From positions 4,710,501 to 4,774,500 of the forward strand of contig NZ_CP082362.1 of assembly GCF_020740535.1 (NCBI RefSeq): a stretch of DNA of 64,000 nucleotides, written 5' to 3'. Within the stretch, counting starts at the first letter, position 1; each line of letters starts with the position of its first letter. Origin of the DNA: Streptomyces profundus (GTDB taxonomy: Bacteria > Actinomycetota > Actinomycetes > Streptomycetales > Streptomycetaceae). The notes beneath the pieces were generated by a model, which ran no database searches, was not told the origin of the DNA, and saw only the letters and a program-made list of their open reading frames with translations. Shown here piece after piece: positions 1-64,000 of this stretch. The position numbers were made by a program, and so were the translations under genes.

Positions 1-68
1 GCGACATCTCCGACTCCTGGGTCTTCGGCCTCCTCCGCCGCGAGTGGCCCCCGCCGGCCGACCGTTAG
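1..68 (+). CDS. C-terminal end of a GNAT-like acetyltransferase (partial)
   Basis: The window opens inside a reading frame that ends at TAG 66-68. The last 21 residues include DSWVFGLLRREW, which resembles the C-terminal strand of RimJ/RimL-type GNAT N-acetyltransferases, where a D-S-W-x-(F/Y)-x-x-L-x-x-E-W tail is common. No catalytic region is visible, so the family assignment rests on this tail only. Another enzyme with a similar tail cannot be excluded. Confidence 0.4.
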   Translation, partial: DISDSWVFGLLRREWPPPADR

Positions 69-158
69 GACCGAGCCCGGCCCGCCTTTCGGCCCGCGCC
101 CCGCCGGCGAACCAACGCGGCGGACCTGTGACGCCCGGCAACAGCCGGCCCGCAGAGC

Positions 159-450
159 TGGGACGGCCAGGGCAACCTGGTCGCCCACGCCGACCCCGCC
201 GGTCAGGTCACCCACTTCGAGATCGGCCACTTCGGCCTGGTCCGCGCCCAGTCACCCACACCGAGCACCGCATCTCACGCCTGTCCGGAGCCTCCACCGA
301 GCCGCGCTTCAACATCCCCAACGACCCCTACTTCAACCAGATCCCGGTCCAGCGCGGTGAAAGCATCTACATCGACGCCGCTGAGCGCGACCGGCTCCGC
401 GCGACCGCCGACCGCGACGCCGCCCTCACCGAGAAACCAGCCGCTGTCGG
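159..450 (+). pseudogene. RHS/YD-repeat protein remnants
   Basis: From 159 to 251 one frame reads DGQGNLVAHADPAGQ followed by VTHFEIGHFGLVRAQ, typical of RHS/YD repeats found in polymorphic toxins. The frame then shifts. From about 257 another frame reads RFNIPNDPYFNQIPVQRGE and a charged helix rich in Asp and Arg. Neither frame has a plausible start, and the two pieces do not join without frameshifts. This is best read as debris of a longer RHS-type or secreted-repeat gene. The family of the second piece is not recognised. Confidence 0.45.
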
Positions 451-845
451 CAGAACTGATAGAAGCCCTCGCGGGCGAGGCGACGGGCGACAGCAGTGCG
501 GAGCGGGGCGCCGTGCGTGGGGATCGGCAAGTGCCGGTCGCGGAACCGCGGCGCCCGACCTGGCGTCCCTGTGAGGGAAGTTGTGGGACTGCGGCCGGGC
601 AACGGGCTAACGTTCCGGCAGGCGCGCGCCGTTGCAGCGGTGGAGGAGAGGCGCGCTCCGCGACCGGGGACGCGCCGGGAATGGAACGCTGGTCCGGATC
701 AGGACGGCTGTCCTGGCGGATTCTCCTGGCGCTTGGCGGGTTCCTGGGTTACGGGCGTGTCACCTACGCGGTCGCGTCGCGATGCCCATCGCGCCAGCTC
801 GCCAGCAGCCGGGACAGGAATGTTCGAAACGGGGGAGGCATAGCA
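451..845. other. Intergenic region upstream of a kinase gene
   Basis: No protein-like reading frame was found here; the frames that stay open have shadow-type composition. The last 15 bases hold a ribosome-binding sequence, GGGGGAGG (831-838), for the kinase that follows. No clear terminator or promoter could be assigned by eye. Confidence 0.4.
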
Positions 846-2303
846 GTGCGAGACCAGCTCCTGGGGGGCCGTTACCGGTTGGTGCGACAGCTCAGTGAGG
901 GCGGAATGGGCCAGGCGTGGGAGGCGCAGGACGAGACGCTGGGCCGGCCCGTCGCGGTCAAGGTGATCTCCCTACTGGCCGGCGGCGGAAGCCGCGGCGA
1001 AGAGGCGCGCGCCAGGTTCCTGCGCGAGGCACAGATCACCGCCCGGCTACAGCACCCCAACATCGTGACCATCCACGACTTCGGCGAAACCGGCACCGCG
1101 GGCGACAGGATTCCGTTCCTGGTGATGGAGCTGATCCGGGGCGAGGGTCTGGACGCGATGCTGCGCCGAGGCGCCATCGCCCTGCCGGACGCGGCCCGAT
1201 GGGGCGCGCAGATAGGCGACGCGCTCGCTGAGGCGCACAACGCCGGAATCATGCACAGGGACATCAAGCCGTCCAACATCCTCATCACACCTTCCGGCAT
1301 CGTGAAGGTCCTCGACTTCGGCATCGCGCGAGGGGCAGACCCCTACGCGACCGCGGACCGCCTCACCCAGACCGGCTTCATCGTGGGCACACCCCCCTAC
1401 ATGGCACCCGAACAAGCCCGCGGCTTCCCCGAACCGCGCAGCGACCTGTACGCGTTCGGCTGCCTGCTCTTCGAGCTGATCACAGGCCAGCTGCCGTTCC
1501 AGGCCCCCGACACCGTGGGCTACCTCTCGGCCCATCTCACTCAGGAACCCTCCGCGCCCAGCGCGGTGTCCACGGACATCCCACCCGCCTGGGACGAACT
1601 CGTGCTCGCCTTGCTGCGCAAGGACCCCGAGCACCGGTATCCGAACGCCGCTGACCTCTCCCAGGCGCTACGGCACATCGACCACACACCCAGGCCCGAG
1701 TCTGTAGACGGCCGTACCCGACCCCTCACAGAGCCAGGCACGGTCCCTCTCCCGCCCACGGTCTCCGTGCCCGGGCAGCGGGGCCGCGATTCCACTGACG
1801 AGACACTCACCGTGAACGCCCTGCTGCCGCAGCAGTTCACCAACGACCTGGGCATCAAGTTCGCGCGAATCGCCGAGGGCACACACCACCCCCGTGAGGC
1901 GGGCCCCAGCCATGTGGCCCAGGAACTCACGCGCCGTGACTGTACCAATGTGGTGGCCGGTGTCTACGCGGAGCAGCCCGGTTCCCACGCCACGCCCGAG
2001 AACCCCGTCTACGTCTGCGTCCAGGTCTTCGCCTTCCCCGACATGCCGACCGCCCAGGACATGCTCGCGTACCTGAGCGGCAAGCCGCGTTGGGAGCTCA
2101 CCATCTGGAGGGCCCGGGACGGGGGCGGCCTCGAACACTGCCCCGACAAGGTCTACCGCAGCTACCGCTGGAGTCAGTCCTGGCACCGCCACAGTTACGT
2201 GACCGTCGCGGTGGCCTACCGCGCCGACCTCACCAACGACAGCTCCATCAGGCCCTGGCTCACCGCAGCCGCCCGCCGGGCCGCAAGATCCGCCGCGCCG
2301 TAG
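846..2303 (+). CDS. Ser/Thr protein kinase, cytosolic type
   Basis: Predicted 485-residue Hanks-type Ser/Thr kinase. The start is GTG 846, with GGGAGG about 8 bases upstream; the frame is open further 5', but kinase homology begins here with the glycine-rich loop SEGGMG (residues about 19-24). Other motifs are VAVKV with the ATP lysine (about residue 38), HRDIKPSN as catalytic loop (about 137-144), DFGIAR and APEQAR. No transmembrane helix follows the kinase domain, unlike PknB-type receptors. After a proline/threonine linker there is a C-terminal domain of about 180 residues with two or three cysteines and many aromatics, not recognised. The substrate is unknown. No obvious operon partner is present. 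Confidence 0.85.
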   Translation: MRDQLLGGRYRLVRQLSEGGMGQAWEAQDETLGRPVAVKVISLLAGGGSRGEEARARFLREAQITARLQHPNIVTIHDFGETGTAGDRIPFLVMELIRGEGLDAMLRRGAIALPDAARWGAQIGDALAEAHNAGIMHRDIKPSNILITPSGIVKVLDFGIARGADPYATADRLTQTGFIVGTPPYMAPEQARGFPEPRSDLYAFGCLLFELITGQLPFQAPDTVGYLSAHLTQEPSAPSAVSTDIPPAWDELVLALLRKDPEHRYPNAADLSQALRHIDHTPRPESVDGRTRPLTEPGTVPLPPTVSVPGQRGRDSTDETLTVNALLPQQFTNDLGIKFARIAEGTHHPREAGPSHVAQELTRRDCTNVVAGVYAEQPGSHATPENPVYVCVQVFAFPDMPTAQDMLAYLSGKPRWELTIWRARDGGGLEHCPDKVYRSYRWSQSWHRHSYVTVAVAYRADLTNDSSIRPWLTAAARRAARSAAP

Positions 2304-2327
2304 CACCACCACAGCCCCGAGTGGTGC
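2303..2327 (+). terminator. Hairpin after the kinase gene
   Basis: GCACCAC (2303-2309) and GTGGTGC (2321-2327) form a perfect 7-bp stem directly after the kinase stop codon. There is no T-run, which is common for actinobacterial terminators. The call rests on position and stem only. Confidence 0.35.
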
Positions 2328-2436
2328 GCTTGGTCATGTCGGCGCGGGGTCTGGCCTGTCGCGGTGACAGGTGGGCAGGCGCCGGTCCAGGTCGCGAGGG
2401 GCGTTGTCCGCAGTTCGCGGACGCCTCAGAAGAGGC

Positions 2437-2661
2437 TCAGGCTGGCGCCGTCTCTGTGAGGTGCGTGGTGGTCGTGGTCGGGATGGCCACCATGTGGTGG
2501 AGCTTGCGTGTCTCCAGGCGGTGCCGGAAGGCGGCAGTGTCTCCCTGGCCGCCGTCGGTGATGACTTGGGGCACCTCGATGCCCCAGGACCTCGTTTCGT
2601 CGATCAGGTCGAAGGCCGGTTGCCACTTCTCGACACAGCCCACCTCGGCGGGGCGGCGCAC
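2437..2661 (-). pseudogene. IS701-type transposase fragment
   Basis: The minus strand encodes about 74 residues resembling the DDE core of IS701-family transposases, with DLIDETRSWGIEVPQVI, then an Asp-Gly-Gly segment and GDTAAFRHRLE. Intact elements encode roughly 400 residues, so only the central part remains. No inverted repeats were seen around it. The rest of the gap 2328-2762 shows nothing gene-like. It is a marker of past transposition next to the exporter genes. Confidence 0.6.
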
Positions 2662-2762
2662 TGCTTGCGGCGGGCCACTTTGGCCGGATCGGCCCTCCGT
2701 GGGTGGTGTCGAACACTCCGACGCCCACCCCCGGATTCACCCGTTATCACGACCGGACTTTG

Positions 2763-4073
2763 ATGAGACTTCGAACCTGGTTGCGCGCGTCGGCCGCGCT
2801 GTGGCTCGCGCCGCCGGCGCTGGCGCTGATCGTGCTCTACTTCTACGGCGGTTACCTCGCCGACTACCGCCTGGGGGACCCGCGCCTGGGCTATGCGCCG
2901 CGCACCGTCTCGGCCGTGCTGCTCAGTGTCTATCCGTTGATCTACGCGACGGCGGCGGCGCTCGGCGCGTGGGAGAGCGGACGACTGCGGCGGGACGGGG
3001 TCTGGGCGTTGGGCCCTGCCCGTTCCCGAGCCAGCCTGATCGCACAGGCACTGGCCCCGGTGTGGCTGTTGGCCGGCCTGATGACCGGCCTTGCCATCGG
3101 CCTCGCCCTGGGGCACGAGGGGCAGGCACCTACCGTGGTGAGCCTGGTGTTGCCCGGGATGGCGTGGGCCCTCGCTGTCGCCCACTCGCTCATCGGCTTC
3201 GCGGCCGGGCTGGTGCTGCCCCGCATAGTGGTGGCGCCCGTGCTCGCGCTGGTCGTCTTCTACGCGGTGGCAGCCGCCTGGTCCTATGAACCGTTCTGGC
3301 TCCGGCACATATCAGGCCAATACCCTGGGGAGTTGGGCTTCGGTCAGCTGCCGACGACGGCTTCTGTCGGGGCGCCCGTGCTGTTCGCCGGCGCCATCGC
3401 GCTCGGCCTCACCCTGTTGACCACGCCAGTCTGGCGGCCGGCGTGGCGCGTGGGGTGCGCGGTGGCCGGTTGCCTGGCGATGCTCGGGGGAACGGTCGGC
3501 GCTTATGCCATGGTGCGGGACTGGGGGCACTCGCCCCCGACCTCGACCGGTCACGCGCAGGTGCGCTGCGCCGGTGACGAGCTGCCCGTGTGCATGCCTG
3601 CGGCGACCGCTGGCGACCTGCCCACCGTTCGCGCCGACATCGGCGAGACGCTGCGGCTGCTGACAGACGCGGGTGTGGCCGTCGAGCCGCCAGCACGGGT
3701 GGAGGACCGATTGATCGCCGAGGGCGAGAGGGCACCCGACACCTGGCGCCTCCCCCTCACCAGTCTGCACTCCGCCGACACGACCCGGCTGGCCGTCGTC
3801 GACACCGTCGTCGTCTTCCCCTGTGCTGAACCGGACGGCACCACGGCGCGCACCGTCATGCTGTGGGCGGCGGGCGTCGCGGGCGTCGCCGACGACTACC
3901 TACGGCGCCAGCGCGAGGAACTGCTGGTGTACCAGGACGGGGCCCGGATACTTGAGGAGATCGAGGAACAAGCGGTGGCGGTGACGGAGCTGTCGCCAGC
4001 GGAGCAGGCCGACTGGTACCGGAACGCGCTGGCCGCGGCCTGTGCCTCCGGCGAGAGCGCGGGTGTGGCCTGA
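2763..4073 (+). CDS. ABC exporter-associated membrane protein, large subunit
   Basis: Predicted 436-residue polytopic membrane protein. The N-terminal 250 residues hold about six or seven hydrophobic segments, beginning with ALWLAPPALALIVLYFYGGY. The remaining 180 residues form a soluble domain with three cysteines that is not recognised. ATG 2763 was chosen because the hydrophobic start follows directly; the frame is open upstream. The stop overlaps the next start (TGATG), and an ABC ATPase follows two genes later, so this is probably a permease-like subunit of that transporter. Topology and substrate are inferred only from context. Confidence 0.65.
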   Translation: MRLRTWLRASAALWLAPPALALIVLYFYGGYLADYRLGDPRLGYAPRTVSAVLLSVYPLIYATAAALGAWESGRLRRDGVWALGPARSRASLIAQALAPVWLLAGLMTGLAIGLALGHEGQAPTVVSLVLPGMAWALAVAHSLIGFAAGLVLPRIVVAPVLALVVFYAVAAAWSYEPFWLRHISGQYPGELGFGQLPTTASVGAPVLFAGAIALGLTLLTTPVWRPAWRVGCAVAGCLAMLGGTVGAYAMVRDWGHSPPTSTGHAQVRCAGDELPVCMPAATAGDLPTVRADIGETLRLLTDAGVAVEPPARVEDRLIAEGERAPDTWRLPLTSLHSADTTRLAVVDTVVVFPCAEPDGTTARTVMLWAAGVAGVADDYLRRQREELLVYQDGARILEEIEEQAVAVTELSPAEQADWYRNALAAACASGESAGVA

Positions 4074-4675
4074 TGTGGTGGTGGCTCAAAGCGCGGCGAG
4101 TGCTCTCCGTCCTCCTGGTGGCGCTCGGCGTGTTCACGGCCGCCGTGATGGTGCTGGGGGATGCCACGGTCGAACTGCCCTCGATCCTGAGTGGGTCGAC
4201 CAATCCGGTGCTCTTCGTGCTGATGGCCCCGATCCCCGTTGTCGCCGCCCTCGAACTCAGCCTCGGCTCCCGGCTGGTTGAGGCGGAGGAGACCGCTACC
4301 CGACGCGTGCGCGCGCTGGACGCCGGCCTGGTCATCGGCGTCTGCGCGACCGCCCTGGCCGTCGGTGGCGCGGTCCATCTGCTGGCGGGCAACGACCACG
4401 CCGTGGCCTCCGGCCGTAACGTCGCCTTCCTGACCGGACTGCTGCTGTGCGTACGGGTCTTCGTCGGTCAGCCGGCGATCGCCGCGCCGGTGCTCTGGGT
4501 CTTCGCCGTGATCTTCGTCGGCTACTCCGGGGGTGGGCACTGGGCGTTCTGGACCGTCCTGCCCAAGCCCGGTGGCGACGCCCCGGCGGCGCTCGCCGCC
4601 ATGCTCGCCCTCACCATCGGCCTCCTGCTCCACGGCACGGTCCGCTGGCGGACCGTGGCCCATTCCATCACCTGA
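4073..4675 (+). CDS. ABC exporter-associated membrane protein, small subunit
   Basis: Predicted 200-residue membrane protein with about five or six hydrophobic helices, for example VLSVLLVALGVFTAAVMVLG near the N-terminus and a closing segment at about 165-190. It overlaps the preceding membrane-protein gene by one base and ends six bases before the ATPase gene, so the three are almost certainly co-translated. No family motif is recognised. It is likely the second membrane component of an ABC-2-like exporter. Confidence 0.65.
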   Translation: MWWWLKARRVLSVLLVALGVFTAAVMVLGDATVELPSILSGSTNPVLFVLMAPIPVVAALELSLGSRLVEAEETATRRVRALDAGLVIGVCATALAVGGAVHLLAGNDHAVASGRNVAFLTGLLLCVRVFVGQPAIAAPVLWVFAVIFVGYSGGGHWAFWTVLPKPGGDAPAALAAMLALTIGLLLHGTVRWRTVAHSIT

Positions 4676-4681
4676 GGACCC

Positions 4682-5416
4682 ATGACTCTCCAACTCCGCG
4701 CCTGCACCTACGCATACCGCCCATGGGCCCGCCCGGTACTCAGCGAGCTCGACTACCGGCTGCCGCCGGGGGTGACCGTGCTGCTGGGCCCGAACGGCGC
4801 CGGCAAATCCACCCTGCTACGGCTGGCAGCCGGCGTCACCCGCCCACGCAAGGGCAGCGTCAGCCTGGACGACCTCCCCTCACAGGCCCGCGCCTACCGC
4901 GGCGCCGTCGCCTGGATGCCACAACACATCACCGCCATGACTGCCCTGACCGCCCGCGAACAGGTCGCCTATACCGGCTGGTTGAAAGGCATGAGCCGCA
5001 CCGACGCCTGGACCGCGTCGGCCACGGCCCTGGCCAGAGTCGACCTCGCCGACGAAGCGGACACCCGGGCGCGCCGCCTGTCCGGCGGACAACTGCGCCG
5101 GGTGGGTGTCGCCGCCGCGCTGGTCCACGGGGCGCGCGTACTGCTCCTCGACGAACCGACCGCCGGCATGGACCCCCGACAGCGACGAGTCTTCCGCGAC
5201 GTGCTGGCCACGCTGACCGACGAGGTGACGGTGCTGCTCTCGACCCACGATGTCGCTGACCTCGCTGAAGAATCCGACCATGTCACGGTCCTGGAGGCGG
5301 GACGTATCCGTTACACCGGGAGCACCGAGGGCTTCCTGGCCCACGCTCCCGCCGACGCCGTCGCCGGCCGCCGCGCGGAAGCGGCCTACACCGCGCTGAG
5401 CGAAACCACGGCCTGA
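4682..5416 (+). CDS. ABC transporter ATP-binding protein
   Basis: Predicted 244-residue nucleotide-binding subunit. Walker A is GPNGAGKSTLL (about residues 37-47), the Q-loop lies near WMPQHI, the signature is LSGGQLRRV, Walker B is VLLLDEPTAG, and the H-loop is STHD. The length is typical of ABC-2 or DrrA-like exporters. ATG 4682 is preceded by GAGGACC just after the upstream stop. The neighbouring two membrane proteins supply the permease part. The substrate cannot be read from sequence. Confidence 0.93.
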   Translation: MTLQLRACTYAYRPWARPVLSELDYRLPPGVTVLLGPNGAGKSTLLRLAAGVTRPRKGSVSLDDLPSQARAYRGAVAWMPQHITAMTALTAREQVAYTGWLKGMSRTDAWTASATALARVDLADEADTRARRLSGGQLRRVGVAAALVHGARVLLLDEPTAGMDPRQRRVFRDVLATLTDEVTVLLSTHDVADLAEESDHVTVLEAGRIRYTGSTEGFLAHAPADAVAGRRAEAAYTALSETTA

Positions 5417-5989
5417 GCCGAAGGCCCTCGACCATACGTATCGAGCAGGCGCAGCTATCGTCCCTACGTTGCGCTGAGGGCCCCTCCGCCACAGGTCAGT
5501 TGCTGCGCACCCTCACGTTTGCCCACCGTGCCTCAGCCGCGCCGCGCACCACCACGCCCGCGCCGACGGAGACCGCGACGTGCTTCCGACGGCACGGTTC
5601 GCCGGCCGAGTCAAAGGCCGACTAAGTGACTGCGGTCTGCTGTGCGACCGCTGCCCCTGGCGAACTCGCGGCATGCCCCGAGCGCACGTTCGGCGCCGGG
5701 TGCGTTCCCACGCCGCTACCGCCCCGCCGACGCCATTCTGAGCAGCATCCGTGCGGCCGTTCCAACACCTCGCAAGGGGAGCCAGTGGGGAGGGGGCTCT
5801 CGCTGAGGTTGGTACGGCCGGTACTTCCCGCCGTGCCCTCGGTATTCGCTGGCCCGCCCGGGGGCGTCTCGGTACCGTCCATGGCGTGAGGTGATCCGTT
5901 GCGCGGCACGTGAAATGCCGCGCATGAGGCCGAAGCCGTCGCCGTGCCCGGCGGCGGTTCCCTTGTCGAATCCGGAGAACCTCACCACC
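5417..5989. other. Intergenic region between exporter and phosphotransferase-like gene
   Basis: About 570 bases with no convincing coding frame. A weak stem CTCGA/TCGAG lies at about 5427-5445, shortly after the ATPase stop. The 3' end supplies a GGAG ribosome-binding site (about 5973) for the next gene. Nothing else could be supported. Confidence 0.35.
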
Positions 5990-6976
5990 ATGTCGTCACA
6001 CGCCACGTCGCCCAACGGCGGCCCGCCCGGCCACCCCGCCCCGGATCCCACTGTCTCCTCGAATGACGAGCGCCGGCCGGTACCGAGCTGCCAGGGGATC
6101 TCCGCCGCACTGGCATCGCACTGGGCTCTGCCTGGTGCCGAGGTAACGCCCCTGATGGGCGGCATGAACTCCGCGACCTGGAACGTCCGTCTCAGGGACA
6201 CCCGATGGGTGGCCAAGGCCGTACCCCGAGGAATGCCGGAGGGGCAGTTCCTCTACGGCCTGCGTCTGTCGGTCCAGGTGGAGGAGGCAGGCATGCTCGC
6301 TGGCGCACCCGTGCCCACGTCCGCTGGACACCTGACGACCGCGGTCGGCGGCCACGCTCTCGCGCTCCTGCGCTGGGTAGCGGGCCGCGAACTCCAAGGC
6401 CACAGCAGCAGCGATACCGCGCTCATGGGCGCGACACTCGCCCGCGTCCACGGCATCCTCGGCACGGAACCGGTCACCCCGGGGGAGGCGTGGTCGCAGT
6501 TCGACCTGCTGGCCGACAGTCCCGATGACGCCGCCCTGAACCTGCGGCCGTGGATCCGACCAGCCATCGAAGCGGTCACGGCGCGACTGCGGCGACTCCG
6601 CCCTGAGACGCTGACGTGGGGCCCCGTGCACGGCGACCCCGCACCCGAACACTTCCGGTTCGACCCGTCCACAGGCAACCGCGGTCTCATCGACTGGGGC
6701 GCGGCCAGCTTCAAGCCCCGGATGTACGACGTGGCCACGGCGGTGATGGACGCCCACGGCCCTGACCGCGCGCAACCCCTCCTCCGCGCCTACCTGGACC
6801 AGGACGTTCTGCCACGCGCAGAGATCGAACGCGCGCTGACACCGATCCTGGACTTTCGGTACGCCATCAACGCCCTCTACTACGCCGGGCGGATCCTGCA
6901 CGGTGACGTCACCGGCGTCGACGCCCCTTCCGGAAACGAAGAACGCTTGGAGGAGGCACGCCGGTGGCTGGCCTGA
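5990..6976 (+). CDS. Aminoglycoside phosphotransferase (APH) family protein
   Basis: Predicted 328-residue protein with the APH/choline-kinase fold. It shows a Brenner-type catalytic loop HGDPAPEHF and the metal-binding LIDWGAAS near the C-terminal third. The N-lobe contains MGGMNSATW and a VAKAVP lysine strand. ATG 5990 is preferred because GGAG lies about 10 bases upstream; the frame is open further 5' but without a ribosome-binding site. These enzymes phosphorylate small molecules such as antibiotics, homoserine or sugars. No neighbour indicates the substrate, so a resistance role should not be assumed. Confidence 0.75.
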   Translation: MSSHATSPNGGPPGHPAPDPTVSSNDERRPVPSCQGISAALASHWALPGAEVTPLMGGMNSATWNVRLRDTRWVAKAVPRGMPEGQFLYGLRLSVQVEEAGMLAGAPVPTSAGHLTTAVGGHALALLRWVAGRELQGHSSSDTALMGATLARVHGILGTEPVTPGEAWSQFDLLADSPDDAALNLRPWIRPAIEAVTARLRRLRPETLTWGPVHGDPAPEHFRFDPSTGNRGLIDWGAASFKPRMYDVATAVMDAHGPDRAQPLLRAYLDQDVLPRAEIERALTPILDFRYAINALYYAGRILHGDVTGVDAPSGNEERLEEARRWLA

Positions 6977-7148
6977 CCGCCAAAAGGAATCGTGCCGCCG
7001 TCATCTGGACCGCAATGGAGCGCTCGCGGCGATCATCTCAATGATCACCGCGCCAACCCTGTGCCGCTCATGCCCGCGGGGGAATTCGATCCTAAAGGTT
7101 GTCCCGTAAATGACCTCGGGTCTGCTGGCTGACCTGCTTGTCTGCTGG

Positions 7149-7919
7149 TCAGCCGACGAGGGTGAGGTTATGCAGGCGGGCGATGCCGAGCATGGCGTGG
7201 TGGACGCCATCGCCTTTCAGGCGGCAGTCGCGGAGGATCTTCCAGGTCTTCATGCGGGCGAAGGCGTGCTCGACACGTGTCCGGACCCTGCAGTGGGAGG
7301 CGTTGTGCTCCTCTTCCCAGGCCGGTAGATCGGCTTGGCCGCGTTCACGGCGGTGCGGGATGATCAGGCCTGTGCCCTGGTAGCCGCCGTCGGCGATAAC
7401 GGTGGTGCGGCCGGCGGAGTCCTTGGCGCCGGACAGTTCCCAGGCCTTGCAGTCGTTGCGGTTGCCGGGCAGCGGCCGGCCGATGGCGACGATGAGCCGG
7501 GTGTCGGCGTCGATGACGACCTGGTGGTTGGTGGAGTACCGATAATTCTTGGACTGCTCGGCCACCTGGTGGTCGCGGGTGGGGACCAGGGTGCCGTCCA
7601 CGATCAGCACGGTGTCCTTGCGGAACCTCTTGCGCTGCTGGAGCGCGAGTGCCGGGCCGAGGCGATCGATGATGCGGTCCGCGGCCGACTTCGACACTCC
7701 GAACAACGGCGCCAGCTGGCGCAGGGTGAGGTTCGTGCGCCAGTACGCGGCGACCAGCAGGACCCGGTCCTCCAATGGCAGGCTCCAGGGCCGGCCCTTG
7801 CGGACCGGATCCGCCCCCTCCCGCCGCAGCGCGGTGACCAACTTGCCGAACTGCCGCGCGCTCAGCCCGGTGAACGGGGCTATCCAAGACGGCTCCGACG
7901 CCGTGATCACACTAGCCAC
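7149..7919 (-). CDS. IS5-family transposase
   Basis: Predicted 256-residue DDE transposase with GTG start. An N-terminal helix-turn-helix region contains TLRQLAPLFGVSKSAADRI (about residues 67-85). The catalytic triad is visible as VDGTLVP (first Asp), IADGGYQGTG (second Asp) and RVEHAFARMKTWKILRD (Glu). The length matches single-ORF IS5-family elements of Streptomyces. The frame is intact, so the enzyme may be active. It sits 50 bases inside the left inverted repeat of the surrounding element. Confidence 0.9.
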   Translation of the reverse strand: MASVITASEPSWIAPFTGLSARQFGKLVTALRREGADPVRKGRPWSLPLEDRVLLVAAYWRTNLTLRQLAPLFGVSKSAADRIIDRLGPALALQQRKRFRKDTVLIVDGTLVPTRDHQVAEQSKNYRYSTNHQVVIDADTRLIVAIGRPLPGNRNDCKAWELSGAKDSAGRTTVIADGGYQGTGLIIPHRRERGQADLPAWEEEHNASHCRVRTRVEHAFARMKTWKILRDCRLKGDGVHHAMLGIARLHNLTLVG

Positions 7920-7961
7920 ACGGTGATCATTCCACTGTGCGCAACAGGCCTATCCCCGCCG

Positions 7962-8393
7962 TCAGGGCTCCGGGATGAAGGCAGGCTCGATCCCCATCGC
8001 GGCAACGCCCTCGCGCACGGAGCGGTCGAACTGCTTGATCGCCGCTACCAAGACGTCCCAGGTGACGGGAGAGGTCCAGAAGTCCGGCGTGTAGATGGAG
8101 CCGACCCGCCAGCCGTCATCGGAGTGCACGATGCGGATCAGCCCCTCCTCCGCCTGCATCGAGTCGAGCTCGAATTCCTCATGGCCGGCAGTTGGCCTCT
8201 GCAGCCAGAGCGCCAAGTAGTACGCCAGCTCCGCCACGGGGAACGCCTCTTCGGACCACACCACCTGCCCCTGCTCCCAGATGGAGAGCTCTGCCTCGAT
8301 GTCGAGGAGAAGCACTGCCAGTGGAGCCTCTTGCGGGGTGAGTCCGCGCCGCGGCAGATCCGACAGTCCAAAGTTCCGGCAGACGAGCCGCAC
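7962..8393 (-). CDS. DUF7878-like protein, possible IS passenger
   Basis: Predicted 143-residue protein of a family seen in Streptomyces genomes. It contains AVLLLDIEAELSIW, FPVAELAYYLALWL and WRVGSIYTPDF. GTG 8393 is chosen because GGAGG lies seven bases upstream; an upstream TTG would add 23 unconvincing residues. No enzymatic motif is seen. It is co-oriented with the IS5 transposase and lies inside the element's apparent inverted repeats, which suggests it moves with it or was trapped there. Its function is unknown. Confidence 0.6.
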   Translation of the reverse strand: MRLVCRNFGLSDLPRRGLTPQEAPLAVLLLDIEAELSIWEQGQVVWSEEAFPVAELAYYLALWLQRPTAGHEEFELDSMQAEEGLIRIVHSDDGWRVGSIYTPDFWTSPVTWDVLVAAIKQFDRSVREGVAAMGIEPAFIPEP

Positions 8394-8508
8394 CGCCCGG
8401 CCTCCATGCGATCTGAGGCCCTCAGCACGTCCGGGCCACCCAAATGCGCAGAACGTTACCAAGTCACGTCTGGTGCCCCAGCCGACCCTCGATTAGCGGG
8501 ACAACCCT

Positions 8509-8649
8509 TAGGCTTGGCCCGCCGAGGGCCTGTCGAGCAAGGGGTATTCCTGGCGAACTGCGGTGAGGCGGCCGTTGAAGGTGATGTCGTGGGCGTTGAG
8601 CGCGTTCTTCCAGCGGCTGGTCGCTTCGGGAGTGGCCCGTGCATTCCAT
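8509..8649 (-). pseudogene. Unrecognised gene 3' fragment at the IS end
   Basis: The minus strand reads an open frame ending NAHDITFNGRLTAVRQEYP and then DRPSAGQA with a TAA stop that falls inside the right inverted repeat of the IS5-like element (8509-8511). Codon use looks coding, but there is no start or recognisable domain. It may be the tail of a gene cut by insertion. The family is not recognised. Confidence 0.3.
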
Positions 8650-8675
8650 GGTGCGGTGTGCGGTAGGCGACGGTG

Positions 8676-10358
8676 TCAGTTGTCCGCGTCGGGCCTGGAT
8701 GCGCTACGCCAGACCGTCAGGTCGATGTTGACATAGCTGCTCGGTGAGTTCGTCCTGGTCACACGCTCGTTGAGGGTGACCAGGGCGATGTCTCCGCGGG
8801 CGGTGGTGACACAGATCTGGATGCCGGGGGAGATGTAGTTGGAAACGATGTCATTCGTGAAACGTGTCTCCGCGCGACAGACGTCCAGGGATCCGTCCTG
8901 TCCTGGCTCCAGGAGGACCATGTTGTTGTCCGGCTCGGTGCTCAACGACGAGTTGGTGAAGTACGAGTAGCTGAAGTCGCCTCTGCCGTGACCACCGTTG
9001 TCGACGGGGCGGGGAGTGGGCGGATCGTCCGTGAACAGGATCATGTACCTCGCGGGAATGTCGATGTCCGCATAATCCTCCGGCTCGGGGTTCGGGTCCG
9101 GCTGCTCGGTGGGCTCCGGCTCCGGCTCCGGCTGTTCGGTGGGCTCGGGGTCCGGCTCCGGCTCGTCGCTGGGTTCCGGGCTGGTCGGTGAGGGCGACGG
9201 CTCCTCCTGTCCGCCGTCTCCCCCACGGGTGTCCGCATCGTCGTCACCTCCGCTCCCGGCCTCGACACCGTTGTCATCGCCGCCCAGCACCATGGCACCG
9301 ATGGCCCCGCCGGCCAGCGCCGCGCACAGGCCGGTGGCGAGCAGGAACGCCACGAGTCGCCCACGCCCCCGGCGCTGGGCGGTGGCCGGGGGCAGTGTCC
9401 CCGGGCCCCAAGCGCCCGGCGGCGGGACGGCTGGTCCGGGCGCGGCGGGTGCGGGTACCGCCGGGGGCAGCGAGGTGACCGTGGAGAGGTGGCGTTCCAC
9501 CTCGGCGGCGACGGCTGGAGGCAGCCATCCGTCCGCGGACTCCGGTGCGTCGACCAGCAGCCGTTGGCACTCCTCGACCACCTCCGCGGCCGTGGGGCGT
9601 TCCGCCGGCTCCCTGGCCAGGCAGCGGGCGGTCAACTCCCGCAGGGCGGGCGGCAACCCCGCCAGATCGGGTTCCTCGTGCACGATCCGATACAGCACAG
9701 CGGGCGGCGGGCCGTCTCCGAAGGGTGGGCTGCCAATGGTGGCGAAGGCCGCGACCATGCCGAGGGAGAAGATGTCCACGGCGGCCGTGGCCGTTTGGCC
9801 CATCGCCTGTTCCGGTGCCATGAACGCGGGCGTGCCGGCGGTGAATCCGCTACGGGTGAGCGAGGTGAAGTCGAGTGCCCGGGAGATGCCGAAGTCGATG
9901 ACTCTCGGACCGTCCTGGGCAAGTAGCACATTCGACGGCTTGAGGTCCCGATGCACCACACCCGCGCCGTGGATCCCCCGCAACGCCTCGGCGATGCCGG
10001 CCAGCAGGCGAGCCGCGGCGGGCAGTGGCAGCGGGCCATGCGTCCGGACGGCGGCATACAGGGAGGGGCCCGCTACGTATGCGGCGGCGAACCACGGCCG
10101 CGGCCCTTCCGTGTCGCTGTCGATGACGGGGGCCGTATAAGGGCCTTGGACACGCTGGGCGGCGCGTACCTCCTGCTGAAGCCGCTGCCGAAAGTCGGGA
10201 TCCGAGGCCAGCTCCGGATGGATCACCTTGATGGCGACCGGCCGCCCTCCGGGCGTGTGTGACAGATAAACCCTTCCCATTCCCCCTGCGCCAACCCGGT
10301 GCGTGATCCGGTAACCAGCTATGGACGGCGGGTCGTCAGCCGCTAAAGGAGTCAACAC
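8676..10358 (-). CDS. Membrane-anchored Ser/Thr protein kinase
   Basis: Predicted 560-residue Hanks-type kinase. The cytosolic kinase domain (about 1-270) has GAGGMGRVY, VAIKVIHPE, HRDLKPSNVLL, DFGISRAL and APEQAM. A Pro/Ala linker leads to one transmembrane helix (about 336-360). A Glu-Pro repeat linker follows, alternating E-P-E-P units over about 45 residues, and then an extracellular domain of about 130 residues with two cysteines and no PASTA or known fold motif. This is the usual layout of Streptomyces receptor-like kinases. The Glu-Pro linker probably spans the cell wall. The ligand is unknown. Confidence 0.9.
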   Translation of the reverse strand: MLTPLAADDPPSIAGYRITHRVGAGGMGRVYLSHTPGGRPVAIKVIHPELASDPDFRQRLQQEVRAAQRVQGPYTAPVIDSDTEGPRPWFAAAYVAGPSLYAAVRTHGPLPLPAAARLLAGIAEALRGIHGAGVVHRDLKPSNVLLAQDGPRVIDFGISRALDFTSLTRSGFTAGTPAFMAPEQAMGQTATAAVDIFSLGMVAAFATIGSPPFGDGPPPAVLYRIVHEEPDLAGLPPALRELTARCLAREPAERPTAAEVVEECQRLLVDAPESADGWLPPAVAAEVERHLSTVTSLPPAVPAPAAPGPAVPPPGAWGPGTLPPATAQRRGRGRLVAFLLATGLCAALAGGAIGAMVLGGDDNGVEAGSGGDDDADTRGGDGGQEEPSPSPTSPEPSDEPEPDPEPTEQPEPEPEPTEQPDPNPEPEDYADIDIPARYMILFTDDPPTPRPVDNGGHGRGDFSYSYFTNSSLSTEPDNNMVLLEPGQDGSLDVCRAETRFTNDIVSNYISPGIQICVTTARGDIALVTLNERVTRTNSPSSYVNIDLTVWRSASRPDADN

Positions 10359-10535
10359 GTGGTAACCCTAGCGACTTCGGCGGCCGTTGACACGAGCGCG
10401 ATACCAACTGAAATCGAACCGAGGGAAGCGTTGTTCGCTCTCGGAAAACAGCCATGCTCGTGAATCCCGGACCCAGGGGGACCAGTTGATGACAGGACAC
10501 TGAAAACGAAATCCCCTTACGGAGATATACAGGGG
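10359..10535. other. Non-coding stretch between kinase and NlpC/P60 remnant
   Basis: About 180 bases upstream of the kinase gene on the minus strand. It should contain the kinase promoter, but no -35/-10 pair stands out. Minus-strand translation gives aromatic-rich text (INWSPWVRDSRAWLF) in an open frame that could be gene debris. No family is recognised. Confidence 0.3.
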
Positions 10536-10822
10536 TGTGCCCGGGGTCTGGTGGCGCCGAGGTAGTCGTCGCCTGGGTAGCGGTGGCATTCTTCGCGGAC
10601 GAGTTCGCCGGGCTTGGGGCGCTGATCATGTGGCCGTTGCCGGTGCGGATGCCGACGTGGTGGATGTTGTGGGGGGTGCCGTAGAAGAGGAGGTCGCCGG
10701 GCATGCGGGGGCTGGCGGGAGTTGGGGGCTGGCGGCGTGTTGGTAGGCGGCGGTGTAGGCGGCTTGGGTGAGGCCGGAGCCGTCGAAGCCGGGGTGGGAG
10801 GGCGGTGTAAGGCCGCATCTCA
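10536..10822 (-). pseudogene. Broken NlpC/P60 cell-wall peptidase
   Basis: Two minus-strand frames together give the C40 peptidase core. FDGSGLTQAAYTAAY (about 10755-10785) corresponds to the nucleophile motif FDCSG, with the catalytic Cys replaced by Gly. PGDLLFYGTPHNIHHVGI (about 10640-10695) is the histidine region. A third frame carries a tail ending GDDYLGATRP. At least two frameshifts and loss of the nucleophile make it inactive. It borders the old end of CRISPR array 1. Intact relatives are secreted endopeptidases acting on peptidoglycan stem peptides. Confidence 0.7.
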
Positions 10823-10876
10823 TGCCCGTTCCGGCACCTCACCTTCAGGCCCGCCGCCCAGCGATGAACCCGTCAC

Positions 10877-11168
10877 GTTGCCAACCCTCTGGGCTGATGA
10901 GGACCGGCGACGTGCCGCTCGCCGGCCGCCTGATGGGCGCGCCGCGAACCCTCCGCGGTTGATGAGGACCATGAATGCCCTCCCTGTGACTGCCTGTCTC
11001 ACCGTATGTTGCGAACCCTCCGGGATTGATGAGGACATGCCGGCGGCGATCCACAGCAGCGGGGCCGCCAGCGGTTGCGAACCCTCCGGGATTGATGAGG
11101 GCTCGAGGCTGACGGACCACGTCGGCGGGTAGCGCCGGGGTTGCGAACCCTCCGGGGTTGATGAGGAC
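10877..11168 (-). CRISPR. Type I-B CRISPR array 1 (5 repeats)
   Basis: Five 28-29-bp repeats start at 10877, 10941, 11008, 11074 and 11140, with spacers of 36-38 bases. The plus-strand form is GTTGCGAACCC then TCCGGGGTTGATGAGGAC; the transcribed form ends GGGTTCGCAAC. AACCC/GGGTT can form a small hairpin. The two left repeats are degenerate and the right one is perfect, so the left is the old end and the leader is at the right. This gives minus-strand transcription. The repeats match arrays 2 and 3, assigning it to the I-B system 3 kb away. Confidence 0.95.
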
Positions 11169-11370
11169 CCGAGTGTAAAGCCGCTGGTTGGGAAGCGGGT
11201 CTGGGTGTCGCGTGGGGGTGAAAGTGCAGCGGTCTGACGGTAGTGCAACGTTGCAGGTCAGAGGGGTGAGTGGGGCGCCGCGCAGGTGGTTGGGGGAGTG
11301 GTCCGTGGGGTGTTGGGCTGATGGAGCCAGCCTAGCTCTGGTAGCAGGGGCCGCACTTGGAATGCTGACC
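11169..11370 (-). promoter_or_regulatory. I-B CRISPR leader of array 1
   Basis: About 200 bases right of the array are closely shared with leaders 2 and 3. The shared parts are CCGAGTGTAAAGCCGCTGGTT next to the repeat, TGCAACGTTGCA (a 12-bp palindrome at 11244-11255, 75 bases from the last repeat), and a block around GATGGAGCCAGCCTAGCTC. By position it should hold the array promoter, reading leftward, and the integration signals. The remaining bases to 11645 hold nothing recognisable. Confidence 0.85.
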
Positions 11371-11645
11371 AGCAGATGGTAGAGCCACAGCCTTGGTGGG
11401 ATCCCTGTGCACGCGGGGGCCCGGCCGCAGTCCGGTTGGAGGTGTCCGCCTCTGTCGGCGTATAGGTCCTTCGCTATCGCGCCCACTCCTGGAGCCCGCT
11501 CCCTCTGCGCGTCTGGAGCCGCTGGAATCTCGTGCCCCTTTCGGCGGATCAAGGCCAACCAGCCGCGCGCACGGGTGATGACCGGAACGGCCTCTGTCAT
11601 CCGGCCGGTCCCGTGGGCGACCGTCCGCTCGGCATGGTTGTCGGA

Positions 11646-13067
11646 TCAGCGGGGCCGCCATGCCCTGAGGAGTTCGTCCGGCCCGAAGACCGCCTGAAGG
11701 CCGGAACAGGTGGCGCCGTTTCGGGAGGCCGCGACGAGCGGGATCGGTTCGTCGGTGAGCGCGGCCCTGTGCTTGTGCAGGGCGGCCAGGTCATGGGCGT
11801 CGAAGGGGGCCGTCTCAAGCCACTTGACCGAACCCAGGAACAGCAACTGCTTCGCCACGGGTTGCCGATCCGCACCCACGAGGTCGATCTCGACGTCGTT
11901 GCTGCGCGTCCAGTACCCGCCGACAGCGGGGGCGGCGGGCAGTTCGCCGTCCGGCAGGATCCGGGCGAGGGACTCCCTGACCAGGGGTTCGACAGCACGT
12001 CCCCGCCAACTGGTCCACCGCTCTCGGATTCGGGCCAGGGTGAGGTCGCCCCGCATGCGCTCGATCTCCGCCATGTGCGGATCGAGGAACGCCAGCCAGA
12101 AGCGGAGGTAGGGGTCCGCCACCCGGTAGCGGCGCTCTTTCGAGGGATGCAGGGAGATCGGAAGTTCGGCCGCCACTACACGCTTGTCGATCAGCAGGTT
12201 GGCTGCCCTGCTGAGGGTGCTGTGGGCGATGCCGCCGGCGGCCCGAGCGATGTTGGTGAAGGTCCGCTCGCCCGATCCGATGGCCCGCAGTACGTCCCTG
12301 CCCAACGCCTGCGGTGGGAACTCGGCAGCGAGCGAGCGCTCGGCCGAGACGAGGAGAGCGGAGATCGGGTTCTCCAGGGACGCGTCCAGGAAGTCCCACA
12401 TCGAGGCTCCGGCCTGCCATTCCCGGCAGATCAGCGGCAGCCCGCCCGTGATGAGTGCGGCGTCGAAGGCGGCGGCCGGTTCCAGGTCGAGCATCTCGCC
12501 GATGTCCGCCGGGGTCAGCGGCCCCACGACCATCTCCCGACCTCGCTGGTGGAACGGACGGTCGTAGCTGTCGAGTGATTCCATCATCGAGAGATCCGAA
12601 CCGACCAGCAGCAGCAGGACGGGCTTGCGGCTGAGCAACCGGTCCCAGGCGCGCTGGAGCATCCCCTCGAAGGCGTCGACGCGTTCCATGAGGTAGGGGA
12701 CCTCGTCGATCACGACCACGCTCGGGGCGTCATCGGGCAGAATCTCTGCCAAGAGCCGAAAGGCCGCGTTCCACTGGCTCGGCGTTTCCTCTGTGAAGAG
12801 CGAGCGATCTGGCAGGGAGGAGTTGGCAACGGCATCGACCAGCTCCGCCAGCTCGTCTTCCGCGGAGCCGCCGGCGGCGGTGAAGAACAGATGGGGGACG
12901 GCTGCCCGGGCAAGGAACTCCTCGACCAGAGTGGACTTCCCCACGCGCCGCCTACCCCGGATGAGCAGGCACTGGCCCGGCTGGGCCGAGCCGGCCTCGG
13001 CGCTGACCTCGTCGAGCGTGCGCCGCAACGTGCGGAGTTCCTGGTCCCTACCGATAAAGCGGTGCAT
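11646..13067 (-). CDS. AAA ATPase with DUF234-like C-terminus
   Basis: Predicted 473-residue P-loop ATPase of the archaeal-ATPase-like group. Walker A is RGRRRVGKSTLV (about residues 36-47), Walker B is VVVIDEVPYL, and a sensor-like segment reads LLLLVGSDLSMM. The C-terminal half resembles the DUF234 nuclease-like region (LRFWLAFLDP, then DVEIDLVGADR), the usual partner fold of these ATPases. ATG 13067 is used because homology starts with MHRFIGRDQEL; upstream residues look non-coding. Such proteins occur in accessory regions and have been linked to defence or mobile functions, but this one has no proven role. A perfect palindrome lies 44 bases upstream. Confidence 0.75.
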   Translation of the reverse strand: MHRFIGRDQELRTLRRTLDEVSAEAGSAQPGQCLLIRGRRRVGKSTLVEEFLARAAVPHLFFTAAGGSAEDELAELVDAVANSSLPDRSLFTEETPSQWNAAFRLLAEILPDDAPSVVVIDEVPYLMERVDAFEGMLQRAWDRLLSRKPVLLLLVGSDLSMMESLDSYDRPFHQRGREMVVGPLTPADIGEMLDLEPAAAFDAALITGGLPLICREWQAGASMWDFLDASLENPISALLVSAERSLAAEFPPQALGRDVLRAIGSGERTFTNIARAAGGIAHSTLSRAANLLIDKRVVAAELPISLHPSKERRYRVADPYLRFWLAFLDPHMAEIERMRGDLTLARIRERWTSWRGRAVEPLVRESLARILPDGELPAAPAVGGYWTRSNDVEIDLVGADRQPVAKQLLFLGSVKWLETAPFDAHDLAALHKHRAALTDEPIPLVAASRNGATCSGLQAVFGPDELLRAWRPR

Positions 13068-13110
13068 GAGAGGCGATCCTGTCGTTGCAGCGTCATTGCG
13101 CGACACCCTA

Positions 13111-13134
13111 GATAGTATCGGCAGCGATACTATC
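13111..13134. promoter_or_regulatory. Perfect palindrome, probable operator
   Basis: GATAGTATCG-GCAG-CGATACTATC is a perfect 10-bp inverted repeat with a 4-base centre. It lies 44 bases upstream of the ATPase start codon. It is unusually AT-rich for this genome and has no T-run, so an operator for a dimeric repressor is more likely than a terminator. The regulator is not identified. Confidence 0.6.
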
Positions 13135-13399
13135 TGCTCCGCAACTCTTCTCCAGGCGTGTGACGCGTCGCGACCTCCGCCGTCGCTACGTCCCCCACCC
13201 CGTGGAACGCCAGCGCGAGCGGAAGCGGGCTGCGCGAGGCCGTCGGCGGCTCCGTCAGAGGAGAGCTGGCGGAAGCCGAGACCCGAGCCGCAGGGGGCAC
13301 CCGGCGTGCTCACACCGAGCGCGAGGAGCAGGCACGCAGGACCGCCGGTCCGTCCGGGCTGCCACGTGAGCGACGGGCGGGCGCCGCGGCTGCGCGCTG

Positions 13400-13428
13400 G
13401 TTGCGAACCCCCCAGGGCTGATGAGGGC
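13400..13428 (-). CRISPR. Solitary decayed I-B repeat
   Basis: GTTGCGAACCCCCCAGGGCTGATGAGGGC differs from the consensus at about four positions. It is followed by CCGAGAGTAAAGGTGCTGGT, matching the leader's repeat-proximal end. No second repeat is found to the left. It is the relic of an array that once stood directly upstream of the cas operon. Confidence 0.85.
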
Positions 13429-13600
13429 CCGAGAGTAAAGGTGCTGGTCAGAGTGGGTAGACGGGGCTGCTCTTCGGGGTGGGGTGCAGCGGGTCGGCGG
13501 TGGTGCGTCGGTGCTGGTCAAGGGGGGTGTCGAGGTGGCTGGGTGTTGGTTTGCGGTGCCAGCCTCGTTCGGGAGCCCGAGGTGTGGGCCAGCCTTGGCG
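13429..13600 (-). promoter_or_regulatory. Decayed I-B leader upstream of cas6
   Basis: The sequence after the solitary repeat aligns with leaders 1-3 through the GTAAAG block and a GTGCAGCGG...GGCGGTGGTGC block. The 12-bp palindrome of the other leaders is lost. Homology fades by about 13600. The cas operon promoter must lie between here and 13765, since the cas genes downstream are contiguous. The rest of 13135-13767 contains no gene. Confidence 0.6.
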
Positions 13601-13764
13601 GACTCGCTGTGACTGGAAGCTCGCTATCACAACTAGGCGAGCTTCGTCTGCATTTAGGTGTTTTCGTCCGCTGGCTCGTCGCCTGCGACTATCTTGCACT
13701 GCGTGTCATCGCACCACTGCTCGCGGTGATGTGCGGATGAGTCTATCGATCCTGCCGTGGGGGT

Positions 13765-14469
13765 GTGGTGAGAGTTCGCGTGGACGTCGCGGCGGATGTG
13801 CCGGTGGTGCCGTGGGAGGAGGTGCATGGGCCGGCGCGGGGGGCGTTGTATGGGCTGTTGTCCGAGGTGGAGCCGGAGTTGGCGCGGTCGTTGCATGACG
13901 GTGGGTGGGGTGGGCATCCGTTGCGGCCGGTGGGGATGACGAGTCCGTTGTTCAGGGGAGCGCCCGTGCGGGCGGGGGTTTTCACGACATCGCAGGATGG
14001 CTCGTTGTGGTTCGGGTCGCCGGTGCCGGAGATCGCTTCCGCGTTGGTGCGCGGGCTGGCGGCGCGGTCGGAGATTCGTTGGGGCTCGGCGCGGCTGTCG
14101 ATCCGGGGGGTGGAGCTGGAGCAGGCGGACCAGGTGGCCGACGGCAGGGAAGACGGGTTGGTGGAGCTGAGTTCGGTGACCCCGGTGGTGGTGAAGCGGG
14201 AGGGGCGGTATCTGTTGCCGGGCGACGAGCACTACGTCGAGCGGTTGCGGCACAACCTGGTGCACAAGGCGGATGTGTTGGGTCTGCCGGCGCCGCGTGG
14301 GGTGTGGGTGGTGGACGCGGGGCCGAGGCGGCGGTTCACCGTGCGGGGGGCGCCCAGGATCGGGGCCCGCGTGCGGGTGGCGTTGGAGGCGGACCGGCGG
14401 TTTGTGGCGGCGGTGCGGTGCTGGGGGCTGGGGTTGGACACGGTGCAGGGCTTCGGGTGGGTGCGGTGA
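13765..14469 (+). CDS. cas6: Cas6 pre-crRNA endonuclease (type I-B)
   Basis: Predicted 234-residue Cas6, the RNase that cuts I-B repeat transcripts and leaves the 8-nt handle. The C-terminal glycine-rich loop GLGLDTVQGFGWVR fits the Cas6 G-loop signature. GTG 13765 and GTG 13768 are both possible starts. HYVERLRHNLVHKAD contains a histidine that may be catalytic. It is first in an eight-gene operon, and its stop overlaps the cas8 start (GTGA). The size agrees with I-B Cas6. Confidence 0.88.
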   Translation: MVRVRVDVAADVPVVPWEEVHGPARGALYGLLSEVEPELARSLHDGGWGGHPLRPVGMTSPLFRGAPVRAGVFTTSQDGSLWFGSPVPEIASALVRGLAARSEIRWGSARLSIRGVELEQADQVADGREDGLVELSSVTPVVVKREGRYLLPGDEHYVERLRHNLVHKADVLGLPAPRGVWVVDAGPRRRFTVRGAPRIGARVRVALEADRRFVAAVRCWGLGLDTVQGFGWVR

Positions 14470-15908
14470 GCGTCGCCCAACTCCCGGTGGATCAGGGGGC
14501 GTTGGCGATGTCCGGTCATCCGTTGCAGCGCGCCGGCGCCTGGGCTGTGGCGGTGTTGGCGGAGCGGGCGAGCCCGGCGGAGGTGACGGGGCCCGACTTG
14601 GCGCTGGTCGCGGCGCGGATTGCCGAGGACGCGTCCCGGGCTGCCGTGGCCGACAAGGGCACGGCAGCCTACGACTGGTGGAAGGTCCTCTTCGCGCTCT
14701 ATCCCAATTCCAAGGCCACGCACAGCAAGCGGGCCAAGGACCGGGACGCGCTGCGGGACGCGATCCTGGAGTTGTTCGCTCCGGAGCCAGAAGGGGAAGG
14801 CAGGCCGCGCCCGTGTACGTTCTGCGGCGTTTCCGCGAGGGCCGTCTGGTCGAAGTCGAATCTTCCGCTGTTCGACACCAACAAGATGCTGAACACGCTG
14901 CCCCCCGGGGTGCCCGGCTGGCCGGTGTGTCGTGGGTGTCGGGTGGCGGCCTGGGCGTTGCCGTATGGGGCGTGGGTGACGGCTGGTTCGGCGACGGTGT
15001 TCTCCTGCGAGAGCGAGGTGGCCGAGCGGCGGTTCGCGGAGCGGAACGTGTTGCGGGCCCGGCGGGTGATGCAGTTGGGGTTCGAACGGCTTGGGGTTGA
15101 CGGGCGGCCGGAGTTGGTGGCGCTGCGGGCCCTGCGGCACGCACGGGTCGAGCTGTCGGCGTCCACGTTGTGGAGTTTCAAGAACGACAACCAGGAGCCG
15201 TGGCTGCGGGTGACCTATACCCGCAGGGCCGTGCCGCGCTTTCTGGCACTGGTGGAGGGGAACGCGCCGCTGCGGCGCGGCTGGCGGCTGTTGGAGATCG
15301 CGCTGACCCGGCGCGACAAGCAGGGCGCCGTGGTCAGCGGCGGTGCGGCCGAGGCGGCGCGGCTGGTGTTCGAGGTCGAGGACGGTCGCGGTCGCTCCTT
15401 CCTCTGGGAGCTGCACCGCCTGTTGACCGGCTCGGAGCATCGCTGGACCCCACAACACGCGACGTGTCTCGCGCGACTCGCCATGACCTATGCCAAGGAG
15501 GTGCTCGGGATGGATCCGGATCTGAAACCGGTGACGCAACTGCTCGTGGACTGGATCGAGCACGGAGGGAGTGGCGGGCCGAGGGGGCGCTGGGCGGAGT
15601 ATCAGCGCGTCGCCCTCAACCCCTATGAGCTGGGCAGGGTGTTGCACAGGGCGCAGAGCCGGCTCTTCCTGGACGGCCGCGAGATCACCGCGGACGGGGA
15701 GCACTGGAAGCGCCTGATCCAACGGCATCCCCGCGCCTGGGAGCAGCGGCTGCTGCTGAGCGTCGCCGTGGTGCAGGCGCTCCAGGAACGAAAAGTGCGG
15801 GTGAACGACAAGCCGGCCGACGCTGAGGAAGCAGAGCAGGTGGCGGCGCTCGAGAAGCAGATCGACGAGGCGGCCATCCTGGCCGACGACTCCCTGGGGG
15901 CGATGTAA
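14466..15908 (+). CDS. cas8b: Cas8b (Cst1-like) large subunit
   Basis: Predicted 480-residue large subunit of the I-B Cascade complex, which recognises the PAM and recruits Cas3. A zinc-finger-like region, CTFCGVSARAVWSK then VCRGCRVAAW (two CxxC pairs, about residues 118-160), is characteristic of Cst1/Cas8b1 proteins. The C-terminus is helical and acidic, which could include the small-subunit function. GTG 14466 was chosen because it overlaps the cas6 stop; the open frame extends 5' but runs through cas6. It overlaps cas7 by one base (TAATG). Confidence 0.85.
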   Translation: MSVAQLPVDQGALAMSGHPLQRAGAWAVAVLAERASPAEVTGPDLALVAARIAEDASRAAVADKGTAAYDWWKVLFALYPNSKATHSKRAKDRDALRDAILELFAPEPEGEGRPRPCTFCGVSARAVWSKSNLPLFDTNKMLNTLPPGVPGWPVCRGCRVAAWALPYGAWVTAGSATVFSCESEVAERRFAERNVLRARRVMQLGFERLGVDGRPELVALRALRHARVELSASTLWSFKNDNQEPWLRVTYTRRAVPRFLALVEGNAPLRRGWRLLEIALTRRDKQGAVVSGGAAEAARLVFEVEDGRGRSFLWELHRLLTGSEHRWTPQHATCLARLAMTYAKEVLGMDPDLKPVTQLLVDWIEHGGSGGPRGRWAEYQRVALNPYELGRVLHRAQSRLFLDGREITADGEHWKRLIQRHPRAWEQRLLLSVAVVQALQERKVRVNDKPADAEEAEQVAALEKQIDEAAILADDSLGAM

Positions 15909-16966
15909 TGGCGTATCTGGCCGGGAAGATGGTGTTGTCGGTGCGGGCCGCCGCGCCGAACAACGGTCGTGGTGAGCCCACCAAGGCCAAGGTGAAGACC
16001 GTGCGCACCCATGAGGGCACCTTCCCCTATGTGTCGGCGCAGGCCGTGCGGCGGTGGCTGCGGGAGAGCATGGTGGAGATGGGTTCGGTGCCTTCCCCGG
16101 TGACCCGGGTCGGCAAGGCACAGAACAAGGCACAGAAGGCCAACACCGAGGCCAATCCCGCCCGTTACGCCGACGATGACCTGTTCGGCTATATGAAGGC
16201 CGGCCCCAAGGGGGACTCGGAGGCGACGACGCTGCGGGACAGCCCGTTCATGTTGGGCACCCTGCTGTCGGTGGCGCCGACCCGGGTCACGGACGACTTC
16301 GGGGTGATGGCGCGCGGGGTGAGCGAGCCGGTGCTGCACGAGCACGAGTTCTTCACCGCCGACCTGGCTGCCCCCTTCCTGCTGGATCTGCCGCGCGTCG
16401 GCACGTTCACCCTGCCCACCAAGACCGGGGTGGGACGGCCCAACTACCTGAGCCAGGAGGCCGCGCTCCAGGTCGCCGAGGCGGCCTCGGCCGGGGCGTC
16501 CAGCGTGACGTTCCGCGACCAGCCGGCGGTGCGGTTGCCGCTCGCCGAACGGCGGGAGCGCGCCGCGCTGTTGCTGGAGGCCATGGCGCAGCTGAGCGGT
16601 GGGGCGAAGCAGGCGCTGCACTACGGGGATCGGGTGCCGGATCTGCTGGTTCTGGTGCCGTTCAAGGGCGGGGTCAACCCGCTGGCCCATGTGGTGGACG
16701 GCGAGCCCGGCCGTGGCCTGCGGGTGCGCGGTGACGTGCTGCTGGCGGAGTTGGAGGCGTGGGAGGGCGAGTGGCTCTCCCCGGTGCGGGTCGGCTGGCG
16801 GCCGGGCTTCGCCGACGACCAACGGGAGACCTTCGAGCGGCACTGCAAGGAGAAGATCGAGGCGGGCGAGATCGTGATCGGTCATCCCCGGACGGTGTTG
16901 CGCGATCTGGCGGCCGAGCTGCGCGACGGTGAGCTGGACATGTGGTTCGAGGATCCCGAACGGTGA
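15908..16966 (+). CDS. cas7: Cas7 (Cst2/DevR family) backbone subunit
   Basis: Predicted 352-residue Cas7 of the Cst2/DevR type, which forms the crRNA-bound filament of Cascade. The N-terminus contains LAGKMVLSVRAAAPNNGRG and later VKTVRTHEGTFPYVSAQAVR, the region typical of DevR-like Cas7. RPNYLSQEAALQVAEAA follows the lid region. ATG 15908 overlaps the cas8 stop, and the cas7 stop overlaps cas5 (GTGA). It has the family's usual length. The DevR name comes from myxobacterial relatives; no developmental role is implied here. Confidence 0.92.
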   Translation: MAYLAGKMVLSVRAAAPNNGRGEPTKAKVKTVRTHEGTFPYVSAQAVRRWLRESMVEMGSVPSPVTRVGKAQNKAQKANTEANPARYADDDLFGYMKAGPKGDSEATTLRDSPFMLGTLLSVAPTRVTDDFGVMARGVSEPVLHEHEFFTADLAAPFLLDLPRVGTFTLPTKTGVGRPNYLSQEAALQVAEAASAGASSVTFRDQPAVRLPLAERRERAALLLEAMAQLSGGAKQALHYGDRVPDLLVLVPFKGGVNPLAHVVDGEPGRGLRVRGDVLLAELEAWEGEWLSPVRVGWRPGFADDQRETFERHCKEKIEAGEIVIGHPRTVLRDLAAELRDGELDMWFEDPER

Positions 16967-17658
16967 CCGTGACGCTGGAGCGGCAGCCGTTGCCGGCGTG
17001 GCGGTTGGCGTTCTTCGCGCCCGTCGCCTCGTTCCGCGACCCGCTCTTCCCCGGGCTGAGCCGTGGTCTGCCGCTGCCTCCGCCCTCGACGGTGCGTGGC
17101 CTGCTGGCGGCGGCGACGGGGGAGTTGGCGGAGACGCTGCCCTTCGGGATGGCCGCCCGGGTGGAGGGCAGGGGCGTCGATGCCGAGACCTACCATCCGG
17201 TGCTGTCCAACGCCACCAACCCCACGGTCGGTGGCCGGGCCCCGGCCGCCAAGGGCGGGATGACGCTGCGCGACCGGCCTTTCCTGGCGGGCGTTCACCT
17301 CATGCTGTGGCTGCCGGGTGAGGAGGGCGAACGCGTCGCCCGCGCGCTGCGACGCCCCCGTTGGGCCCTGCGGCTGGGCCGTTCCCAGGACATCGTCCAC
17401 CCGAAGGCCCGTGACCGCGTGCTGCTGGAACCGGCGGCGGAAGCCGCCGTTGGCTATGCCGTTGCCCCGCTCGGCGGCCACGACGGCGGCTCGGCCCGGT
17501 CGGTGCGGATGGCCTCCAGCGTTTCGCCGGACCGGCTGGCCACCCGTTGGGCCGAGTACCTGTGGTGTGACGCGCCCGGCCCGGTCGGCCCGGTGCGCGG
17601 CGCCTACCGCGAGACGGGTTCCCACGAGGGCCAGGCCGTCTGGCTGCTCGAACCGTGA
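16963..17658 (+). CDS. cas5: Cas5 (Cas5t-like) Cascade subunit
   Basis: Predicted 231-residue Cas5, which caps the 5' end of crRNA in Cascade. The N-terminus fits the Cas5 RAMP pattern: PAWRLAFFAPVASFRDPLF then GLPLPPPSTVRGLLAAATGE. The second matches the conserved P-x-P-S-T-x-x-G-x-L segment of Cas5 proteins. GTG 16963 overlaps the cas7 stop and is preferred over GTG 16942, which lies inside cas7. The stop overlaps the cas3 start. The order cas7-cas5-cas3 is standard for I-B. Confidence 0.9.
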   Translation: MTVTLERQPLPAWRLAFFAPVASFRDPLFPGLSRGLPLPPPSTVRGLLAAATGELAETLPFGMAARVEGRGVDAETYHPVLSNATNPTVGGRAPAAKGGMTLRDRPFLAGVHLMLWLPGEEGERVARALRRPRWALRLGRSQDIVHPKARDRVLLEPAAEAAVGYAVAPLGGHDGGSARSVRMASSVSPDRLATRWAEYLWCDAPGPVGPVRGAYRETGSHEGQAVWLLEP

Positions 17659-20045
17659 ATCGCACCGTGACCGGCACGCCCGGGGCACGTCCGCTGACCC
17701 AGGTTCTGGCCAAGTCCAAGCCCGTCGAAGACCCCGAGCGGCTGACATCCCACTCCCTCACCGTCTACGAGACCGTCTCCCAGGTGGAGGCCCGGATCGG
17801 CCAGGCCGGGCTGCTGGCCGCGGAGCCGGACTTCTGGTCACGGGTGCGGCGCGCCGCGCTGCTTCACGACGCCGGCAAGATCGCGGAAGGCTTCCAGCGG
17901 CAGGTACGGCCCGGTGGGCCGCTCTGGGGCGAGCGGCACGAGGTGCTGTCACTGGCCTATGTCGATCTGTTGGCCACGGCCGGGCGCTGGCCGCATCACG
18001 ACCATCTGATGATCGCCACCCTGGTGGCCACCCACCACCGCCCACTGTTCTCCGGCGAGGCTCCGCGCGGCAAGCCCAGTCTCGACGCGCTGTACACCTC
18101 GGCCACCCGCTGGGACGAGGCGTTCACCCGCACCCCGGACCCCAACGGCGGATCCACCGTCCAGGTCCAGCGCGGCACCCATCGGGAGTCGCTGGCCTGG
18201 TTCGCCGGGATGCTCCACCTCGACCCGCCCGTTCCCTCGCCCGATGACCCGACGCTCGCCCAACGTGCTCGCCTCTCCCTGGCCAGGCTCCTCGTCGCCT
18301 GGGAACGGCCGGTCGCTCCCGAACGTGGCCTGCTCGCCGTCCTCGCCCAGGGTGCGGTGACCCTCGCCGACCGCGCCGGCTCGGCCCATGTCGCACTCCA
18401 GCCCCATCTGCCGCTGACCGCCGACTATCTGGCCCGCCTGCCCCACACCCCCTACCCCCACCAACGGCAGGCCGCCGCCAGCGAAGGTCATCTGCTGCTG
18501 GTCGCCCCCACCGGCAGCGGCAAAACCGAGGCCGGCCTGGCCTGGGCCGCCAGCCAACTCGCCCACCTGCCAGGACTACCCCGCGTGGTGTGGACACTGC
18601 CCTACCGCGCCTCCCTCAACGCCGCCCGACGACGCCTCACCGCCACGTTGACCCCGGCCCCGGGACAGCGACAGCCCGATATCGGCCTGTTGCACGGCAC
18701 CGTCGCCCACACCCTCCTCACCGAATCAACCCAGGACGACTGCGCCCCCACCCAGGCCCACGCCACCAAGGCACGCCAACAGGCGGGCGCCATGCGCCTG
18801 TTCGCCCAACGCCTGCGCGTCGCCACCCCCCACCAACTTCTCAACGGCGCCATCGCCGGACCGGCCTACTCCTCCGTCCTGCTGGAACAGGCCAACTCCC
18901 TCTTCGTCCTCGACGAACTCCACGCCTACGAACCGGAGACCTTCGGCCGGATCTGCGCCGCGATGCGCCTGTGGGAACGCCTCGGCAGCCGCACCGCCGT
19001 GCTCTCCGCCACCCTCGCCCCACCGATGATCGACATCGTCCGCGAGTCCCTCACCCAACCCGTCACCCTCCACCGCGCACCGCCAGGAACCAGCCCCGTC
19101 CGGCACCAACTCGCCCTGGACGACGAGCCCATCACCGCGTCTGCCGGCATCGACAGACTGCGCGGCTGGCTGACCGAAGGGCACAGTGTGCTGGTCATCG
19201 TCAACCGGGTCGCCAGCGCCCAGCACCTCTACGCGCTCCTGGCGGACGACGCCCGCAAGGCCCGCCCTGACGACCCCGACGCGGCCCTGCTCCTCCACTC
19301 CCGCTTCAGAAACCGCGACCGCGCCGCCATCGAGACCCGTCTGCTCAAGCGTCACCCCGAACGCGCAGTCGGCGAGCGGGCGGCGCGCGGCGGGCTCGTC
19401 GTCGCCACCCAGGCCGTCGAGGTCAGCCTCCAACTCGACTTCGACCGAGGCGCCGTCGAATGCGCCCCCATCGAAGCCGTCGCCCAACGCGCCGGCCGCG
19501 TCAATCGCCGCGGCCGACACCCGGACGGCGCGGTCGAGTTCCGCGTCCACCGCGCCGAGACCGAACGCCCCTACGCCAAGGGCGCCATGGACGCCTCCTG
19601 GCGCGCCTTGACCCGACACGTCGAGACCGGCTCGGCGGCCCTCAGCGAAGAGACCATCGACACCCTCCTCGCCGACGCCTACGACACCGCCTGGGGCCGT
19701 AGCTGGGCAGAGGAGGCCCGAAGGGCCCGCGACGAGTTCACCGAAACCTTTCTCACCTTCACCGACCCCTTCCACGACCGGGGCGAGTTCGCCCACCGGC
19801 TCAGCGAACAGTTCGACAGCGTCGAAGCCGTGCACGAGGACGACGCGCCCGAACTCCACACCCTCGTCAAGGGCCCCGACGGCGACCCGCTCCTCGCCTC
19901 CGGCCTGCTGATCCCCCTGCGCTACACCCAACTGCCCGCCTACCGCGCCCGATACGACCGAACCCTCCACGTCCACGTCATCGAGGGCCGCTACGACGAA
20001 ACCCTCGGCCTCATGCCGCCCGAGGAACCGGAGACCGTCCTGTGA
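17655..20045 (+). CDS. cas3: Cas3 nuclease-helicase (type I-B)
   Basis: Predicted 796-residue fusion of an N-terminal HD nuclease and a superfamily 2 helicase. HD residues are seen in LTSHSL, LLHDAGKIAEGF (about 69-80) and VATHHRPLF. The helicase has Walker A APTGSGKTEAG (about 283), the DELH box in LFVLDELHAYEP (about 418), SATLAP as motif III and QRAGRVNRRG as motif VI. All key residues appear present. It degrades target DNA after recruitment by Cascade. GTG 17655 overlaps the cas5 stop. It is distinct from the second Cas3 at 24.6 kb, whose HD domain is C-terminal. Confidence 0.95.
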   Translation: MNRTVTGTPGARPLTQVLAKSKPVEDPERLTSHSLTVYETVSQVEARIGQAGLLAAEPDFWSRVRRAALLHDAGKIAEGFQRQVRPGGPLWGERHEVLSLAYVDLLATAGRWPHHDHLMIATLVATHHRPLFSGEAPRGKPSLDALYTSATRWDEAFTRTPDPNGGSTVQVQRGTHRESLAWFAGMLHLDPPVPSPDDPTLAQRARLSLARLLVAWERPVAPERGLLAVLAQGAVTLADRAGSAHVALQPHLPLTADYLARLPHTPYPHQRQAAASEGHLLLVAPTGSGKTEAGLAWAASQLAHLPGLPRVVWTLPYRASLNAARRRLTATLTPAPGQRQPDIGLLHGTVAHTLLTESTQDDCAPTQAHATKARQQAGAMRLFAQRLRVATPHQLLNGAIAGPAYSSVLLEQANSLFVLDELHAYEPETFGRICAAMRLWERLGSRTAVLSATLAPPMIDIVRESLTQPVTLHRAPPGTSPVRHQLALDDEPITASAGIDRLRGWLTEGHSVLVIVNRVASAQHLYALLADDARKARPDDPDAALLLHSRFRNRDRAAIETRLLKRHPERAVGERAARGGLVVATQAVEVSLQLDFDRGAVECAPIEAVAQRAGRVNRRGRHPDGAVEFRVHRAETERPYAKGAMDASWRALTRHVETGSAALSEETIDTLLADAYDTAWGRSWAEEARRARDEFTETFLTFTDPFHDRGEFAHRLSEQFDSVEAVHEDDAPELHTLVKGPDGDPLLASGLLIPLRYTQLPAYRARYDRTLHVHVIEGRYDETLGLMPPEEPETVL

Positions 20046-20572
20046 ACCAACCCCCCTCACCGGACGAGGGCCCGGGTTCCGATGACGCCCCGCTCGGCGG
20101 CGTCCACCTCAAGTACCTCCACCACTGCCCCCGCCAACTCTGGCTCTACACCCACGGCTACCGCCCCGAACAGCGCAGCGACCTCGTCGCGTTCGGTGAA
20201 GTCATCGACGAGACCACCTTCACCCGCCGCCGCGACATCGACCTCGGCGAAGCGAAGATCGACTGGGTCACCGCCGGCGCCGTCATCCACGAGACCAAAT
20301 CCTCCCGCGCGCCAGCGCCCGCGCACGCCGCCCAGGTCCGCCACTACTGCCTCCTCCTGGAACGCCGGGGCGTCGCGGTGCGCGGCGGCGTCGTCCACTA
20401 CCCCCTCATCCGCCGCACCGTCGACGTCCCCTGGAACGACGAAGCCCGAGACCAGGCCCGCCAGGACGAGGCCCTCGCCCGTTCCGTCATCGCCGCCCCC
20501 ACCACCCCACCCCGCCTGCCCCGCCGCGAGTGCCGGGGCTGCTCCTACCTCGACTACTGCTGGGGAGACTGA
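20042..20572 (+). CDS. cas4: Cas4 adaptation nuclease
   Basis: Predicted 176-residue PD-(D/E)xK nuclease that trims prespacers and selects the PAM end. The Fe-S cysteines are visible as HHCPRQLW near the N-terminus and CRGCSYLDYC at the C-terminus. The nuclease core shows ALVRGE-like chemistry as GEVIDE, then ID and HETKSS (E-x-K, about 82-87), and a Gln motif in HAAQVRHYCLLLE. It overlaps cas3 (GTGA) and cas1 (TGATG). This is the only Cas4 in the window. Confidence 0.92.
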   Translation: MNQPPSPDEGPGSDDAPLGGVHLKYLHHCPRQLWLYTHGYRPEQRSDLVAFGEVIDETTFTRRRDIDLGEAKIDWVTAGAVIHETKSSRAPAPAHAAQVRHYCLLLERRGVAVRGGVVHYPLIRRTVDVPWNDEARDQARQDEALARSVIAAPTTPPRLPRRECRGCSYLDYCWGD

Positions 20573-21552
20573 TGCCCGCCGTTGGCCGCACCTACTGGCT
20601 GACCGAGCCCTGCCGCATTCGCCGCGAGGACGACAGCCTGCGCATCGAACGCCCCGACAACACGCCTGTGCGCATCCCCATCACCGACGTCCGCGACCTC
20701 ATCGCCTTCGACCACGTGGACATCAACACCTCCGCGCTGTCCATCCTCAGCCGCAACGGCGTCAGCCTCCATGTCCTGGACCACTACGGCAACCACGCGG
20801 GCCACTTCGCCCCCACCGACGCGATGTCCTCGGGCCCCGTCCTCCGCCGCCAGGTCGAACTCACCGCCGACCCCGACCTACGTGCCACCATCGGCCGCGC
20901 CCTGATCCTCGCCGCAGGCGAGAACCTCCGCTGGTCCCTGGACACCGACCACCTCGACCCCGCCCTCGCCACCCTCCGCGCCAAGCTCCCATCCTGTGAC
21001 GAACGGGACGCGATCATGGCCCAGGAAGGCAACTACCGCCGCACCGGCTGGGCCGTCCTCGACACCCAACTCCCGCCCTGGCTCCGCCTCAACGGCCGCA
21101 CCCGCCGCCCACCCACCAACGCCGGCAACGCCTTCATCAGCTACCTCAACACCCTCGTCTACGCCCGCGTCCTCACCGCCATCCGCAGCACGCCGCTCCA
21201 CCCCGCCATCGGCTTCCTCCACGCCGACACCGACCGCCGCCGCAACACCCTCGCCCTCGACCTCGCCGAACCATTCAAACCCCTCTTCGCCGAACGCCTC
21301 CTCAAACGCGCCGCCAGCCAGAAACACCTCAAACCGTCCGACTTCGAAACCGAGGTCGGCAGGGCATCTCTGAGCAAGAACGGCCGCAAGAAGGTCGCCG
21401 TCCTGATGCGCGAGGAACTCGACACCACCGTCTACCACCGCACGCTGAAACGAAAAGTCAGCTACGAGGAACTCATCCACCTCGAAGCCCTCAAAATCGT
21501 CCGCCTATGCCTCGAAGACAAGCCCTACAAGCCGTTCCGGCCCTGGTGGTGA
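20572..21552 (+). CDS. cas1: Cas1 integrase (type I-B), first catalytic Glu apparently absent
   Basis: Predicted 326-residue Cas1, the spacer integrase with Cas2. The core NAFISYLNTLVYARVLTAI is followed by the histidine segment AIGFLH and the acidic segment LALDLAEPFKP, giving H and D of the metal site. The helix that normally holds the first metal-binding Glu reads ARVLTAIRSTPL, with no Glu; I-B relatives as recalled carry LSEI here. ATG 20572 overlaps the cas4 stop. The rest of the protein looks intact, with normal length. It may be defective or use another residue. Confidence 0.92.
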   Translation: MPAVGRTYWLTEPCRIRREDDSLRIERPDNTPVRIPITDVRDLIAFDHVDINTSALSILSRNGVSLHVLDHYGNHAGHFAPTDAMSSGPVLRRQVELTADPDLRATIGRALILAAGENLRWSLDTDHLDPALATLRAKLPSCDERDAIMAQEGNYRRTGWAVLDTQLPPWLRLNGRTRRPPTNAGNAFISYLNTLVYARVLTAIRSTPLHPAIGFLHADTDRRRNTLALDLAEPFKPLFAERLLKRAASQKHLKPSDFETEVGRASLSKNGRKKVAVLMREELDTTVYHRTLKRKVSYEELIHLEALKIVRLCLEDKPYKPFRPWW

Positions 21553-21562
21553 GCGCGCCGCC

Positions 21563-21826
21563 ATGTACGTCATCCTCGTCTACGACACCGCAGTCGAACG
21601 CAACCCCAAAGTATTGAAGGCCTGCCGCAAGTACCTCCACTGGACCCAACGCAGCCACTTCCAAGGCGAACTCTCCACCGCCCAGTACCGCGCCCTGATG
21701 GCCACCCTCAACGCCACCATCGACCCCGAACACGACAGCATCGTCGCCTACACCACCCGCTCCCCAGAATCCGTCCAATCCACCACCCTCGGCCAAAACC
21801 TCGGCGGCCCAGGCGACATCCTGTAG
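21563..21826 (+). CDS. cas2: Cas2 adaptation protein
   Basis: Predicted 87-residue Cas2. It starts MYVILVYDTAVERNPKV, with the conserved Asp after the first beta-strand, and has the family's usual length. It forms the central dimer of the Cas1-Cas2 integrase. It starts 10 bases after cas1 and is the last gene of the operon. Array 2 begins 128 bases downstream and is transcribed toward it. Confidence 0.95.
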   Translation: MYVILVYDTAVERNPKVLKACRKYLHWTQRSHFQGELSTAQYRALMATLNATIDPEHDSIVAYTTRSPESVQSTTLGQNLGGPGDIL

Positions 21827-21953
21827 CTGCACACGTCCTCTAGCCGACGGTGACAAGGAGCGGCATCAACTGCGGGACGGGCCGGGGGAGGTGTGTCAAC
21901 CTCGGGGGGTGATGGGGACTGGCTGATCTGCCCGCCGCGGTGGAGCTGGTGCG

Positions 21954-22515
21954 GTTGCGAACCCTCCGGGGTTGATGAGGAACCTGCCCCTCCGTATGGC
22001 CCGCTACGGCCTTCCCCTCGCGTTGCGAACCCTCCGGGGTTGATGGGGACCCGGGGGCTAAGCCGGGCATTACCCCTCCCCTTAACGGGTTGCGAACCCT
22101 CTGGGGTTGATGAGGAACGCGTTGTCACGGGCCAGCTGCTGGCCGGTGTCGCGGATGTTGCGAACCCTCTGGGGTTGATGAGGAACCAGTCCATGACGGA
22201 ACACCGGCCCTGCCCGACACCAGTTGCGAACCCTCTGGGGTTGATGAGGAACGCAAGAAGCGCGCCAAGGGTGGGGACGGAGACCCGGGGTTGCGAACCC
22301 TCTGGGGTTGATGAGGAACCAGAACAACGCCCCTCTCAGTCCGGCCCGCCAGACGTGTTGCGAACCCTCTGGGGTTGATGAGGAACGCGAGCGGCACTTC
22401 ACCGCCTGGCTTGTGACCCGGCGTTGCGAACCCTCTGGGGTTGATGAGGAACCTGCGCAGCTGGTTGAGCAGCGGCAGGCGGTCCTGTTGCGAACCCTCT
22501 GGGGTTGATGAGGAA
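21954..22515 (-). CRISPR. Type I-B CRISPR array 2 (9 repeats)
   Basis: Nine 29-bp repeats start at 21954, 22022, 22089, 22157, 22223, 22290, 22357, 22423 and 22487, with spacers of 35-39 bases. The first two (left) have hairpin loop TCCG as in arrays 1 and 3. The seven nearer the leader have TCTG and end GAGGAA. The second repeat also has GATGGGGAC. The leader on the right means minus-strand transcription, opposite to the cas operon. Uniform leader-side repeats suggest the array grew recently. Confidence 0.97.
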
Positions 22516-22712
22516 CCCGAGTGTAAAGCCGCTGGTTGGGGGGTGGGGCTGGGTGTCGCGTGGGGGTGAAAGTGGAGCGGTCTGACGGTAGTGCAACGTT
22601 GCAGGTCAGAGGGGTGAGTGGGGCGCCGTGTAGGTGGTGGGGGAGTGGTCCGTGGGGTGTTGGGTTGATGGAGTCAGCCTAGCTCTGGTAGCAGGGCCGC
22701 ACCTGGGATGCT
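22516..22712 (-). promoter_or_regulatory. I-B CRISPR leader of array 2
   Basis: The sequence closely matches leader 1 over nearly 200 bases, starting CCGAGTGTAAAGCCGCTGGTTGG and including TGCAACGTTGCA at 22592-22603. Similarity stops abruptly near 22712, after ATGCTGACA. It should carry the minus-strand promoter for array 2. Confidence 0.88.
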
Positions 22713-23096
22713 GACAGGCTGTCTGGGAGTGCTGGGAGTGCTCGGTTGTGGGTGTGGTCCGAGGGGGCTGGGGTGGGGGTGGAGGGGGAGTGGTTCGGTC
22801 TTGGCGTCCGCGTACTGGGCGGAGCCTCCGCGTCGTCGCGTCGATGTCCCTCGGCGGTGCTCCCCACGGCTGTGTCTGGCGCCGGCCATCGCGGGGTGTC
22901 CACCTCCCGCTGTGGCGCGCCGGGGGCTGTCGGGTCGGCGGGGGCGGTAGGTGGGGAGGTCGCGGTGCGCGACGTCACCGGCCAGCCGGGTGTTCCGTTG
23001 AGGCCGTTCGGTCGTCCGGTGGGTGGGGAGATGGGCACGGAAGAGTGAACTCGTCCTGGGCCTGCGCGGCGGGTCTGTGATTCCCGGCACAGTAGG
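22713..23096. other. Non-coding spacer right of leader 2
   Basis: About 380 bases of G-rich sequence with no credible gene on either strand; long open frames here have shadow-type composition. It separates the I-B locus from a terminator and the tRNA fragment. Confidence 0.4.
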
Positions 23097-23134
23097 CCGG
23101 GCCGCCGACCGCGCCGAGGCGGCGGCCGGTTTTT
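23097..23134 (+). terminator. Rho-independent terminator
   Basis: CCGGGCCGCC (23097-23106) pairs with GGCGGCCGG (about 23121-23129) with one bulged G. The stem is followed by TTTTT. T-runs are rare in this genome, so this is one of the clearer terminators in the window. No gene directly upstream on the plus strand explains it. Confidence 0.6.
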
Positions 23135-23313
23135 CCGTGTGTTCACCGTGGGCAGCCGGAGCTCGTCACCACAAAACGGACACAACCGGCGCGAGGGGAG
23201 TGGAGAGGGGCGGGGAGCACCCCCGAGTGCCCGAGCCCGAGCCGCCTGCGGCTCGGGGCGAGCGCCCCCGCTCACCTGCGGGAACGCGCATAGACGGCGG
23301 CTCAAAAGAAAGC

Positions 23314-23360
23314 GCGCCCCCGGCAGGACTCGAACCTGCGGCCAAGTGCTTAGAAGGCAC
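23314..23360 (-). other. tRNA-Arg(TCT) 3' fragment, probable att site
   Basis: Read on the minus strand the segment gives an anticodon stem-loop with CTTCTAA (anticodon TCT), a variable region, the T-arm GCAGGTTCGAGTCCTGC and the acceptor end GGGGGCGC. The D-arm and the 5' acceptor strand are absent from the neighbouring 60 bases, so it is not a full tRNA. A tRNA 3' half of this kind is what integrative elements leave at att sites. It lies between the I-B and I-G systems. Confidence 0.65.
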
Positions 23361-23540
23361 CCGGGGTTGGGAGGCGAACGGCGCACTGACCTGCGCTTTG
23401 GCGGCCAGTGGCCTTGCTTGGCAGGGGATTTCGACGCACATTTGACGCGGGTCGCTGCTGACATGTGGCTGAACCATCTGCCTCCCCGCTCACGCCGAAG
23501 GTATCTTCGGGGGCGCACCGCCTGCCGTCCATGAACCCAG

Positions 23541-23669
23541 CTTCGGAACCGGAAGCATGCCAGGAATTCCCCGATCGCACCGAAGTAGAATGTCCGAAGT
23601 CTCCGCAATCAAGCACTCCGCCCGACGGCGTCACCCACCACGGCACGTAATCACCCCAGTTCGCAGGCC
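23541..23669 (+). promoter_or_regulatory. I-G CRISPR leader A
   Basis: The block 23541-23594 starts CTTCGGAACC and ends GATCGCACCGAAG...AATGTC. It recurs at 31813-31866 in front of the other I-G array. The ends CTTCGG and CCGAAG are inverted repeats. In both places exactly 75 bases separate the block from the first repeat, although the intervening sequence differs. It is probably an integration or transcription signal. Confidence 0.65.
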
Positions 23670-24366
23670 GTTGCACCCCCGCCCACCCGGGCGGCTCCAT
23701 TGAAGGTCGGCCAACGATCTGATGCAGCGTCGAGCGCGAGGCGCGGTTGCACCCCCGCCCACCCGGGCGGCTCCATTGAAGGCATGAGGGCGGTGACGGC
23801 CATGGTGTCGCCGGTGTCGTTGCACCCCCGCCCACCCGGGCGGCTCCATTGAAGGACGGTTCCGGTGGTGCCGTCGCGGTAGGCGATACCGTTGCACCCC
23901 CGCCCACCCGGGCGGCTCCATTGAAGGTGCCGAGGAGGCGCCGGAGGAGGCCAGGGCCTCGTTGTTGCACCCCCGCCCACCCGGGCGGCTCCATTGAAGG
24001 ACCAGGCGGTGCGGCTGGACGGTGCTGGGCATGTCGTTGCACCCCCGCCCACCCGGGCGGCTCCATTGAAGGTCGATCAGGTTGGGGTGCCGGATGCCGT
24101 CCCGGTCGTTGCACCCCCGCCCACCCGGGCGGCTCCATTGAAGGACGACGGTGTTTGCTCAGTGCCGGATGATCACCCGGGAGTTGCACCCCCGCCCACG
24201 CGGGGGGCTCCATTGAAGGGCCAGGTCCCGGCGCAGACGGTCCACCATCGACCGGCGTTGCACCCCGCCCACCGAGGCGGCCCCATTGAAGGTCGTTGCC
24301 GCTGATGTCGTCGGCCTCGGTGTGTACCCGTTGTACCCCTGCCCATGCGAACGGCTCCATTGACGG
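23670..24366 (+). CRISPR. Type I-G CRISPR array A (10 repeats)
   Basis: Ten 36-37-bp repeats start at 23670, 23746, 23819, 23891, 23964, 24036, 24108, 24183, 24257 and 24330, with spacers of 35-39 bases. The repeat begins GTTGCACCC, forms the hairpin CCGCCC-ACCC-GGGCGG and ends CTCCATTGAAGG. The first seven are identical and the last three are increasingly degenerate. So the leader is on the left and transcription is plus-strand, toward the I-G cas genes. The ATTGAAGG end is the expected crRNA 5' handle. Confidence 0.97.
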
Positions 24367-24567
24367 GGGGTGTCGCGGGGCGAGCCGCCGACGTTGTGGC
24401 GGTTGAATCGCTTCCGGAGCGGTGGCTGCCCTCCTCTCGCGCCATCGGTGCCATGGACGTATCCGCTGGTGGATGCCCTGTGCCCGCCGTCTGACGTTCC
24501 GTTGTCAGTGGTGGGTGGCAGGATGCTGCGCGTACTGGTTCCGTCACCGTGTGGTGGGGAGTGGGCT

Positions 24568-27075
24568 GTGGCGCGCGAGTTGGGTGTGTCGTTCGGGGCG
24601 TTTATGCGTCGGGCGACGGGGCGTGAGGCGTTTCCGTTTCAGGAGCGGCTTGCGGTGGAGGGGTTGCCGGAGTTGTTGCGGGTGCCGCCTGGGTCGGGGA
24701 AGACGGAGGCGGCGGTGCTGCCGTGGCTGTGGCGGTTGTTGGAGCATCCGGACGCGGGGGTGCGGGCGGGGACGCCTGGGCGGTTGGTGTTCGTGTTGCC
24801 GATGCGGACGTTGGTGGAGCAGGTCGTCGACAAGGTGACGGCCTGGGTGGGGGAGTTGGGGCTGGGCGGGGAGGTGGGGGTTCATGTCCTGATGGGTGGT
24901 GAGGCCCGGGACGACGATGCCTGGCAGATGGATCCGTTTCGGCCTGCGGTGTTCGTGGGGACGCAGGACATGGTGTTGTCGCGACTGTTGCTGCGCGGGT
25001 ACGGGGATGCTCGGGCGCGGTGGCCGGTGCCGTTCGGGCTGTTGCACAACGGGAGCCAGTTCATCTTCGACGAGACGCAGCTGATGGGTCCGGCGTTGTG
25101 GACGTCGGTGCAGTTGCAGGCGTTGCGGGAGAAGTTGGGGACGGCGGTGGGGTCGTCGTCGATGTGGATGTCGGCGACGGTGGATCCGGTCGAGTTGGTG
25201 ACGGCGGACCGGACCGTGCCGCCCGTGCCGGTGGAGTTGAGCGCCGCCGACCGTGGCACGGAGGTGTTGGCCGAGCGGTTGGGCGCGCTGCGGCGCATTG
25301 AGCGGCTTGTGGTGCCGGATGAGCCGAAGGACTATCCGGGGGCGGTGGCTGAGGCGTTGGCCCGTCGACATGTGGCGGGGACGCGGACGTTGGCGTTCTT
25401 CAACACGGTGCGGCGTGCGGTGGAGGTGGCTCAGACGTTGTCCCGCCAGTTTTCCGGTGCGGGGGCGGCGCCCGAGGTGGTGTTGGTGCATGGGCAGTTT
25501 CGGCCGGGTGACCGTCGGCGGCTGGTGGATCGGGTGATGGCGGGGTGTGCGGGGGCGGGGCAGATCGTGGTCAGTACCCAGGCGTTGGAGGCCGGGGTCG
25601 ACATGACGTCGCGGGTGTTGTTCACCGAGGTGGCGCCGTGGACGTCGGTGTTGCAGCGGTGTGGGCGGTGCAACCGGACGGGCGATGACCCTGGCGCTGA
25701 GGTGCTGTGGGCCTGGCCTCCCGGGGGGAAGCGGGCGTCCGCCCCTTATCCGGAGGAGGAGCTGGCGGCCTCGGCCGAGACGTTGGCCGGTTGGGAAGGG
25801 GCGGAGGTCACGCTGCCCGAGATGTTGGGGACGTCGGTGGTCCAGCAGAAGGTGGAGTATCTCCAGCTGCGTCGGCGGGACCTGTTGCAGCCGTGGGACA
25901 CCATGCCGGATTTGAGTGGCGCGGATGTCGACGTGAGTCGGTGGATTCGGGACGGGCAGGAGCTGACCGGGCAGGTGGCCTGGCGGTCCTGGTCCGAGGG
26001 GCGGCCGGGTGAGGAGGGGGAGCGGTTTCCGGGGCGGGACGAGTTGTGTCCGGCTCCGTTGGATGACCTACGGGGGTTGGCGAAGGCGGGCCGGTTGTGG
26101 CTGTACGACCAGGTCGACGGCCTGTGGCGCCGGGTGGCGCCGAAGGGGGTTCGGCCGGGAGAGGTGTTCCTGATGGACGCCCGGCTGGGTGGCTACCAGG
26201 TGGAGACCGGGTGGGCGCCGAAATCCCGGACGCCGGTGCCAGTGGTCGCGGCGCGGACACGGGCCGCCGACGGCTTGGCTGGCGACCGGTGGTCGCAGGG
26301 GGACCGCTGGGTGAGTCTGGCGGAGCACGGGCGGGATGTGGAGGCGGAGTTGGCGGGGCTCCTCGCGTCCGCCGGTGAGGCGGTGGACGTTTCGCCCGCG
26401 CAGCGCCTTGCGGCGCGGGTCGCCGCCCGGCATCACGACCTTGGTAAGTCGCATGAAGTGTTTTGCTGCTCGTTGGCTCGGGCGGCTGGTGACGCGGTGC
26501 CGCCGGGGGAGGGACCCTGGGCGAAGGGCCCGGGGGAGCGGCTGCGCCACGAGCGTCCCTACTTCCGGCACGAGTTGGTGACGGCGCTGATGATGCTGGA
26601 CCCGTCCAGTGGGCTGCTGGATGAGGTGGAGGAGGCCGACCTCGCGGTGTATCTGGCGGCGGCCCACCACGGGAAGGTGCGGGTGTCGGTGCGCTCGGTC
26701 GGGGCCGAGGGGGAGTCGCGGACGCCGCGCCTGCTGGGGGTGGAGCAGGGGGAGGCGGTCGGGCCGGTTGAGACGTCCGACGGGCGCCTTGTCCCGGAGA
26801 TCAAGCTGGATCTGTCGGTGATGGCCCTGGGCGGTTCGACGAACGCCGTCGGTGACTCCTGGGTCCAGCGGGTGGTTGCCCTGCGGGATCGGTTGGATGC
26901 CGGGCCTTTCCGCGTCGGCTGGCTGGAGGCGCTGGTGCGGATGGCGGACTGGCGGGCCAGCCGCAGCTACCGCACCGATCCACCACCGGAGCTACCGGAG
27001 TCCGGCACGCTACCGCGACAACGTGCCGCCGCCAGCTCGGGCGAGTCCGAGGGGAAGCAGGAGGAGTTGTGGTGA
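24568..27075 (+). CDS. cas3: Cas3 nuclease-helicase, type I-G form with C-terminal HD
   Basis: Predicted 835-residue Cas3 in which the helicase comes first. Walker A is PPGSGKTEAA (about residue 40), the box II equivalent is FIFDETQLMG (about 167), SATVDP is motif III and LQRCGRCNRTG is motif VI. An HD domain follows at about 620 (ARHHDLGKSHEVF). Helicase-then-HD order is characteristic of the I-U/I-G Cas3. GTG 24568 has GGGGAG seven bases upstream; ATG 24523 is an alternative. The stop overlaps the next gene. It begins 200 bases after array A. Confidence 0.93.
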   Translation: MARELGVSFGAFMRRATGREAFPFQERLAVEGLPELLRVPPGSGKTEAAVLPWLWRLLEHPDAGVRAGTPGRLVFVLPMRTLVEQVVDKVTAWVGELGLGGEVGVHVLMGGEARDDDAWQMDPFRPAVFVGTQDMVLSRLLLRGYGDARARWPVPFGLLHNGSQFIFDETQLMGPALWTSVQLQALREKLGTAVGSSSMWMSATVDPVELVTADRTVPPVPVELSAADRGTEVLAERLGALRRIERLVVPDEPKDYPGAVAEALARRHVAGTRTLAFFNTVRRAVEVAQTLSRQFSGAGAAPEVVLVHGQFRPGDRRRLVDRVMAGCAGAGQIVVSTQALEAGVDMTSRVLFTEVAPWTSVLQRCGRCNRTGDDPGAEVLWAWPPGGKRASAPYPEEELAASAETLAGWEGAEVTLPEMLGTSVVQQKVEYLQLRRRDLLQPWDTMPDLSGADVDVSRWIRDGQELTGQVAWRSWSEGRPGEEGERFPGRDELCPAPLDDLRGLAKAGRLWLYDQVDGLWRRVAPKGVRPGEVFLMDARLGGYQVETGWAPKSRTPVPVVAARTRAADGLAGDRWSQGDRWVSLAEHGRDVEAELAGLLASAGEAVDVSPAQRLAARVAARHHDLGKSHEVFCCSLARAAGDAVPPGEGPWAKGPGERLRHERPYFRHELVTALMMLDPSSGLLDEVEEADLAVYLAAAHHGKVRVSVRSVGAEGESRTPRLLGVEQGEAVGPVETSDGRLVPEIKLDLSVMALGGSTNAVGDSWVQRVVALRDRLDAGPFRVGWLEALVRMADWRASRSYRTDPPPELPESGTLPRQRAAASSGESEGKQEELW

Positions 27076-29279
27076 GCGTGCGGGGTGTGGGCCTGCAAGG
27101 CATGGAAGCGGTCAGCCTGGCGGACTACCTGTGCGCTCTGGGGGTCCTGCGTGCGGTGGCCACCCAGGCCGATCCCGGGGCCACGCTGGCATGGCGTCAG
27201 GGCGTGCCGATCTTGGACAGCACGCTGAGCGGCGAGAATTTGGTGGGCTGGTTGAGCGAGGAGTTCACACCCAGCCCGATCATCTCGCCGTGGAACGCCG
27301 GCTCCGGGTTCAACGGCAACGGCAAGAGCAAGGAGGCCGAGCGGACCCTGGCCGCGGTCGAGGAGACCACCGACCCTCGGCTCGGCCCGCTGCGGGAGGC
27401 GGTGGCCGTTGGGCGGACGGTGGTGGCCGAAGGCCGGGCGCGAGGCTGGGCCGGGGGCACCATGTGGAGCGAGAAGCACAAGACCAGCCTGCTGACCCTG
27501 TGCCGCAACCGGCTCCCCGAGAACGCTCTGCCCTGGCTGGACGCCGCGTTCGCCCTCGACCTGGAGGACGTCTCCTACAACCCGCTGGCCGGCACCGGGG
27601 GCAACTTCCGCCGGCAGGAGCTGTCCGCCGGCTACCTCCAGCAGGTCCTCAACGCGACCCTGGACGCGCATGGCCGGTCCCTGGCCTGGGCCCGCTCGAC
27701 GCTCACCGGAGTCGAAGGCGCCCCGTACCTGCGGGGAGCGGTGGGCCAGTACGACCCAGGGCGCGTCGGCGGCATCCACTCCTCCGTCTTCGAGAAGCTT
27801 GACGACGCCGGGTTCATCAACCCCTGGCGGGTGGTTCTCACCTGTGAGGGCCTGCTGTTGTTCGCCAGCTCGGTGGCGCGCCGCAACCACGCCACCGGTC
27901 TGGCCAGCCCTTTTGTGGTCCGCTCCACGCCCTACGGATACAGCACGGCGGCCGACGAGAACGGCAAGGGCGAGTTCTGGGCGCCCTTGTGGGAACGCCC
28001 GGCCCGGCTCTCCGAACTGGAACAGCTGCTGGGCGAGGGCCGTGCCCAGTACCGTGGCCGGCAGGCCCGCAACGGGTTCGACTTCGCCCGCGCCGCCGGA
28101 TCGCTGGGCGTGGACCGCAACATCACCGCGTTTCGCCGGTTCGTCATCGTCGAACGCCTCGGGCAAAACCCCCTCGCCGCCCGAGCCGGGGACGTCCCCG
28201 TCGGCCCCCGCGCTCGACAACTCACCCTCCTCAACGAGGCGTTCGACTGGGTCGAGCGGCTCCGCGGCCCGATGCCGGCCGGCGTGGCGAGTCTGGCCCG
28301 TCGCGCCAAGGCCAGCATGTTCGCTCTTGCCGCCGGCACCGCGGAGCCCGATGTCGAAACGGCGGTATTTGTCAGGCGCTTCGGTCAGTTGCACGAGGCA
28401 GTCGCCCGCTCATCCCAGATGCGCGGCAAGACGCGCCCGTTCCAGCCCAGGGAGCGCCCCAGCTGGCGGCCCGCCTGGCTCGGAGGCGAACTGTCCCTGG
28501 CCGCCGCCCTCGCCAGCCTCTCCCACCGCCCTGGCGGCCCACCAGCCCTGCGTCCCCTCCTCACCCGCTGCACCAACCAGCCTTCGCGCCGGCTGGCCTG
28601 GAGCCAGGGTGCGCCCCCCAGCGGAGTGGACCTGGACGGGGCGACCCTGCCTCGGGCACTGGCCGCAGCACACCAGCACCGCCTCTGGGAGGTCGCCGCA
28701 CAAGCGGCCGACCAGGGCGCGATGCCGTCCGTCAGCTATGCCACGGCCACCCAGGCCCCGCCGGGTTCCGGCCTGGTACAGGACTTTCTGGACGGTCTGC
28801 TCGACGACCAGCTTCTGGCCGAGCTGCTGCGCGGCCTCCTCATCCTCGGCTGGCGCACCACCGTCCGTCCGCCAGTCGAAGAGACCCCCGACCCTCCCCT
28901 GCGCACTGCCCTGGCCACCCTGCTGCCCTTCTACGGTGACGCCCTCCCCTTGATGCGCTCCCAACTCCACCCGGAACGAGCACCATTCAGCCCTGTTCTG
29001 CGGCCACGCCCGGACTGGGCGAACCGGCTTCGCGCCGGTCGTATCGAGCCTGTCCTGGCCGACGCCCGCAACCGCCTACGCCAAGCCCACTGCCCACCCA
29101 TCCCCACCCCGCGCGACCTGCCGACCCTCGTGGACGGGACGCGTCTGGCCGCCACCCTGCTCATCCCCGCCCACACCGACCTCCGAGCCCGGGCCCTGAC
29201 CCAGGTCAGCGTCACCGCCCGGCTTCCTCGCCCCTACCAGCAGAAGAACCACCAGCAGACAAAGGACGCCGTCTCGTGA
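27072..29279 (+). CDS. csx17: Csx17 (Cas8-like) large subunit, type I-G
   Basis: Predicted 735-residue Csx17, the signature large subunit of type I-G effectors and probably the PAM-reading counterpart of Cas8. The N-terminus GVGLQGMEAVSLADYLCAL matches the Csx17 pattern of a conserved L-x-G-x-x-x-x-P-L-x-x-Y-L-x-x-L-G start, and PWNAGSGFNGNGKS follows. GTG 27072 overlaps the cas3 stop (GTGA), with AGGAGGAG just upstream; GTG 27069 is an alternative. It overlaps csb1 by four bases. No nuclease motif is seen. Confidence 0.9.
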   Translation: MSVRGVGLQGMEAVSLADYLCALGVLRAVATQADPGATLAWRQGVPILDSTLSGENLVGWLSEEFTPSPIISPWNAGSGFNGNGKSKEAERTLAAVEETTDPRLGPLREAVAVGRTVVAEGRARGWAGGTMWSEKHKTSLLTLCRNRLPENALPWLDAAFALDLEDVSYNPLAGTGGNFRRQELSAGYLQQVLNATLDAHGRSLAWARSTLTGVEGAPYLRGAVGQYDPGRVGGIHSSVFEKLDDAGFINPWRVVLTCEGLLLFASSVARRNHATGLASPFVVRSTPYGYSTAADENGKGEFWAPLWERPARLSELEQLLGEGRAQYRGRQARNGFDFARAAGSLGVDRNITAFRRFVIVERLGQNPLAARAGDVPVGPRARQLTLLNEAFDWVERLRGPMPAGVASLARRAKASMFALAAGTAEPDVETAVFVRRFGQLHEAVARSSQMRGKTRPFQPRERPSWRPAWLGGELSLAAALASLSHRPGGPPALRPLLTRCTNQPSRRLAWSQGAPPSGVDLDGATLPRALAAAHQHRLWEVAAQAADQGAMPSVSYATATQAPPGSGLVQDFLDGLLDDQLLAELLRGLLILGWRTTVRPPVEETPDPPLRTALATLLPFYGDALPLMRSQLHPERAPFSPVLRPRPDWANRLRAGRIEPVLADARNRLRQAHCPPIPTPRDLPTLVDGTRLAATLLIPAHTDLRARALTQVSVTARLPRPYQQKNHQQTKDAVS

Positions 29280-30355
29280 TCGACACCTCCGCCAACCGCA
29301 TCCGGCTGCGCGCACCCCTGCGGCCCGCCCTCGGCTCCCGCTTCCAGCCCACCGGCTTCCCCGACCTTGGGGCCGCGGAGTTCACCTCCTACAACGACGA
29401 CGGTGCTCCGGTCCGCTCCCTGCTGGTGGAATCCACCCAGTCCATGGCCAACCGCCTGGAGAACACCACCTGGGACCCCACCCAACAGGCCCCGATCGCG
29501 CTGCTATCCGACCTGCCTCACGTCGAGGTCCGTCACGCCGACGGCCCACCCCATCGCTTCCTGACCTCCTCCCGCCAGGAAGCCCACCGCCTGGCCTCCC
29601 CCTTCGTCCGCGAAGCCCAACTCGAAGACCGATCGATGGCCCAGGTCATCGGCCAGCGGCTCGACCTGGCCAACCACAAGCCCCTCGACTACCCAGCGAT
29701 GGCTCGCTCCCTGATGTCGCTGGACCCGCTCGTTCTCCTCCACGGCTGCTTCTTCAACCAGAAGGCATGGCCAGGACAGCCCCGCTTCGCCCGCGCCGTC
29801 AGCGGCGCCATCGAGGCCCATGACATCGAACAGGCCATCAGCGGCGGCCGAAAGTCCGACCACGTCCGCCACACCACCAGTGGCGAAGGCGACGAAGGCA
29901 CCGCCCTGGGCGGCAGCAGCGAAGGCTACGGCTCCATCCCCTTCTCCCGCGTCGAGTACACCGCCCGCCGGATCGAGGCCCAGTTCAGCGTCGACGTCCA
30001 ACTCCTCCGCTCCTACGGCCTCACCCCCCACACCACGGAACTCCTCACCACACTCGCCCTCTGGGAGATCCGCACCTTCCTCGAAACCGGCCTACGCCTG
30101 CGCACCGCCTGCGACCTCGACCTGGCCGGCGACATCCAGGGCACCGCCCTCCTGCCCACCACCCAACAACTCACCCACCGGCTACAGGAACTACTGCCCC
30201 AGACCATCGCCGAACTCGACCACACCGGCCCCCTGACGGTGCTGTGGAGCGACGACAAGCCCAAGAAGCCACGCAAGCCCACCGGGAAGAAGACCGTCCC
30301 GGCGCCCGCTACGACGGAGAACGCCGAGGCCCAGGAAGAGGCCGCGTCCGCGTGA
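29276..30355 (+). CDS. csb1: Csb1 (Cas7 of type I-G)
   Basis: Predicted 359-residue Csb1/GSU0053-like Cas7, the backbone subunit of the I-G surveillance complex. The N-terminal half has LRPALGSRFQPTGFPDLGAA and VESTQSMANRLE, both typical of the family. FNQKAWPGQPRFARAVSGA contains the conserved family centre. The C-terminal 40 residues form a Lys/Pro-rich then acidic tail. Both gene boundaries overlap neighbours by four bases (GTGA), so the four I-G genes are one translational unit. Confidence 0.92.
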   Translation: MIDTSANRIRLRAPLRPALGSRFQPTGFPDLGAAEFTSYNDDGAPVRSLLVESTQSMANRLENTTWDPTQQAPIALLSDLPHVEVRHADGPPHRFLTSSRQEAHRLASPFVREAQLEDRSMAQVIGQRLDLANHKPLDYPAMARSLMSLDPLVLLHGCFFNQKAWPGQPRFARAVSGAIEAHDIEQAISGGRKSDHVRHTTSGEGDEGTALGGSSEGYGSIPFSRVEYTARRIEAQFSVDVQLLRSYGLTPHTTELLTTLALWEIRTFLETGLRLRTACDLDLAGDIQGTALLPTTQQLTHRLQELLPQTIAELDHTGPLTVLWSDDKPKKPRKPTGKKTVPAPATTENAEAQEEAASA

Positions 30356-31794
30356 TCACCCTCGCCTTCCCCTTCCCCAACCGCCGCTACCACGCCACCC
30401 CCTGGGGCCGCTACCTCAACGAGGGCGCCGTCGAACTCCCGCCCTCACCCTGGCGCATCCTGCGCACCCTCTACGCCGCTTGGAAAACCCGCCACCCCGA
30501 ACTCGACACCGACACCATCCACCCCCTCCTCCACCAACTCGCCGCCCCACCCGTCTACCACCTCCCGCCCTACCAACTCGCCCACACCCGCCACTACCAC
30601 CCCGACACCCACCACCGGGCCGACAACCACAGCACCGACAAAGCCATCGACGCCTTCGCCCTCCTCGGCGCCGACGCCACCCTCTACCTCACCTGGCACA
30701 CCGCCGCCCCCACCCCCGCCCAACACAAGGCCCTCAACCTGCTCTGCCACGCCATCCCCTACCTCGGCCGCTCCGAAAGCATCACCGAAGCACGCCTCCA
30801 CGACGGCCCACCGCCCACCGACACCCACACCCCCAGCGAACTCCAACTCTGGAACGACAACAGCGAGACATCACCCGCCACCGAAACCATCCAACTCCTC
30901 GCCCCCGCCGGCCCCCTCGACCTCACCGCCCTCACCCAACGCCCCATCGACATCCGCGCCGGCAAACACCGCTACCCACCGAACACCCGCCTCCTGCCCT
31001 ACACCCTCCCCCTCCCCGACCCGACCCCCCACCGACACTCCCGCGCCACCGCCCGAACCCGCCCCGACATCACCGCGGTTCGCCTCACCCTCGCCGACCG
31101 CGCCCGCCCACCCCTCACCCAAGCACTGACCCTCACCGACGCCCTCCGAGCCGCCTGCATCAAACAACTCACCACCACCCACCCCGACCGCCTCCAACGA
31201 GCCAGCGTCCTCGCCGGCAAGAACGCCGACCAGACCCCCATGCAAGGCCACCGCCACACCCACTTCCTCCCCCACACCACCAACGGCCACCACATCGACG
31301 AAATCATCCTCTGGGCACCAGCCGGCCTCACCGACGAAGAACTCCACGCCATCCACGAAACCGCACGCACCCGAACCATCGGCGTCCCCCACGACATCCC
31401 CGGCCCCCACAACCTCCACCTCCGCGTCACCGCCTACGGCCCAGCCAAAGACGTCCTCCCCGCCCACTGGACCACCCCAGCCACCCGGTGGACCACCATC
31501 ACCCCCTTCATCCCCCCACGCCACCGCAAGAAGAACCAAGAACTCCACACCTACCTCACCGCCGAAATCACCCGCGAACTCGGCCACCGCAACCTCCCCA
31601 CGCCCACCGACATCACCATCACCCCCGGCCCCTGGTCCCGCCACACCCGACATCGCCGCTCCAAAAAGGAAACCCTCGCCAGTGCCCGCCCCGCCTACGG
31701 CCTCCAACTCACCTTCCCCCACGACATCCCCGGCCCCCTCACCCTCGGCCGCCACTCCCACTTCGGCCTCGGCACCTTCAACCCCACCCAATGA
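30352..31794 (+). CDS. csb2: Csb2 (Cas5-Cas6 fusion of type I-G)
   Basis: Predicted 480-residue Csb2/GSU0054-like protein, combining Cas5 with a Cas6-type pre-crRNA endonuclease. The N-terminal Cas5 part starts LAFPFPNRRYHATPWGR, then VELPPSPWRILRTLYAAWK. The C-terminal part ends GPLTLGRHSHFGLGTF, a glycine-rich segment with HSHFG expected in the Cas6-like domain. GTG 30352 overlaps the csb1 stop. It is the last gene of the operon. No cas1, cas2 or cas4 follows, unlike the standard I-G locus; instead array B begins 147 bases downstream. Confidence 0.92.
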   Translation: MITLAFPFPNRRYHATPWGRYLNEGAVELPPSPWRILRTLYAAWKTRHPELDTDTIHPLLHQLAAPPVYHLPPYQLAHTRHYHPDTHHRADNHSTDKAIDAFALLGADATLYLTWHTAAPTPAQHKALNLLCHAIPYLGRSESITEARLHDGPPPTDTHTPSELQLWNDNSETSPATETIQLLAPAGPLDLTALTQRPIDIRAGKHRYPPNTRLLPYTLPLPDPTPHRHSRATARTRPDITAVRLTLADRARPPLTQALTLTDALRAACIKQLTTTHPDRLQRASVLAGKNADQTPMQGHRHTHFLPHTTNGHHIDEIILWAPAGLTDEELHAIHETARTRTIGVPHDIPGPHNLHLRVTAYGPAKDVLPAHWTTPATRWTTITPFIPPRHRKKNQELHTYLTAEITRELGHRNLPTPTDITITPGPWSRHTRHRRSKKETLASARPAYGLQLTFPHDIPGPLTLGRHSHFGLGTFNPTQ

Positions 31795-31941
31795 CCCCAA
31801 CCCCTGAAACGACTTCGGAACCCCAAGCACACCCGGAAACCCCGGATCGCACCGAAGAAAAATGTCTCATAAACCCTGTTATGCGCCTCCCGCTCGCACC
31901 TCCTCCAGCACCCCACAACCACAAACCACCAGTTCACAAGC
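31795..31941 (+). promoter_or_regulatory. I-G CRISPR leader B
   Basis: It contains the 54-base block 31813-31866 shared with leader A, from CTTCGGAACC to GATCGCACCGAAG...AATGTC. The block is again 75 bases before the first repeat. Transcription of array B would be plus-strand, in line with the cas operon. Confidence 0.65.
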
Positions 31942-32489
31942 CCAGCACCACCGCGCCGACGGGCGGCCCCATTGAAGGGCCTGCTCTGCTGGCGCGCGGG
32001 TCACGGGACCGCCCCCAGCACCACCGCGCCGACGGGCGGCCCCATTGAAGGTTGCTGACGCCGAGCCGGTCGGCGATCTCGCCGATGCCAGCACCACCGC
32101 ACCGACGGGCGGCCCCATTGAAGGGATTGGGTGACGGAGGACATCTGGACGGCGAATGCGACCCAGCACCCCCGCCCCGAGGGGCGGCCCCATTGAAGGT
32201 CCTCTGCCAACTCCCGCACGGCCGCGTAGGAGCCCCAGCACCACCGCCCCGACGGGCGGCCCCATTGAAGGGGGTGGATCTTGACCCCGCCCTCGGCGTC
32301 GAAGTAATCCAGCACCCCCGCCCCGAGGGGCGGCCCCATTGAAGGTGCTCGTCGTTCGGGAGAGCCAGCGGCCCTCGAGCCAGCACCAAAGCCCTGGCGG
32401 GTGGCCCCATTGAACGGGGTGTCAGGCTTTCGCCCTGCCTGCTGCTGTCCAGGACTGCACTGTGGCCCAACTGGTGGCTCGATTGAAAG
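31942..32489 (+). CRISPR. Type I-G CRISPR array B (7 repeats plus a remnant)
   Basis: Repeats of 37 bp start at 31942, 32015, 32088, 32163, 32235 and 32309. A degenerate copy starts at 32380 and a remnant at about 32449. The repeat begins CCAGCACCACC and ends GGGCGGCCCCATTGAAGG. The 3' 12-15 bases match array A, but the 5' half does not. Hairpin arms vary between copies (CCGCCCCGACGGGCGG and CCGCCCCGAGGGGCGG). Decay at the right end places the leader at the left. Spacers are 34-38 bases. Confidence 0.95.
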
Positions 32490-32957
32490 AGCGCCTGCGG
32501 CTTCTGCATCTTCCGTCAAGCGGCGCTGTCAATTCCGCTCTGGGCGCGGTGGCATTGCCTTTCGGGCTGAACCACGACGTCCGCGAGTGCGGTGGTGGCT
32601 GTGTGGCGGTCGCAGTCCAGGGCGGGCGTGTCTGAGTACCGGGGACATCTGCCGTACTGCGGCGATCTCGCCCCGGCCTACGTAGACCGAGGTGCCACCA
32701 ACGGGCGCTGTGCGGCGGGTGATGTCGTCGAGGTTGGCCAGCGCGAAGACACCTAACGCGCAGGCGTCGCCATGAACTGCCGACGTCGTAAGCCCCGCTC
32801 TCCTCATTGGATCACCGCAGCCACCGTTCTCGCCGGCCATCGGCGGATCAGTGTCCCAGACGGGGGTGTGCGGACCCGATGAAGCGGTGACTGCCTACCA
32901 GCCCGCCCTGCTATATCTGATCCGGGCCGCGAGCCCTCGTGTCCCGGGAGGGGACGA
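32490..32957. other. Gap between array B and the Mur-ligase cassette
   Basis: About 470 bases without a convincing gene. A minus-strand open frame over 32529-32840 reads ALANLDDITRRTAPVGG, but it has no ribosome-binding site or known domain and may be debris. No repeats or terminator were identified. Confidence 0.35.
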
Positions 32958-33902
32958 TTATGGCCGGTACTTTCCGGAGGTTGGGGCGGTGGTGAGGATC
33001 AGGCGGATGAGGTGGTCGTAGTCGATGCCCGTCGCAGCGGCCATGGTTGCGAGGTTTCCGTTGTGGGAGAGGCCGGGGAGGGTGTTGATCTCCAGCCAGA
33101 GGGGTGGTCCTTGGGGTGGGACGACGAAGTCGCTTCGGGAGTAGCCGGTGCATCCGATGGCGTGGTGTGCGGTGAGGGCGGCGGTGGTGATCGTTTCCGT
33201 GGTGGCGGGTGTGAGTGTGGCGGGGCATCGGTATTGGTAGGAGCCGGGTGTGCGTTTGGTGGTGTAGTCGTAGAACTCGACGCCGGGGCCGGTGGGCAGG
33301 GTCTCCAACGGGGGTAGTGCTGTCGGCTTCCCGTTGATCTCCAGGATTCCGCAGGTCACGGGAGTGCCTGTGGCGAAGGGTTCTGCGAACCAGCCGTCAG
33401 CGGGGTTGATCGTGTGGAGGGCGGCGTCGAGTTGGTGGGCGTTGCGGCAGAGGGTGATGCCGATGGAGCCGCCCTCGGATCGGGGTTTGAGCATCACTGG
33501 CCACGGCAGGACGTCGGCGATCGCCGACGTCAGGTCGATGGTGGGGAGGGTGGGGATTCCGGCTGCGGCTATGAGGGTCTTGGCGAGGGGCTTGTGCATG
33601 CCGATGGCGGAGGCGGTGACGCCCGATCCGGTGTAGGGGATGTGCAGCAGTTCCAGGAGTCCTTGGAGTTTGCCGTCCTCGGCCCGTTGGCCGGCGATGG
33701 CCAGCAGCGCTACATCGGGTTGCGTGGCGAGGAGTTGGTGGGTGAAGTCCTCGTTTGCCGCGTCGAGAAGGGTCGTGTGGTAGCCCTGCCGGCTCAGGGA
33801 CTGGTGGGCGGTGCGGCCGGAGAGCAGGGATCGTTCCCGCTCGCTGGATGTGCCGCCGGAGATGACGGCGATCCGGCCGGGCCCGGGGACGTGCGTGGCC
33901 AT
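32958..33902 (-). CDS. D-Ala-D-Ala ligase-like ATP-grasp enzyme
   Basis: Predicted 314-residue Ddl-family protein. The N-terminus IAVISGGTSSERERSLLSG matches the Ddl glycine-rich start. MLKPRSEGGSIGI is the ATP-grasp lysine loop, and LWLEINTLPGLSHNG the metal-binding end. Typical Ddl reads NTLPGMT followed by Ser; here it is NTLPGLSHNG, so the second-substrate pocket may differ. Length is normal. ATG 33902 starts with MATHVPGPGRIAV. It is divergent from a MurF-like gene 132 bases away. It probably makes a D-Ala-D-X dipeptide or a related amide bond. Confidence 0.82.
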   Translation of the reverse strand: MATHVPGPGRIAVISGGTSSERERSLLSGRTAHQSLSRQGYHTTLLDAANEDFTHQLLATQPDVALLAIAGQRAEDGKLQGLLELLHIPYTGSGVTASAIGMHKPLAKTLIAAAGIPTLPTIDLTSAIADVLPWPVMLKPRSEGGSIGITLCRNAHQLDAALHTINPADGWFAEPFATGTPVTCGILEINGKPTALPPLETLPTGPGVEFYDYTTKRTPGSYQYRCPATLTPATTETITTAALTAHHAIGCTGYSRSDFVVPPQGPPLWLEINTLPGLSHNGNLATMAAATGIDYDHLIRLILTTAPTSGKYRP

Positions 33903-34034
33903 CGGGTGGTGCTCCTGTCTGTGGTTCGGCATGTGGCCGGGGGGTGACGGGCGCTCAGGGGTTACGGTCGGAGCCCCGACCCGGCTGGCGCGTGCCGCGC
34001 CGGGCACGTTCTCTCCTCCTGACTGGGAGTCGCC
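33903..34034. promoter_or_regulatory. Divergent promoter region, ddl-like and murF-like genes
   Basis: The 132 bases between the two divergent starts must hold both promoters. A GC-rich hairpin near GGCGCGTGCCGCGCCGGGCACG lies at about 33988. GGGAG at 34025-34029 serves the murF-like TTG start. No operator was assigned. Confidence 0.4.
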
Positions 34035-35444
34035 TTGATCCCCCTCTCGCTCGAAGCCGTCGCCGCCGCCGTGGGCGGCCGTCTGTGCGATGTGCCCGCC
34101 CCGGCCGTGCTGGTGACCGGGCCGACGGTCTGCGATTCGCGCGCGGTGACGCCTGGTGGCTTGTTCGCCGCGTTGCCCGGCGAGCACGCCGACGGGCACG
34201 CTTACGCGGAGACAGCCATTGCGTCCGGGGCGGTGGCGGTGTTGGCCGCCCGGCCGGTCGGTGTTCCGGCCGTGGTGGTGGACGATGTGTTGGACGCGCT
34301 CGCGGCGCTGGCCCGTACGGTGTTGGCCGCTGTGCCAGAGGCGAGGGTGATCGGGCTGACGGGCTCGGCCGGCAAGACCAGCACCAAGGACCTGATCGCC
34401 CAGGTGTTGCCCGAGTTGGGGCCGACGGTCGCCACCGTGGCGTCGTTCAACGGGGAGCTGGGGATGCCGTTGACGATCACTCAGCTGCATCGTGATGTGC
34501 GCTTCCTGGTGCTGGAGATGGGGGCGCGCGGCATCGGCCATATCGCGCATCTGACGGGCATCGCGCCGCCCACGGTGGGCCTGGTGCTCAACGTCGGTAC
34601 CGCGCATGTCGGTGAGTTCGGCGGTCGGGACAAGATCGCTGCCGCGAAAGGTGAGTTGGTCGAGGCTCTGCCCTCGGCCGTCGAGGGCGGCATCGCGGTG
34701 TTGAACGCGGACGACGAGCTGGTCGCCGCCATGGCCTCGCGCACCCGCGCCCGGGTGGTGACGTTCGGCGCCCGGCGGGCTGCCGATGTGCGGGCTGACG
34801 ATGTCGCCCTCGACTCGGCCGGCCGCCCCTCATTCAGCCTGGTGGTGGGGGGCGAGCGGGCGCGCGTTGAACTGTCCTTGCACGGTGCCCACCAGGTGTC
34901 GAACGCCTTGGCCGCAGCGGCGGTCGCCGTGGCGTTGGGCGCCGATGTGGGGTTGACGGCCGCCGCACTGTCGGGGGCGCGGCTGGTGGCCGCCGGGCGG
35001 ATGGAGGTCACCCACCGACCGGACAACATCGTGATCGTCAACGACGCGTTCAACGCGAACCCCGAGTCGATGCGGGCCGCCCTGGACGCGCTGACGGCCA
35101 TGAGAGGCGAGCGCCGGGCCCTCGCGGTCCTGGGGGAGATGCGGGAACTCGGTCCGGACGCCGGCGAGGAACACGCTCGGGTCGGCCGTCTGGCCGCCGA
35201 CGCCGGGCTCGGTGTGCTGGTGACGGTCGGCGGGGACGACGCGCGGGCGATGGCCGACGCCGCGAAGCAGGCACGGCCGGACCTGGAGGTCGTCGAATGC
35301 CGTGACCGGGACCACGCCCTGACCGTGGCCCGTGAACTGCTCCGCCCCGGTGACGTCGTCCTGGTCAAAAGCTCCCACAGCGTCGGGCTGGAGCATGTGG
35401 CGGTGTGCCTGGCCCAGCCCGACCCCGTGAGCGACACCCGCTAG
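34035..35444 (+). CDS. murF: MurF-like ligase 1
   Basis: Predicted 469-residue Mur ligase of the MurF type, which normally adds D-Ala-D-Ala to UDP-MurNAc-tripeptide. The N-domain has VCDSRAVTPGGLFAALPGE, the central P-loop is GLTGSAGKTSTKDL, and EMGARGIGHIAHL and LVLNVGTAHVGEFG follow. The C-domain has NDAFNANPESMRAALDAL and LGEMRELG, both strongly MurF-like. The TTG start has GGGAG six bases upstream. Its 3' end overlaps the convergent MurC-like gene by four bases (CTAG). It lies outside a dcw cluster and has a close paralogue at 38.8 kb. Confidence 0.88.
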   Translation: MIPLSLEAVAAAVGGRLCDVPAPAVLVTGPTVCDSRAVTPGGLFAALPGEHADGHAYAETAIASGAVAVLAARPVGVPAVVVDDVLDALAALARTVLAAVPEARVIGLTGSAGKTSTKDLIAQVLPELGPTVATVASFNGELGMPLTITQLHRDVRFLVLEMGARGIGHIAHLTGIAPPTVGLVLNVGTAHVGEFGGRDKIAAAKGELVEALPSAVEGGIAVLNADDELVAAMASRTRARVVTFGARRAADVRADDVALDSAGRPSFSLVVGGERARVELSLHGAHQVSNALAAAAVAVALGADVGLTAAALSGARLVAAGRMEVTHRPDNIVIVNDAFNANPESMRAALDALTAMRGERRALAVLGEMRELGPDAGEEHARVGRLAADAGLGVLVTVGGDDARAMADAAKQARPDLEVVECRDRDHALTVARELLRPGDVVLVKSSHSVGLEHVAVCLAQPDPVSDTR

Positions 35445-36886
35445 ACGACGGCGGCCACCGGCCGGTCCAGGGCCGGCGCGATCAGCGTCGCGAGACCGGC
35501 GACCTCGCCCACGCCCATCGTCACCACCACATCCCCGGGCCAGGCGGCGGCGGCGGTGACCACGGTGGCGGCCTCCGCCAGCCCTGCGGCCTGGTGCACG
35601 CGGGCCCCGGCCGCGACGGCGGCCCGCGCGATCCCATCCACGCCCACCGGCCCGGCCGCCGGGGCGAACGCGTCCCGCACCGGCAGGAGCACCACCTCGT
35701 CCGCCGCCGCCAGCGCCGCGCCCATCCGCGTGCCCAGGACCCGTACGCGGGGTGCTCCGCACGGCTCGAACGCGACGATCACCCGGCCGCCGGCGGCCAG
35801 TTCCCGCGCGGTGGTGAGGTCCGCGCGGATCGCGGTGGGGTGGTGGGCGAAGGAATCCACCACCCTCACCCCATCCCGCGTTCCGGGGAGGGTCTGCATC
35901 CTTCGGTGCACCCCCGCGAAGCCGGACATGCCGACCGCCAACGCTTCGGGCGCCTCGCCCAGGGTCCGGCCCGCCGCGTACGCGGCGACGGACGCGAGAA
36001 CCGCCGGACGGCCGGGGGTGCGTACCGTCCACGACGCCCGCGCCCCGCCGGGGTCGAGCACGGTCACCGTGCTACCCGCCGCTGCGGGCACCACCGACAA
36101 CAGCCGCACGTCGGCGCCCGTGCTCTCGCCGTAGGTGACCACCCGGGTACCCCTGCCACCGCCGTTGCGCCGTCGGACACGGTCGGCGACCTCACGTGCG
36201 CCGGCATCGTCGGCGCACACCACCAACGCCCCGGCGCCGGTGGCGAAGCCGGTCAGCGTGGCGACCACATCGCCGGTGCCGGCATAGGTCTCGGGGTGGT
36301 CGTCGTCGGCGTTCAACACCACCGCCACATCGGGCCGATACCCCGCCACGCTGCGGTCGCTCTCGTCCCCCTCGGCGACCAACAGCCCCGAGCCCGCACG
36401 CGCGTTGAGACCGTCGGCGACCGAGGCGGCCCCGGCCACCCAGGACGGGTTGCGGTGGCCCAGGGCGGCGGTCAGCATCAGCGTGGCCGTCGACTTCCCG
36501 TGGGTCCCGGACACGACCACCGACCGGTCGGCGTGCGACACGAGCTGGGCGAGCAGCTGGGAACGGTGGACCACCGGCACGCCTGCTGCCCGCGCCGCGA
36601 GGATCTCCGGATTGTCGGCGTCGACGGCGCTGGACCAGATGACCAGCGACGCTCCCGCGCTGTTGGACGCGTGGTGCCCGGTCGCGATCCGGCAGCCGGA
36701 CGCTTCCAGCGCGGCGGCCCGCTGACCCGGACGGATGTCCGAACCCGACACCCGCGCACCACGGTGGGCGAGCAGAAGGGCCAGCGCGGACATGCCCGCC
36801 CCGCAGATACCCACAAAGTGGGGCCGGCTCAGGTCCAACGGACCGGCTGGCGGCGGGGGGATCTCCACATGCCTGGTTTCACACAC
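35441..36886 (-). CDS. murC: MurC-like ligase
   Basis: Predicted 481-residue Mur ligase of the MurC/Mpl group. The N-terminal Rossmann motif is FVGICGAGMSALALLL, the P-loop GTHGKSTATLML, VAEGDESDRSV the acidic motif and NADDDHPETY the metal/His motif. HHPTAIRADLTTAREL and VIVAFEPCGAPRVR follow in the C-domain. MurC normally joins L-Ala to UDP-MurNAc. NADDDH in place of the usual N-I-E-x-D-H suggests divergence, so another acceptor is possible. The GTG start has GGAG about nine bases upstream. It converges with and overlaps murF-like 1. Confidence 0.82.
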   Translation of the reverse strand: MCETRHVEIPPPPAGPLDLSRPHFVGICGAGMSALALLLAHRGARVSGSDIRPGQRAAALEASGCRIATGHHASNSAGASLVIWSSAVDADNPEILAARAAGVPVVHRSQLLAQLVSHADRSVVVSGTHGKSTATLMLTAALGHRNPSWVAGAASVADGLNARAGSGLLVAEGDESDRSVAGYRPDVAVVLNADDDHPETYAGTGDVVATLTGFATGAGALVVCADDAGAREVADRVRRRNGGGRGTRVVTYGESTGADVRLLSVVPAAAGSTVTVLDPGGARASWTVRTPGRPAVLASVAAYAAGRTLGEAPEALAVGMSGFAGVHRRMQTLPGTRDGVRVVDSFAHHPTAIRADLTTARELAAGGRVIVAFEPCGAPRVRVLGTRMGAALAAADEVVLLPVRDAFAPAAGPVGVDGIARAAVAAGARVHQAAGLAEAATVVTAAAAWPGDVVVTMGVGEVAGLATLIAPALDRPVAAVV

Positions 36887-37284
36887 GATGGTGTCTCCTC
36901 TGAGTGAGGTGGTGCCTGACGTGGACCTCCCCTGCCGACCGCAGAGGAGGAGGAAAGCAGCGACCGGGACCCGGCGGGTCACGGTCCGACCCCCGCGCGG
37001 TTCCGGCGGAGGCGGCTTCGGCGTTGAACCGGCCAGCGAACTGCCGCTGGACTGGCGGCGGCAGTGGCCCTTGCCCGCACCGCCGCGTCGAGCGGGTTGC
37101 GCGGTGAGCCCGCCATCACCATGACGCACGCCCCCACCTGGGGGAAGGCCGATCCGAGGTGCGGTAGAGGTGCGCTTGCGAGCACCTTCAGCGCACCCTC
37201 CGTGCCTATTCCGTGACGGGGACAAGGCCGCTACCGTCGATTGATCGCGCACCGCATTTTTGTCCTCACCACGGGGAGCAGATG
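36887..37284. promoter_or_regulatory. Divergent regulatory region of the Mur-ligase cassette
   Basis: About 400 bases lie between the MurC-like gene and the XRE/TPR regulator, with no gene. It contains CCCCC-ACCT-GGGGG (about 37130-37143), a direct repeat GAGGTGCG (37157 and 37167) and an inverted repeat AGGTGC/GCACCT (37168-37187). The last two are about 100 bases before the regulator and could be its operator. Confidence 0.4.
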
Positions 37285-38622
37285 ATGCATCCGCTGACCC
37301 GGGCGCTTCGGACCCGGAACACGTCCAGCGCCCAGTTCGCCAGGGAGTTACGGACGCTGGCCGAGCAGCGTGGTGAGCACGTCAACCCGCAGAAAGGCGA
37401 CGCGTATCGGTGGCAAGGGCGTGGCAAGGGCCAGCCGCGTCGGCCGGAGGACCTCACCCAGTACCTCATCGGCGAGTGGCTGGGCTTCGATCGCGAGGCT
37501 GTGGACCCGCCCACCTGGCCTCACTGGCTGGAGTCCGACCCACTCCAGCAGCCCCCCGACCACCCATGGACTCCCAACGGCACCCTCGCCGCCCTCACCG
37601 AGTCCTGGGAGGAGAACTTCATGGAACGCAGAACGTTCGGCATCCTCACCGGCACGACCCTGACCGCCAGCCTGTGGAAATGGCTCACCGCCGACCCGGC
37701 CGCCGCCGGACAGATCACCAGCGCCCGACGCATCGGCGAAGCCGCCGTCGCCCACGTCGAGACGCGGGTACGTGACCTCTGGCACGCCGATGACCTCGGT
37801 GGCGGTGGCCGGCTGTTGGACGAGAGCGCCGCCAGCCTGCGACTGGCCACCGACCTGCTACGCAACCGCGACTACAGCGACGCCCACGGTGCTCGCCTGT
37901 ACGCGGCGGTCGCCGACCTGGCCCGCCAGCGGGCCGCCGCCGTTTTCGACGTGCACAACGTATGCCCCGACGCCCTCTTCGAGAGCGCACTGCGGGCCGC
38001 CCGGATCGCCGGCGACGACGCACTGGGCGCCAACATTCTTGGGTTCTGGGCGGTGGCCGCCTACAACACCGATCGACCACAGGACGCCGAGACGATGACC
38101 ACGGTGGCGCTCTCCTCACTCAGGGGCCGCACCACCCCACGCGTCGAGGCGATGCTCACCACACGCCGAGCCCGCGCCCGCGCACACCTGCGGGATCAGG
38201 GATGCTGGGCCGACCTCGACCGCGCCGAGCACCTGCTCGCCGACGCCGGCGACCACCAAGACCCCGACTGGGCCTACTGGTTCGGAGCACCCGACATCCC
38301 CGCCGCACGTGCCAGCAGCCACCGCGACATGGGCCAGCCCGACCTCGCCGCCCAGCAGTTCGCCCAGACCGCAAACCTCTACGACCCCGCCTACGTCCGA
38401 GACCGGGCGCTCTACCTGAGCCGACAGGCCGACGCCGAGTACGACGCCGGCCACGTCGAAGCGGCCTGCTCCACCGCGTCCCAGGCCCTCGACCTCACCG
38501 AAACCATCACCTCACGCCGCACCACCGCACCGCTTCTCGACCTCGCCAACCGCCTGCGGAACTCCTCCGCACCCGAGGCCCGAGACTTCCACGAACGTGC
38601 CCACAGCACCCTGACCGCCTGA
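37285..38622 (+). CDS. XRE/TPR-type regulator of the Mur cassette
   Basis: Predicted 445-residue protein. The N-terminal 80 residues look DNA-binding (ALRTRNTSSAQFARELRTLA, then YRWQGRGKGQPRRPED). A hydrophobic stretch GILTGTTLTASLWKWL (about 120-135) and a long helical TPR-like region of Ala/Arg repeats follow. This layout is common in Streptomyces regulators that pair a helix-turn-helix with tetratricopeptide repeats. ATG 37285 has GGGGAG six bases upstream; ATG 37282 is possible. It ends 146 bases before murF-like 2 and probably controls the cassette, possibly in response to a peptide or precursor. That role is inferred from position. Confidence 0.7.
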   Translation: MHPLTRALRTRNTSSAQFARELRTLAEQRGEHVNPQKGDAYRWQGRGKGQPRRPEDLTQYLIGEWLGFDREAVDPPTWPHWLESDPLQQPPDHPWTPNGTLAALTESWEENFMERRTFGILTGTTLTASLWKWLTADPAAAGQITSARRIGEAAVAHVETRVRDLWHADDLGGGGRLLDESAASLRLATDLLRNRDYSDAHGARLYAAVADLARQRAAAVFDVHNVCPDALFESALRAARIAGDDALGANILGFWAVAAYNTDRPQDAETMTTVALSSLRGRTTPRVEAMLTTRRARARAHLRDQGCWADLDRAEHLLADAGDHQDPDWAYWFGAPDIPAARASSHRDMGQPDLAAQQFAQTANLYDPAYVRDRALYLSRQADAEYDAGHVEAACSTASQALDLTETITSRRTTAPLLDLANRLRNSSAPEARDFHERAHSTLTA

Positions 38623-38768
38623 CCCCGCCCTCTCCTTTCCTCCTCGCCCCGGCGACGCCACCCGCCCCGGGGCAGGCAGCCGCGCCTCGATCGGACGCCC
38701 CCCGCCAACGCGTCGGGCCACGTACGGCACGCCGCACACCGCCGACCCCTCCAAGTAGGGAGCGCTTC

Positions 38769-40199
38769 GTGATCCTGACCCTCGCCGAGATCGCAGCCGC
38801 GACCGGCGGCACCCTGCACGACACCCCCGACCCCCAACTGAGGGTGACCGGGACCACCTCAAGCGACTCACGCCAGATCGGCCCAGGCGGCATGTTCGTC
38901 GCACTGCCCGGCGCCCGCGTCGACGGCCACGACTTCGTCGCCCAGGCGGTCACGGCCGGAGCCGTCTGCGTGCTGGCCGAGCGCCCGGTCGGCGTCCCAG
39001 CCATCGTCGTGGACGATGTGGCCACGGCCCTGGGACGCCTCGCGCAACACGTCCTGACCCGCACCGAGGCACAGGTCATCGCCGTGACCGGCTCCGCCGG
39101 CAAGACCAGCACCAAAGACCTCCTCGCCCAGGTCCTCGCCCACCACGGTGTCACCGTCGCCTCCCCCCAGTCGTTCAACAGCAAGTTCGGCCTGCCCCTG
39201 ACCGTCCTGCGCGCCCAGGAGAACACCCGCTACCTGGTGTTGGAAATGGGCGCCCGCTACCAGGGCGACATCGCTCACCTGGCATCGCTGGCCACCCCAC
39301 GGATCGGCCTCGTGCTCAACGTCGGTGATGCCCACCTTGCGATGTTCGGTGGCCGTGATCAGATCGCGGCGGCGAAGGGCGAGTTGGTCGAAGCCCTGCC
39401 TCCTGCCGCCGAAGGCGGGGTCGCCGTCCTCAACGCCGACGACCCTCGCGTCGCGGCCATGGAAACCCGCACCCCAGCCCGCGTCGTCCGGTTCAGCGCA
39501 CACCCCGAACGCGAAGCGGAGATCCGCGCAACGAGCATCGAACTGAACGCCGGCCGCGCCGCATTCACCCTCCACACGCCACACGGCACAGCCCCGGTAC
39601 GCTTACGCGGCTTGGGCGCCCATCAGGTCCACAACGCGCTGGCAGCCGCCGCCGGCGCTCACATCCTGGGCATGGCCACCGACCAGATCGCCCAAGCCCT
39701 GTCCGAGGCAGAACCCAAGGCACAAGGGCGCCTGGAACCCTTGGAGCAAAAGCGCGCCGGCCTGACGATCATCAACGACGCGTTCAACGCCAGCCCCGCG
39801 TCCATGCGGGCCGCACTCCACACCCTCGCCTCCATCGGCACCAACCGGCGAACCATCGCGGTCCTGGGAGAGATGCGGGAACTCGGCGACCAGGCCCTCT
39901 CAACCCACGCGGACATCGGACGCCTCCTCGGCGAACTGGCCATCGACATCCTCGTCACCGTCGGCACCACCAACGAAGTCACCACCCTCGCCACCCACGC
40001 CGTGACCGCCCACCCGAATCTGCGCACCGAGGCAACCGATACCCCCGATGCCCTGCTACCGCTCCTAAAATCGTTGTTGCAGCCTGGAGACGTCGTCCTG
40101 GTGAAGGCGTCAAGAAGAGTCGGCCTGGAGACATTCGGCCAAACCCTCCACTCACACCTGCAAGACCTAGAAATCTCAGCTCCCGACCGCAGAGGATGA
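38769..40199 (+). CDS. murF: MurF-like ligase 2
   Basis: Predicted 476-residue MurF-type ligase. SSDSRQIGPGGMFVALPGA, the P-loop VTGSAGKTSTKDLLA, EMGARYQGDIAHL, NVGDAHLAMFGG and NDAFNASPASMRAAL are all present. It shares RPVGVPA-x-VVDDV with MurF-like 1, so the two are close paralogues. The GTG start has GGGAG seven bases upstream. It closes the cassette on the plus strand. Two MurF copies with one MurC and one Ddl, but no MurD or MurE, suggest a partial or specialised pathway, not a spare cell-wall set. Confidence 0.88.
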   Translation: MILTLAEIAAATGGTLHDTPDPQLRVTGTTSSDSRQIGPGGMFVALPGARVDGHDFVAQAVTAGAVCVLAERPVGVPAIVVDDVATALGRLAQHVLTRTEAQVIAVTGSAGKTSTKDLLAQVLAHHGVTVASPQSFNSKFGLPLTVLRAQENTRYLVLEMGARYQGDIAHLASLATPRIGLVLNVGDAHLAMFGGRDQIAAAKGELVEALPPAAEGGVAVLNADDPRVAAMETRTPARVVRFSAHPEREAEIRATSIELNAGRAAFTLHTPHGTAPVRLRGLGAHQVHNALAAAAGAHILGMATDQIAQALSEAEPKAQGRLEPLEQKRAGLTIINDAFNASPASMRAALHTLASIGTNRRTIAVLGEMRELGDQALSTHADIGRLLGELAIDILVTVGTTNEVTTLATHAVTAHPNLRTEATDTPDALLPLLKSLLQPGDVVLVKASRRVGLETFGQTLHSHLQDLEISAPDRRG

Positions 40200-40325
40200 A
40201 CGGGCGACTCCCGGCCTTGCCCGATGGGAAGCCGGGCTGGGGAGTCGTACATCAGGCAGAGGAGTAGGGGTAGGTCGGTCTCGATGCCAGGGCTGTGTCG
40301 TCTTGGTGTGTGGTCGGTTCGCGCT

Positions 40326-40550
40326 TTAGCGGGCCGCGTCGTTGTCGCCGACGTCCGTGAGGAACGCCTGCCAGGACGCCGATCCGAAGGTCAGGATCGG
40401 GCCGTCCGTGCGCTTGGAGTCGCGGACGCCGTGCGTCTCCTTCGCCAGCGCGGCGACCTCAACACAGTCGTTGGTACTGCCGCTTCGGGATGACTTGATC
40501 CACCGGACACCTGATGTGCTGCTCAACGGTTCGATTCTCTCTGTGGTCAC
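40326..40550 (-). CDS. DUF397 protein
   Basis: Predicted 74-residue DUF397 protein. It shows the family pattern: VRWIKSSRSGSTNDCVEVA at the start and a VRDSKRTDGPIL core. GTG 40550 is preferred; an upstream short frame ends GRHELINDIRKTL and its TGA overlaps this GTG, so a regulator gene may once have been coupled here. DUF397 proteins usually partner an adjacent XRE regulator, which is missing at this site. Their molecular role is unclear. Confidence 0.8.
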   Translation of the reverse strand: MTTERIEPLSSTSGVRWIKSSRSGSTNDCVEVAALAKETHGVRDSKRTDGPILTFGSASWQAFLTDVGDNDAAR

Positions 40551-40626
40551 AGCGTCTTCCTGATGTCGTTGATGAGTTCGTGGCGGCCGGTGGTGCGCCC
40601 CGCCTGCTTGCTGGCCGCTGCCGGAA

Positions 40627-41520
40627 TCAGGCTGCGGGGTGCCAGCGCCAGGGGCGTGGGCCATGTTGTCCTTGGATGCAGGCAAGGCGGTGATGGGCTT
40701 GTTCAGCCGCAGCGGGATTCTCGCTGGCGATCTGAAACGCGAAGGTAACCTTGCGGAGTTCGCGTATGCCCCGGAGCGTCGGGTAGCCGGGCCAGGTCAT
40801 GACGTCGTGGCCGTAGACAGTGCAGAACTGCTCGTACTCCGTAGTGGACAGCGCCCCCAGAGTCTCGTGGTCGACGGCGGTTGCCGTGAGGTCCCACTCG
40901 GGCGGGCCGAGCGAGGTGCGCTCGAAGTCGAGCAAGTGGGCTGTGCCGGTCTCGGTGGTCGCGACGTTGCCGCGCCAGGCATCGCCGTGGAGTACGCCTT
41001 CGGCCAGGCCGGCGGGGAGCGTGTCCCACTGCTGCCGCAGGGTGACGAGGTGGTTCAGGAGCCACTGCCGGTCGTGGTCGGCGAGCGCGCTGGCGGCGCT
41101 GATCCGCTCGGCCAGGCGGACGAACGGGTCCAGCCGTGCGAGTCCGAGGCCGTACGTCGGCTGTGGCAACCCGTGGAGGGTCCTGAGGAGCGAGGCCAAC
41201 TCCGCTCCGGTGCCCGGTCGGTGAGGTGGAAGCTCCTTCCAGAGGGTGGCGCTGCGGTCGTCCACCCGGATGGGTTGGTCGATGGGGAGCGGGCGGACGG
41301 CGGGGACGTTGTGCTCGGCGAGCCAGCGGGTGACGGCGATCTCCCGGGCGGCGGCGGCCTGCTGGCCGGGGCGGGCGATCCGGACGACGACCTTGTTCGT
41401 CAGCCGCCACAGGTCGTTCTCGCCAAGGCGGATGGGCTCCGCGCCCGCTGTGGAGAGGCTGGCAGCAGCCGCGACCCGCTGGAGGACGGCGAAGGAGGCG
41501 GCGACGCGTTGCTCGGTCAT
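40627..41520 (-). CDS. APH-family phosphotransferase, copy 1
   Basis: Predicted 297-residue APH/choline-kinase-fold protein. The N-lobe shows EPIRLGENDLWRL and KVVVRIARPG, the catalytic loop GVLHGDAWRGNV, the metal motif LLDFERTSLGPPEWDL, and the tail CTVYGHDVMTWPGYPTLR. It is clearly paralogous to the protein at 44.2 kb, with many identical blocks. Relatives cluster with XRE regulators in Streptomyces. The substrate is unknown; antibiotic modification is possible but not shown. Confidence 0.82.
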   Translation of the reverse strand: MTEQRVAASFAVLQRVAAAASLSTAGAEPIRLGENDLWRLTNKVVVRIARPGQQAAAAREIAVTRWLAEHNVPAVRPLPIDQPIRVDDRSATLWKELPPHRPGTGAELASLLRTLHGLPQPTYGLGLARLDPFVRLAERISAASALADHDRQWLLNHLVTLRQQWDTLPAGLAEGVLHGDAWRGNVATTETGTAHLLDFERTSLGPPEWDLTATAVDHETLGALSTTEYEQFCTVYGHDVMTWPGYPTLRGIRELRKVTFAFQIASENPAAAEQAHHRLACIQGQHGPRPWRWHPAA

Positions 41521-41701
41521 GGCAGGACGGTAGTCCGGATCCGCCGGGCAGCGCCGTTCATGCCTTTGCCGGTGTCTCGTTCTGCCATGAAGCAGAAGGT
41601 GCGACAGGAAGTATCAGGTTGCCTTCGTTCGGCGAATGCGAGGTGCTGCCCGAATCCCTTGCCGAACGATTCTTTGAGCTGCTTTGGGGCTTCGTGTGTA
41701 C

Positions 41702-42271
41702 TCATTTGGAGCCGTGGTGCCTGTAGTCCCGGGTGCCTGGGGCCCATTCGTGTTCCAGGATGGAATGGGTCACGGAGTCGCGCCATGCGCCGCCCACGTG
41801 GACGTGGTCGCGGATCGTGCCCTCTTCGACCATGCCGACTCGGCGGAGGAGAGCGGAGGATGCGGTGTTCTTCGGGGCGCGGGCGGCCCAGACGCGGTGC
41901 AGGCCGAGGTTGTTGAAGCCCAGCTGGAGAAGCGCGGCGACCAGGTCCGTGCCCAGGCCGCGTCCCCATACCGAGGGGTGGAGGGCGAAGCCAATCTGGG
42001 CCGCTCGTTGTCCGTCGAGGGCGAGCCGGGCGTATCCGATCAGTCCGGCACTCGCCGTGGACGCCGCGAGGGCGTACTCCGTTCGCGGCTCCGCGACGGC
42101 GGTCACCATCGACCGGGCGACGATCCCTCCGACCTGGGCTCGGCTGCGCGGTGCGAAGGACAGATGGCGGGTCGCCTCCGCGCTCCCGTAGATCGCATGG
42201 ATAGCGTCCACGTCGTCCGTGGTGATCTCGCGCAGGGACAGGCGGTCGGTGGACAGGTTGATCGGGTACAT
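41702..42271 (-). CDS. GNAT-family N-acetyltransferase
   Basis: Predicted 189-residue RimJ/RimL-like acetyltransferase. TDRLSLREITTDD starts the fold, IGFALHPSVWGRGLGTDLV is the acetyl-CoA loop (R/Q-x-x-G-x-G/A), and LHRVWAARAPKNTASSALL is the conserved N-x-x-S region. It ends before a short gap to the phosphotransferase gene and starts 11 bases after the broken XRE gene, so the three may once have been one operon. The acceptor may be an amino-terminus or a small amine. Confidence 0.88.
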   Translation of the reverse strand: MYPINLSTDRLSLREITTDDVDAIHAIYGSAEATRHLSFAPRSRAQVGGIVARSMVTAVAEPRTEYALAASTASAGLIGYARLALDGQRAAQIGFALHPSVWGRGLGTDLVAALLQLGFNNLGLHRVWAARAPKNTASSALLRRVGMVEEGTIRDHVHVGGAWRDSVTHSILEHEWAPGTRDYRHHGSK

Positions 42272-42282
42272 GCCGGTGGACG

Positions 42283-43469
42283 CTACGGCATCAGCTGGGG
42301 AGGGCTGGTGTGGGATGTCGCGGTGAACTGCTCCAGCTGGGAACGGAGCTGTCGTGCAGGCGCGGCGGAGCGATGCGGTCCGGAGGAGAGCGCCTGGTGG
42401 ACGCGGCGGGCGCTGATGGCCACTCCGGCGGGCCGTTGCTCCACGGGCAGGTCCAGCACGGGACTGATGGCCTCTTCGACGCCGTCCAGTGCACCGGCGC
42501 CTATCCGGGCAAGGGCGAGGACCGTACGGGCGCCTGCCTCATCTGAGAACGCCCGCTCGCTGTCGGGGGTGGCCTCGTATGCGGCGACGGCGCCCTGTGC
42601 GGCCTGCCCGGCGTCGTCGGCTCCAGGCAGCAGAACCTTTGCCTCCGCCCCGTAGTAGAGCTGGCGCGCGTGGCCGAACGTCAGGAGGCCGCCGATCGTG
42701 TCGAGATCGTCCGGGGCCACGTCGTCGCGGATGCCGTCCGCCCGATGGACCGCCGCTTCCACTCCACCGGCGTCACCCACCAGGGCATGCGCTCAGGCTT
42801 CCAGACTGGCGAGCCGGACGCCAACCGTGCCACCGGGAGCCGGGTCGTCGGCCGTGCCGCGTCGCGCGAAGTGAAGTGCCTCCCCCGGGGCGTCCGGCCC
42901 AATAGGAGATGAGGGACTGGAGGCCGCGGACCCAACCACCCATCGGGTTGTGATCGGCTTGCTCGGCGCAGATGCAGGCGGCGCGGGCCTGTCGCATCGT
43001 GGCGGCCGGGTCCCCGAGGTGGTGACTGCTCTTGGCCGGCATGCCAGCCGTCATCGCGGCCACCAGGTATAGGTCACGGGCCTGCGTCGGCTTCGCTTTT
43101 CCGCTCTCCAACAAGCGGAACGCCAAGTCCTGCGCCTCGACGAGATCGCTGAGGATCGTGTTCAGGGGGACGAGGGGGTAGGACTCGGCCAGGCGGTGTA
43201 CCTCGTCCGTGAGGGAGCCCATTGTCTCCTCACCGAGTTGAGCACTCTCGGCGGTGATTGCCCAGCGCAGCGCGCGATTCGCGGCCATGGCTGCCATCCC
43301 TCTCATGTCGAGCAGCGTCTCCCCGTGAGGGAGACGGGTGTCTGACATCGCGACTTCCGAGGGCACACTCGTGCCGGATCGGGCACCTGCTAACCCATCG
43401 GGCACTGGCCCCAGGAGGTCTTCGATCCGGAGGGCAAACATGTGCTCCAGCACCCGGCGGGCATCCCGA
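42283..43469 (-). pseudogene. XRE/TPR regulator truncated at CRISPR array 3
   Basis: The minus strand carries the C-terminal two thirds of a Streptomyces XRE regulator. RVLEHMFALRIEDLLGP (end of the helix-turn-helix linker) starts just after the array boundary. AITAESAQLGEETMGSL, DLYLVAAMTAGMPAKSSHH and WVRGLQSLISYWAGRP follow. The frame then shifts near 42900 (around CCCCGGGGGAGG), meets an in-frame TGA and continues as FGHARQLYYGAEAKVLLPG. The DNA-binding N-terminus is missing, replaced by repeats. One truncation, one frameshift and one stop make it dead. Confidence 0.78.
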
Positions 43470-43896
43470 GTTGCGAACCCTCCGGGGTTGATGAGGACCC
43501 CACCCGGCCCCGACCCACTGCCCTGACCGCACGGCGTTGCGAACCCTCCGGGGTTGATGAGGACCGGGCCATGCACGGCAGCCACCCCAGCCGCACCGCA
43601 CCGTTGCGAACCCTCGGGGGTTGATGAGGACCTCCGCCCCCGTGGAGCCCACCGCCCACCCCGATCGTCATGTTGCGAACCCTCCGGGGTTGATGAGGAT
43701 CGGCGGCGCGGTCTGCGGCCGACTACGTCGCGTCGGCGTTGCGAACCCTCCGGGGTTGATGAGGACGTGGGGAACAGCGTGCGGTAGCCGGGCAGGTCTC
43801 CCTGTTGCGAGCCCTCCGGGGTTGATGAGGACCTGGAGCAGCGGCTGATGGCGATCCAGGCGTCGGCGTTGCGAACCCTCCGGGGTTGATGAGGAC
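43470..43896 (-). CRISPR. Type I-B CRISPR array 3 (7 repeats)
   Basis: Seven 29-bp repeats start at 43470, 43536, 43603, 43672, 43738, 43804 and 43868, with spacers of 35-40 bases. The consensus equals array 1 (GTTGCGAACCC, then TCCGGGGTTGATGAGGAC). Single changes occur at the third (CTCGGGGG), fourth (GAT end) and sixth (GCGAGCC) repeats. The leader is on the right, so transcription is on the minus strand. It stands 22 kb from the I-B cas genes but uses the same repeat. Confidence 0.97.
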
Positions 43897-44099
43897 CCGA
43901 GTGTAAAGCCGCTGGTTGAAGGTCAGATCAGGGTGCCGTGGGTGGGTGAAAGTGCAGCACTCTGGTGGTAGTGCAACGTCGCAGGTCAGAAAGATGGAAG
44001 GGGCGTTGCGCAGGAGGCGCGGGAGCGGCCCGTGGAGTCTTGGGCTGATGGAGCCGGCCTGGCTTCGGCACAGGAGGCACACCTGAAATGCTGGCAGGT
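43897..44099 (-). promoter_or_regulatory. I-B CRISPR leader of array 3
   Basis: It is homologous to leaders 1 and 2 over about 200 bases but more diverged. CCGAGTGTAAAGCCGCTGGTT is retained. The palindrome has become TGCAACGTCGCA (43972-43983), still 75 bases from the last repeat. GATGGAGCCGGCCTGGCTTC matches the distal block. The adjacent 44100-44234 contains nothing recognised. Confidence 0.82.
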
Positions 44100-44234
44100 T
44101 AATTATGAGAGCTTGGACGTGAGGGTAGCCGAGAGTGCTTGCTGGCTGGTGTCGTGGCGGGGGGCCACTAAGGACCTTGAATTCCCGCCCACCATGCAGA
44201 GGGCCTCCCAACACGAGGCGACGCGCGCCTGCTC

Positions 44235-45122
44235 TCAGGCGACCGATGTCCACACCCAAGGGCGGGGCCCGGCCCTGCCCTGGACGCAGGAGAGGCGGTG
44301 GTGGGCTTCGGGTATGGCGGCGGGGTTGTCGGTGGCTGTCTGGAGGGCGAAGGTGAGCGCGCGGAGTTCGCGGAGGGTTCGGAGGGTGGGGTAGCCGGGC
44401 CAGGTGGTGACGTCGTGGCCGTAGGCGTCGCAGAATTGCTGGTAGTCCTCGTGGGAGAGGGTGCCGAAGGTGTCGCTTCGTATCGCGGTGGAGGTCAGAT
44501 CCCATTCCGGGGGGCCGAGCGAGGTTCGTTCGAAGTCCATCAGCACAGCCCCGTCCACGGTGATGGCGCAGTTGCCGCCCCACGCGTCGCCGTGAACAAC
44601 GCTGTGGGGCAGGCCGGTCGGGAGCGTCTCCCAGTCGTGACGGAGGGCTTCAAAATGCGACAGCAGCCATGTGCGGTCTTGTTCCGTGATGGTGGTGGCC
44701 GTGACGATCCGGTCCTTGACGCGGATCAGCGGGTTGAGCTGGCCGATGGGGAAGTCGGGTTGGGGGAGGTCGTGCAGTTGGCGGAGGAGCGGGGCGAGGT
44801 CGGTCTCGGTGCCGGGGTGGTGTCGGGGGAGTTCTTCCCAGAAGGTCGCCGGCCTGCCCTGGGCGTGCAGCGGTTGTTCGATGGCCAGGGGGCGGACGGC
44901 GGGTACGGCGTGGTCGGCGAGCCAACGGGTGACGGCGACCTCGCGTTCCGCCGCCGCGCTTTGTTCGGCGCGGCTGATGCGTACGACGATGTGTTCGGGG
45001 AGTCGCCATAGGTCGTTCTCGCCGAGACGGATGGGCTCGGCTCCGGTGGCGTCGAAGCCGGCGACGGCGCATATCTCGCGCAGGATGGCGAGCGACTGCC
45101 GGGCTCGTATGCCTTCGTTCAT
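44235..45122 (-). CDS. APH-family phosphotransferase, copy 2
   Basis: Predicted 295-residue APH-fold protein, paralogous to the one at 40.6 kb. The shared blocks are AEPIRLGENDLWRL, SVVHGDAWGGNC, LMDFERTSLGPPEWDLT and YGHDVTTWPGYPTLR. ATG 45122 overlaps the preceding XRE gene's stop (ATGA), so the pair is translationally coupled. The XRE gene, by linkage, probably governs or senses the same molecule. The substrate is unknown. Confidence 0.85.
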   Translation of the reverse strand: MNEGIRARQSLAILREICAVAGFDATGAEPIRLGENDLWRLPEHIVVRISRAEQSAAAEREVAVTRWLADHAVPAVRPLAIEQPLHAQGRPATFWEELPRHHPGTETDLAPLLRQLHDLPQPDFPIGQLNPLIRVKDRIVTATTITEQDRTWLLSHFEALRHDWETLPTGLPHSVVHGDAWGGNCAITVDGAVLMDFERTSLGPPEWDLTSTAIRSDTFGTLSHEDYQQFCDAYGHDVTTWPGYPTLRTLRELRALTFALQTATDNPAAIPEAHHRLSCVQGRAGPRPWVWTSVA

Positions 45123-46456
45123 GCCAGCACTGTCCTGATGCGTGCGTGGAGTTCGGCGACTTCCGGTCGCCGGGCGTGCTTGATAGCCGCATTGGCCAAG
45201 TCCCGCACGTCGGTGGCGGCACGTTGGGACCTCAGAAGGCCGATCTCGTCCAGCGAACGGTGGGCGATGGCCGTCGCCTCGCTCGGGTCGCCGGTGGTCA
45301 TGGTCAGGGTGGCGAGCTTGGTGCCCGACAGTGCCCGGGAGCGGACGTAGGCATCGGTGTGGTGCTCGATGGCGCTTTCCAGCCGTGCACTGGCCAGGGT
45401 GGGTGACTGGTCAGGGAGCAGGGCGATGTCGAAGGCGGCGTGCCCGGTGTCCCCGTGGTGTTGGGCGTAGTCGTAGTACGCCATCCACGGCGCGTCCTCG
45501 TCCTCGCGGGCGTGGCCGAAGATGTCGTCCGAGCGGCCGATCGCGGTCAGGGTCTGCTGCCGGTCGCCCAGCTTGCCCAGGGCGCGGGCTCGGGCGTTGT
45601 GGAGCATGGCGCGTTCGCGGTGGGTGAGGCGATCGGCGCGAATGAGCCCCATCTCGGCGTAGGTGAGGCCCTGGTCGGGGGAGCCACGCCAGATCATCTG
45701 CCGGGAGCGCAGGCTGAGTGCCCGGGCGCGCAGATGCCAGTTGTCCGCCTGTTCCGCGCACTGGCGGGCGTAGTCCAACAGGGAAGCGGCATCGTCGTGT
45801 TCATGGGCGTCGAAGGCGCTCGCGCCCACCACCATGGCCAGGTGTCCTACCTCGGTGAACAGCTCAGAGCGCAGCCGGGGTGGACAGGAGATGTCGAGCA
45901 GCCCCTTGGCCCAGGCGAGTTGGCCGAACGCGGCGGTGCGCAGGATGCCGCCGCCACCGTGGCGGTGGTCCCAGCTGGCGTGATCGCGCGCGGCGGCGCG
46001 TACCTGGTCGATGTCCTCGGGGCGTACGACCTTGGGCAGCTCGGTCCTCCCGAGCCGTTGGATCATCTCGGCGAAGACGCCCGGGCTGACGGCGGCCAGA
46101 CCGCCGGTGGCGAGAAACGCGCGGCGTTCGACGGACGACAGTTTCCGTGGCGGCGTTGGCTCCGAGCGGCGGTTGTCCGCATCGGCACCCCGCTTGTCCG
46201 CATTCGCCTCCACTCTCCGCCAGAGCCTTCGGAGCGCGCCACCCGCCTCCAGCACGTCATCGAACAGAGCCGCAAGCTCGGCGTTACAGGAGCGCTCGGC
46301 CTTCTCGATACGCTCAACGGAAGTGCCACTGAGGTGCACCTTTCGCCCCAGCGTGACCGTGGACAGCCCCCGAGTGTTGCGCCAGTTGCGCAACTCGACG
46401 CCGAACCAGGCACGGGTGGAGGCGGTGTCGTCGAGCGGCTTCGGCTTCTGCGGCAT
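45119..46456 (-). CDS. XRE-family regulator with TPR-like C-terminus
   Basis: Predicted 445-residue regulator. The N-terminal helix-turn-helix is LRNWRNTRGLSTVTLGRKV then LSGTSVERIEKAER (about 22-55). A hydrophobic segment FLATGGLAAVSPGVFAEMI follows at about 120, and the C-terminal 300 residues are helical repeats. ATG 46456 has GGGAG seven bases upstream, preferred over an upstream start in the open frame. It is the intact counterpart of the truncated gene beside array 3. It forms an operon with the phosphotransferase downstream. Confidence 0.82.
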   Translation of the reverse strand: MPQKPKPLDDTASTRAWFGVELRNWRNTRGLSTVTLGRKVHLSGTSVERIEKAERSCNAELAALFDDVLEAGGALRRLWRRVEANADKRGADADNRRSEPTPPRKLSSVERRAFLATGGLAAVSPGVFAEMIQRLGRTELPKVVRPEDIDQVRAAARDHASWDHRHGGGGILRTAAFGQLAWAKGLLDISCPPRLRSELFTEVGHLAMVVGASAFDAHEHDDAASLLDYARQCAEQADNWHLRARALSLRSRQMIWRGSPDQGLTYAEMGLIRADRLTHRERAMLHNARARALGKLGDRQQTLTAIGRSDDIFGHAREDEDAPWMAYYDYAQHHGDTGHAAFDIALLPDQSPTLASARLESAIEHHTDAYVRSRALSGTKLATLTMTTGDPSEATAIAHRSLDEIGLLRSQRAATDVRDLANAAIKHARRPEVAELHARIRTVLA

Positions 46457-46700
46457 GAGGCAACTCCCTTGGTACACCGATGCGGACAACGCCGCGAGCA
46501 TCGAATGGTCCGCATCGTCATTCCGTTCAAGACGAGAATGCTGCCGGACGGAAGGGCTCCTACCCTTCCGGTAACCGTCACAACACGAGGCGTGGGGCGA
46601 TTCCGCGCGAGTGTCAGCCGTGGTGCCGGCCGACTCGAACGGTCGGCTCGGGTACTTCAGGGAAGTGCCGAGCCGAACGGTTCAACGACCTGCCGGCCCA

Positions 46701-46898
46701 TCAGCGCTGGCTGAGCCCGCCATCGTTCAGCGCCCTGGTGAACGAAGTCCACGCCCGGAACGACGATCGGAAGCACGGTCCCTGGATGTTCTTGGAGTCC
46801 CGCACCAGGACGCCGTCCGGCGCCGAGGCGCACTCCACACATTCATTGTTGGGTGTGCCGCTGTAGGAACTCTTGAACCACTGGGGCTGCTCGGCCAC
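46701..46898 (-). CDS. DUF397 protein
   Basis: Predicted 65-residue DUF397 protein: PQWFKSSYSGTPNNECVECA, then GVLVRDSKNIQGP, the two halves of the family signature. It starts two bases after the XRE/DUF5753 gene ends, the classical pair in Streptomyces. The 244 bases on its 3' side (46457-46700) hold nothing else recognised. Confidence 0.88.
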   Translation of the reverse strand: MAEQPQWFKSSYSGTPNNECVECASAPDGVLVRDSKNIQGPCFRSSFRAWTSFTRALNDGGLSQR

Positions 46899-46900
46899 GA

Positions 46901-47800
46901 TTATTTCCCTCGCTGCTTTTCGCTCAGATGGGTGTTACGGACCTCGGCGATCAACTCAGCCGAGGAGACGGAATCCAACGCTTCTCGGCGCAGGAAGTCG
47001 ATGGCGCTGCCGTAGTGCTCCCGCGCCCCCGGTTCCTCCAGGAACAGCGAACCGACCGCTGTCTCGATGAAGATGATGTCCAACGTGGGATCGGCACCGC
47101 CGTAGACGATGAAGCTGCTGAGGGCCGCGCTGTGCGCGCCGGCTGAGAAAGGCAGCACCTGGATGCTGATGTGCCGCTCCTCGGCCCGCTTCAACAGATG
47201 CTCTAGCTGCGCGGCCATGACCTCCGCCCCTCCGACGGACCGCCGGAGCACGGCCTCGTCCAGTACGACGTGGAACGTCGGTGCGGCCGGGCCATCCAGT
47301 ACCCGTTGCCGTTGCATCCTCAAGGAGAGGTATTCCGGTACGTCATCAGGAGGCACCGCGCTGCCTGGTGTTTCCTTGATCGCACGGGCGTATTCGACAG
47401 TCTGGAGAAGGCCGGGAACAACGCCGGTCGTGTACTGGCTGATGCGAGTGGCCTCGTTCTCCATCGCCAACAGCAGCCGCATGGGGCTGGGCAGGCGACT
47501 GGCATAAGGGACCCACCAGCCCTCGGTGACACGCGAGTTCTTCGCCAGCTCGACCAGCTCCGCCCGCTCGGTGTCCGAGACCCCGTACACGCGACATAGC
47601 TGGTCGACCTGATTCCACCGCACATTTCCCTTGGCCCGCTCATAACGGCTGACCGTGGCTTTTGAGACGCCGGCCTGTTCACCGGCAGCCTCGGCGGTGA
47701 GACCTGCCGCTTCGCGCAGCGCGAGGAGGCGGATGCCGAGTTGGCGGCGGCGTGCTGTGGGTCCCGATTCCTCTGCGGACTCGAACGGTCTGTCCGTCAT
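46901..47800 (-). CDS. XRE regulator with DUF5753
   Basis: Predicted 299-residue regulator. The N-terminal helix-turn-helix lies in LGIRLLALREAAGLTAEAA then AGVSKATVSRYERAKGN (about 21-60). DUF5753 follows, with TGVVPGLLQTVEYARA, HVVLDEAVLRRSVGG and IQVLPFSAGAHSA. It is directly upstream of the DUF397 gene on the same strand. Such pairs are abundant in Streptomyces; a few are linked to development or antibiotic control, others unknown. The promoter must lie in 47801-47940. Confidence 0.92.
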   Translation of the reverse strand: MTDRPFESAEESGPTARRRQLGIRLLALREAAGLTAEAAGEQAGVSKATVSRYERAKGNVRWNQVDQLCRVYGVSDTERAELVELAKNSRVTEGWWVPYASRLPSPMRLLLAMENEATRISQYTTGVVPGLLQTVEYARAIKETPGSAVPPDDVPEYLSLRMQRQRVLDGPAAPTFHVVLDEAVLRRSVGGAEVMAAQLEHLLKRAEERHISIQVLPFSAGAHSAALSSFIVYGGADPTLDIIFIETAVGSLFLEEPGAREHYGSAIDFLRREALDSVSSAELIAEVRNTHLSEKQRGK

Positions 47801-48048
47801 CGCGGTTCTCCCTTGAGCTTCTGTCCCCGCTGGTCCCGCCGACCTGTCCTACCCACAAGGAAGTTACACGGTGGAACAACGTGCGGGCGAGGACGAGGTT
47901 TCCTGCGGAACGACCATGCGGACACTTCCTTGGTGAGAGTTACACCAAGGGAGGATCCCCTGCCATACTCCGATTGGCCGCAACACAACGAGGTCGCACA
48001 AACACCCTCAGTTGCGGTGCTGATCTCCGCTCATTTACCGGCAGGAGT
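47801..48048. promoter_or_regulatory. Divergent upstream region of XRE/DUF5753 and small-protein genes
   Basis: No gene is seen. AGTTACAC occurs twice in direct orientation (about 47862 and 47938), in GAAGTTACACGG and GAGAGTTACACCA, and could be a regulator site shared by the divergent genes. Confidence 0.35.
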
Positions 48049-48075
48049 ATGCCCATGCCTCGACTCAACACGTAG
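48049..48075 (+). CDS. Short leader ORF (8 residues)
   Basis: ATG 48049 opens a very short frame, MPMPRLNT and stop, with GGCAGGAG just upstream. It is too short to support by codon statistics. The good ribosome-binding site and a strong hairpin 155 bases downstream make a translated leader peptide possible. It could equally be chance. Confidence 0.3.
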   Translation: MPMPRLNT

Positions 48076-48230
48076 CCGCTCAGGGCGGATACCGGACCGG
48101 TCGGTCCCCCTCTTCGGCCGGCGGGTGGCGCACGAGCGCTGCGCTGTCGGTCAGCTTCCGTCCAGCCGTGAGAAGGCTCTCTCCTGCCGTGCCCAGTGCC
48201 GGAGGCGACCTCTCCGGCTGGGCGGAACCC

Positions 48231-48260
48231 GCCGCCACCCGACCGCCGTCGGGTGGCGGC
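48231..48260 (+). terminator. Perfect 13-bp hairpin in the 5' region of a small operon
   Basis: GCCGCCACCCGAC (48231-48243) and GTCGGGTGGCGGC (48248-48260) are exact complements separated by CGCC. A pyrimidine-rich CTCTTCCTT follows. The stem is strong enough to act as terminator or attenuator between the short leader ORF and the next genes. Confidence 0.5.
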
Positions 48261-48352
48261 ACGGGCCTCTTCCTTCGGTCCGAGATCGGATGCCGGGCCG
48301 AAGGAGGCGGGTCTCTCAGTTTGAACGTCTCGCCGCTCACCGGGGGTGGGAC

Positions 48353-48568
48353 ATGGAGCCAGCACCTGATGCGAACGGGTTGGTGATCGCAGATATGACT
48401 GAACCGCTGGAAGAGAGCACCCCCTCCTCCGAGGGCGACGAGGGTGACGAGAGTCCGGCGCCGGATGACGGCGAGGAGACGAGTCCGCTGCCGCACCTGC
48501 GTGAGCGGGTACGTGCGTTGAACGCCAGGAACGCGCGGAACCGGCTGATGCATGGCGGGAGTCCCTGA
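48353..48568 (+). CDS. Small acidic hypothetical protein
   Basis: Predicted 71-residue protein: an acidic, serine-rich middle (STPSSEGDEGDESPAPDDGE) and a basic C-terminal helix (LRERVRALNARNARNRL). ATG 48353 follows a GGGGGTGGG stretch; ATG 48398 is an alternative. Its stop overlaps the next gene's start (TGATG), so it probably heads that operon. No family is recognised. The acidic-then-basic pattern would suit a small adaptor, but this is inference. Confidence 0.5.
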   Translation: MEPAPDANGLVIADMTEPLEESTPSSEGDEGDESPAPDDGEETSPLPHLRERVRALNARNARNRLMHGGSP

Positions 48569-48807
48569 TGCCCCGGCGCAGCTACCGCTTTCGCGAGTAC
48601 ATCCTCAAGCCCGACCAGGCGGCGGACGCGGAACCGACACGGTTCGTCATGCAGTGCGTGGCCTGCGAGTTCTTCGGGCCGAAGGGTGAGGACGCCGAGG
48701 ACGGGACGGAGTGGGCGACCGAGCACCTGAAACAGCGCCCGGACCATCTCGTCTACCGCGAACACATCACCCGGACCTACCGGTTCGAGGCGGGTGAGTG
48801 GCAGTGA
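48568..48807 (+). CDS. DUF7848-like small protein
   Basis: Predicted 79-residue protein of a small Streptomyces family. It has RRSYRFREYILKPD then MQCVACEFFG with a CxxC pair, and a C-terminal AEHL-type helix (WATEHLKQRPDHLVYREH). The cysteine pair and histidines might bind a metal. It overlaps genes on both sides, so it lies in a co-translated set with the HATPase protein. A related protein with CxxC occurs at 49.7 kb. Confidence 0.7.
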   Translation: MPRRSYRFREYILKPDQAADAEPTRFVMQCVACEFFGPKGEDAEDGTEWATEHLKQRPDHLVYREHITRTYRFEAGEWQ

Positions 48808-49304
48808 ACGATCCCCTGCCGCAGTCGATCGTCAAGAGCGCGGACTGGGTCCTGCGCGAGGAACGCGGGCCGGGCGTGCCGGAGGCGTTTTACAGCGATG
48901 CGTTCACTGGTACCCCCGAAGTCATCGCTCGCTGGCGGCGCGAGGTGAAAGTGGTGCTTGCCCGGTGGGGCGCGGCCGGGGAAACGGAATGTGTCGTGTC
49001 CCTCGGCGTCTCGGAGTTGCTTGCCAATGTGGTGCGGCATTCGACGACCCGCCGGTGCTGGCTGCGTGTTCTGCGGGTTGGGCCCGATGTCGTGGTCCAG
49101 GTCTTTGACGAGTCGAAACACCTGCCCGTGGTCCACACCCCCGACGACCTCGCTGAAGACGGACGGGGTCTGTGGCTGCTGCGTGAGATGGCGGATGCCT
49201 TCGGGTTCATGCCCAAGCAGTACACGTCGGACACCGGCCCGGCCCTGGGCAAGATCGTGTGGTTCGCGTGCTGGGATGCCTTCCCCGAGAAGGCTGGTCG
49301 ATGA
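48804..49304 (+). CDS. HATPase (anti-sigma-factor-like) ATP-binding protein
   Basis: Predicted 166-residue single-domain GHKL ATPase of the RsbW/SpoIIAB-like group common in Streptomyces. The N-box is SLGVSELLANVVRHS (about residues 62-76) and the ATP lid region DDLAEDGRGLWLLREMAD (about 113-130). Such proteins act as kinases of anti-anti-sigma factors or as developmental regulators. GTG 48804 overlaps the upstream stop (GTGA); GTG 48798 is also possible. The partner sigma factor is not in the window. Confidence 0.85.
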   Translation: MNDPLPQSIVKSADWVLREERGPGVPEAFYSDAFTGTPEVIARWRREVKVVLARWGAAGETECVVSLGVSELLANVVRHSTTRRCWLRVLRVGPDVVVQVFDESKHLPVVHTPDDLAEDGRGLWLLREMADAFGFMPKQYTSDTGPALGKIVWFACWDAFPEKAGR

Positions 49305-49753
49305 GCCACCCGGGAAGCAACCCCATGATGGCGAGTCCCACCGAGGACTGGGAGTTCCTGACGCCGGCGCCGGGGGACGGGAACGGGGCGTGGGTCCGGG
49401 GTCCGTGCTGGTTCTTCTGCGAGCACCGGATCACGGCGGTGCTCTGGCTCGGCTGTGTGACCACGGTGGGCGCGAGCGCGGCGATGTACGCGTGCTGGCC
49501 GTGTCTGGAGCGGCTGCACGCGATGGTCTGGGATACGGCCGAGGCGTCGCGGGACGCGCCCGTCGACGGAACGGGGCGGCTGGTCCCGCTGTACCGGCCG
49601 CTGGGCGCGGGCGGCCCGCCTGAGCCACTGCGTTACCGATGCCGGGACCCACGGCCCCGCACCTCGTTCGGGGCCCGGCTGTCCCGGCTTGTCACCCGGC
49701 CCGGGGACCCGACAACCACCTACCCGAGCAAGGGAGATCAACGCGATGAGTGA
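49301..49753 (+). CDS. Hypothetical protein with a cysteine-rich hydrophobic segment
   Basis: Predicted 150-residue protein. ATG 49301 overlaps the HATPase stop. A central hydrophobic segment, VLWLGCVTTVGASAAMYACW, could be a membrane helix or a buried core, with several nearby cysteines. The C-terminus is Arg/Pro rich. No family is recognised. It overlaps the next gene, so it probably belongs to the same operon. Confidence 0.6.
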   Translation: MSHPGSNPMMASPTEDWEFLTPAPGDGNGAWVRGPCWFFCEHRITAVLWLGCVTTVGASAAMYACWPCLERLHAMVWDTAEASRDAPVDGTGRLVPLYRPLGAGGPPEPLRYRCRDPRPRTSFGARLSRLVTRPGDPTTTYPSKGDQRDE

Positions 49754-50162
49754 GCCGAACCGGTCGTTGCGGGGCGGGAGCGAGGCGGTTGAGCCGGTCT
49801 CGATCGTCCGGGGCGCGGACCGGGTGTTGTGTGAGGAGCGGGGGGTGGGGGCGCCGGAGGCGATCTATGGGGCGGAGTGCTTTCACTGCGGGCAGCTGTC
49901 GCCGCTCTTCGACGATGACGCGTTGCCCGTCGCGGTGTGGTGTCTCCAGCATTCGCAGCAGGAGCCGACGCACACCCGCTACCTGGCCAGGACCGAGCGG
50001 CACTGGCGGGTCGAGCCCCGGCCCGAGGAGCGCGAGGGCGGCGGGGATGGGCGGGCGAGCCCCGTTGGGGCGTTCCTGGAGCGGACGGCCGGGCCGGCGT
50101 TCGTCGGCGTGATGTGCCTGCTGACCGCCGCCGCCGGGCTGCTGCCCGCCCTCACCACCTGA
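49746..50162 (+). CDS. DUF7848-like protein with C-terminal membrane helix
   Basis: Predicted 138-residue protein. AECFHCGQLSPLFDDD carries a CxxC pair resembling the small protein at 48.6 kb. The C-terminal 25 residues (GPAFVGVMCLLTAAAGLLPA) form a membrane helix. ATG 49746 has GGGAGA upstream; longer in-frame starts lie in the previous gene. The repeated CxxC family in one operon suggests duplication. Confidence 0.62.
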   Translation: MSEPNRSLRGGSEAVEPVSIVRGADRVLCEERGVGAPEAIYGAECFHCGQLSPLFDDDALPVAVWCLQHSQQEPTHTRYLARTERHWRVEPRPEEREGGGDGRASPVGAFLERTAGPAFVGVMCLLTAAAGLLPALTT

Positions 50163-50192
50163 CAACCCACCCCACGAGCAGGAGAGTTACCG

Positions 50193-50654
50193 ATGTCCAT
50201 GCCCCTTGAGGGACCGAGCCCACTGCCGATCACCTTCCATATCCTGGCCACGACCGGCGGCAACCACGCGCTGATGGTGCGCGGCGAGAAAACCCCCGGG
50301 GATGAGGGCTGGGTCCTGCCGCACGGCACCGTGCTCCCCGGACGCTGCCCCATCCTCACCGCGCGCAAGACCCTGCGGGAGACCACCGGCTACGACCGCG
50401 CCCTCACCGAAGTCCTCGCCTTCACCCTCACCACCGACGACCGGGGCATCGTCGACGGAGTCACCTACGTCCTGGACGGCGAGGAACTACCCGAAGTGCC
50501 GGCCATGGAACCCAACGCGCGCGTCGGCTGGGTGCCGCTGCGGGAACTGCACGAACCCCCAGGGCTCTACCAGTACGCCATCATCGCCGCCGGACGCCGC
50601 CGCGCCCTCCCCCTCCTCGTCGACGGCGACCGCCCCGAGGCCGCCTTCCACTGA
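50193..50654 (+). CDS. Nudix-like hydrolase
   Basis: Predicted 153-residue protein with the Nudix fold. It has HALMVRGEKTPGDEGWVLPH, then GTVLPGRCPILTARKTLRE and TTGYD. The Nudix box consensus needs G-x5-E-x7-REUxEExGU. Here the first Glu is not evident and the box reads RKTLRETTG, so catalysis may be altered or lost. ATG 50193 has AGGAGAG seven bases upstream. It is followed by a helix-turn-helix gene. Confidence 0.72.
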   Translation: MSMPLEGPSPLPITFHILATTGGNHALMVRGEKTPGDEGWVLPHGTVLPGRCPILTARKTLRETTGYDRALTEVLAFTLTTDDRGIVDGVTYVLDGEELPEVPAMEPNARVGWVPLRELHEPPGLYQYAIIAAGRRRALPLLVDGDRPEAAFH

Positions 50655-50735
50655 ACACGACCCCCCACACCCGCCCGGCCGCCGCCAACTCGGCGGCCGG
50701 GCGCCGAACACCACCCAGAGACAGAGGAGTCAGCC

Positions 50736-51641
50736 ATCTACCCCGGCCACGCCGTCGTCGGCGCCTACCTGCGGGCCTTTCGTCGGGACCGAAAGCTGAG
50801 ACTCGCCGACGCCGCCCGCACCATCGGCGCGTCCGTCGTCAGCGTCTGTCGGATGGAACTCGGCATCTCTCAAAGCAAACCCGATGCCGTCCGCACCCTC
50901 CTCAAGAGCTACGGCTTGCGCTGCCCCCGCTGCTTGAGAACCATTGATGAGCTTCTCGCCCCTCCGGCCGCACGTGATCATTTCGCCGACACCCGACCCG
51001 GCTGCCACGCCCGGCTGCGCGCCTGCGAACAAGACGCCGACCGACTGCGCCACTTCACCTCCTACCTCATCCCGCCCGCCTTCCGCACCCACAGCTACAC
51101 CATGGCCCTCCGCGAATCCGACGCCCTCTACGCCCACCTCCCCTGGACCACCCACCACCCCTCTCAACCCGCCGCCGAAGTCATCGGCCCGGACAGCCCC
51201 AGTGGCCACGAAGGGACCCACCTCTGGCTCCCCACCACCGGGCTCACCACCACCGACACCACCCTCATCCTCGATGCGTCTGTTCTGCGCCGCACCGTCG
51301 TACCCCCCGGCGTTCTCGCCGAACAACTGCGCGCCCTCCGCGACACCGCCCACCACGGACGCCTCACCCTCCGCGTCCTCCCCCTGACCGCTGGCGCCAG
51401 CGGATACCCCGGTGCCCTCACCGAAATCACCCGCCGCAGCACCCGCCTCTACGCCCAACCCGCCACCCACTGGATTTCCTACAGCACCGCCGGGCCCACG
51501 GCCATATCCGCCGAATGGTGCTTTGTGAACAGCGAGAACGATGCCCTCTGTCCGGAGGGCAGCCTCGCCGCCGTCGAGGAAGCCGCCGTTCAACTCGCCC
51601 AACTCGCCGAGCGGGAAGCAACCGCCAGTTGGTTCTCCTGA
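50736..51641 (+). CDS. XRE/DUF5753-like regulator with an apparent ATC start
   Basis: Predicted 301-residue helix-turn-helix protein. The N-terminus YPGHAVVGAYLRAFRRDRKL, then RLADAARTIGASVVSVCRME, is a full XRE domain, but no ATG, GTG or TTG precedes it in frame. AGAGGAG (50723-50729) sits six bases before ATC 50736, ideal for a start there. The first ATG, 50853, would delete the helix-turn-helix. The rest looks DUF5753-like (LRALRDTAHHGRLTLRVLPL). Either ATC is used, or the start was mutated and the gene is impaired. Confidence 0.65.
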   Translation: MYPGHAVVGAYLRAFRRDRKLRLADAARTIGASVVSVCRMELGISQSKPDAVRTLLKSYGLRCPRCLRTIDELLAPPAARDHFADTRPGCHARLRACEQDADRLRHFTSYLIPPAFRTHSYTMALRESDALYAHLPWTTHHPSQPAAEVIGPDSPSGHEGTHLWLPTTGLTTTDTTLILDASVLRRTVVPPGVLAEQLRALRDTAHHGRLTLRVLPLTAGASGYPGALTEITRRSTRLYAQPATHWISYSTAGPTAISAEWCFVNSENDALCPEGSLAAVEEAAVQLAQLAEREATASWFS

Positions 51642-51838
51642 CGAGACGACTGGCCGCCCGGGACCTCCCGGTGCGATGGCGGAGCCGGTTGCGTCTTCGG
51701 TGTGACATAAACCTGTGCTGAAAGGTTTTCCCAAATTCGCCGTCGCTGAAGTGGGCTAATCGGCCCTGATTGAACCTGACTTGTCAGGCATCATGGCCAC
51801 ACAGCAGGGTGTTCGGGTACCGCAGGGGGTCGGGTTAG

Positions 51839-52354
51839 GTGAATTGGCGGGCGGCGCTTTCCATGGCGTTCGTGGCCGGCTTGGTGGCGTGCGGGAGTTC
51901 GACAGATTCCGGCCAAGCTGAGCAGGTCGATCCGGAGCCTCCTTCGCCCTCCGTGACGCCTTTGGAAGAGGATGAGGCCGTTGTGGCCTATACAGCGATG
52001 TGGGAGGACGCGGTCGTGGCCTCGCGAACCTCGGACGTCGATCATCCCAGGTTGGATGACCACGCTGCGGACAATGGGTTGATGCTTCTCGAATTCATTA
52101 TCTCCTGGAACGCGGATAATGGGCATGTCGCCAGAGGGCGCCCCTCGCATGAGGTGTCGGTGGTCGAATCCTCGGCCGAAAAGCGGGTGTTGCAGGATTG
52201 CCTCGACGAAACCGAGTGGCTTCTCTACACCCCTGAGGGAGATCCTGTGGATGACCTTCCAGGGAACCGGCGGACGGCTCACGCCACGGTCGAGCTGCGC
52301 GAGAGCCGCTGGCTGGTCACCGACCTGTACCTGGAAGAACCGGGAACATGTTGA
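51839..52354 (+). CDS. Putative lipoprotein
   Basis: Predicted 171-residue secreted protein. A short basic N-terminus, the hydrophobic segment ALSMAFVAGLVAC and a lipobox LVAC at about residues 15-18 indicate lipid attachment. The mature part starts Ser/Thr/Glu-rich (GSSTDSGQAEQVDPEPP) and then forms an NTF2-like or DUF-type region of unknown fold. GTG 51839 is the start. The next gene's ATG overlaps its end. It heads the secreted-protein part of the pilus cluster. Confidence 0.72.
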   Translation: MNWRAALSMAFVAGLVACGSSTDSGQAEQVDPEPPSPSVTPLEEDEAVVAYTAMWEDAVVASRTSDVDHPRLDDHAADNGLMLLEFIISWNADNGHVARGRPSHEVSVVESSAEKRVLQDCLDETEWLLYTPEGDPVDDLPGNRRTAHATVELRESRWLVTDLYLEEPGTC

Positions 52355-53220
52355 GACGCCGCAGGCACGCTCTGCTTTTTTCCACAGCTGTCACCTGTCT
52401 GTTGCTTGACTCAGCGCCGCCTGCTTTTGCCAGTGGCGCCGTTCCGTCGCATGGCGACGTGTCCTGCGAGGGCGGACGTTGCCGCCTGACCGCTTCCACG
52501 GGGGAGCAGTTTTCGGCGGCTCAGGACGCTGACCGCTCACCTGGCGGGGCTGAAGCAGCCGCGAAGCCACGTTCTTCCGAGCTTGAGCGCAAGGAAAGCC
52601 GTCGACCCGACTGGGAACGTCCGCAGCCATGCCCGACGAACCTCTCCGGGCCGAGTGTCACCTCCGGCCTCTGCTTCGTGAAAGCCCCAACGAGGACCGG
52701 GTCCCAGCGTCAGGAGGGCCCTCTCCCCGAGGCGTCCGAAGTCGGACGGATGGCGGTTGAGCAGTTGGCGTTGCCCTCGCCTGTCATTCACATGAGTCCG
52801 TCTGAGGATGCCTATCAGATGGTTCGGGTGCCGACGTGGTTGTGGGTCGGGTCGGAGGGGTGGGGGCCGGTTGAGGAGACGGCCAGTGTTCCTGGGGTTT
52901 CGGTTACGGCGGTGGCGCGGCCGGTGCGGGTTCGTTGGTCGATGGGGGACGGGGGCGACGTCGTGTGCTCCGGGCCTGGGACGCCGTTTTCGGCGGACTT
53001 CTCGCCGGGGGATGAGTCGCCGGATTGTGGATACACCTATACGCGTTCGTCGCTGGCGGAGCCCGGTGGCGTCTTTACGGTGTCTGCGGAGTTGGAGTGG
53101 GATGTCGTCTGGGAGGGCGCGGGTGAGTCCGGGAGGGTTCCCGGACTGCGCACCAAGCGGGAGGTCCCGGTGACGGTGGACGAGATACAGGCTCTGGTGG
53201 TGGATCAGCCCAGCCGGTGA
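52348..53220 (+). CDS. Secreted hypothetical protein of the Tad cluster
   Basis: Predicted 290-residue protein with a Sec signal peptide (RRRRHALLFSTAVTCLLL, likely cleaved near AFASGA, about residue 29). A charged linker and a beta-rich C-terminal domain with cysteines follow. IHMSPSEDAYQMVRVPTWLW and LEWDVVWEG resemble a family usually found next to Streptomyces Tad genes, often labelled ATP/GTP-binding without evidence. No nucleotide motif is seen. It may be an exported pilus accessory. Confidence 0.65.
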   Translation: MLRRRRHALLFSTAVTCLLLDSAPPAFASGAVPSHGDVSCEGGRCRLTASTGEQFSAAQDADRSPGGAEAAAKPRSSELERKESRRPDWERPQPCPTNLSGPSVTSGLCFVKAPTRTGSQRQEGPLPEASEVGRMAVEQLALPSPVIHMSPSEDAYQMVRVPTWLWVGSEGWGPVEETASVPGVSVTAVARPVRVRWSMGDGGDVVCSGPGTPFSADFSPGDESPDCGYTYTRSSLAEPGGVFTVSAELEWDVVWEGAGESGRVPGLRTKREVPVTVDEIQALVVDQPSR

Positions 53221-53271
53221 GTCCGGGCGTTCGGCGACCCGTTTCTTGTTCTTTTTCCTCTGTGGAGTGGT

Positions 53272-53943
53272 GTGTTGAGTTCCTCCTTGTCTTCTGCGGC
53301 CACGTCGGCGCGGCCGGCGGTGTCTGCCCGGGGTGTGGCGGTGCCCGGGGTGGTGCGTCGGCGGCCCGGTTGGGTGTGGGGTGGGGCCTCGGTGTGTGTG
53401 GCGTCGGCGGTGGGGTTCGCGGCGTTGGTGGGGGAGGCCGGGGATCGGCGGGCGGTGTTGGCGGTGACGGGTGATCTGCCGGCCGGTCATGTGATCGCGC
53501 CCGGGGATCTGCGTGAGGTGCGAGTGGCGGCGGATGGTGGGGTCGTGGCCGCGAGTGAGTTGCGGACGGTGGTGGGGCAGTTGGCTGCCGTGCCGTTGAC
53601 GAGGGGTTCGTTGCTGGCGCCGGGGCAGGTGGCGGGCGAGGCCGCGTATCCGCCGGAGGGGTTCTCCGAGGTGGCGTTCGCGGTGGCGGCCGGTGATGCG
53701 CCGAGGGTGGAGCGGGGGCAGCGGGTTGCGGTGTTTCCCGGGCGGCAGGCGGGAGAGGACGGTGCGGTGCCGGGGGGTGTGGTGGGCACGGTGAGCGAGG
53801 TGGCGGAGGTGGGGTCCTTGACTGGGATGCGGTTGACGTTGTTGGTGGAGTCGGCGGCGGCTGAGCGTGCGGCCGTGCTGAGCCATCCCCGGGTGGCGGT
53901 GCTCTCCTCGCAGGACGGCTCGGGGGATGGGGACGAACGGTGA
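53272..53943 (+). CDS. SAF-domain protein (CpaB/RcpC-like)
   Basis: Predicted 223-residue membrane protein. A single transmembrane helix (WVWGGASVCVASAVGFAALV, about 33-52) is followed by an SAF domain (VTGDLPAGHVIAPGDLRE, then VPLTRGSLLAPGQV). CpaB/RcpC proteins have this layout in Tad pilus systems. GTG 53272 has GGAG about five bases upstream. It overlaps the CpaE-like gene (GTGA). Confidence 0.78.
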   Translation: MLSSSLSSAATSARPAVSARGVAVPGVVRRRPGWVWGGASVCVASAVGFAALVGEAGDRRAVLAVTGDLPAGHVIAPGDLREVRVAADGGVVAASELRTVVGQLAAVPLTRGSLLAPGQVAGEAAYPPEGFSEVAFAVAAGDAPRVERGQRVAVFPGRQAGEDGAVPGGVVGTVSEVAEVGSLTGMRLTLLVESAAAERAAVLSHPRVAVLSSQDGSGDGDER

Positions 53944-54710
53944 GGCGTCTGATCGCATGCGCCTCCGTGAAGGGTTCGCCGGGGGTGACGACGACGGCTG
54001 TGGCGCTGGCCGGGGCGTGGCCGGTGGATCTCGACGGTGGGGTGCGTCCGGCGGTGGTCGAGGCCGATCAGGCCGGTGGTGACCTGGCCGCTCGGCATGG
54101 AGTCCCGCACAGTCCCGGGCTGTTGGACGTTGCGGCTGCGGCCCGGAGGGCGCAGCCCGGTTCGTTGTTGGGGGCGGCTTCGAATCTCCCGATCGGGGTG
54201 CGGGCGGTGCTGGCTCCTGCGGGTGCCGGCCAGTGCCGGGAGGCTGTGCGCCTGTTGGAGGAAGATCGGGGGCGGACGCTGCGTGGTGGCCCGGAGGATC
54301 GCGGTTCGGTGGTGGTCGATGTGGGGCGCGTCGAGTCGTTGACGTCGGGGCTGGTGGCGCTGGCGGATGCGGTGGTCCTGGTGTGCCGGGCGGGCGTTGA
54401 CTCGTTGGCTCATGTGCTCGCCTTTCGGGAGGCCCAGCCGGCTTGGGATCAGCGTCGGGTCGTGCTGGCCGTGGTGGGGCCGTGCCCCTATCGGGTTGCT
54501 GAGGTCGGGGCGGCTGTGGGGGTGGAGCGGGTGGTCGTGTTGCCGTGGGCGCCGCGTTCGGCGGCGGTGTTGTCGGGCGCGGCCGTGCCGCGTCGGCTGC
54601 GCGGGTCCGGGTGGCGGCCCTCGGCGCTCGCCTCGGCGGCGGCGCGGCTGGCCGAGCTGTTGGCCGAGTCCGGTATCCGGCGCGAGGATCTGGTGGGGAG
54701 CGGGCGGTGA
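53940..54710 (+). CDS. CpaE/MinD-like protein with degenerate P-loop
   Basis: Predicted 256-residue ParA/MinD-fold protein, the localisation component (CpaE/TadZ) of a Tad system. The N-terminal motif reads ASVKGSPGVTTTAVALAG: the deviant Walker A KGG-x-GKT has Val in place of the second Lys. So ATP hydrolysis is unlikely, as in several TadZ proteins. VVEADQAGGDLA resembles the Asp strand. It overlaps SAF and cpaF genes by four bases. Confidence 0.8.
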   Translation: MRRLIACASVKGSPGVTTTAVALAGAWPVDLDGGVRPAVVEADQAGGDLAARHGVPHSPGLLDVAAAARRAQPGSLLGAASNLPIGVRAVLAPAGAGQCREAVRLLEEDRGRTLRGGPEDRGSVVVDVGRVESLTSGLVALADAVVLVCRAGVDSLAHVLAFREAQPAWDQRRVVLAVVGPCPYRVAEVGAAVGVERVVVLPWAPRSAAVLSGAAVPRRLRGSGWRPSALASAAARLAELLAESGIRREDLVGSGR

Positions 54711-56062
54711 GGGGCACGGGCGGGCCTTCGGAGTTGCTGCTGCCGGGGCAGTTGGCGCCTCCTTCGACCCTGGCGGAGGCGATCACGGAGAGCGTTCTGC
54801 AACGGTTGGCGCAGTACGCGCACGCGAGGGAGTCGGCTGGCCTGCCGCAGGAGAGTGGTGAGGAGCATCGGGCGACGGCAGCTCGGCTGGTCGCCGACGA
54901 GTTGCAGCGTCATGCCCGCGCCGAGCTGGCCGCCGGGCGCCCCTCGCCGAGCCCTCAGGCCGAAACGGCCGCCGCCGAGAGCGTCCTGGACGCGGTGTTG
55001 GGCGCGGGCATGTTGGAGCGTCTGCTGGCCGATCCCGAGGTGGAGAACATCACCGTCAACGGCGCCGACCGGGTCTGGCTGCGTTTGGCCGACGGGACGA
55101 AGCGTCGTGGGCCGGCGGTGGCGCGGTCGGACGAGGAGCTGGTCGAGCTGGTGCGCCTGTTGGCGGCGCGGGCCGGCGAGGACGAACGCCGCTTCGACCG
55201 GGGCGTTCCCAGCGTCAATGTGCAACTGGCGGACGGGTCACGGCTCTTCGCGGCGATGGCGGTGACGCGGCGGGTTTCCCTGTCGATCCGTAAACACCGC
55301 TTCACCCGGGTCACCCTGGCGGACCTGGTCCGGCTGGGCATGTGCGATCAGACGGTGGCGGATGTTCTGGCGGCGATGGTGCGGGCGCGGAAGAACATCG
55401 TCGTCGCGGGCGGCACCAACGTCGGCAAGACGACGTTCCTGCGGGCGCTGGCCTCACAGATCCCGCCCGAGGAGCGGCTGGTGACCATCGAGGACACCTT
55501 CGAACTGCGGCTGGACGCCGACAGCCGCGCGCATCCGGATGTGGTGGCGATGCAGGCACGGGCGGCCAATATCGAGGGACAGGGGGCGATCGACCAGGCG
55601 GAACTCGTGCGCTGGGCCCTGCGGATGTCCCCCGACCGCGTGATCGTCGGCGAGATCCGCGGGTCGGAGGTGGTGCCGATGTGCAACGCCATGAGTCAGG
55701 GCAACGACGGGTCGCTGTCGACCATCCACTCCTCGACCTCGCGCGGGGTCTTCACCAAGTTGGCCGCCTACGCGGCGCAGTCCCCCGAGCGGTTGTCGGC
55801 GGAGGCGACGAATCTGCTGGTCGCCTCGGCGGTGCACTTCGTCGTGCACCTGGGGTGGGACGCGGCTCGGCGGCGGGCCGTCACGTCCATTCGGGAGGTG
55901 TTGGACGCGGACGGCACCCAGGTCGTCTCTAACGAGGTCTTCGCGCCGGGGCCCGATGGTCGCGCCGTCCTGTCCGCGCCCCTGCGGCCGGAGACCATGC
56001 GCGAGTTGAACGACGCAGGTTTGCCGTTGGATGCCCTCAGCAGTGGATGGGGGTTGTCGTGA
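54707..56062 (+). CDS. cpaF: CpaF/TadA secretion ATPase
   Basis: Predicted 451-residue type II/IV secretion ATPase that powers Tad pilus assembly. Walker A is AGGTNVGKTTFLRAL (about residue 235), the Asp box RLVTIEDTFELRL, Walker B RVIVGEIRGSE, and the His box LSTIHSSTSRGVFTKLA. The N-terminal all-alpha domain precedes it. GTG 54707 overlaps the CpaE-like stop. Length and motifs are typical and no key residue seems missing. It acts at the inner face of the membrane with TadB and TadC. Confidence 0.95.
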   Translation: MRGTGGPSELLLPGQLAPPSTLAEAITESVLQRLAQYAHARESAGLPQESGEEHRATAARLVADELQRHARAELAAGRPSPSPQAETAAAESVLDAVLGAGMLERLLADPEVENITVNGADRVWLRLADGTKRRGPAVARSDEELVELVRLLAARAGEDERRFDRGVPSVNVQLADGSRLFAAMAVTRRVSLSIRKHRFTRVTLADLVRLGMCDQTVADVLAAMVRARKNIVVAGGTNVGKTTFLRALASQIPPEERLVTIEDTFELRLDADSRAHPDVVAMQARAANIEGQGAIDQAELVRWALRMSPDRVIVGEIRGSEVVPMCNAMSQGNDGSLSTIHSSTSRGVFTKLAAYAAQSPERLSAEATNLLVASAVHFVVHLGWDAARRRAVTSIREVLDADGTQVVSNEVFAPGPDGRAVLSAPLRPETMRELNDAGLPLDALSSGWGLS

Positions 56063-56958
56063 CGGTGCACGACGTTCTCGTACCGCTGGCCGTCGGGTTG
56101 GGCGCGGCGGCGGGGGCCGGCCTGATGCTGGCCGTGGCCGGTCTTCGGCGTACGGCTGCCCGGCCCAGTGCGCGGCGGTCGGTCTGGGGCCGGTGGCGAG
56201 CCTTGTTGAAGCCGCGTCTCTTCGTCGCGTTGGCCGCCGGTCTCCTGGTGGTGGCGGTGACGCGGTGGCCGGTGGCGGGGGTGCTGGTTGTCGTCGGTGT
56301 GGTCGCTCTGCCGCAGTTGCTGGGGCCGGATCGGCGGGGTGCTCGGCGGATCGAGCGGATGGAGGCCATCGCCACCTGGACGGAGATGCTCCGGGACACG
56401 CTCTCGGCCGCCGCCGGGCTGGGGCAGGCCCTGTTGGCCACCGCTCCTCTCGCGCCGGGCCCGGTGCGGAACGAAGTGGCGGCCTTGGCCGAGCGCATTC
56501 GCGCGGGACAGCCGCTGCCCGAGGCACTGGAACGGTTCGCGGTCGAGATGGACGACCCGGCGGCGGACACCGTGGTGACCGTGCTGCGGGTCGCCTCGCA
56601 CCGGCAGGCCGCGCAACTGGGCCCGCTGCTCGGTTCCCTGGCCGAGGCCGTGCGCGACCAGGTCGCCATGCGGCAACGCGTCGGGGCTGGGCGCACCAGC
56701 ACCCGCACCTCCATCCGCGTCTGCTGCGGCACGACGTTGACCCTGGCGGCGGGGCTGATGGTCTTCAACCAGCCCTATCTGGAGCCCTTCGGTACACCGC
56801 TCGGCCAGTTGGCGTTGGCCCTGGCAGGAGGGTTGTTCGCGGCCTCGTTCGCGTGGTTGCACTCCATCGCGCGCGTCGCAGAGCCGCCACGTCTGCTGTC
56901 CCGCGATACCGATGGCGTTCCGGTGATGCCGGCGCCGCGCTCGGCGGTGAGCCGATGA
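56059..56958 (+). CDS. tadB: TadB-like pilus assembly membrane protein
   Basis: Predicted 299-residue type II secretion F-domain protein. The cytosolic T2SSF region has GLGQALLATAPLAPGPV then VEMDDPAADTVVTVLRVASH, flanked by pairs of transmembrane helices (about 1-25, 55-80, 215-255). It sits between cpaF and tadC as in other actinobacterial clusters. GTG 56059 overlaps the cpaF stop; ATG 56047 is an alternative start inside cpaF. Confidence 0.9.
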   Translation: MTVHDVLVPLAVGLGAAAGAGLMLAVAGLRRTAARPSARRSVWGRWRALLKPRLFVALAAGLLVVAVTRWPVAGVLVVVGVVALPQLLGPDRRGARRIERMEAIATWTEMLRDTLSAAAGLGQALLATAPLAPGPVRNEVAALAERIRAGQPLPEALERFAVEMDDPAADTVVTVLRVASHRQAAQLGPLLGSLAEAVRDQVAMRQRVGAGRTSTRTSIRVCCGTTLTLAAGLMVFNQPYLEPFGTPLGQLALALAGGLFAASFAWLHSIARVAEPPRLLSRDTDGVPVMPAPRSAVSR

Positions 56959-57848
56959 TCCCGATCCTGTTGGGCGCGTTCTTCGGCGCCGGTCTCGCCG
57001 TCCTCGCCTACGGCCTTCGCCCGCCCCGCCCGCATCTGTCGACCGCGCTGGCACGCCTGAGCCGGCCCGCCGCCCCGACCGACGAACACGAAGAGCCTCG
57101 ATCTGGCCGGCCGTTGGAACGGTGTGGTCGCGGGCTGGTACCGCTGCTGCGAACGACCGGCCTGCCGTCCTCGGTGCTCCGACGCGACCTGGTGGTGGCC
57201 GAGCGCGGCGTCGAGACGTTCCTCGCCACCAAGGCCGCTGCGGCCGGGATCGGGCTCCTTCTCCCCTGGCTGGCCTGCGCCCTCTTGACCGTGGGTGTCG
57301 GCTGGACGGGTTGGTGGATGCCGACATCCGCCAGCCTGTTGCTGGCCGTCGCGTTCTTCTTCCTCCCCGACGGTGAGGTACGCGGGCTCGCGCGCCGACG
57401 CCGGGAGGAACTGCGGCACACGCTCTCCGTGGTGCTGGACCTGACGGTCATCTCCCTGGCTGGCGGCGCGGGCATTCACCAGGCGCTCCACGATGCCACC
57501 AACGCCTGCCAGGGCTGGGCCGCAGGCCAGATGCGGCGGGCACTGGCCGCCGCCCAGGTCACCCGCACCAATCCCTGGCAGCATCTCGGGGACCTCGGCC
57601 GGCGCACCGGCGTCAGCGAACTGGAGGAGCTGGCCGGCACGGTGATGCTCGCCGGCACGGAGGGCGCGAAGGTCCGCGCTTCTCTCCAGGCGAAGGCCCA
57701 GGCGATGCGTCGACGTCAGCTCACCCAGGCGGAGGGCGCGGCCCAGGCGGCCACCGAACGCATGGCGTTCCCCGTCCTGCTCCAGTTCCTCGGGTTCCTC
57801 ACCTTCATCGGGACCCCGGCCCTCTCCCACGTTCTGTCCGGTCTGTAG
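56955..57848 (+). CDS. tadC: TadC-like pilus assembly membrane protein
   Basis: Predicted 297-residue T2SSF-domain protein. DLTVISLAGGAGIHQALHDA, ELAGTVMLAGTEGAKV and MAFPVLLQFLGFLTFIGTPA are typical of TadC. It has about four membrane helices. ATG 56955 overlaps the tadB stop (ATGA). Together TadB and TadC form the membrane platform on which CpaF acts. Confidence 0.9.
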   Translation: MIPILLGAFFGAGLAVLAYGLRPPRPHLSTALARLSRPAAPTDEHEEPRSGRPLERCGRGLVPLLRTTGLPSSVLRRDLVVAERGVETFLATKAAAAGIGLLLPWLACALLTVGVGWTGWWMPTSASLLLAVAFFFLPDGEVRGLARRRREELRHTLSVVLDLTVISLAGGAGIHQALHDATNACQGWAAGQMRRALAAAQVTRTNPWQHLGDLGRRTGVSELEELAGTVMLAGTEGAKVRASLQAKAQAMRRRQLTQAEGAAQAATERMAFPVLLQFLGFLTFIGTPALSHVLSGL

Positions 57849-57889
57849 GACCCAAGCCCTCCACGTTCGTTCCATCGGAAAGCACCACC

Positions 57890-58111
57890 ATGCTCCTGCT
57901 GCTCAAGCGCCTCCCCGTCCGCGTTCGCCGTCACCTGCGGACGGTCCGCCGACGCCTGTCCACCGACGGTGGATACGCCACCGAGGCCGTGATCATCACC
58001 GCTGTCCTGGCCGTCCTGGGCCTGGCGGCGGGCGGCATCATCGCCACCAAGGTCATCGACCGGGCCAAGGGCATGGACCTGGAGGCGGAGGTCGAGATGG
58101 TCGGTGAGTAG
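57890..58111 (+). CDS. Flp pilin-like small membrane protein
   Basis: Predicted 73-residue protein. A basic N-terminal half is followed by GGYATEAVIITAVLAVLGLA, one hydrophobic helix. The G-Y-x-T-E pattern resembles the prepilin cleavage and Glu+5 position of Flp pilins, so cleavage before Tyr or after Gly is plausible. Position after tadC and before two TadE-like genes fits a major pilin. No prepilin peptidase is in the window. Confidence 0.72.
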   Translation: MLLLLKRLPVRVRRHLRTVRRRLSTDGGYATEAVIITAVLAVLGLAAGGIIATKVIDRAKGMDLEAEVEMVGE

Positions 58112-58493
58112 CCGCCGAGACCGCGGTGCCGTCTCCGCGCAGCTGGTCGTCCTGACCCCGGTCCTGATGCTGTTGCTGCTGGTGGCCGTCCAGTTCGCCC
58201 TGGCCTGGCACGCCCAGCACATCGCGCAACTCGCGGCCTCCCAGGGCCTGGCCGACGCCCGGGCGGCGGACGGGGACGAGTCGGCGGGAAGCGACGCGGC
58301 CCAGGCCGCCATCGACAACACGGCCGGGCGGGTTCTGCGCCAGGCGCGCGTCCATACCTCGCGCACCGAGTCGGCCGCCTCCGTCCGCGTCGACGGCCAG
58401 GTCCTCCCGCTCATCCCCGGGCTCAACCTCACCGTCAGCGGGCGCGCGGAGGGGCCGGTCGAGCGGTTCACCACCCCGGAGGGCGCCCCGTGA
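58104..58493 (+). CDS. tadE: TadE-like pseudopilin 1
   Basis: Predicted 129-residue protein. DRGAVSAQLVVLTPVLMLLL and the rest of one N-terminal helix match the TadE family (G-x-x-x-x-E/Q-x-x-x-x-x-P). The mature domain is short and beta-rich. It overlaps the pilin gene by eight bases and the next TadE by four. TadE-like pseudopilins act as minor pilus components. Confidence 0.85.
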   Translation: MSSRRDRGAVSAQLVVLTPVLMLLLLVAVQFALAWHAQHIAQLAASQGLADARAADGDESAGSDAAQAAIDNTAGRVLRQARVHTSRTESAASVRVDGQVLPLIPGLNLTVSGRAEGPVERFTTPEGAP

Positions 58494-58891
58494 ACCGTCG
58501 AAAGGACGATGGCTCGGCCTCGCTCGAACTGGTCCTGCTCACACCCGTGTTGATTCTGCTGACCATGCTGGTCGTGGGTCTGGGCCGGGTCGCCGACGCC
58601 CGCATCCGGGTGGAGGACGCCGCCCACCACGCCGCCCGCGCGGCCTCCCTCGCCTATGACACCGAGCGCGCGCAGCGCGCCGCGCATCAGGCCGCCGGCG
58701 CGGCCCTCGCCGGCTGCGCCCAGCACTCCGTGAACCTCGATCACGACGGCCTGCTCCCCGGCAGCACCGTGACGGCGACCGTCTCCTGCCGAAGCGACCT
58801 CACCGACCTCGTCGGCACCGGCCTGCCAGGGGCCCTCACCCTGACGGCCACCAGCACCTCGCCCGTCGACACCTACCGGAGCACCGAATGA
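58490..58891 (+). CDS. tadE: TadE-like pseudopilin 2
   Basis: Predicted 133-residue TadE-family protein. The N-terminal DGSASLELVLLTPVLILLTM carries the conserved Glu and Pro of pseudopilins, and the following helix reads RVEDAAHHAARAAS. Two cysteines (CAQH and CRSD) may form a disulfide outside the cell. GTG 58490 overlaps the previous stop, and it overlaps the following gene (ATGA). Confidence 0.85.
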   Translation: MNRRKDDGSASLELVLLTPVLILLTMLVVGLGRVADARIRVEDAAHHAARAASLAYDTERAQRAAHQAAGAALAGCAQHSVNLDHDGLLPGSTVTATVSCRSDLTDLVGTGLPGALTLTATSTSPVDTYRSTE

Positions 58892-59352
58892 CGTCAGTCA
58901 GCAGCAGACTGCGGCAGAGGCGACGGGCGGCAGCCGGCGACGAAGGGCAGATCACCGGGTTCGTCGTGGGGATCTTCGCCGGACTCTGGCTGGTGGCCGG
59001 CATCGTCATCGACGGCGGCATGGCCCTGGCGGCCAAGACGAACGCGCTGAACACCGCCCAGGAAGCGGCCCGCAGCGCGGCTCAGCAGCTTGACATCACG
59101 GCCCTTCGCGCCGAGGCCGACACCCGGCTCGACGAGGAGCGCGCCCAAGCCGCCGCACTGGACTACGTAGCCGCCACCGGGGGAGAGGCCACCGTCCGGG
59201 TGGCGGGCGACCGCGTCACCGTCAGCGTCACCCGTCAACAACCCACGCAGATCCTGCGACTGGTCGGGCTCCACCAGCTGGCCGTCAGCGGCGAGGCGGT
59301 CGCCAGCGCAGAACGCGGAACCGCTCGCACGACGCCGGAGGAAGACCGTTGA
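58888..59352 (+). CDS. TadG-like pilus-assembly protein
   Basis: Predicted 154-residue membrane protein. DEGQITGFVVGIFAGLWLVA is an N-terminal membrane helix like that of TadG/putative Flp pilus-assembly proteins, then KTNALNTAQEAARSAAQQ, the repetitive helix typical of the family. A beta segment VRVAGDRVTVSVTR ends it. It overlaps the LysM-BTAD gene by four bases (TTGA). Confidence 0.8.
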   Translation: MTSVSSRLRQRRRAAAGDEGQITGFVVGIFAGLWLVAGIVIDGGMALAAKTNALNTAQEAARSAAQQLDITALRAEADTRLDEERAQAAALDYVAATGGEATVRVAGDRVTVSVTRQQPTQILRLVGLHQLAVSGEAVASAERGTARTTPEEDR

Positions 59353-61937
59353 CCAGAACCCGAGCCCGGAGGGGTGGAAACCGAGCCGACGCGGCAGCTG
59401 CCGCCGGTGCGTTGCTCCTGCTGCTCATCGGGGTGCCGCTCGTCCTCGCGGCGGCCACCGGCGTGCCCTGGCCGCAACGCGCCACCGGCCTCGACGATCT
59501 CACCGACCGGCTCGCCCAACCGCTCACCGACCCGCTGATGGTTCAATGCTTGGCGCTGCTGGGCTGGCTCTGCTGGGCCGCGATGCTGATGACCCTGGCA
59601 CGGGAGACGGTCTGGTACCTCCGCAACCTTGTGCACCTGCGCGCTGATGGCGACCTGCACCGCGCGCACCTGGAGACACTGAACGTCCCCCGGCTGGTGG
59701 CCGCCCTCTGCGTCGGCACCGTTGTCGTCGCCGTGCTGGCCACCCTCCGCACGTCAACGGCGAGCGCTCTGGTTCCCCCGGCGGCGGCGGTCAGCCTGAC
59801 GACTACGAACGCGATCGCCGAGGAGCCCGCGACGGGGCAGCACTCCGCGTACACCGTGCGGCCCGGGGACACCCTCTGGGAGATCGCCGGGCGCTGTCTC
59901 GACGACCCCATCCGCTGGCCCGAGATCTACGCCCTCTCCACCAACATCGCCCAACCGGACGGCAGCCGGCTGACCAACCCCGACCTTCTCCGCCCGGGAT
60001 GGACCCTCCACCTTCCGGTAGAAGCGGAGCCACCCCCGCTGTCCGAGGACCGTCCCGACGAACCTACCGACCACTTCGGCGCCCCGCAGGAAGCCGAGGA
60101 GGAAGACACCGTCAAGGACCCGGAGGCCGGGGCCCCGCGCCCCGTTCACGTTCCGCTGGGCCCGGCCGCGCTGATCGGCGTCACCCTCGCCGCCGGTATC
60201 ACCGCCGCCGTCGCACGATCCCGCCTCCGCGCACGTCGCCACCACGACGCCGACCTCACCGTCGACACCGCACCCGTGCCCCTCAGCAGCGCCGTGCGCA
60301 ACGCCACCCATGCCACCCTCGCCGCCATCCGCGCCGAACGCGACCAGGCCGAGGCCCTCGAAGCCGAGATCACCCGACGACCACCGCCGGCAGCCCCCGC
60401 ACCACCCGGCACCATCACCATCGCCCACCGCGACCACACCGAACTCGACATCAACACCCTCGCCACGCCAGGCGGTTGGTCGTTCCACGGCGATGGCGCA
60501 CCCGCAGCGGTCCGAGCCCTGATCGTCGCCACCCTCACCGCGGCCCAACGCACTCCGGCCCGGCCGATCGCAGCCCGACTCATCGCCCCGCGCGCACTGC
60601 TGACCGCCCTACTCCCTGCCTCCGCGGAAACCGTCGGACGACTTCCCGGCTGGATCCGCACCGACGACGATCAGGAAGCGCTCCGTATCGCCCAGTCAGG
60701 CAGCATCCGGCGTGCCCGCCTACGGGACACCGAGGCGGTACCGGAGGAGGCGGCCCCGATGGACATCCTTCTCCTGCACACCAACGTCCCGCCGGAGGCG
60801 GCCACGTTCGCCGCCGACGCCGCACCTGACGAACTGGCCGTACTGCACATCGGCGACCACCAGCTGGGCAACACCGCCGAACTCACCGCCGACGGCACCG
60901 TCCGACACCACACCGGACCCCACGGACCAGCCCTTCGCCGCACCCAACTCTTCACCCTCACCGCGCAGACCGCGTCAGAACTGATCGACTGCCTCCAGCC
61001 GGAAACCTCACAGAACGAACCGCCGTCGATCCCACCACCAAGTGACAAGCGTGACAGCGGTATCGGTCCCGGAATTGTTAGCATTCACCAAAACCGCACG
61101 GATGTCGTCGAGAAAGAGGACAACAGCAGAGAGCCGCCCATCAGAGTCCGACTCCTCGGCGGAATCTCACTGTTCATTCGAGGAGAAGAAATCCCCCTCG
61201 GAATGAAGGAAGCCGCCAAGGAATTCCTCGCCATCCTGGCCGCCCACCCCCAGGGGCTGCGCAACGACACCCTCACCGAACTCCTGCGCCTCTCAACCAC
61301 CCCCGAACAGGCAACCAAAGACCTCGTCAACCTCCGCCGCGCCGTACGTCGCACCCTGCGTCAGGCGACGGAAAGCCGCAGCGCCGCCTTCGTTCTCCAA
61401 ACCGCCGACCGCCACCGCCTCGACCCCCAACTCGTCCGCAGCGACGCGGTCGACTTCACCCACGCCATCGAGGCCGCCCGCCGCACCCGCGAGCCGGAAG
61501 CACGCACTCAAGCCCTGGAACGGGCGATCGACCTCTACCAGGGTCCCCTCTGCGACGGCGCCGACTACCCCTGGGCCGACGAACTACGCCAGTGGCTCCA
61601 CCACAAGGCCATCGACGCCGCGATCCTCCTGGCCGACCACCACACCACCCACTCCGAAGACCGCCACCAGGCCCTCAACCTCCTGGAACGCGCCGCCGGA
61701 TGGGAGCCCACCTCCGAACCCATCTGCCAACGCCTCATCCGCCTCCACCTCAAGAACGGCCACCCCGAGGCCGCTCACCACGCCTACCAACGCCTTGCCC
61801 GCCACCTCAAGGAGATCGGCGTGCGCCCCGGCGACACGACCCGTTCCCTCCTCACGCTGCCGACACCACGGACCTCAACCCCTCGGTCGACGCAGCCTCC
61901 CGCCGCCCCCACGAGGACCGCCCCCTCCCGGCGTTGA
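59349..61937 (+). CDS. LysM and BTAD domain membrane protein
   Basis: Predicted 862-residue protein. Three membrane helices lie near the N-terminus (about 17-35, 60-80, 115-135). A LysM domain (YTVRPGDTLWEIAGRCL, about 168-215) and a further helix at about 265-285 follow. The C-terminal 270 residues resemble the bacterial transcriptional activator (BTAD) domain: RLLGGISLFIRG starts a winged-helix part and LERAAGWEPTSEPICQRLIR is in the TPR part. It starts at TTG 59349, overlapping the TadG-like gene. LysM-BTAD fusions sit beside Tad genes in Streptomyces. Its role may be wall-linked sensing. Confidence 0.85.
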   Translation: MTRTRARRGGNRADAAAAAGALLLLLIGVPLVLAAATGVPWPQRATGLDDLTDRLAQPLTDPLMVQCLALLGWLCWAAMLMTLARETVWYLRNLVHLRADGDLHRAHLETLNVPRLVAALCVGTVVVAVLATLRTSTASALVPPAAAVSLTTTNAIAEEPATGQHSAYTVRPGDTLWEIAGRCLDDPIRWPEIYALSTNIAQPDGSRLTNPDLLRPGWTLHLPVEAEPPPLSEDRPDEPTDHFGAPQEAEEEDTVKDPEAGAPRPVHVPLGPAALIGVTLAAGITAAVARSRLRARRHHDADLTVDTAPVPLSSAVRNATHATLAAIRAERDQAEALEAEITRRPPPAAPAPPGTITIAHRDHTELDINTLATPGGWSFHGDGAPAAVRALIVATLTAAQRTPARPIAARLIAPRALLTALLPASAETVGRLPGWIRTDDDQEALRIAQSGSIRRARLRDTEAVPEEAAPMDILLLHTNVPPEAATFAADAAPDELAVLHIGDHQLGNTAELTADGTVRHHTGPHGPALRRTQLFTLTAQTASELIDCLQPETSQNEPPSIPPPSDKRDSGIGPGIVSIHQNRTDVVEKEDNSREPPIRVRLLGGISLFIRGEEIPLGMKEAAKEFLAILAAHPQGLRNDTLTELLRLSTTPEQATKDLVNLRRAVRRTLRQATESRSAAFVLQTADRHRLDPQLVRSDAVDFTHAIEAARRTREPEARTQALERAIDLYQGPLCDGADYPWADELRQWLHHKAIDAAILLADHHTTHSEDRHQALNLLERAAGWEPTSEPICQRLIRLHLKNGHPEAAHHAYQRLARHLKEIGVRPGDTTRSLLTLPTPRTSTPRSTQPPAAPTRTAPSRR

Positions 61938-62519
61938 GCCCGCTGACTGCGGCCGGTCCTCTCCCTGCTCCACAAGGCCGCTCCTGCCGGTGATCCCGTC
62001 GAGAACGGACCACCCGGCCCGCACATAGCCGCAGGCCAGGGGCGCGTTCACCAGGCCCGGTCCGTCGCGACTGTAGATCGGTACAGGTAACGAACCCCGA
62101 TCTGCCAACGCCCGACCGCCGGCCGAAGCCCCCTTCTCCGCTTCAACGGTGCGCCGCCTGCCTGCCCCGCTCACCAGCTTCATCACCAGTACTCGCCCGT
62201 GAACTCCCCCCACCGTGCTCGGTCCGCCGCCCCCTGCTTGCGCGCCTGCCTGACGACGCCTGCCCCCCGACCGCCCGCCCCTGACGCACGTTCAGCGCCG
62301 CGCGGATTCCCCAAACCACACCGACTTCAATCGGGGCACGACGCTTTCCAAGGCCCATTCCATTCAAGACGACAGAAGTCCCTCCGAATTCACGGGAATT
62401 CCATCATTTCAGAGCCCGGTTTCAGCTGGCGAGCACCACTGAACCCGAGCTATGTTGGAAATGGCCCCGAAAGAATAGGGGTTGATGGAAACCGCTGAAC
62501 GGAATAGGAGAAACCCACG
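61938..62519. other. Gap between Tad cluster and DUF317 genes
   Basis: About 580 bases with no convincing gene. The last 150 bases are less GC-rich (around TTCAGAGCCCGG and AGCTATGTTGGAA) and likely hold the promoter. GGAATAGGAGAAACC just before 62520 supplies a ribosome-binding site (GGAG). Confidence 0.4.
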
Positions 62520-63266
62520 ATGATCCCCATTCCTGATTTCCGTGCCACCCCGCGCGATACCTCACAGGACGACGTGGCGGTCTCCCCCCGACACCTGGCC
62601 GGCAGCGGCGACTATCCCGACGACGCGTTCGCCCCCCTCACCGCCGACCACTGGCGCCGCTACCGCGATGACACGGGCAACAGCTACGCCATCAGCGACA
62701 CCGACAACCTCCAAATCGCCTACCTCCCCGACCTCGATGAGAACTGGCAACTCGACGCCCGCGCCTACTCCGGCGCCCCGTGGGGTCAACTCTGGACCGC
62801 CACCTTCAGCATCGACACCCCCACCGAATTCGTGACCGCCGTCACCACAACACTCCACCACGACCTCGGCGCGGGGCCACAGCGACGTCAACGCGTGCTA
62901 CGCGCCGACCCACACGACAAGGACGACGACCCGGACAACGTCTGGGAAGTCCTTCGTACCGCGCACTGGCGCGTCGCCACCCGACGGTGCGCCATCACCG
63001 CCACCTCACCGGACGGCCTCGTCGAGATCCACTATCGGGCCGACGGAGCCTTCGTCCCACCCCGCGAAGCGTGGACGGTCACCGCCGCCTCAACACGCGA
63101 CGACCCCTTCGCCCTCTGGGACGCCACCTTCCACGAAGCCACCCCACCCCACCTGATCACCGCCTTCACCCAAGCCCTGACCGCACCCCACCCCCTCACC
63201 CGACACAGCGCCCAGCTCGCGCGGACCACGGCCCCGTACGCGCGGCCACTGCGTACCGCCGCCTGA
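62520..63266 (+). CDS. DUF317 protein 1
   Basis: Predicted 248-residue protein with two DUF317 repeats. The first has VSPRHLAGSGD and an SDTDNLQIAYLPD strand; the second VWEVLRTAHWRVATRRC and SPDGLVEIHYRADG. DUF317 proteins are common in Streptomyces mobile and regulatory regions and may bind DNA or partners; no function is established. ATG 62520 has AGGAG about ten bases upstream. The frame is intact. Confidence 0.85.
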   Translation: MIPIPDFRATPRDTSQDDVAVSPRHLAGSGDYPDDAFAPLTADHWRRYRDDTGNSYAISDTDNLQIAYLPDLDENWQLDARAYSGAPWGQLWTATFSIDTPTEFVTAVTTTLHHDLGAGPQRRQRVLRADPHDKDDDPDNVWEVLRTAHWRVATRRCAITATSPDGLVEIHYRADGAFVPPREAWTVTAASTRDDPFALWDATFHEATPPHLITAFTQALTAPHPLTRHSAQLARTTAPYARPLRTAA

Positions 63267-63310
63267 CAAGCCACCGGCCAGCGCCAGTCACCAGGAACGG
63301 AGCCACCCCG

Positions 63311-64000
63311 ATGCCGGACCCCACACACCCCACCCACCACCCGAGCCGCCAGGACTTCCTCATCACCCCGCGCTACCTCGCCGGCGCCGATGGCGTGCAG
63401 CCGGTTGCCGGACTGCTGGCCCACGTGGGCTGGCTCACCTCCCGCGACGACGCGGGAACGACCCACTACTACCCGAGCGACCAGCGCTATCGCGTGTCCT
63501 ACCCGCACGCCTGCGAAGACCTTATGACCGGCGAGACAGGTGCCGCCTGGCACATCTCGGAACGCGGGCGAAGCGGCCAAGGGCCGCTCTGGCAGGCCGT
63601 CATCACCGGCGACTGCCCACCGGAGATCATCGCCGATGCGGTGGAGCCACTCCTCACCCAGCGAAGCATCCCCCTCCCCACGGACTCCGTCACCCTCATC
63701 ACCGAAAAGCTCATCCAAGCCAACTGGGACCTCGACATAGCGGGCGGGGCGATGACCTACAGCAACCCCACCGGCCACCTTCGGGTCCGCTACTTCCCAC
63801 CCCCCACGGGCGCCAGGGGCAGCGACCTCCGCACCACCCTCTCCTGGTACATCCAAGCGGCCCTCACCCCGGCCAACGTCCTCTGGTACGCCGGCTTCTC
63901 AGCCACCACTCCGGCCCACGTCGTCAAGAACTTCTGCAACGCGCTCCTCAACCCCGAACCCGTCGCCCGCTACGCCGAGGACATTCACCCCGTTGTCCGT
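63311..64000 (+). CDS. DUF317 protein 2 (partial, runs off the window)
   Basis: ATG 63311 starts a frame with no stop before the window end, giving at least 230 residues. It has FLITPRYLAGADGVQPVAGL, YYPSDQRYRVSYPHACEDL, then WDLDIAGGAMTYSNPTGHL and LSWYIQAALTPANVLWYAGF, again two DUF317 units. It follows DUF317 protein 1 by 44 bases, so the pair is probably co-transcribed and came from duplication. The C-terminus is not visible. Confidence 0.85.
   Translation, partial: MPDPTHPTHHPSRQDFLITPRYLAGADGVQPVAGLLAHVGWLTSRDDAGTTHYYPSDQRYRVSYPHACEDLMTGETGAAWHISERGRSGQGPLWQAVITGDCPPEIIADAVEPLLTQRSIPLPTDSVTLITEKLIQANWDLDIAGGAMTYSNPTGHLRVRYFPPPTGARGSDLRTTLSWYIQAALTPANVLWYAGFSATTPAHVVKNFCNALLNPEPVARYAEDIHPVVR

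Follow-up and report, generated by a model that had tools for sequence, protein, structure and literature searches.

An interference-only type I-G CRISPR system in Streptomyces profundus has I-C-type array leaders and probably receives, or received, spacers from a distant I-C module

The analysed window, a 64-kb stretch of the Streptomyces profundus genome, contains a complete type I-B CRISPR operon (13765-21826) adjoining a type I-G effector operon that ends at 31794, with a gap of 2.7 kb between them. Protein family matches bear out both operons as proposed in the initial annotation. All I-B genes are located on the plus strand. The first gene, cas6 (13765..14469), matches TIGR01877 above the cut-off (75.8 bits) and Cas6b (299 bits). 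The next open reading frame (13905..15908) contains a cas8b-like gene with a weak PADLOC Cas8b match (28 bits) and no match in NCBIfam and Pfam searches; the true start of this gene is probably near 14466. It is followed by cas7/Cst2 (15908..16966; TIGR02585, 220.5 bits), cas5 (16942..17658; TIGR02593 above and TIGR01895 below the cut-off) and cas3 (17655..20045; TIGR01587, 171.5 bits; TIGR01596, 85 bits). The adaptation genes are cas4 (20042..20572; TIGR00372, 52 bits, under the cut-off of 65), cas1b (20530..21552; TIGR03641, 319 bits, above the cut-off) and cas2 (21563..21826; TIGR01573, 31.5 bits, above the cut-off; Cas2b, 96 bits).

Arrays of both types lie between and around the operons, as had been described. 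The I-B repeats are about 30 nt long. An array of nine I-B repeats (21954..22515, minus strand) has its leader at the right side (22516..22696, minus strand), and this leader is near-identical to that of the array at about 10941-11170 (94% over 129 nt and 97% over 59 nt). A single I-B repeat was found at about 13400. The I-B arrays are read on the minus strand, since their leaders are on the right, whereas those of the I-G arrays lie at the left side. More I-B repeats are present at 43470-43897 of the window and at 3.79 and 4.79 Mb of the genome, with a lone repeat at 7.52 Mb.

The I-G operon, located on the plus strand, encodes all four effector proteins in a single locus, each matching above its NCBIfam cut-off. 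These are cas3g (24370..27075; TIGR02621, 673 bits; Cas3g, 829 bits), the frame of which is open from 24370 with the start probably at 24568, csx17/cas8g (27069..29279; TIGR04113, 379 bits), csb1/cas7g (29276..30355; TIGR02570, 67 bits) and csb2, a cas5-cas6 fusion (30244..31794; TIGR02165, 156 bits; Cas56g, 455 bits). Neither a cas4-cas1 fusion nor cas2 is present in the locus, in agreement with the initial annotation, and the locus is thus not a complete I-G locus.

Both I-G arrays are oriented on the plus strand with the leader at the left side. Array 1 (23670..24366) comprises ten repeats of 37 nt and array 2 (31942..32416) seven; a search with the I-G repeat pattern gave 14 matches. The repeat length determined by script was 37 for array 2 and 38 for array 1, the latter being taken as 37, since the additional base is a C that happens to precede five of the seven repeats. 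Both arrays accordingly have the 37-nt repeat length of I-C. Repeats 1-7 of array 1 are identical, and the last three carry 2, 9 and 7 changes. The repeats of array 2 belong to a second family sharing the 3′ end of the first and differ from their own consensus by 1, 1, 1, 2, 0, 2 and 6 bases, so the leader-side repeat identity noted earlier holds for array 1, while array 2 shows more variation.

Phage, viral or plasmid sequences matching three of the I-G spacers carry TTT, TTC/TTG or TTG on the 5′ side, all of the TTN type. Together with the identical leader-side repeats of array 1, these protospacers support the earlier suggestion that the I-G arrays were active at some time. According to PMC8482600, TTN serves as a PAM in certain I-G systems and, it seems, in I-C, so the TTN flanks do not discriminate between integrases; the spacer searches yielded no I-C or I-B protospacers for a PAM comparison. 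When six I-G spacers were searched in IMG/VR as exact 22-23-nt patterns, four had no match and two matched 1 and 4 contigs. The first, PAM-side bases of spacer 9 in array 1 do not match its phage targets, and hence these targets are at best relatives of the true target. Several other hits were taken as chance and dropped: a Pseudomonas phage match to spacer 2 of array 2 (8 mismatches in 36 positions), one Bradyrhizobium and two Rhodococcus plasmid matches, two Gordonia phages compared with I-C spacers (11 to 18 mismatches) and two Mycobacterium phage records matching an I-B array.

A PF01867 search of the single 7.65-Mb contig found three cas1 genes: the I-B gene in the window, an I-C gene at 5.258 Mb and an I-E gene at 2.61 Mb, where an I-E operon is located. 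The I-B integrase, initially described as the only one, is therefore the sole integrase within the window but not in the genome, and the proposed genome-wide search for a further cas1/cas2 did find another set, although of I-C type and not of the I-G type that had been specified. The I-C operon at 5.26 Mb, half a megabase from the I-G locus, is complete (cas3-cas5-cas8c-cas7-cas4-cas1-cas2). Its cas4, cas1 and cas2 have uninterrupted reading frames and match their families over nearly the full length, from which they are predicted to be intact.

The leaders of the I-G arrays contain a motif that has exactly four matches in 7.65 Mb, each of 43 bp, at the two I-G and two I-C arrays. In all four arrays the motif begins 127 bp upstream of the first base of the repeats, and the reversed motif pattern, used as a control, has no match genome-wide. 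In the window, it occupies 23543..23585 in front of I-G array 1 and 31815..31857 in front of I-G array 2, both on the plus strand. A leader profile was constructed from five I-C leaders of three other Streptomyces genomes (three leaders from G075 and one each from G175 and G186), in none of which csx17 was found, and was searched against both strands of the window with the reversed window as a control. The two significant matches are both I-G leaders (23538-23623, E = 1e-6, and 31810-31890, E = 1e-9), the next match having an E-value of 8.6. Extrapolated to the leader end, the profile predicts both I-G junctions within 1 bp; an I-C-type leader is thus found at the right distance from both I-G arrays. 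Direct alignment of I-G leader 1 with the I-C leaders gave scores of 25 (null maximum 33) and 28 (null maximum 27), hardly above shuffles, and the case for a shared leader rests on the motif and the profile, not on this alignment. Streptomyces I-C systems, chromosomal and on linear plasmids, resemble the I-G arrays studied here in the leader motif, its position and the repeat length, but differ in the effector and in the 3′ end of the repeat, which is ATCGCAAC in I-C and CCATTGAAGG in I-G.

Arrays located beside a Cas4-Cas1 fusion lack the I-C-type motif (0/10) and mostly carry another inverted repeat in a comparable place (8/10). The I-C leader profile matched none of 15 fusion-bearing I-G loci, one of which, L067, shows only a Cas1 fragment, and a profile of fusion-type leaders found no match in the 64-kb window (best E = 6.6). 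Since I-G arrays with their own fusion carry a different inverted repeat, the leader element follows the integrase rather than the effector type. The length of the repeats shifts together with the leader element. All eight I-C arrays with at least seven copies have 37-nt repeats; beside a fusion, the repeats are 36 nt long in ten of 11 arrays and 35 nt in the other; among I-G-type arrays with an I-C-type leader and at least five copies, six of nine gave 37 nt by script and the other three 37 by eye, and these three by-eye lengths entered the Fisher test. The count left out arrays with fewer than five copies (e.g., G075_ICa, 38; AMAC_IG2, 43; AMYC_IG2, 37, with a fusion-type leader), as well as ACMA_IG2 (18) and NOCA (32), the leader type of which was not determined. 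The argument from repeat length is weakened by the ruler element described in the available text of PMC6895254, as repeat length is partly fixed by the repeat itself. The likeness of the first eight repeat bases to I-C (0.46 vs. 0.32) was dropped as too small a difference.

Ten fusion-less I-G loci form a csx17 clade with a support of 100/99. A full-length I-C Cas1 is encoded in two of these ten genomes (G000 and G247) and an I-B-like Cas1 in one (G252); four genomes show only weak matches of the I-E kind (G218, G246, G249 and G254, the first two checked as I-E with tblastn), and three (G248, G250 and G251) have no Cas1 match. The idea of a hidden Cas1 in fusion-less I-G genomes was rejected after searches with the Pfam family and with the I-C Cas1 protein. 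The protein search, covering 12 such genomes, detected a full-length I-C Cas1 only in G247, along with the I-B-like protein of G252 and a weak fragment of 113 residues in G218 (E = 5e-4). In favour of I-C supply, Sinosporangium siamense combines a cas1-bearing I-C operon with an I-G system lacking the fusion, and both leaders carry a variant form of the motif; in Streptomyces sp. MS19, csx17 and I-C cas1 are both present, by name. Cas1 was not found in Actinomadura rayongensis, yet this genome has 17 near-identical repeats, and Microbispora, a member of the clade, has a fusion-type leader. With entire loci as targets and a cut-off of E = 0.01, the profile of Streptomyces I-C leaders matched only four of the 12 I-G loci lacking the fusion, two of which come from a single organism; outside Streptomyces, the leader motif was mostly called by eye.

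The best explanation is that the I-G system is interference-only and that the I-C Cas4-Cas1-Cas2 encoded at 5.26 Mb probably inserts, or until recently inserted, I-G spacers in trans. What the sequence itself shows is the common leader, the open I-C adaptation genes, the repeat lengths and the TTN flanks. The chief argument against this reading is the scarcity of a full-length I-C Cas1 in the csx17 clade (two of ten genomes) and the lack of any Cas1 match in three of its members; the Actinomadura and Microbispora arrays and the few profile matches among fusion-less loci also speak against it. In the proposed pathway, the I-C Cas4-Cas1-Cas2 would cut a prespacer next to a TTN-type PAM, and the complex, possibly assisted by a DNA-bending protein of the host, would recognise two sites in an I-C or I-G array, namely the 43-bp motif and the junction between leader and repeat. 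The spacer would then be inserted and the 37-nt repeat copied. Csb2 would be expected to cut the I-G transcript because the repeat retains the I-G-type stem and 3′ end (CCATTGAAGG), and the spacer would arm Csx17-Csb1-Csb2-Cas3g. We infer the binding of the motif by I-C Cas1-Cas2, its action on I-G arrays and the biochemistry of these steps.

The I-G arrays could instead be relics, formerly built by an I-C-type integrase and now static, with the effector living on old spacers; frozen I-G arrays were the second option raised initially. The repeats of array 2 vary and degenerate repeats end both arrays, but repeats 1-7 of array 1 are identical, although none of its three leader-end spacers has an exact 22-23-nt match in IMG/VR (0/3). 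The related genome G218, lacking a full-length I-C Cas1, has a strongly degenerate I-G array; the arrays of six Streptomyces I-C loci without cas1 in the stretch examined also look degenerate, with few shared 12-mers, and the I-C leader profile matched none of seven cas1-less I-C loci, whereas the I-G leader of S. profundus is retained and the I-C operon of this genome is intact by family matches. Static arrays are considered unlikely. It is less probable still, and clearly improbable, that the shared motif is a promoter or a host-protein site common to I-C and I-G arrays by chance and not an integrase site. The motif, about 43-45 bp long, does lie well upstream (-127), at a place that a regulator could occupy, is an inverted repeat in Streptosporangiales-type leaders and is kept in genomes without I-C Cas1, but its absence from the I-B and I-E arrays of S. 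profundus, the different inverted repeat of fusion-bearing I-G arrays and the joint shift in repeat length argue against such a site. Finally, the I-B Cas4-Cas1-Cas2, the nearest integrase at 2.7 kb from the I-G operon and initially suggested to serve both repeat families, is very improbable as the source of I-G spacers, since none of five I-B leaders reaches the null maximum in comparison with either I-G leader, no better than shuffles, the repeats are about 30 nt versus 37, the I-B arrays possess their own conserved leader and the 43-bp motif occurs elsewhere only at the two I-C leaders.

Shared spacer acquisition among CRISPR types has been described before. The VI-B system of Flavobacterium columnare obtains spacers in trans from II-C Cas1-Cas2, as shown by cas1 deletion (PMC8092290); judging from the available text, it is like the I-G system described here in having an effector locus without cas1/cas2 and an integrase of another CRISPR type in the genome. 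Its leader-repeat junctions are unlike, whereas the two S. profundus systems recognisably have a leader in common, at a constant distance, and are both type I, DNA-targeting subtypes, with spacer supply in trans being a prediction only. Type III arrays are served by type I integrases, the spacers showing the PAM of the partner and the loci having no adaptation genes (PMC8482600); in the accessible portion of that paper, the categories of shared acquisition are pairs of DNA-targeting and RNA-targeting systems, while DNA-with-DNA pairs keep their own adaptation genes. The I-G system with a Cas4-Cas1 fusion, as presented in the part of PMC10504553 available, has the same effector type (csx17, csb1, csb2, cas3g). 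The S. profundus locus differs in having neither the fusion nor cas2, and the fusion loci compared here combine the other inverted repeat in the leader with repeats of 36 nt. Searches of the open-access (PMC) literature revealed no description of an I-C/I-G pair that shares acquisition and has a switched leader.

The way in which integrases choose an array is understood chiefly for I-E, I-F and II-A. The I-G effector with two integrase types represents a natural swap, in which the leader inverted repeat and the repeat length change with the integrase; as the effector type is the same, the leader address could be tested directly using two arrays and a pair of cas1-cas2 sets. More tentatively, an actinobacterial I-G lineage may have lost its own integrase, switched to the I-C leader and come to rely on I-C modules that come and go, some of them on linear plasmids, with the inverted-repeat leader elements (I-C vs. 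fusion type) acting as integrase address labels; we consider this broader scenario, which would mean immunity with borrowed, partly mobile writing machinery, possible, though somewhat short of probable. Spacer supply by the I-C module would probably explain how I-G loci without adaptation genes obtain spacers and would add a case of acquisition common to two DNA-targeting subtypes.

The window corresponds to C1:4710501-4774500 of a genome that is a single contig of 7.65 Mb and that its relatives place in the genus Streptomyces. Searching this whole genome for the Cas1 family returned three cas1 genes: one in the I-B operon, one within a complete I-C operon (5.258 Mb) and one of type I-E at 2.61 Mb. 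The I-B genes (13765–21826) and the I-G effector genes (ending at 31794) match the initial annotation, and the I-G locus of the window lacks both a cas4-cas1 fusion and cas2, as described there. The statement that the I-B operon holds the only integrase fails genome-wide. Hence, the choice proposed, between an I-B integrase serving both systems and frozen I-G arrays, does not cover a third option. Scored with the I-G Cas4g/Cas1g model, the I-C Cas4 and Cas1 reach 109 and 289 bits, short of the cut-off of 560, and the I-B pair scores lower, at 40 and 135 bits.

I-G array 1 (23670–24366) contains ten repeats. Repeats 1–7 are identical, which bears out the leader-side identity noticed earlier. 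The seven repeats of I-G array 2 (31942–32416) belong to a second family, whose 3′ end is that of the array 1 family. Between the I-B and I-G arrays, a minus-strand stretch (23316–23370) resembles the 3′ portion of a tRNA gene and is possibly an old attachment site; ARAGORN called no tRNA anywhere in the window.

For spacer 6 of array 1, an IMG/VR contig gives a full match (35/35, 5′ flank TTT). Spacer 9 matches Streptomyces phage TurkishDelight (32/37, TTC) and four IMG/VR contigs with 4–7 mismatches (TTC in one, TTG in three), and four Streptomyces plasmids carry a match to spacer 4 of array 2 (31/35, TTG). Judging by these protospacers and their TTN flanks, the spacers of the I-G arrays derive from genuine invaders, with a predicted TTN-type PAM. 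The PAM rows of PMC8482600 give TTN and TTC for I-G; TTC, TTN and TTT stand in rows just ahead of I-D, apparently those of I-C.

Compared by sequence, the I-G leaders are similar to I-C leaders rather than to I-B or I-E leaders. In local alignments, the leader of I-G array 2 scored 65 and 56 with the I-C pair, where 200 shuffles reached at most 31 and 22, and that of array 1 scored 25 (null maximum 33) and 28 (null maximum 27). The two I-G leaders scored 60 with each other and the two I-C leaders 81, while no alignment of an I-G leader with a flank of I-B (five) or I-E (two) reached its null maximum. The pattern of the shared motif has four matches in the genome, each 43 bp long and in the leader of an I-G or I-C array, and the motif starts 127 bp upstream of the first repeat base in all four. 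Close to the leader end, the heptamer CCAGTTC occurs in both I-G arrays and in one I-C array of the two. Five I-C leaders taken from three other Streptomyces genomes served to train a profile, which was searched against both strands of the window, with the reversed window as a control. Its best matches were the two I-G leaders (E 1e-9 and 1e-6); the third-ranking match had E 8.6. A fusion-type leader profile gave no match in the window. I-B arrays distant from the I-B operon lie at 43470–43897 of the window and at chromosomal positions 3793524 and 4793457. As the latter two (3.79 and 4.79 Mb) share the operon's leader, several distant arrays seem to draw on the I-B integrase.

The csx17 alignment scan of named genomes returned 43 loci. 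The I-C-type motif was found in none of ten arrays beside a Cas4-Cas1 fusion, and the inverted repeat GCGAGC...GCTCG was present in eight of ten such arrays. Among 19 fusion-less or cas-less I-G-type arrays, called by eye, 15 carry the motif, including two of Streptomyces genome G147 (no cas genes in the 33 kb fetched; one with the right half only). In two others (Microbispora, Amycolatopsis) the leader is of the fusion type, as a profile built from eight such leaders confirmed, and the leaders of the remaining two were not classed. Calling by eye was needed because the Streptomyces-trained I-C profile, run on whole loci at E 0.01, matches only 4/12 fusion-less loci (L039, L041, L044 and L046, with L041 and L044 from the same organism); at this threshold, 0/15 fusion loci matched. 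Chromosomal I-C arrays in cas1-bearing loci show a form of the motif in 8/8 cases, six exactly TTCGGAACC and two variants. Six Streptomyces I-C effector loci (L130, L131 and L133–L136; genomes G079, G130, G352, G104, G320 and G194) have degenerate-looking arrays, with neither cas4-cas1-cas2 in the stretch fetched nor a match to the I-C leader profile.

A stricter motif pattern gave 13 matches in 9 of 392 Streptomyces genomes. Nine are leader-like (three in the source genome, two each in G075 and G386, one each in G347 and G147); four (G423, G352, G230, G034) differ in length and appear coding-like, with no array near the two inspected.

Repeat length follows a similar division. Repeats are 37 nt long in all eight I-C arrays of seven or more copies, 36 nt (10/11) or 35 nt (1/11) in arrays adjoining a fusion, and 36 nt in the Microbispora I-G array; I-B repeats are about 30 nt. 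Nine I-G-type arrays combine an I-C-type leader with five or more copies. For six of them the script gave 37 nt; the other three (38, 39 and 40, I-G array 1 included) were read as 37, with chance bases extending the block. Fisher's test (9/9 versus 0/12) gives p = 3e-6, which is overstated, the arrays being related and three lengths set by eye.

In the csx17 tree (29 rows, three without a label), ten fusion-less sequences form one clade (support 100/99) and two more (Nocardia, Amycolatopsis) are placed elsewhere; the tree requires at least three changes. Further fusion-less csx17 matches come from organisms other than Actinomycetota or lie at the end of a contig (e.g., L057, L062, L071, L075, L082). 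Genome G386 represents a second I-G lineage, with the order csb1-csb2-cas3g-Cas3 extension. No fusion was found within the 20 kb of its locus (L160) and no csx17 was seen, though the locus partly reads N. It has the motif, present twice (one copy followed by a run of N), and 37-nt repeats. Among Streptomyces, csx17 occurs in 3/246 genomes and csd1 in 11/392; of the three csx17 bearers, only the source genome has csd1.

The distribution of I-C Cas1 counts against the reading that an I-C integrase writes the I-G arrays. In the ten-genome clade, full-length I-C Cas1 is found only in the source genome and Sinosporangium siamense. G248, G250 and G251 gave no Cas1 match, G252 has an I-B-like Cas1, and G218, G246, G249 and G254 yielded only weak I-E-kind matches, apart from a weak I-C Cas1-like fragment in G218. 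Outside the clade, G386 and G147 show weak I-E-like matches only, and G347 none. Eight of the ten clade genomes are shotgun assemblies. The G218 fragment (L166 5739–6062, G218:C1:1354723-1355061; 113 residues, E 5e-4) may be what is left of a lost I-C module; this genome has no full-length I-C or I-G Cas1, and its I-G array (L039 10185–12366) has many strongly diverged repeats spaced 72–74 nt apart. In the I-G array of Actinomadura rayongensis (L049 14987–16338), one base change common to seven leader-side repeats, compared with the older ones, is a clear record of leader-end growth; no Cas1 was found in this genome.

Six I-C loci lie on Streptomyces linear plasmids (L192–L197), with cas4, cas1 and cas2 seen in L192–L194; a transposase splits cas8c in L195. 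The I-C leader profile matches five of the six (not L196), and in all five the leader-repeat junction that it predicts coincides with the start of the repeat. Since complete cas4-cas1-cas2 operons occur on such plasmids, I-C modules can be mobile; none was linked to any I-G genome here.

Acquisition in trans is already described in PMC8092290; the literature searched yielded neither an I-C/I-G pairing nor a leader type switching with the integrase. Based on leader and repeat comparisons, this I-G lineage most likely gave up its own integrase, and an I-C-type Cas4-Cas1-Cas2, here that of the 5.26-Mb operon, would write its arrays.
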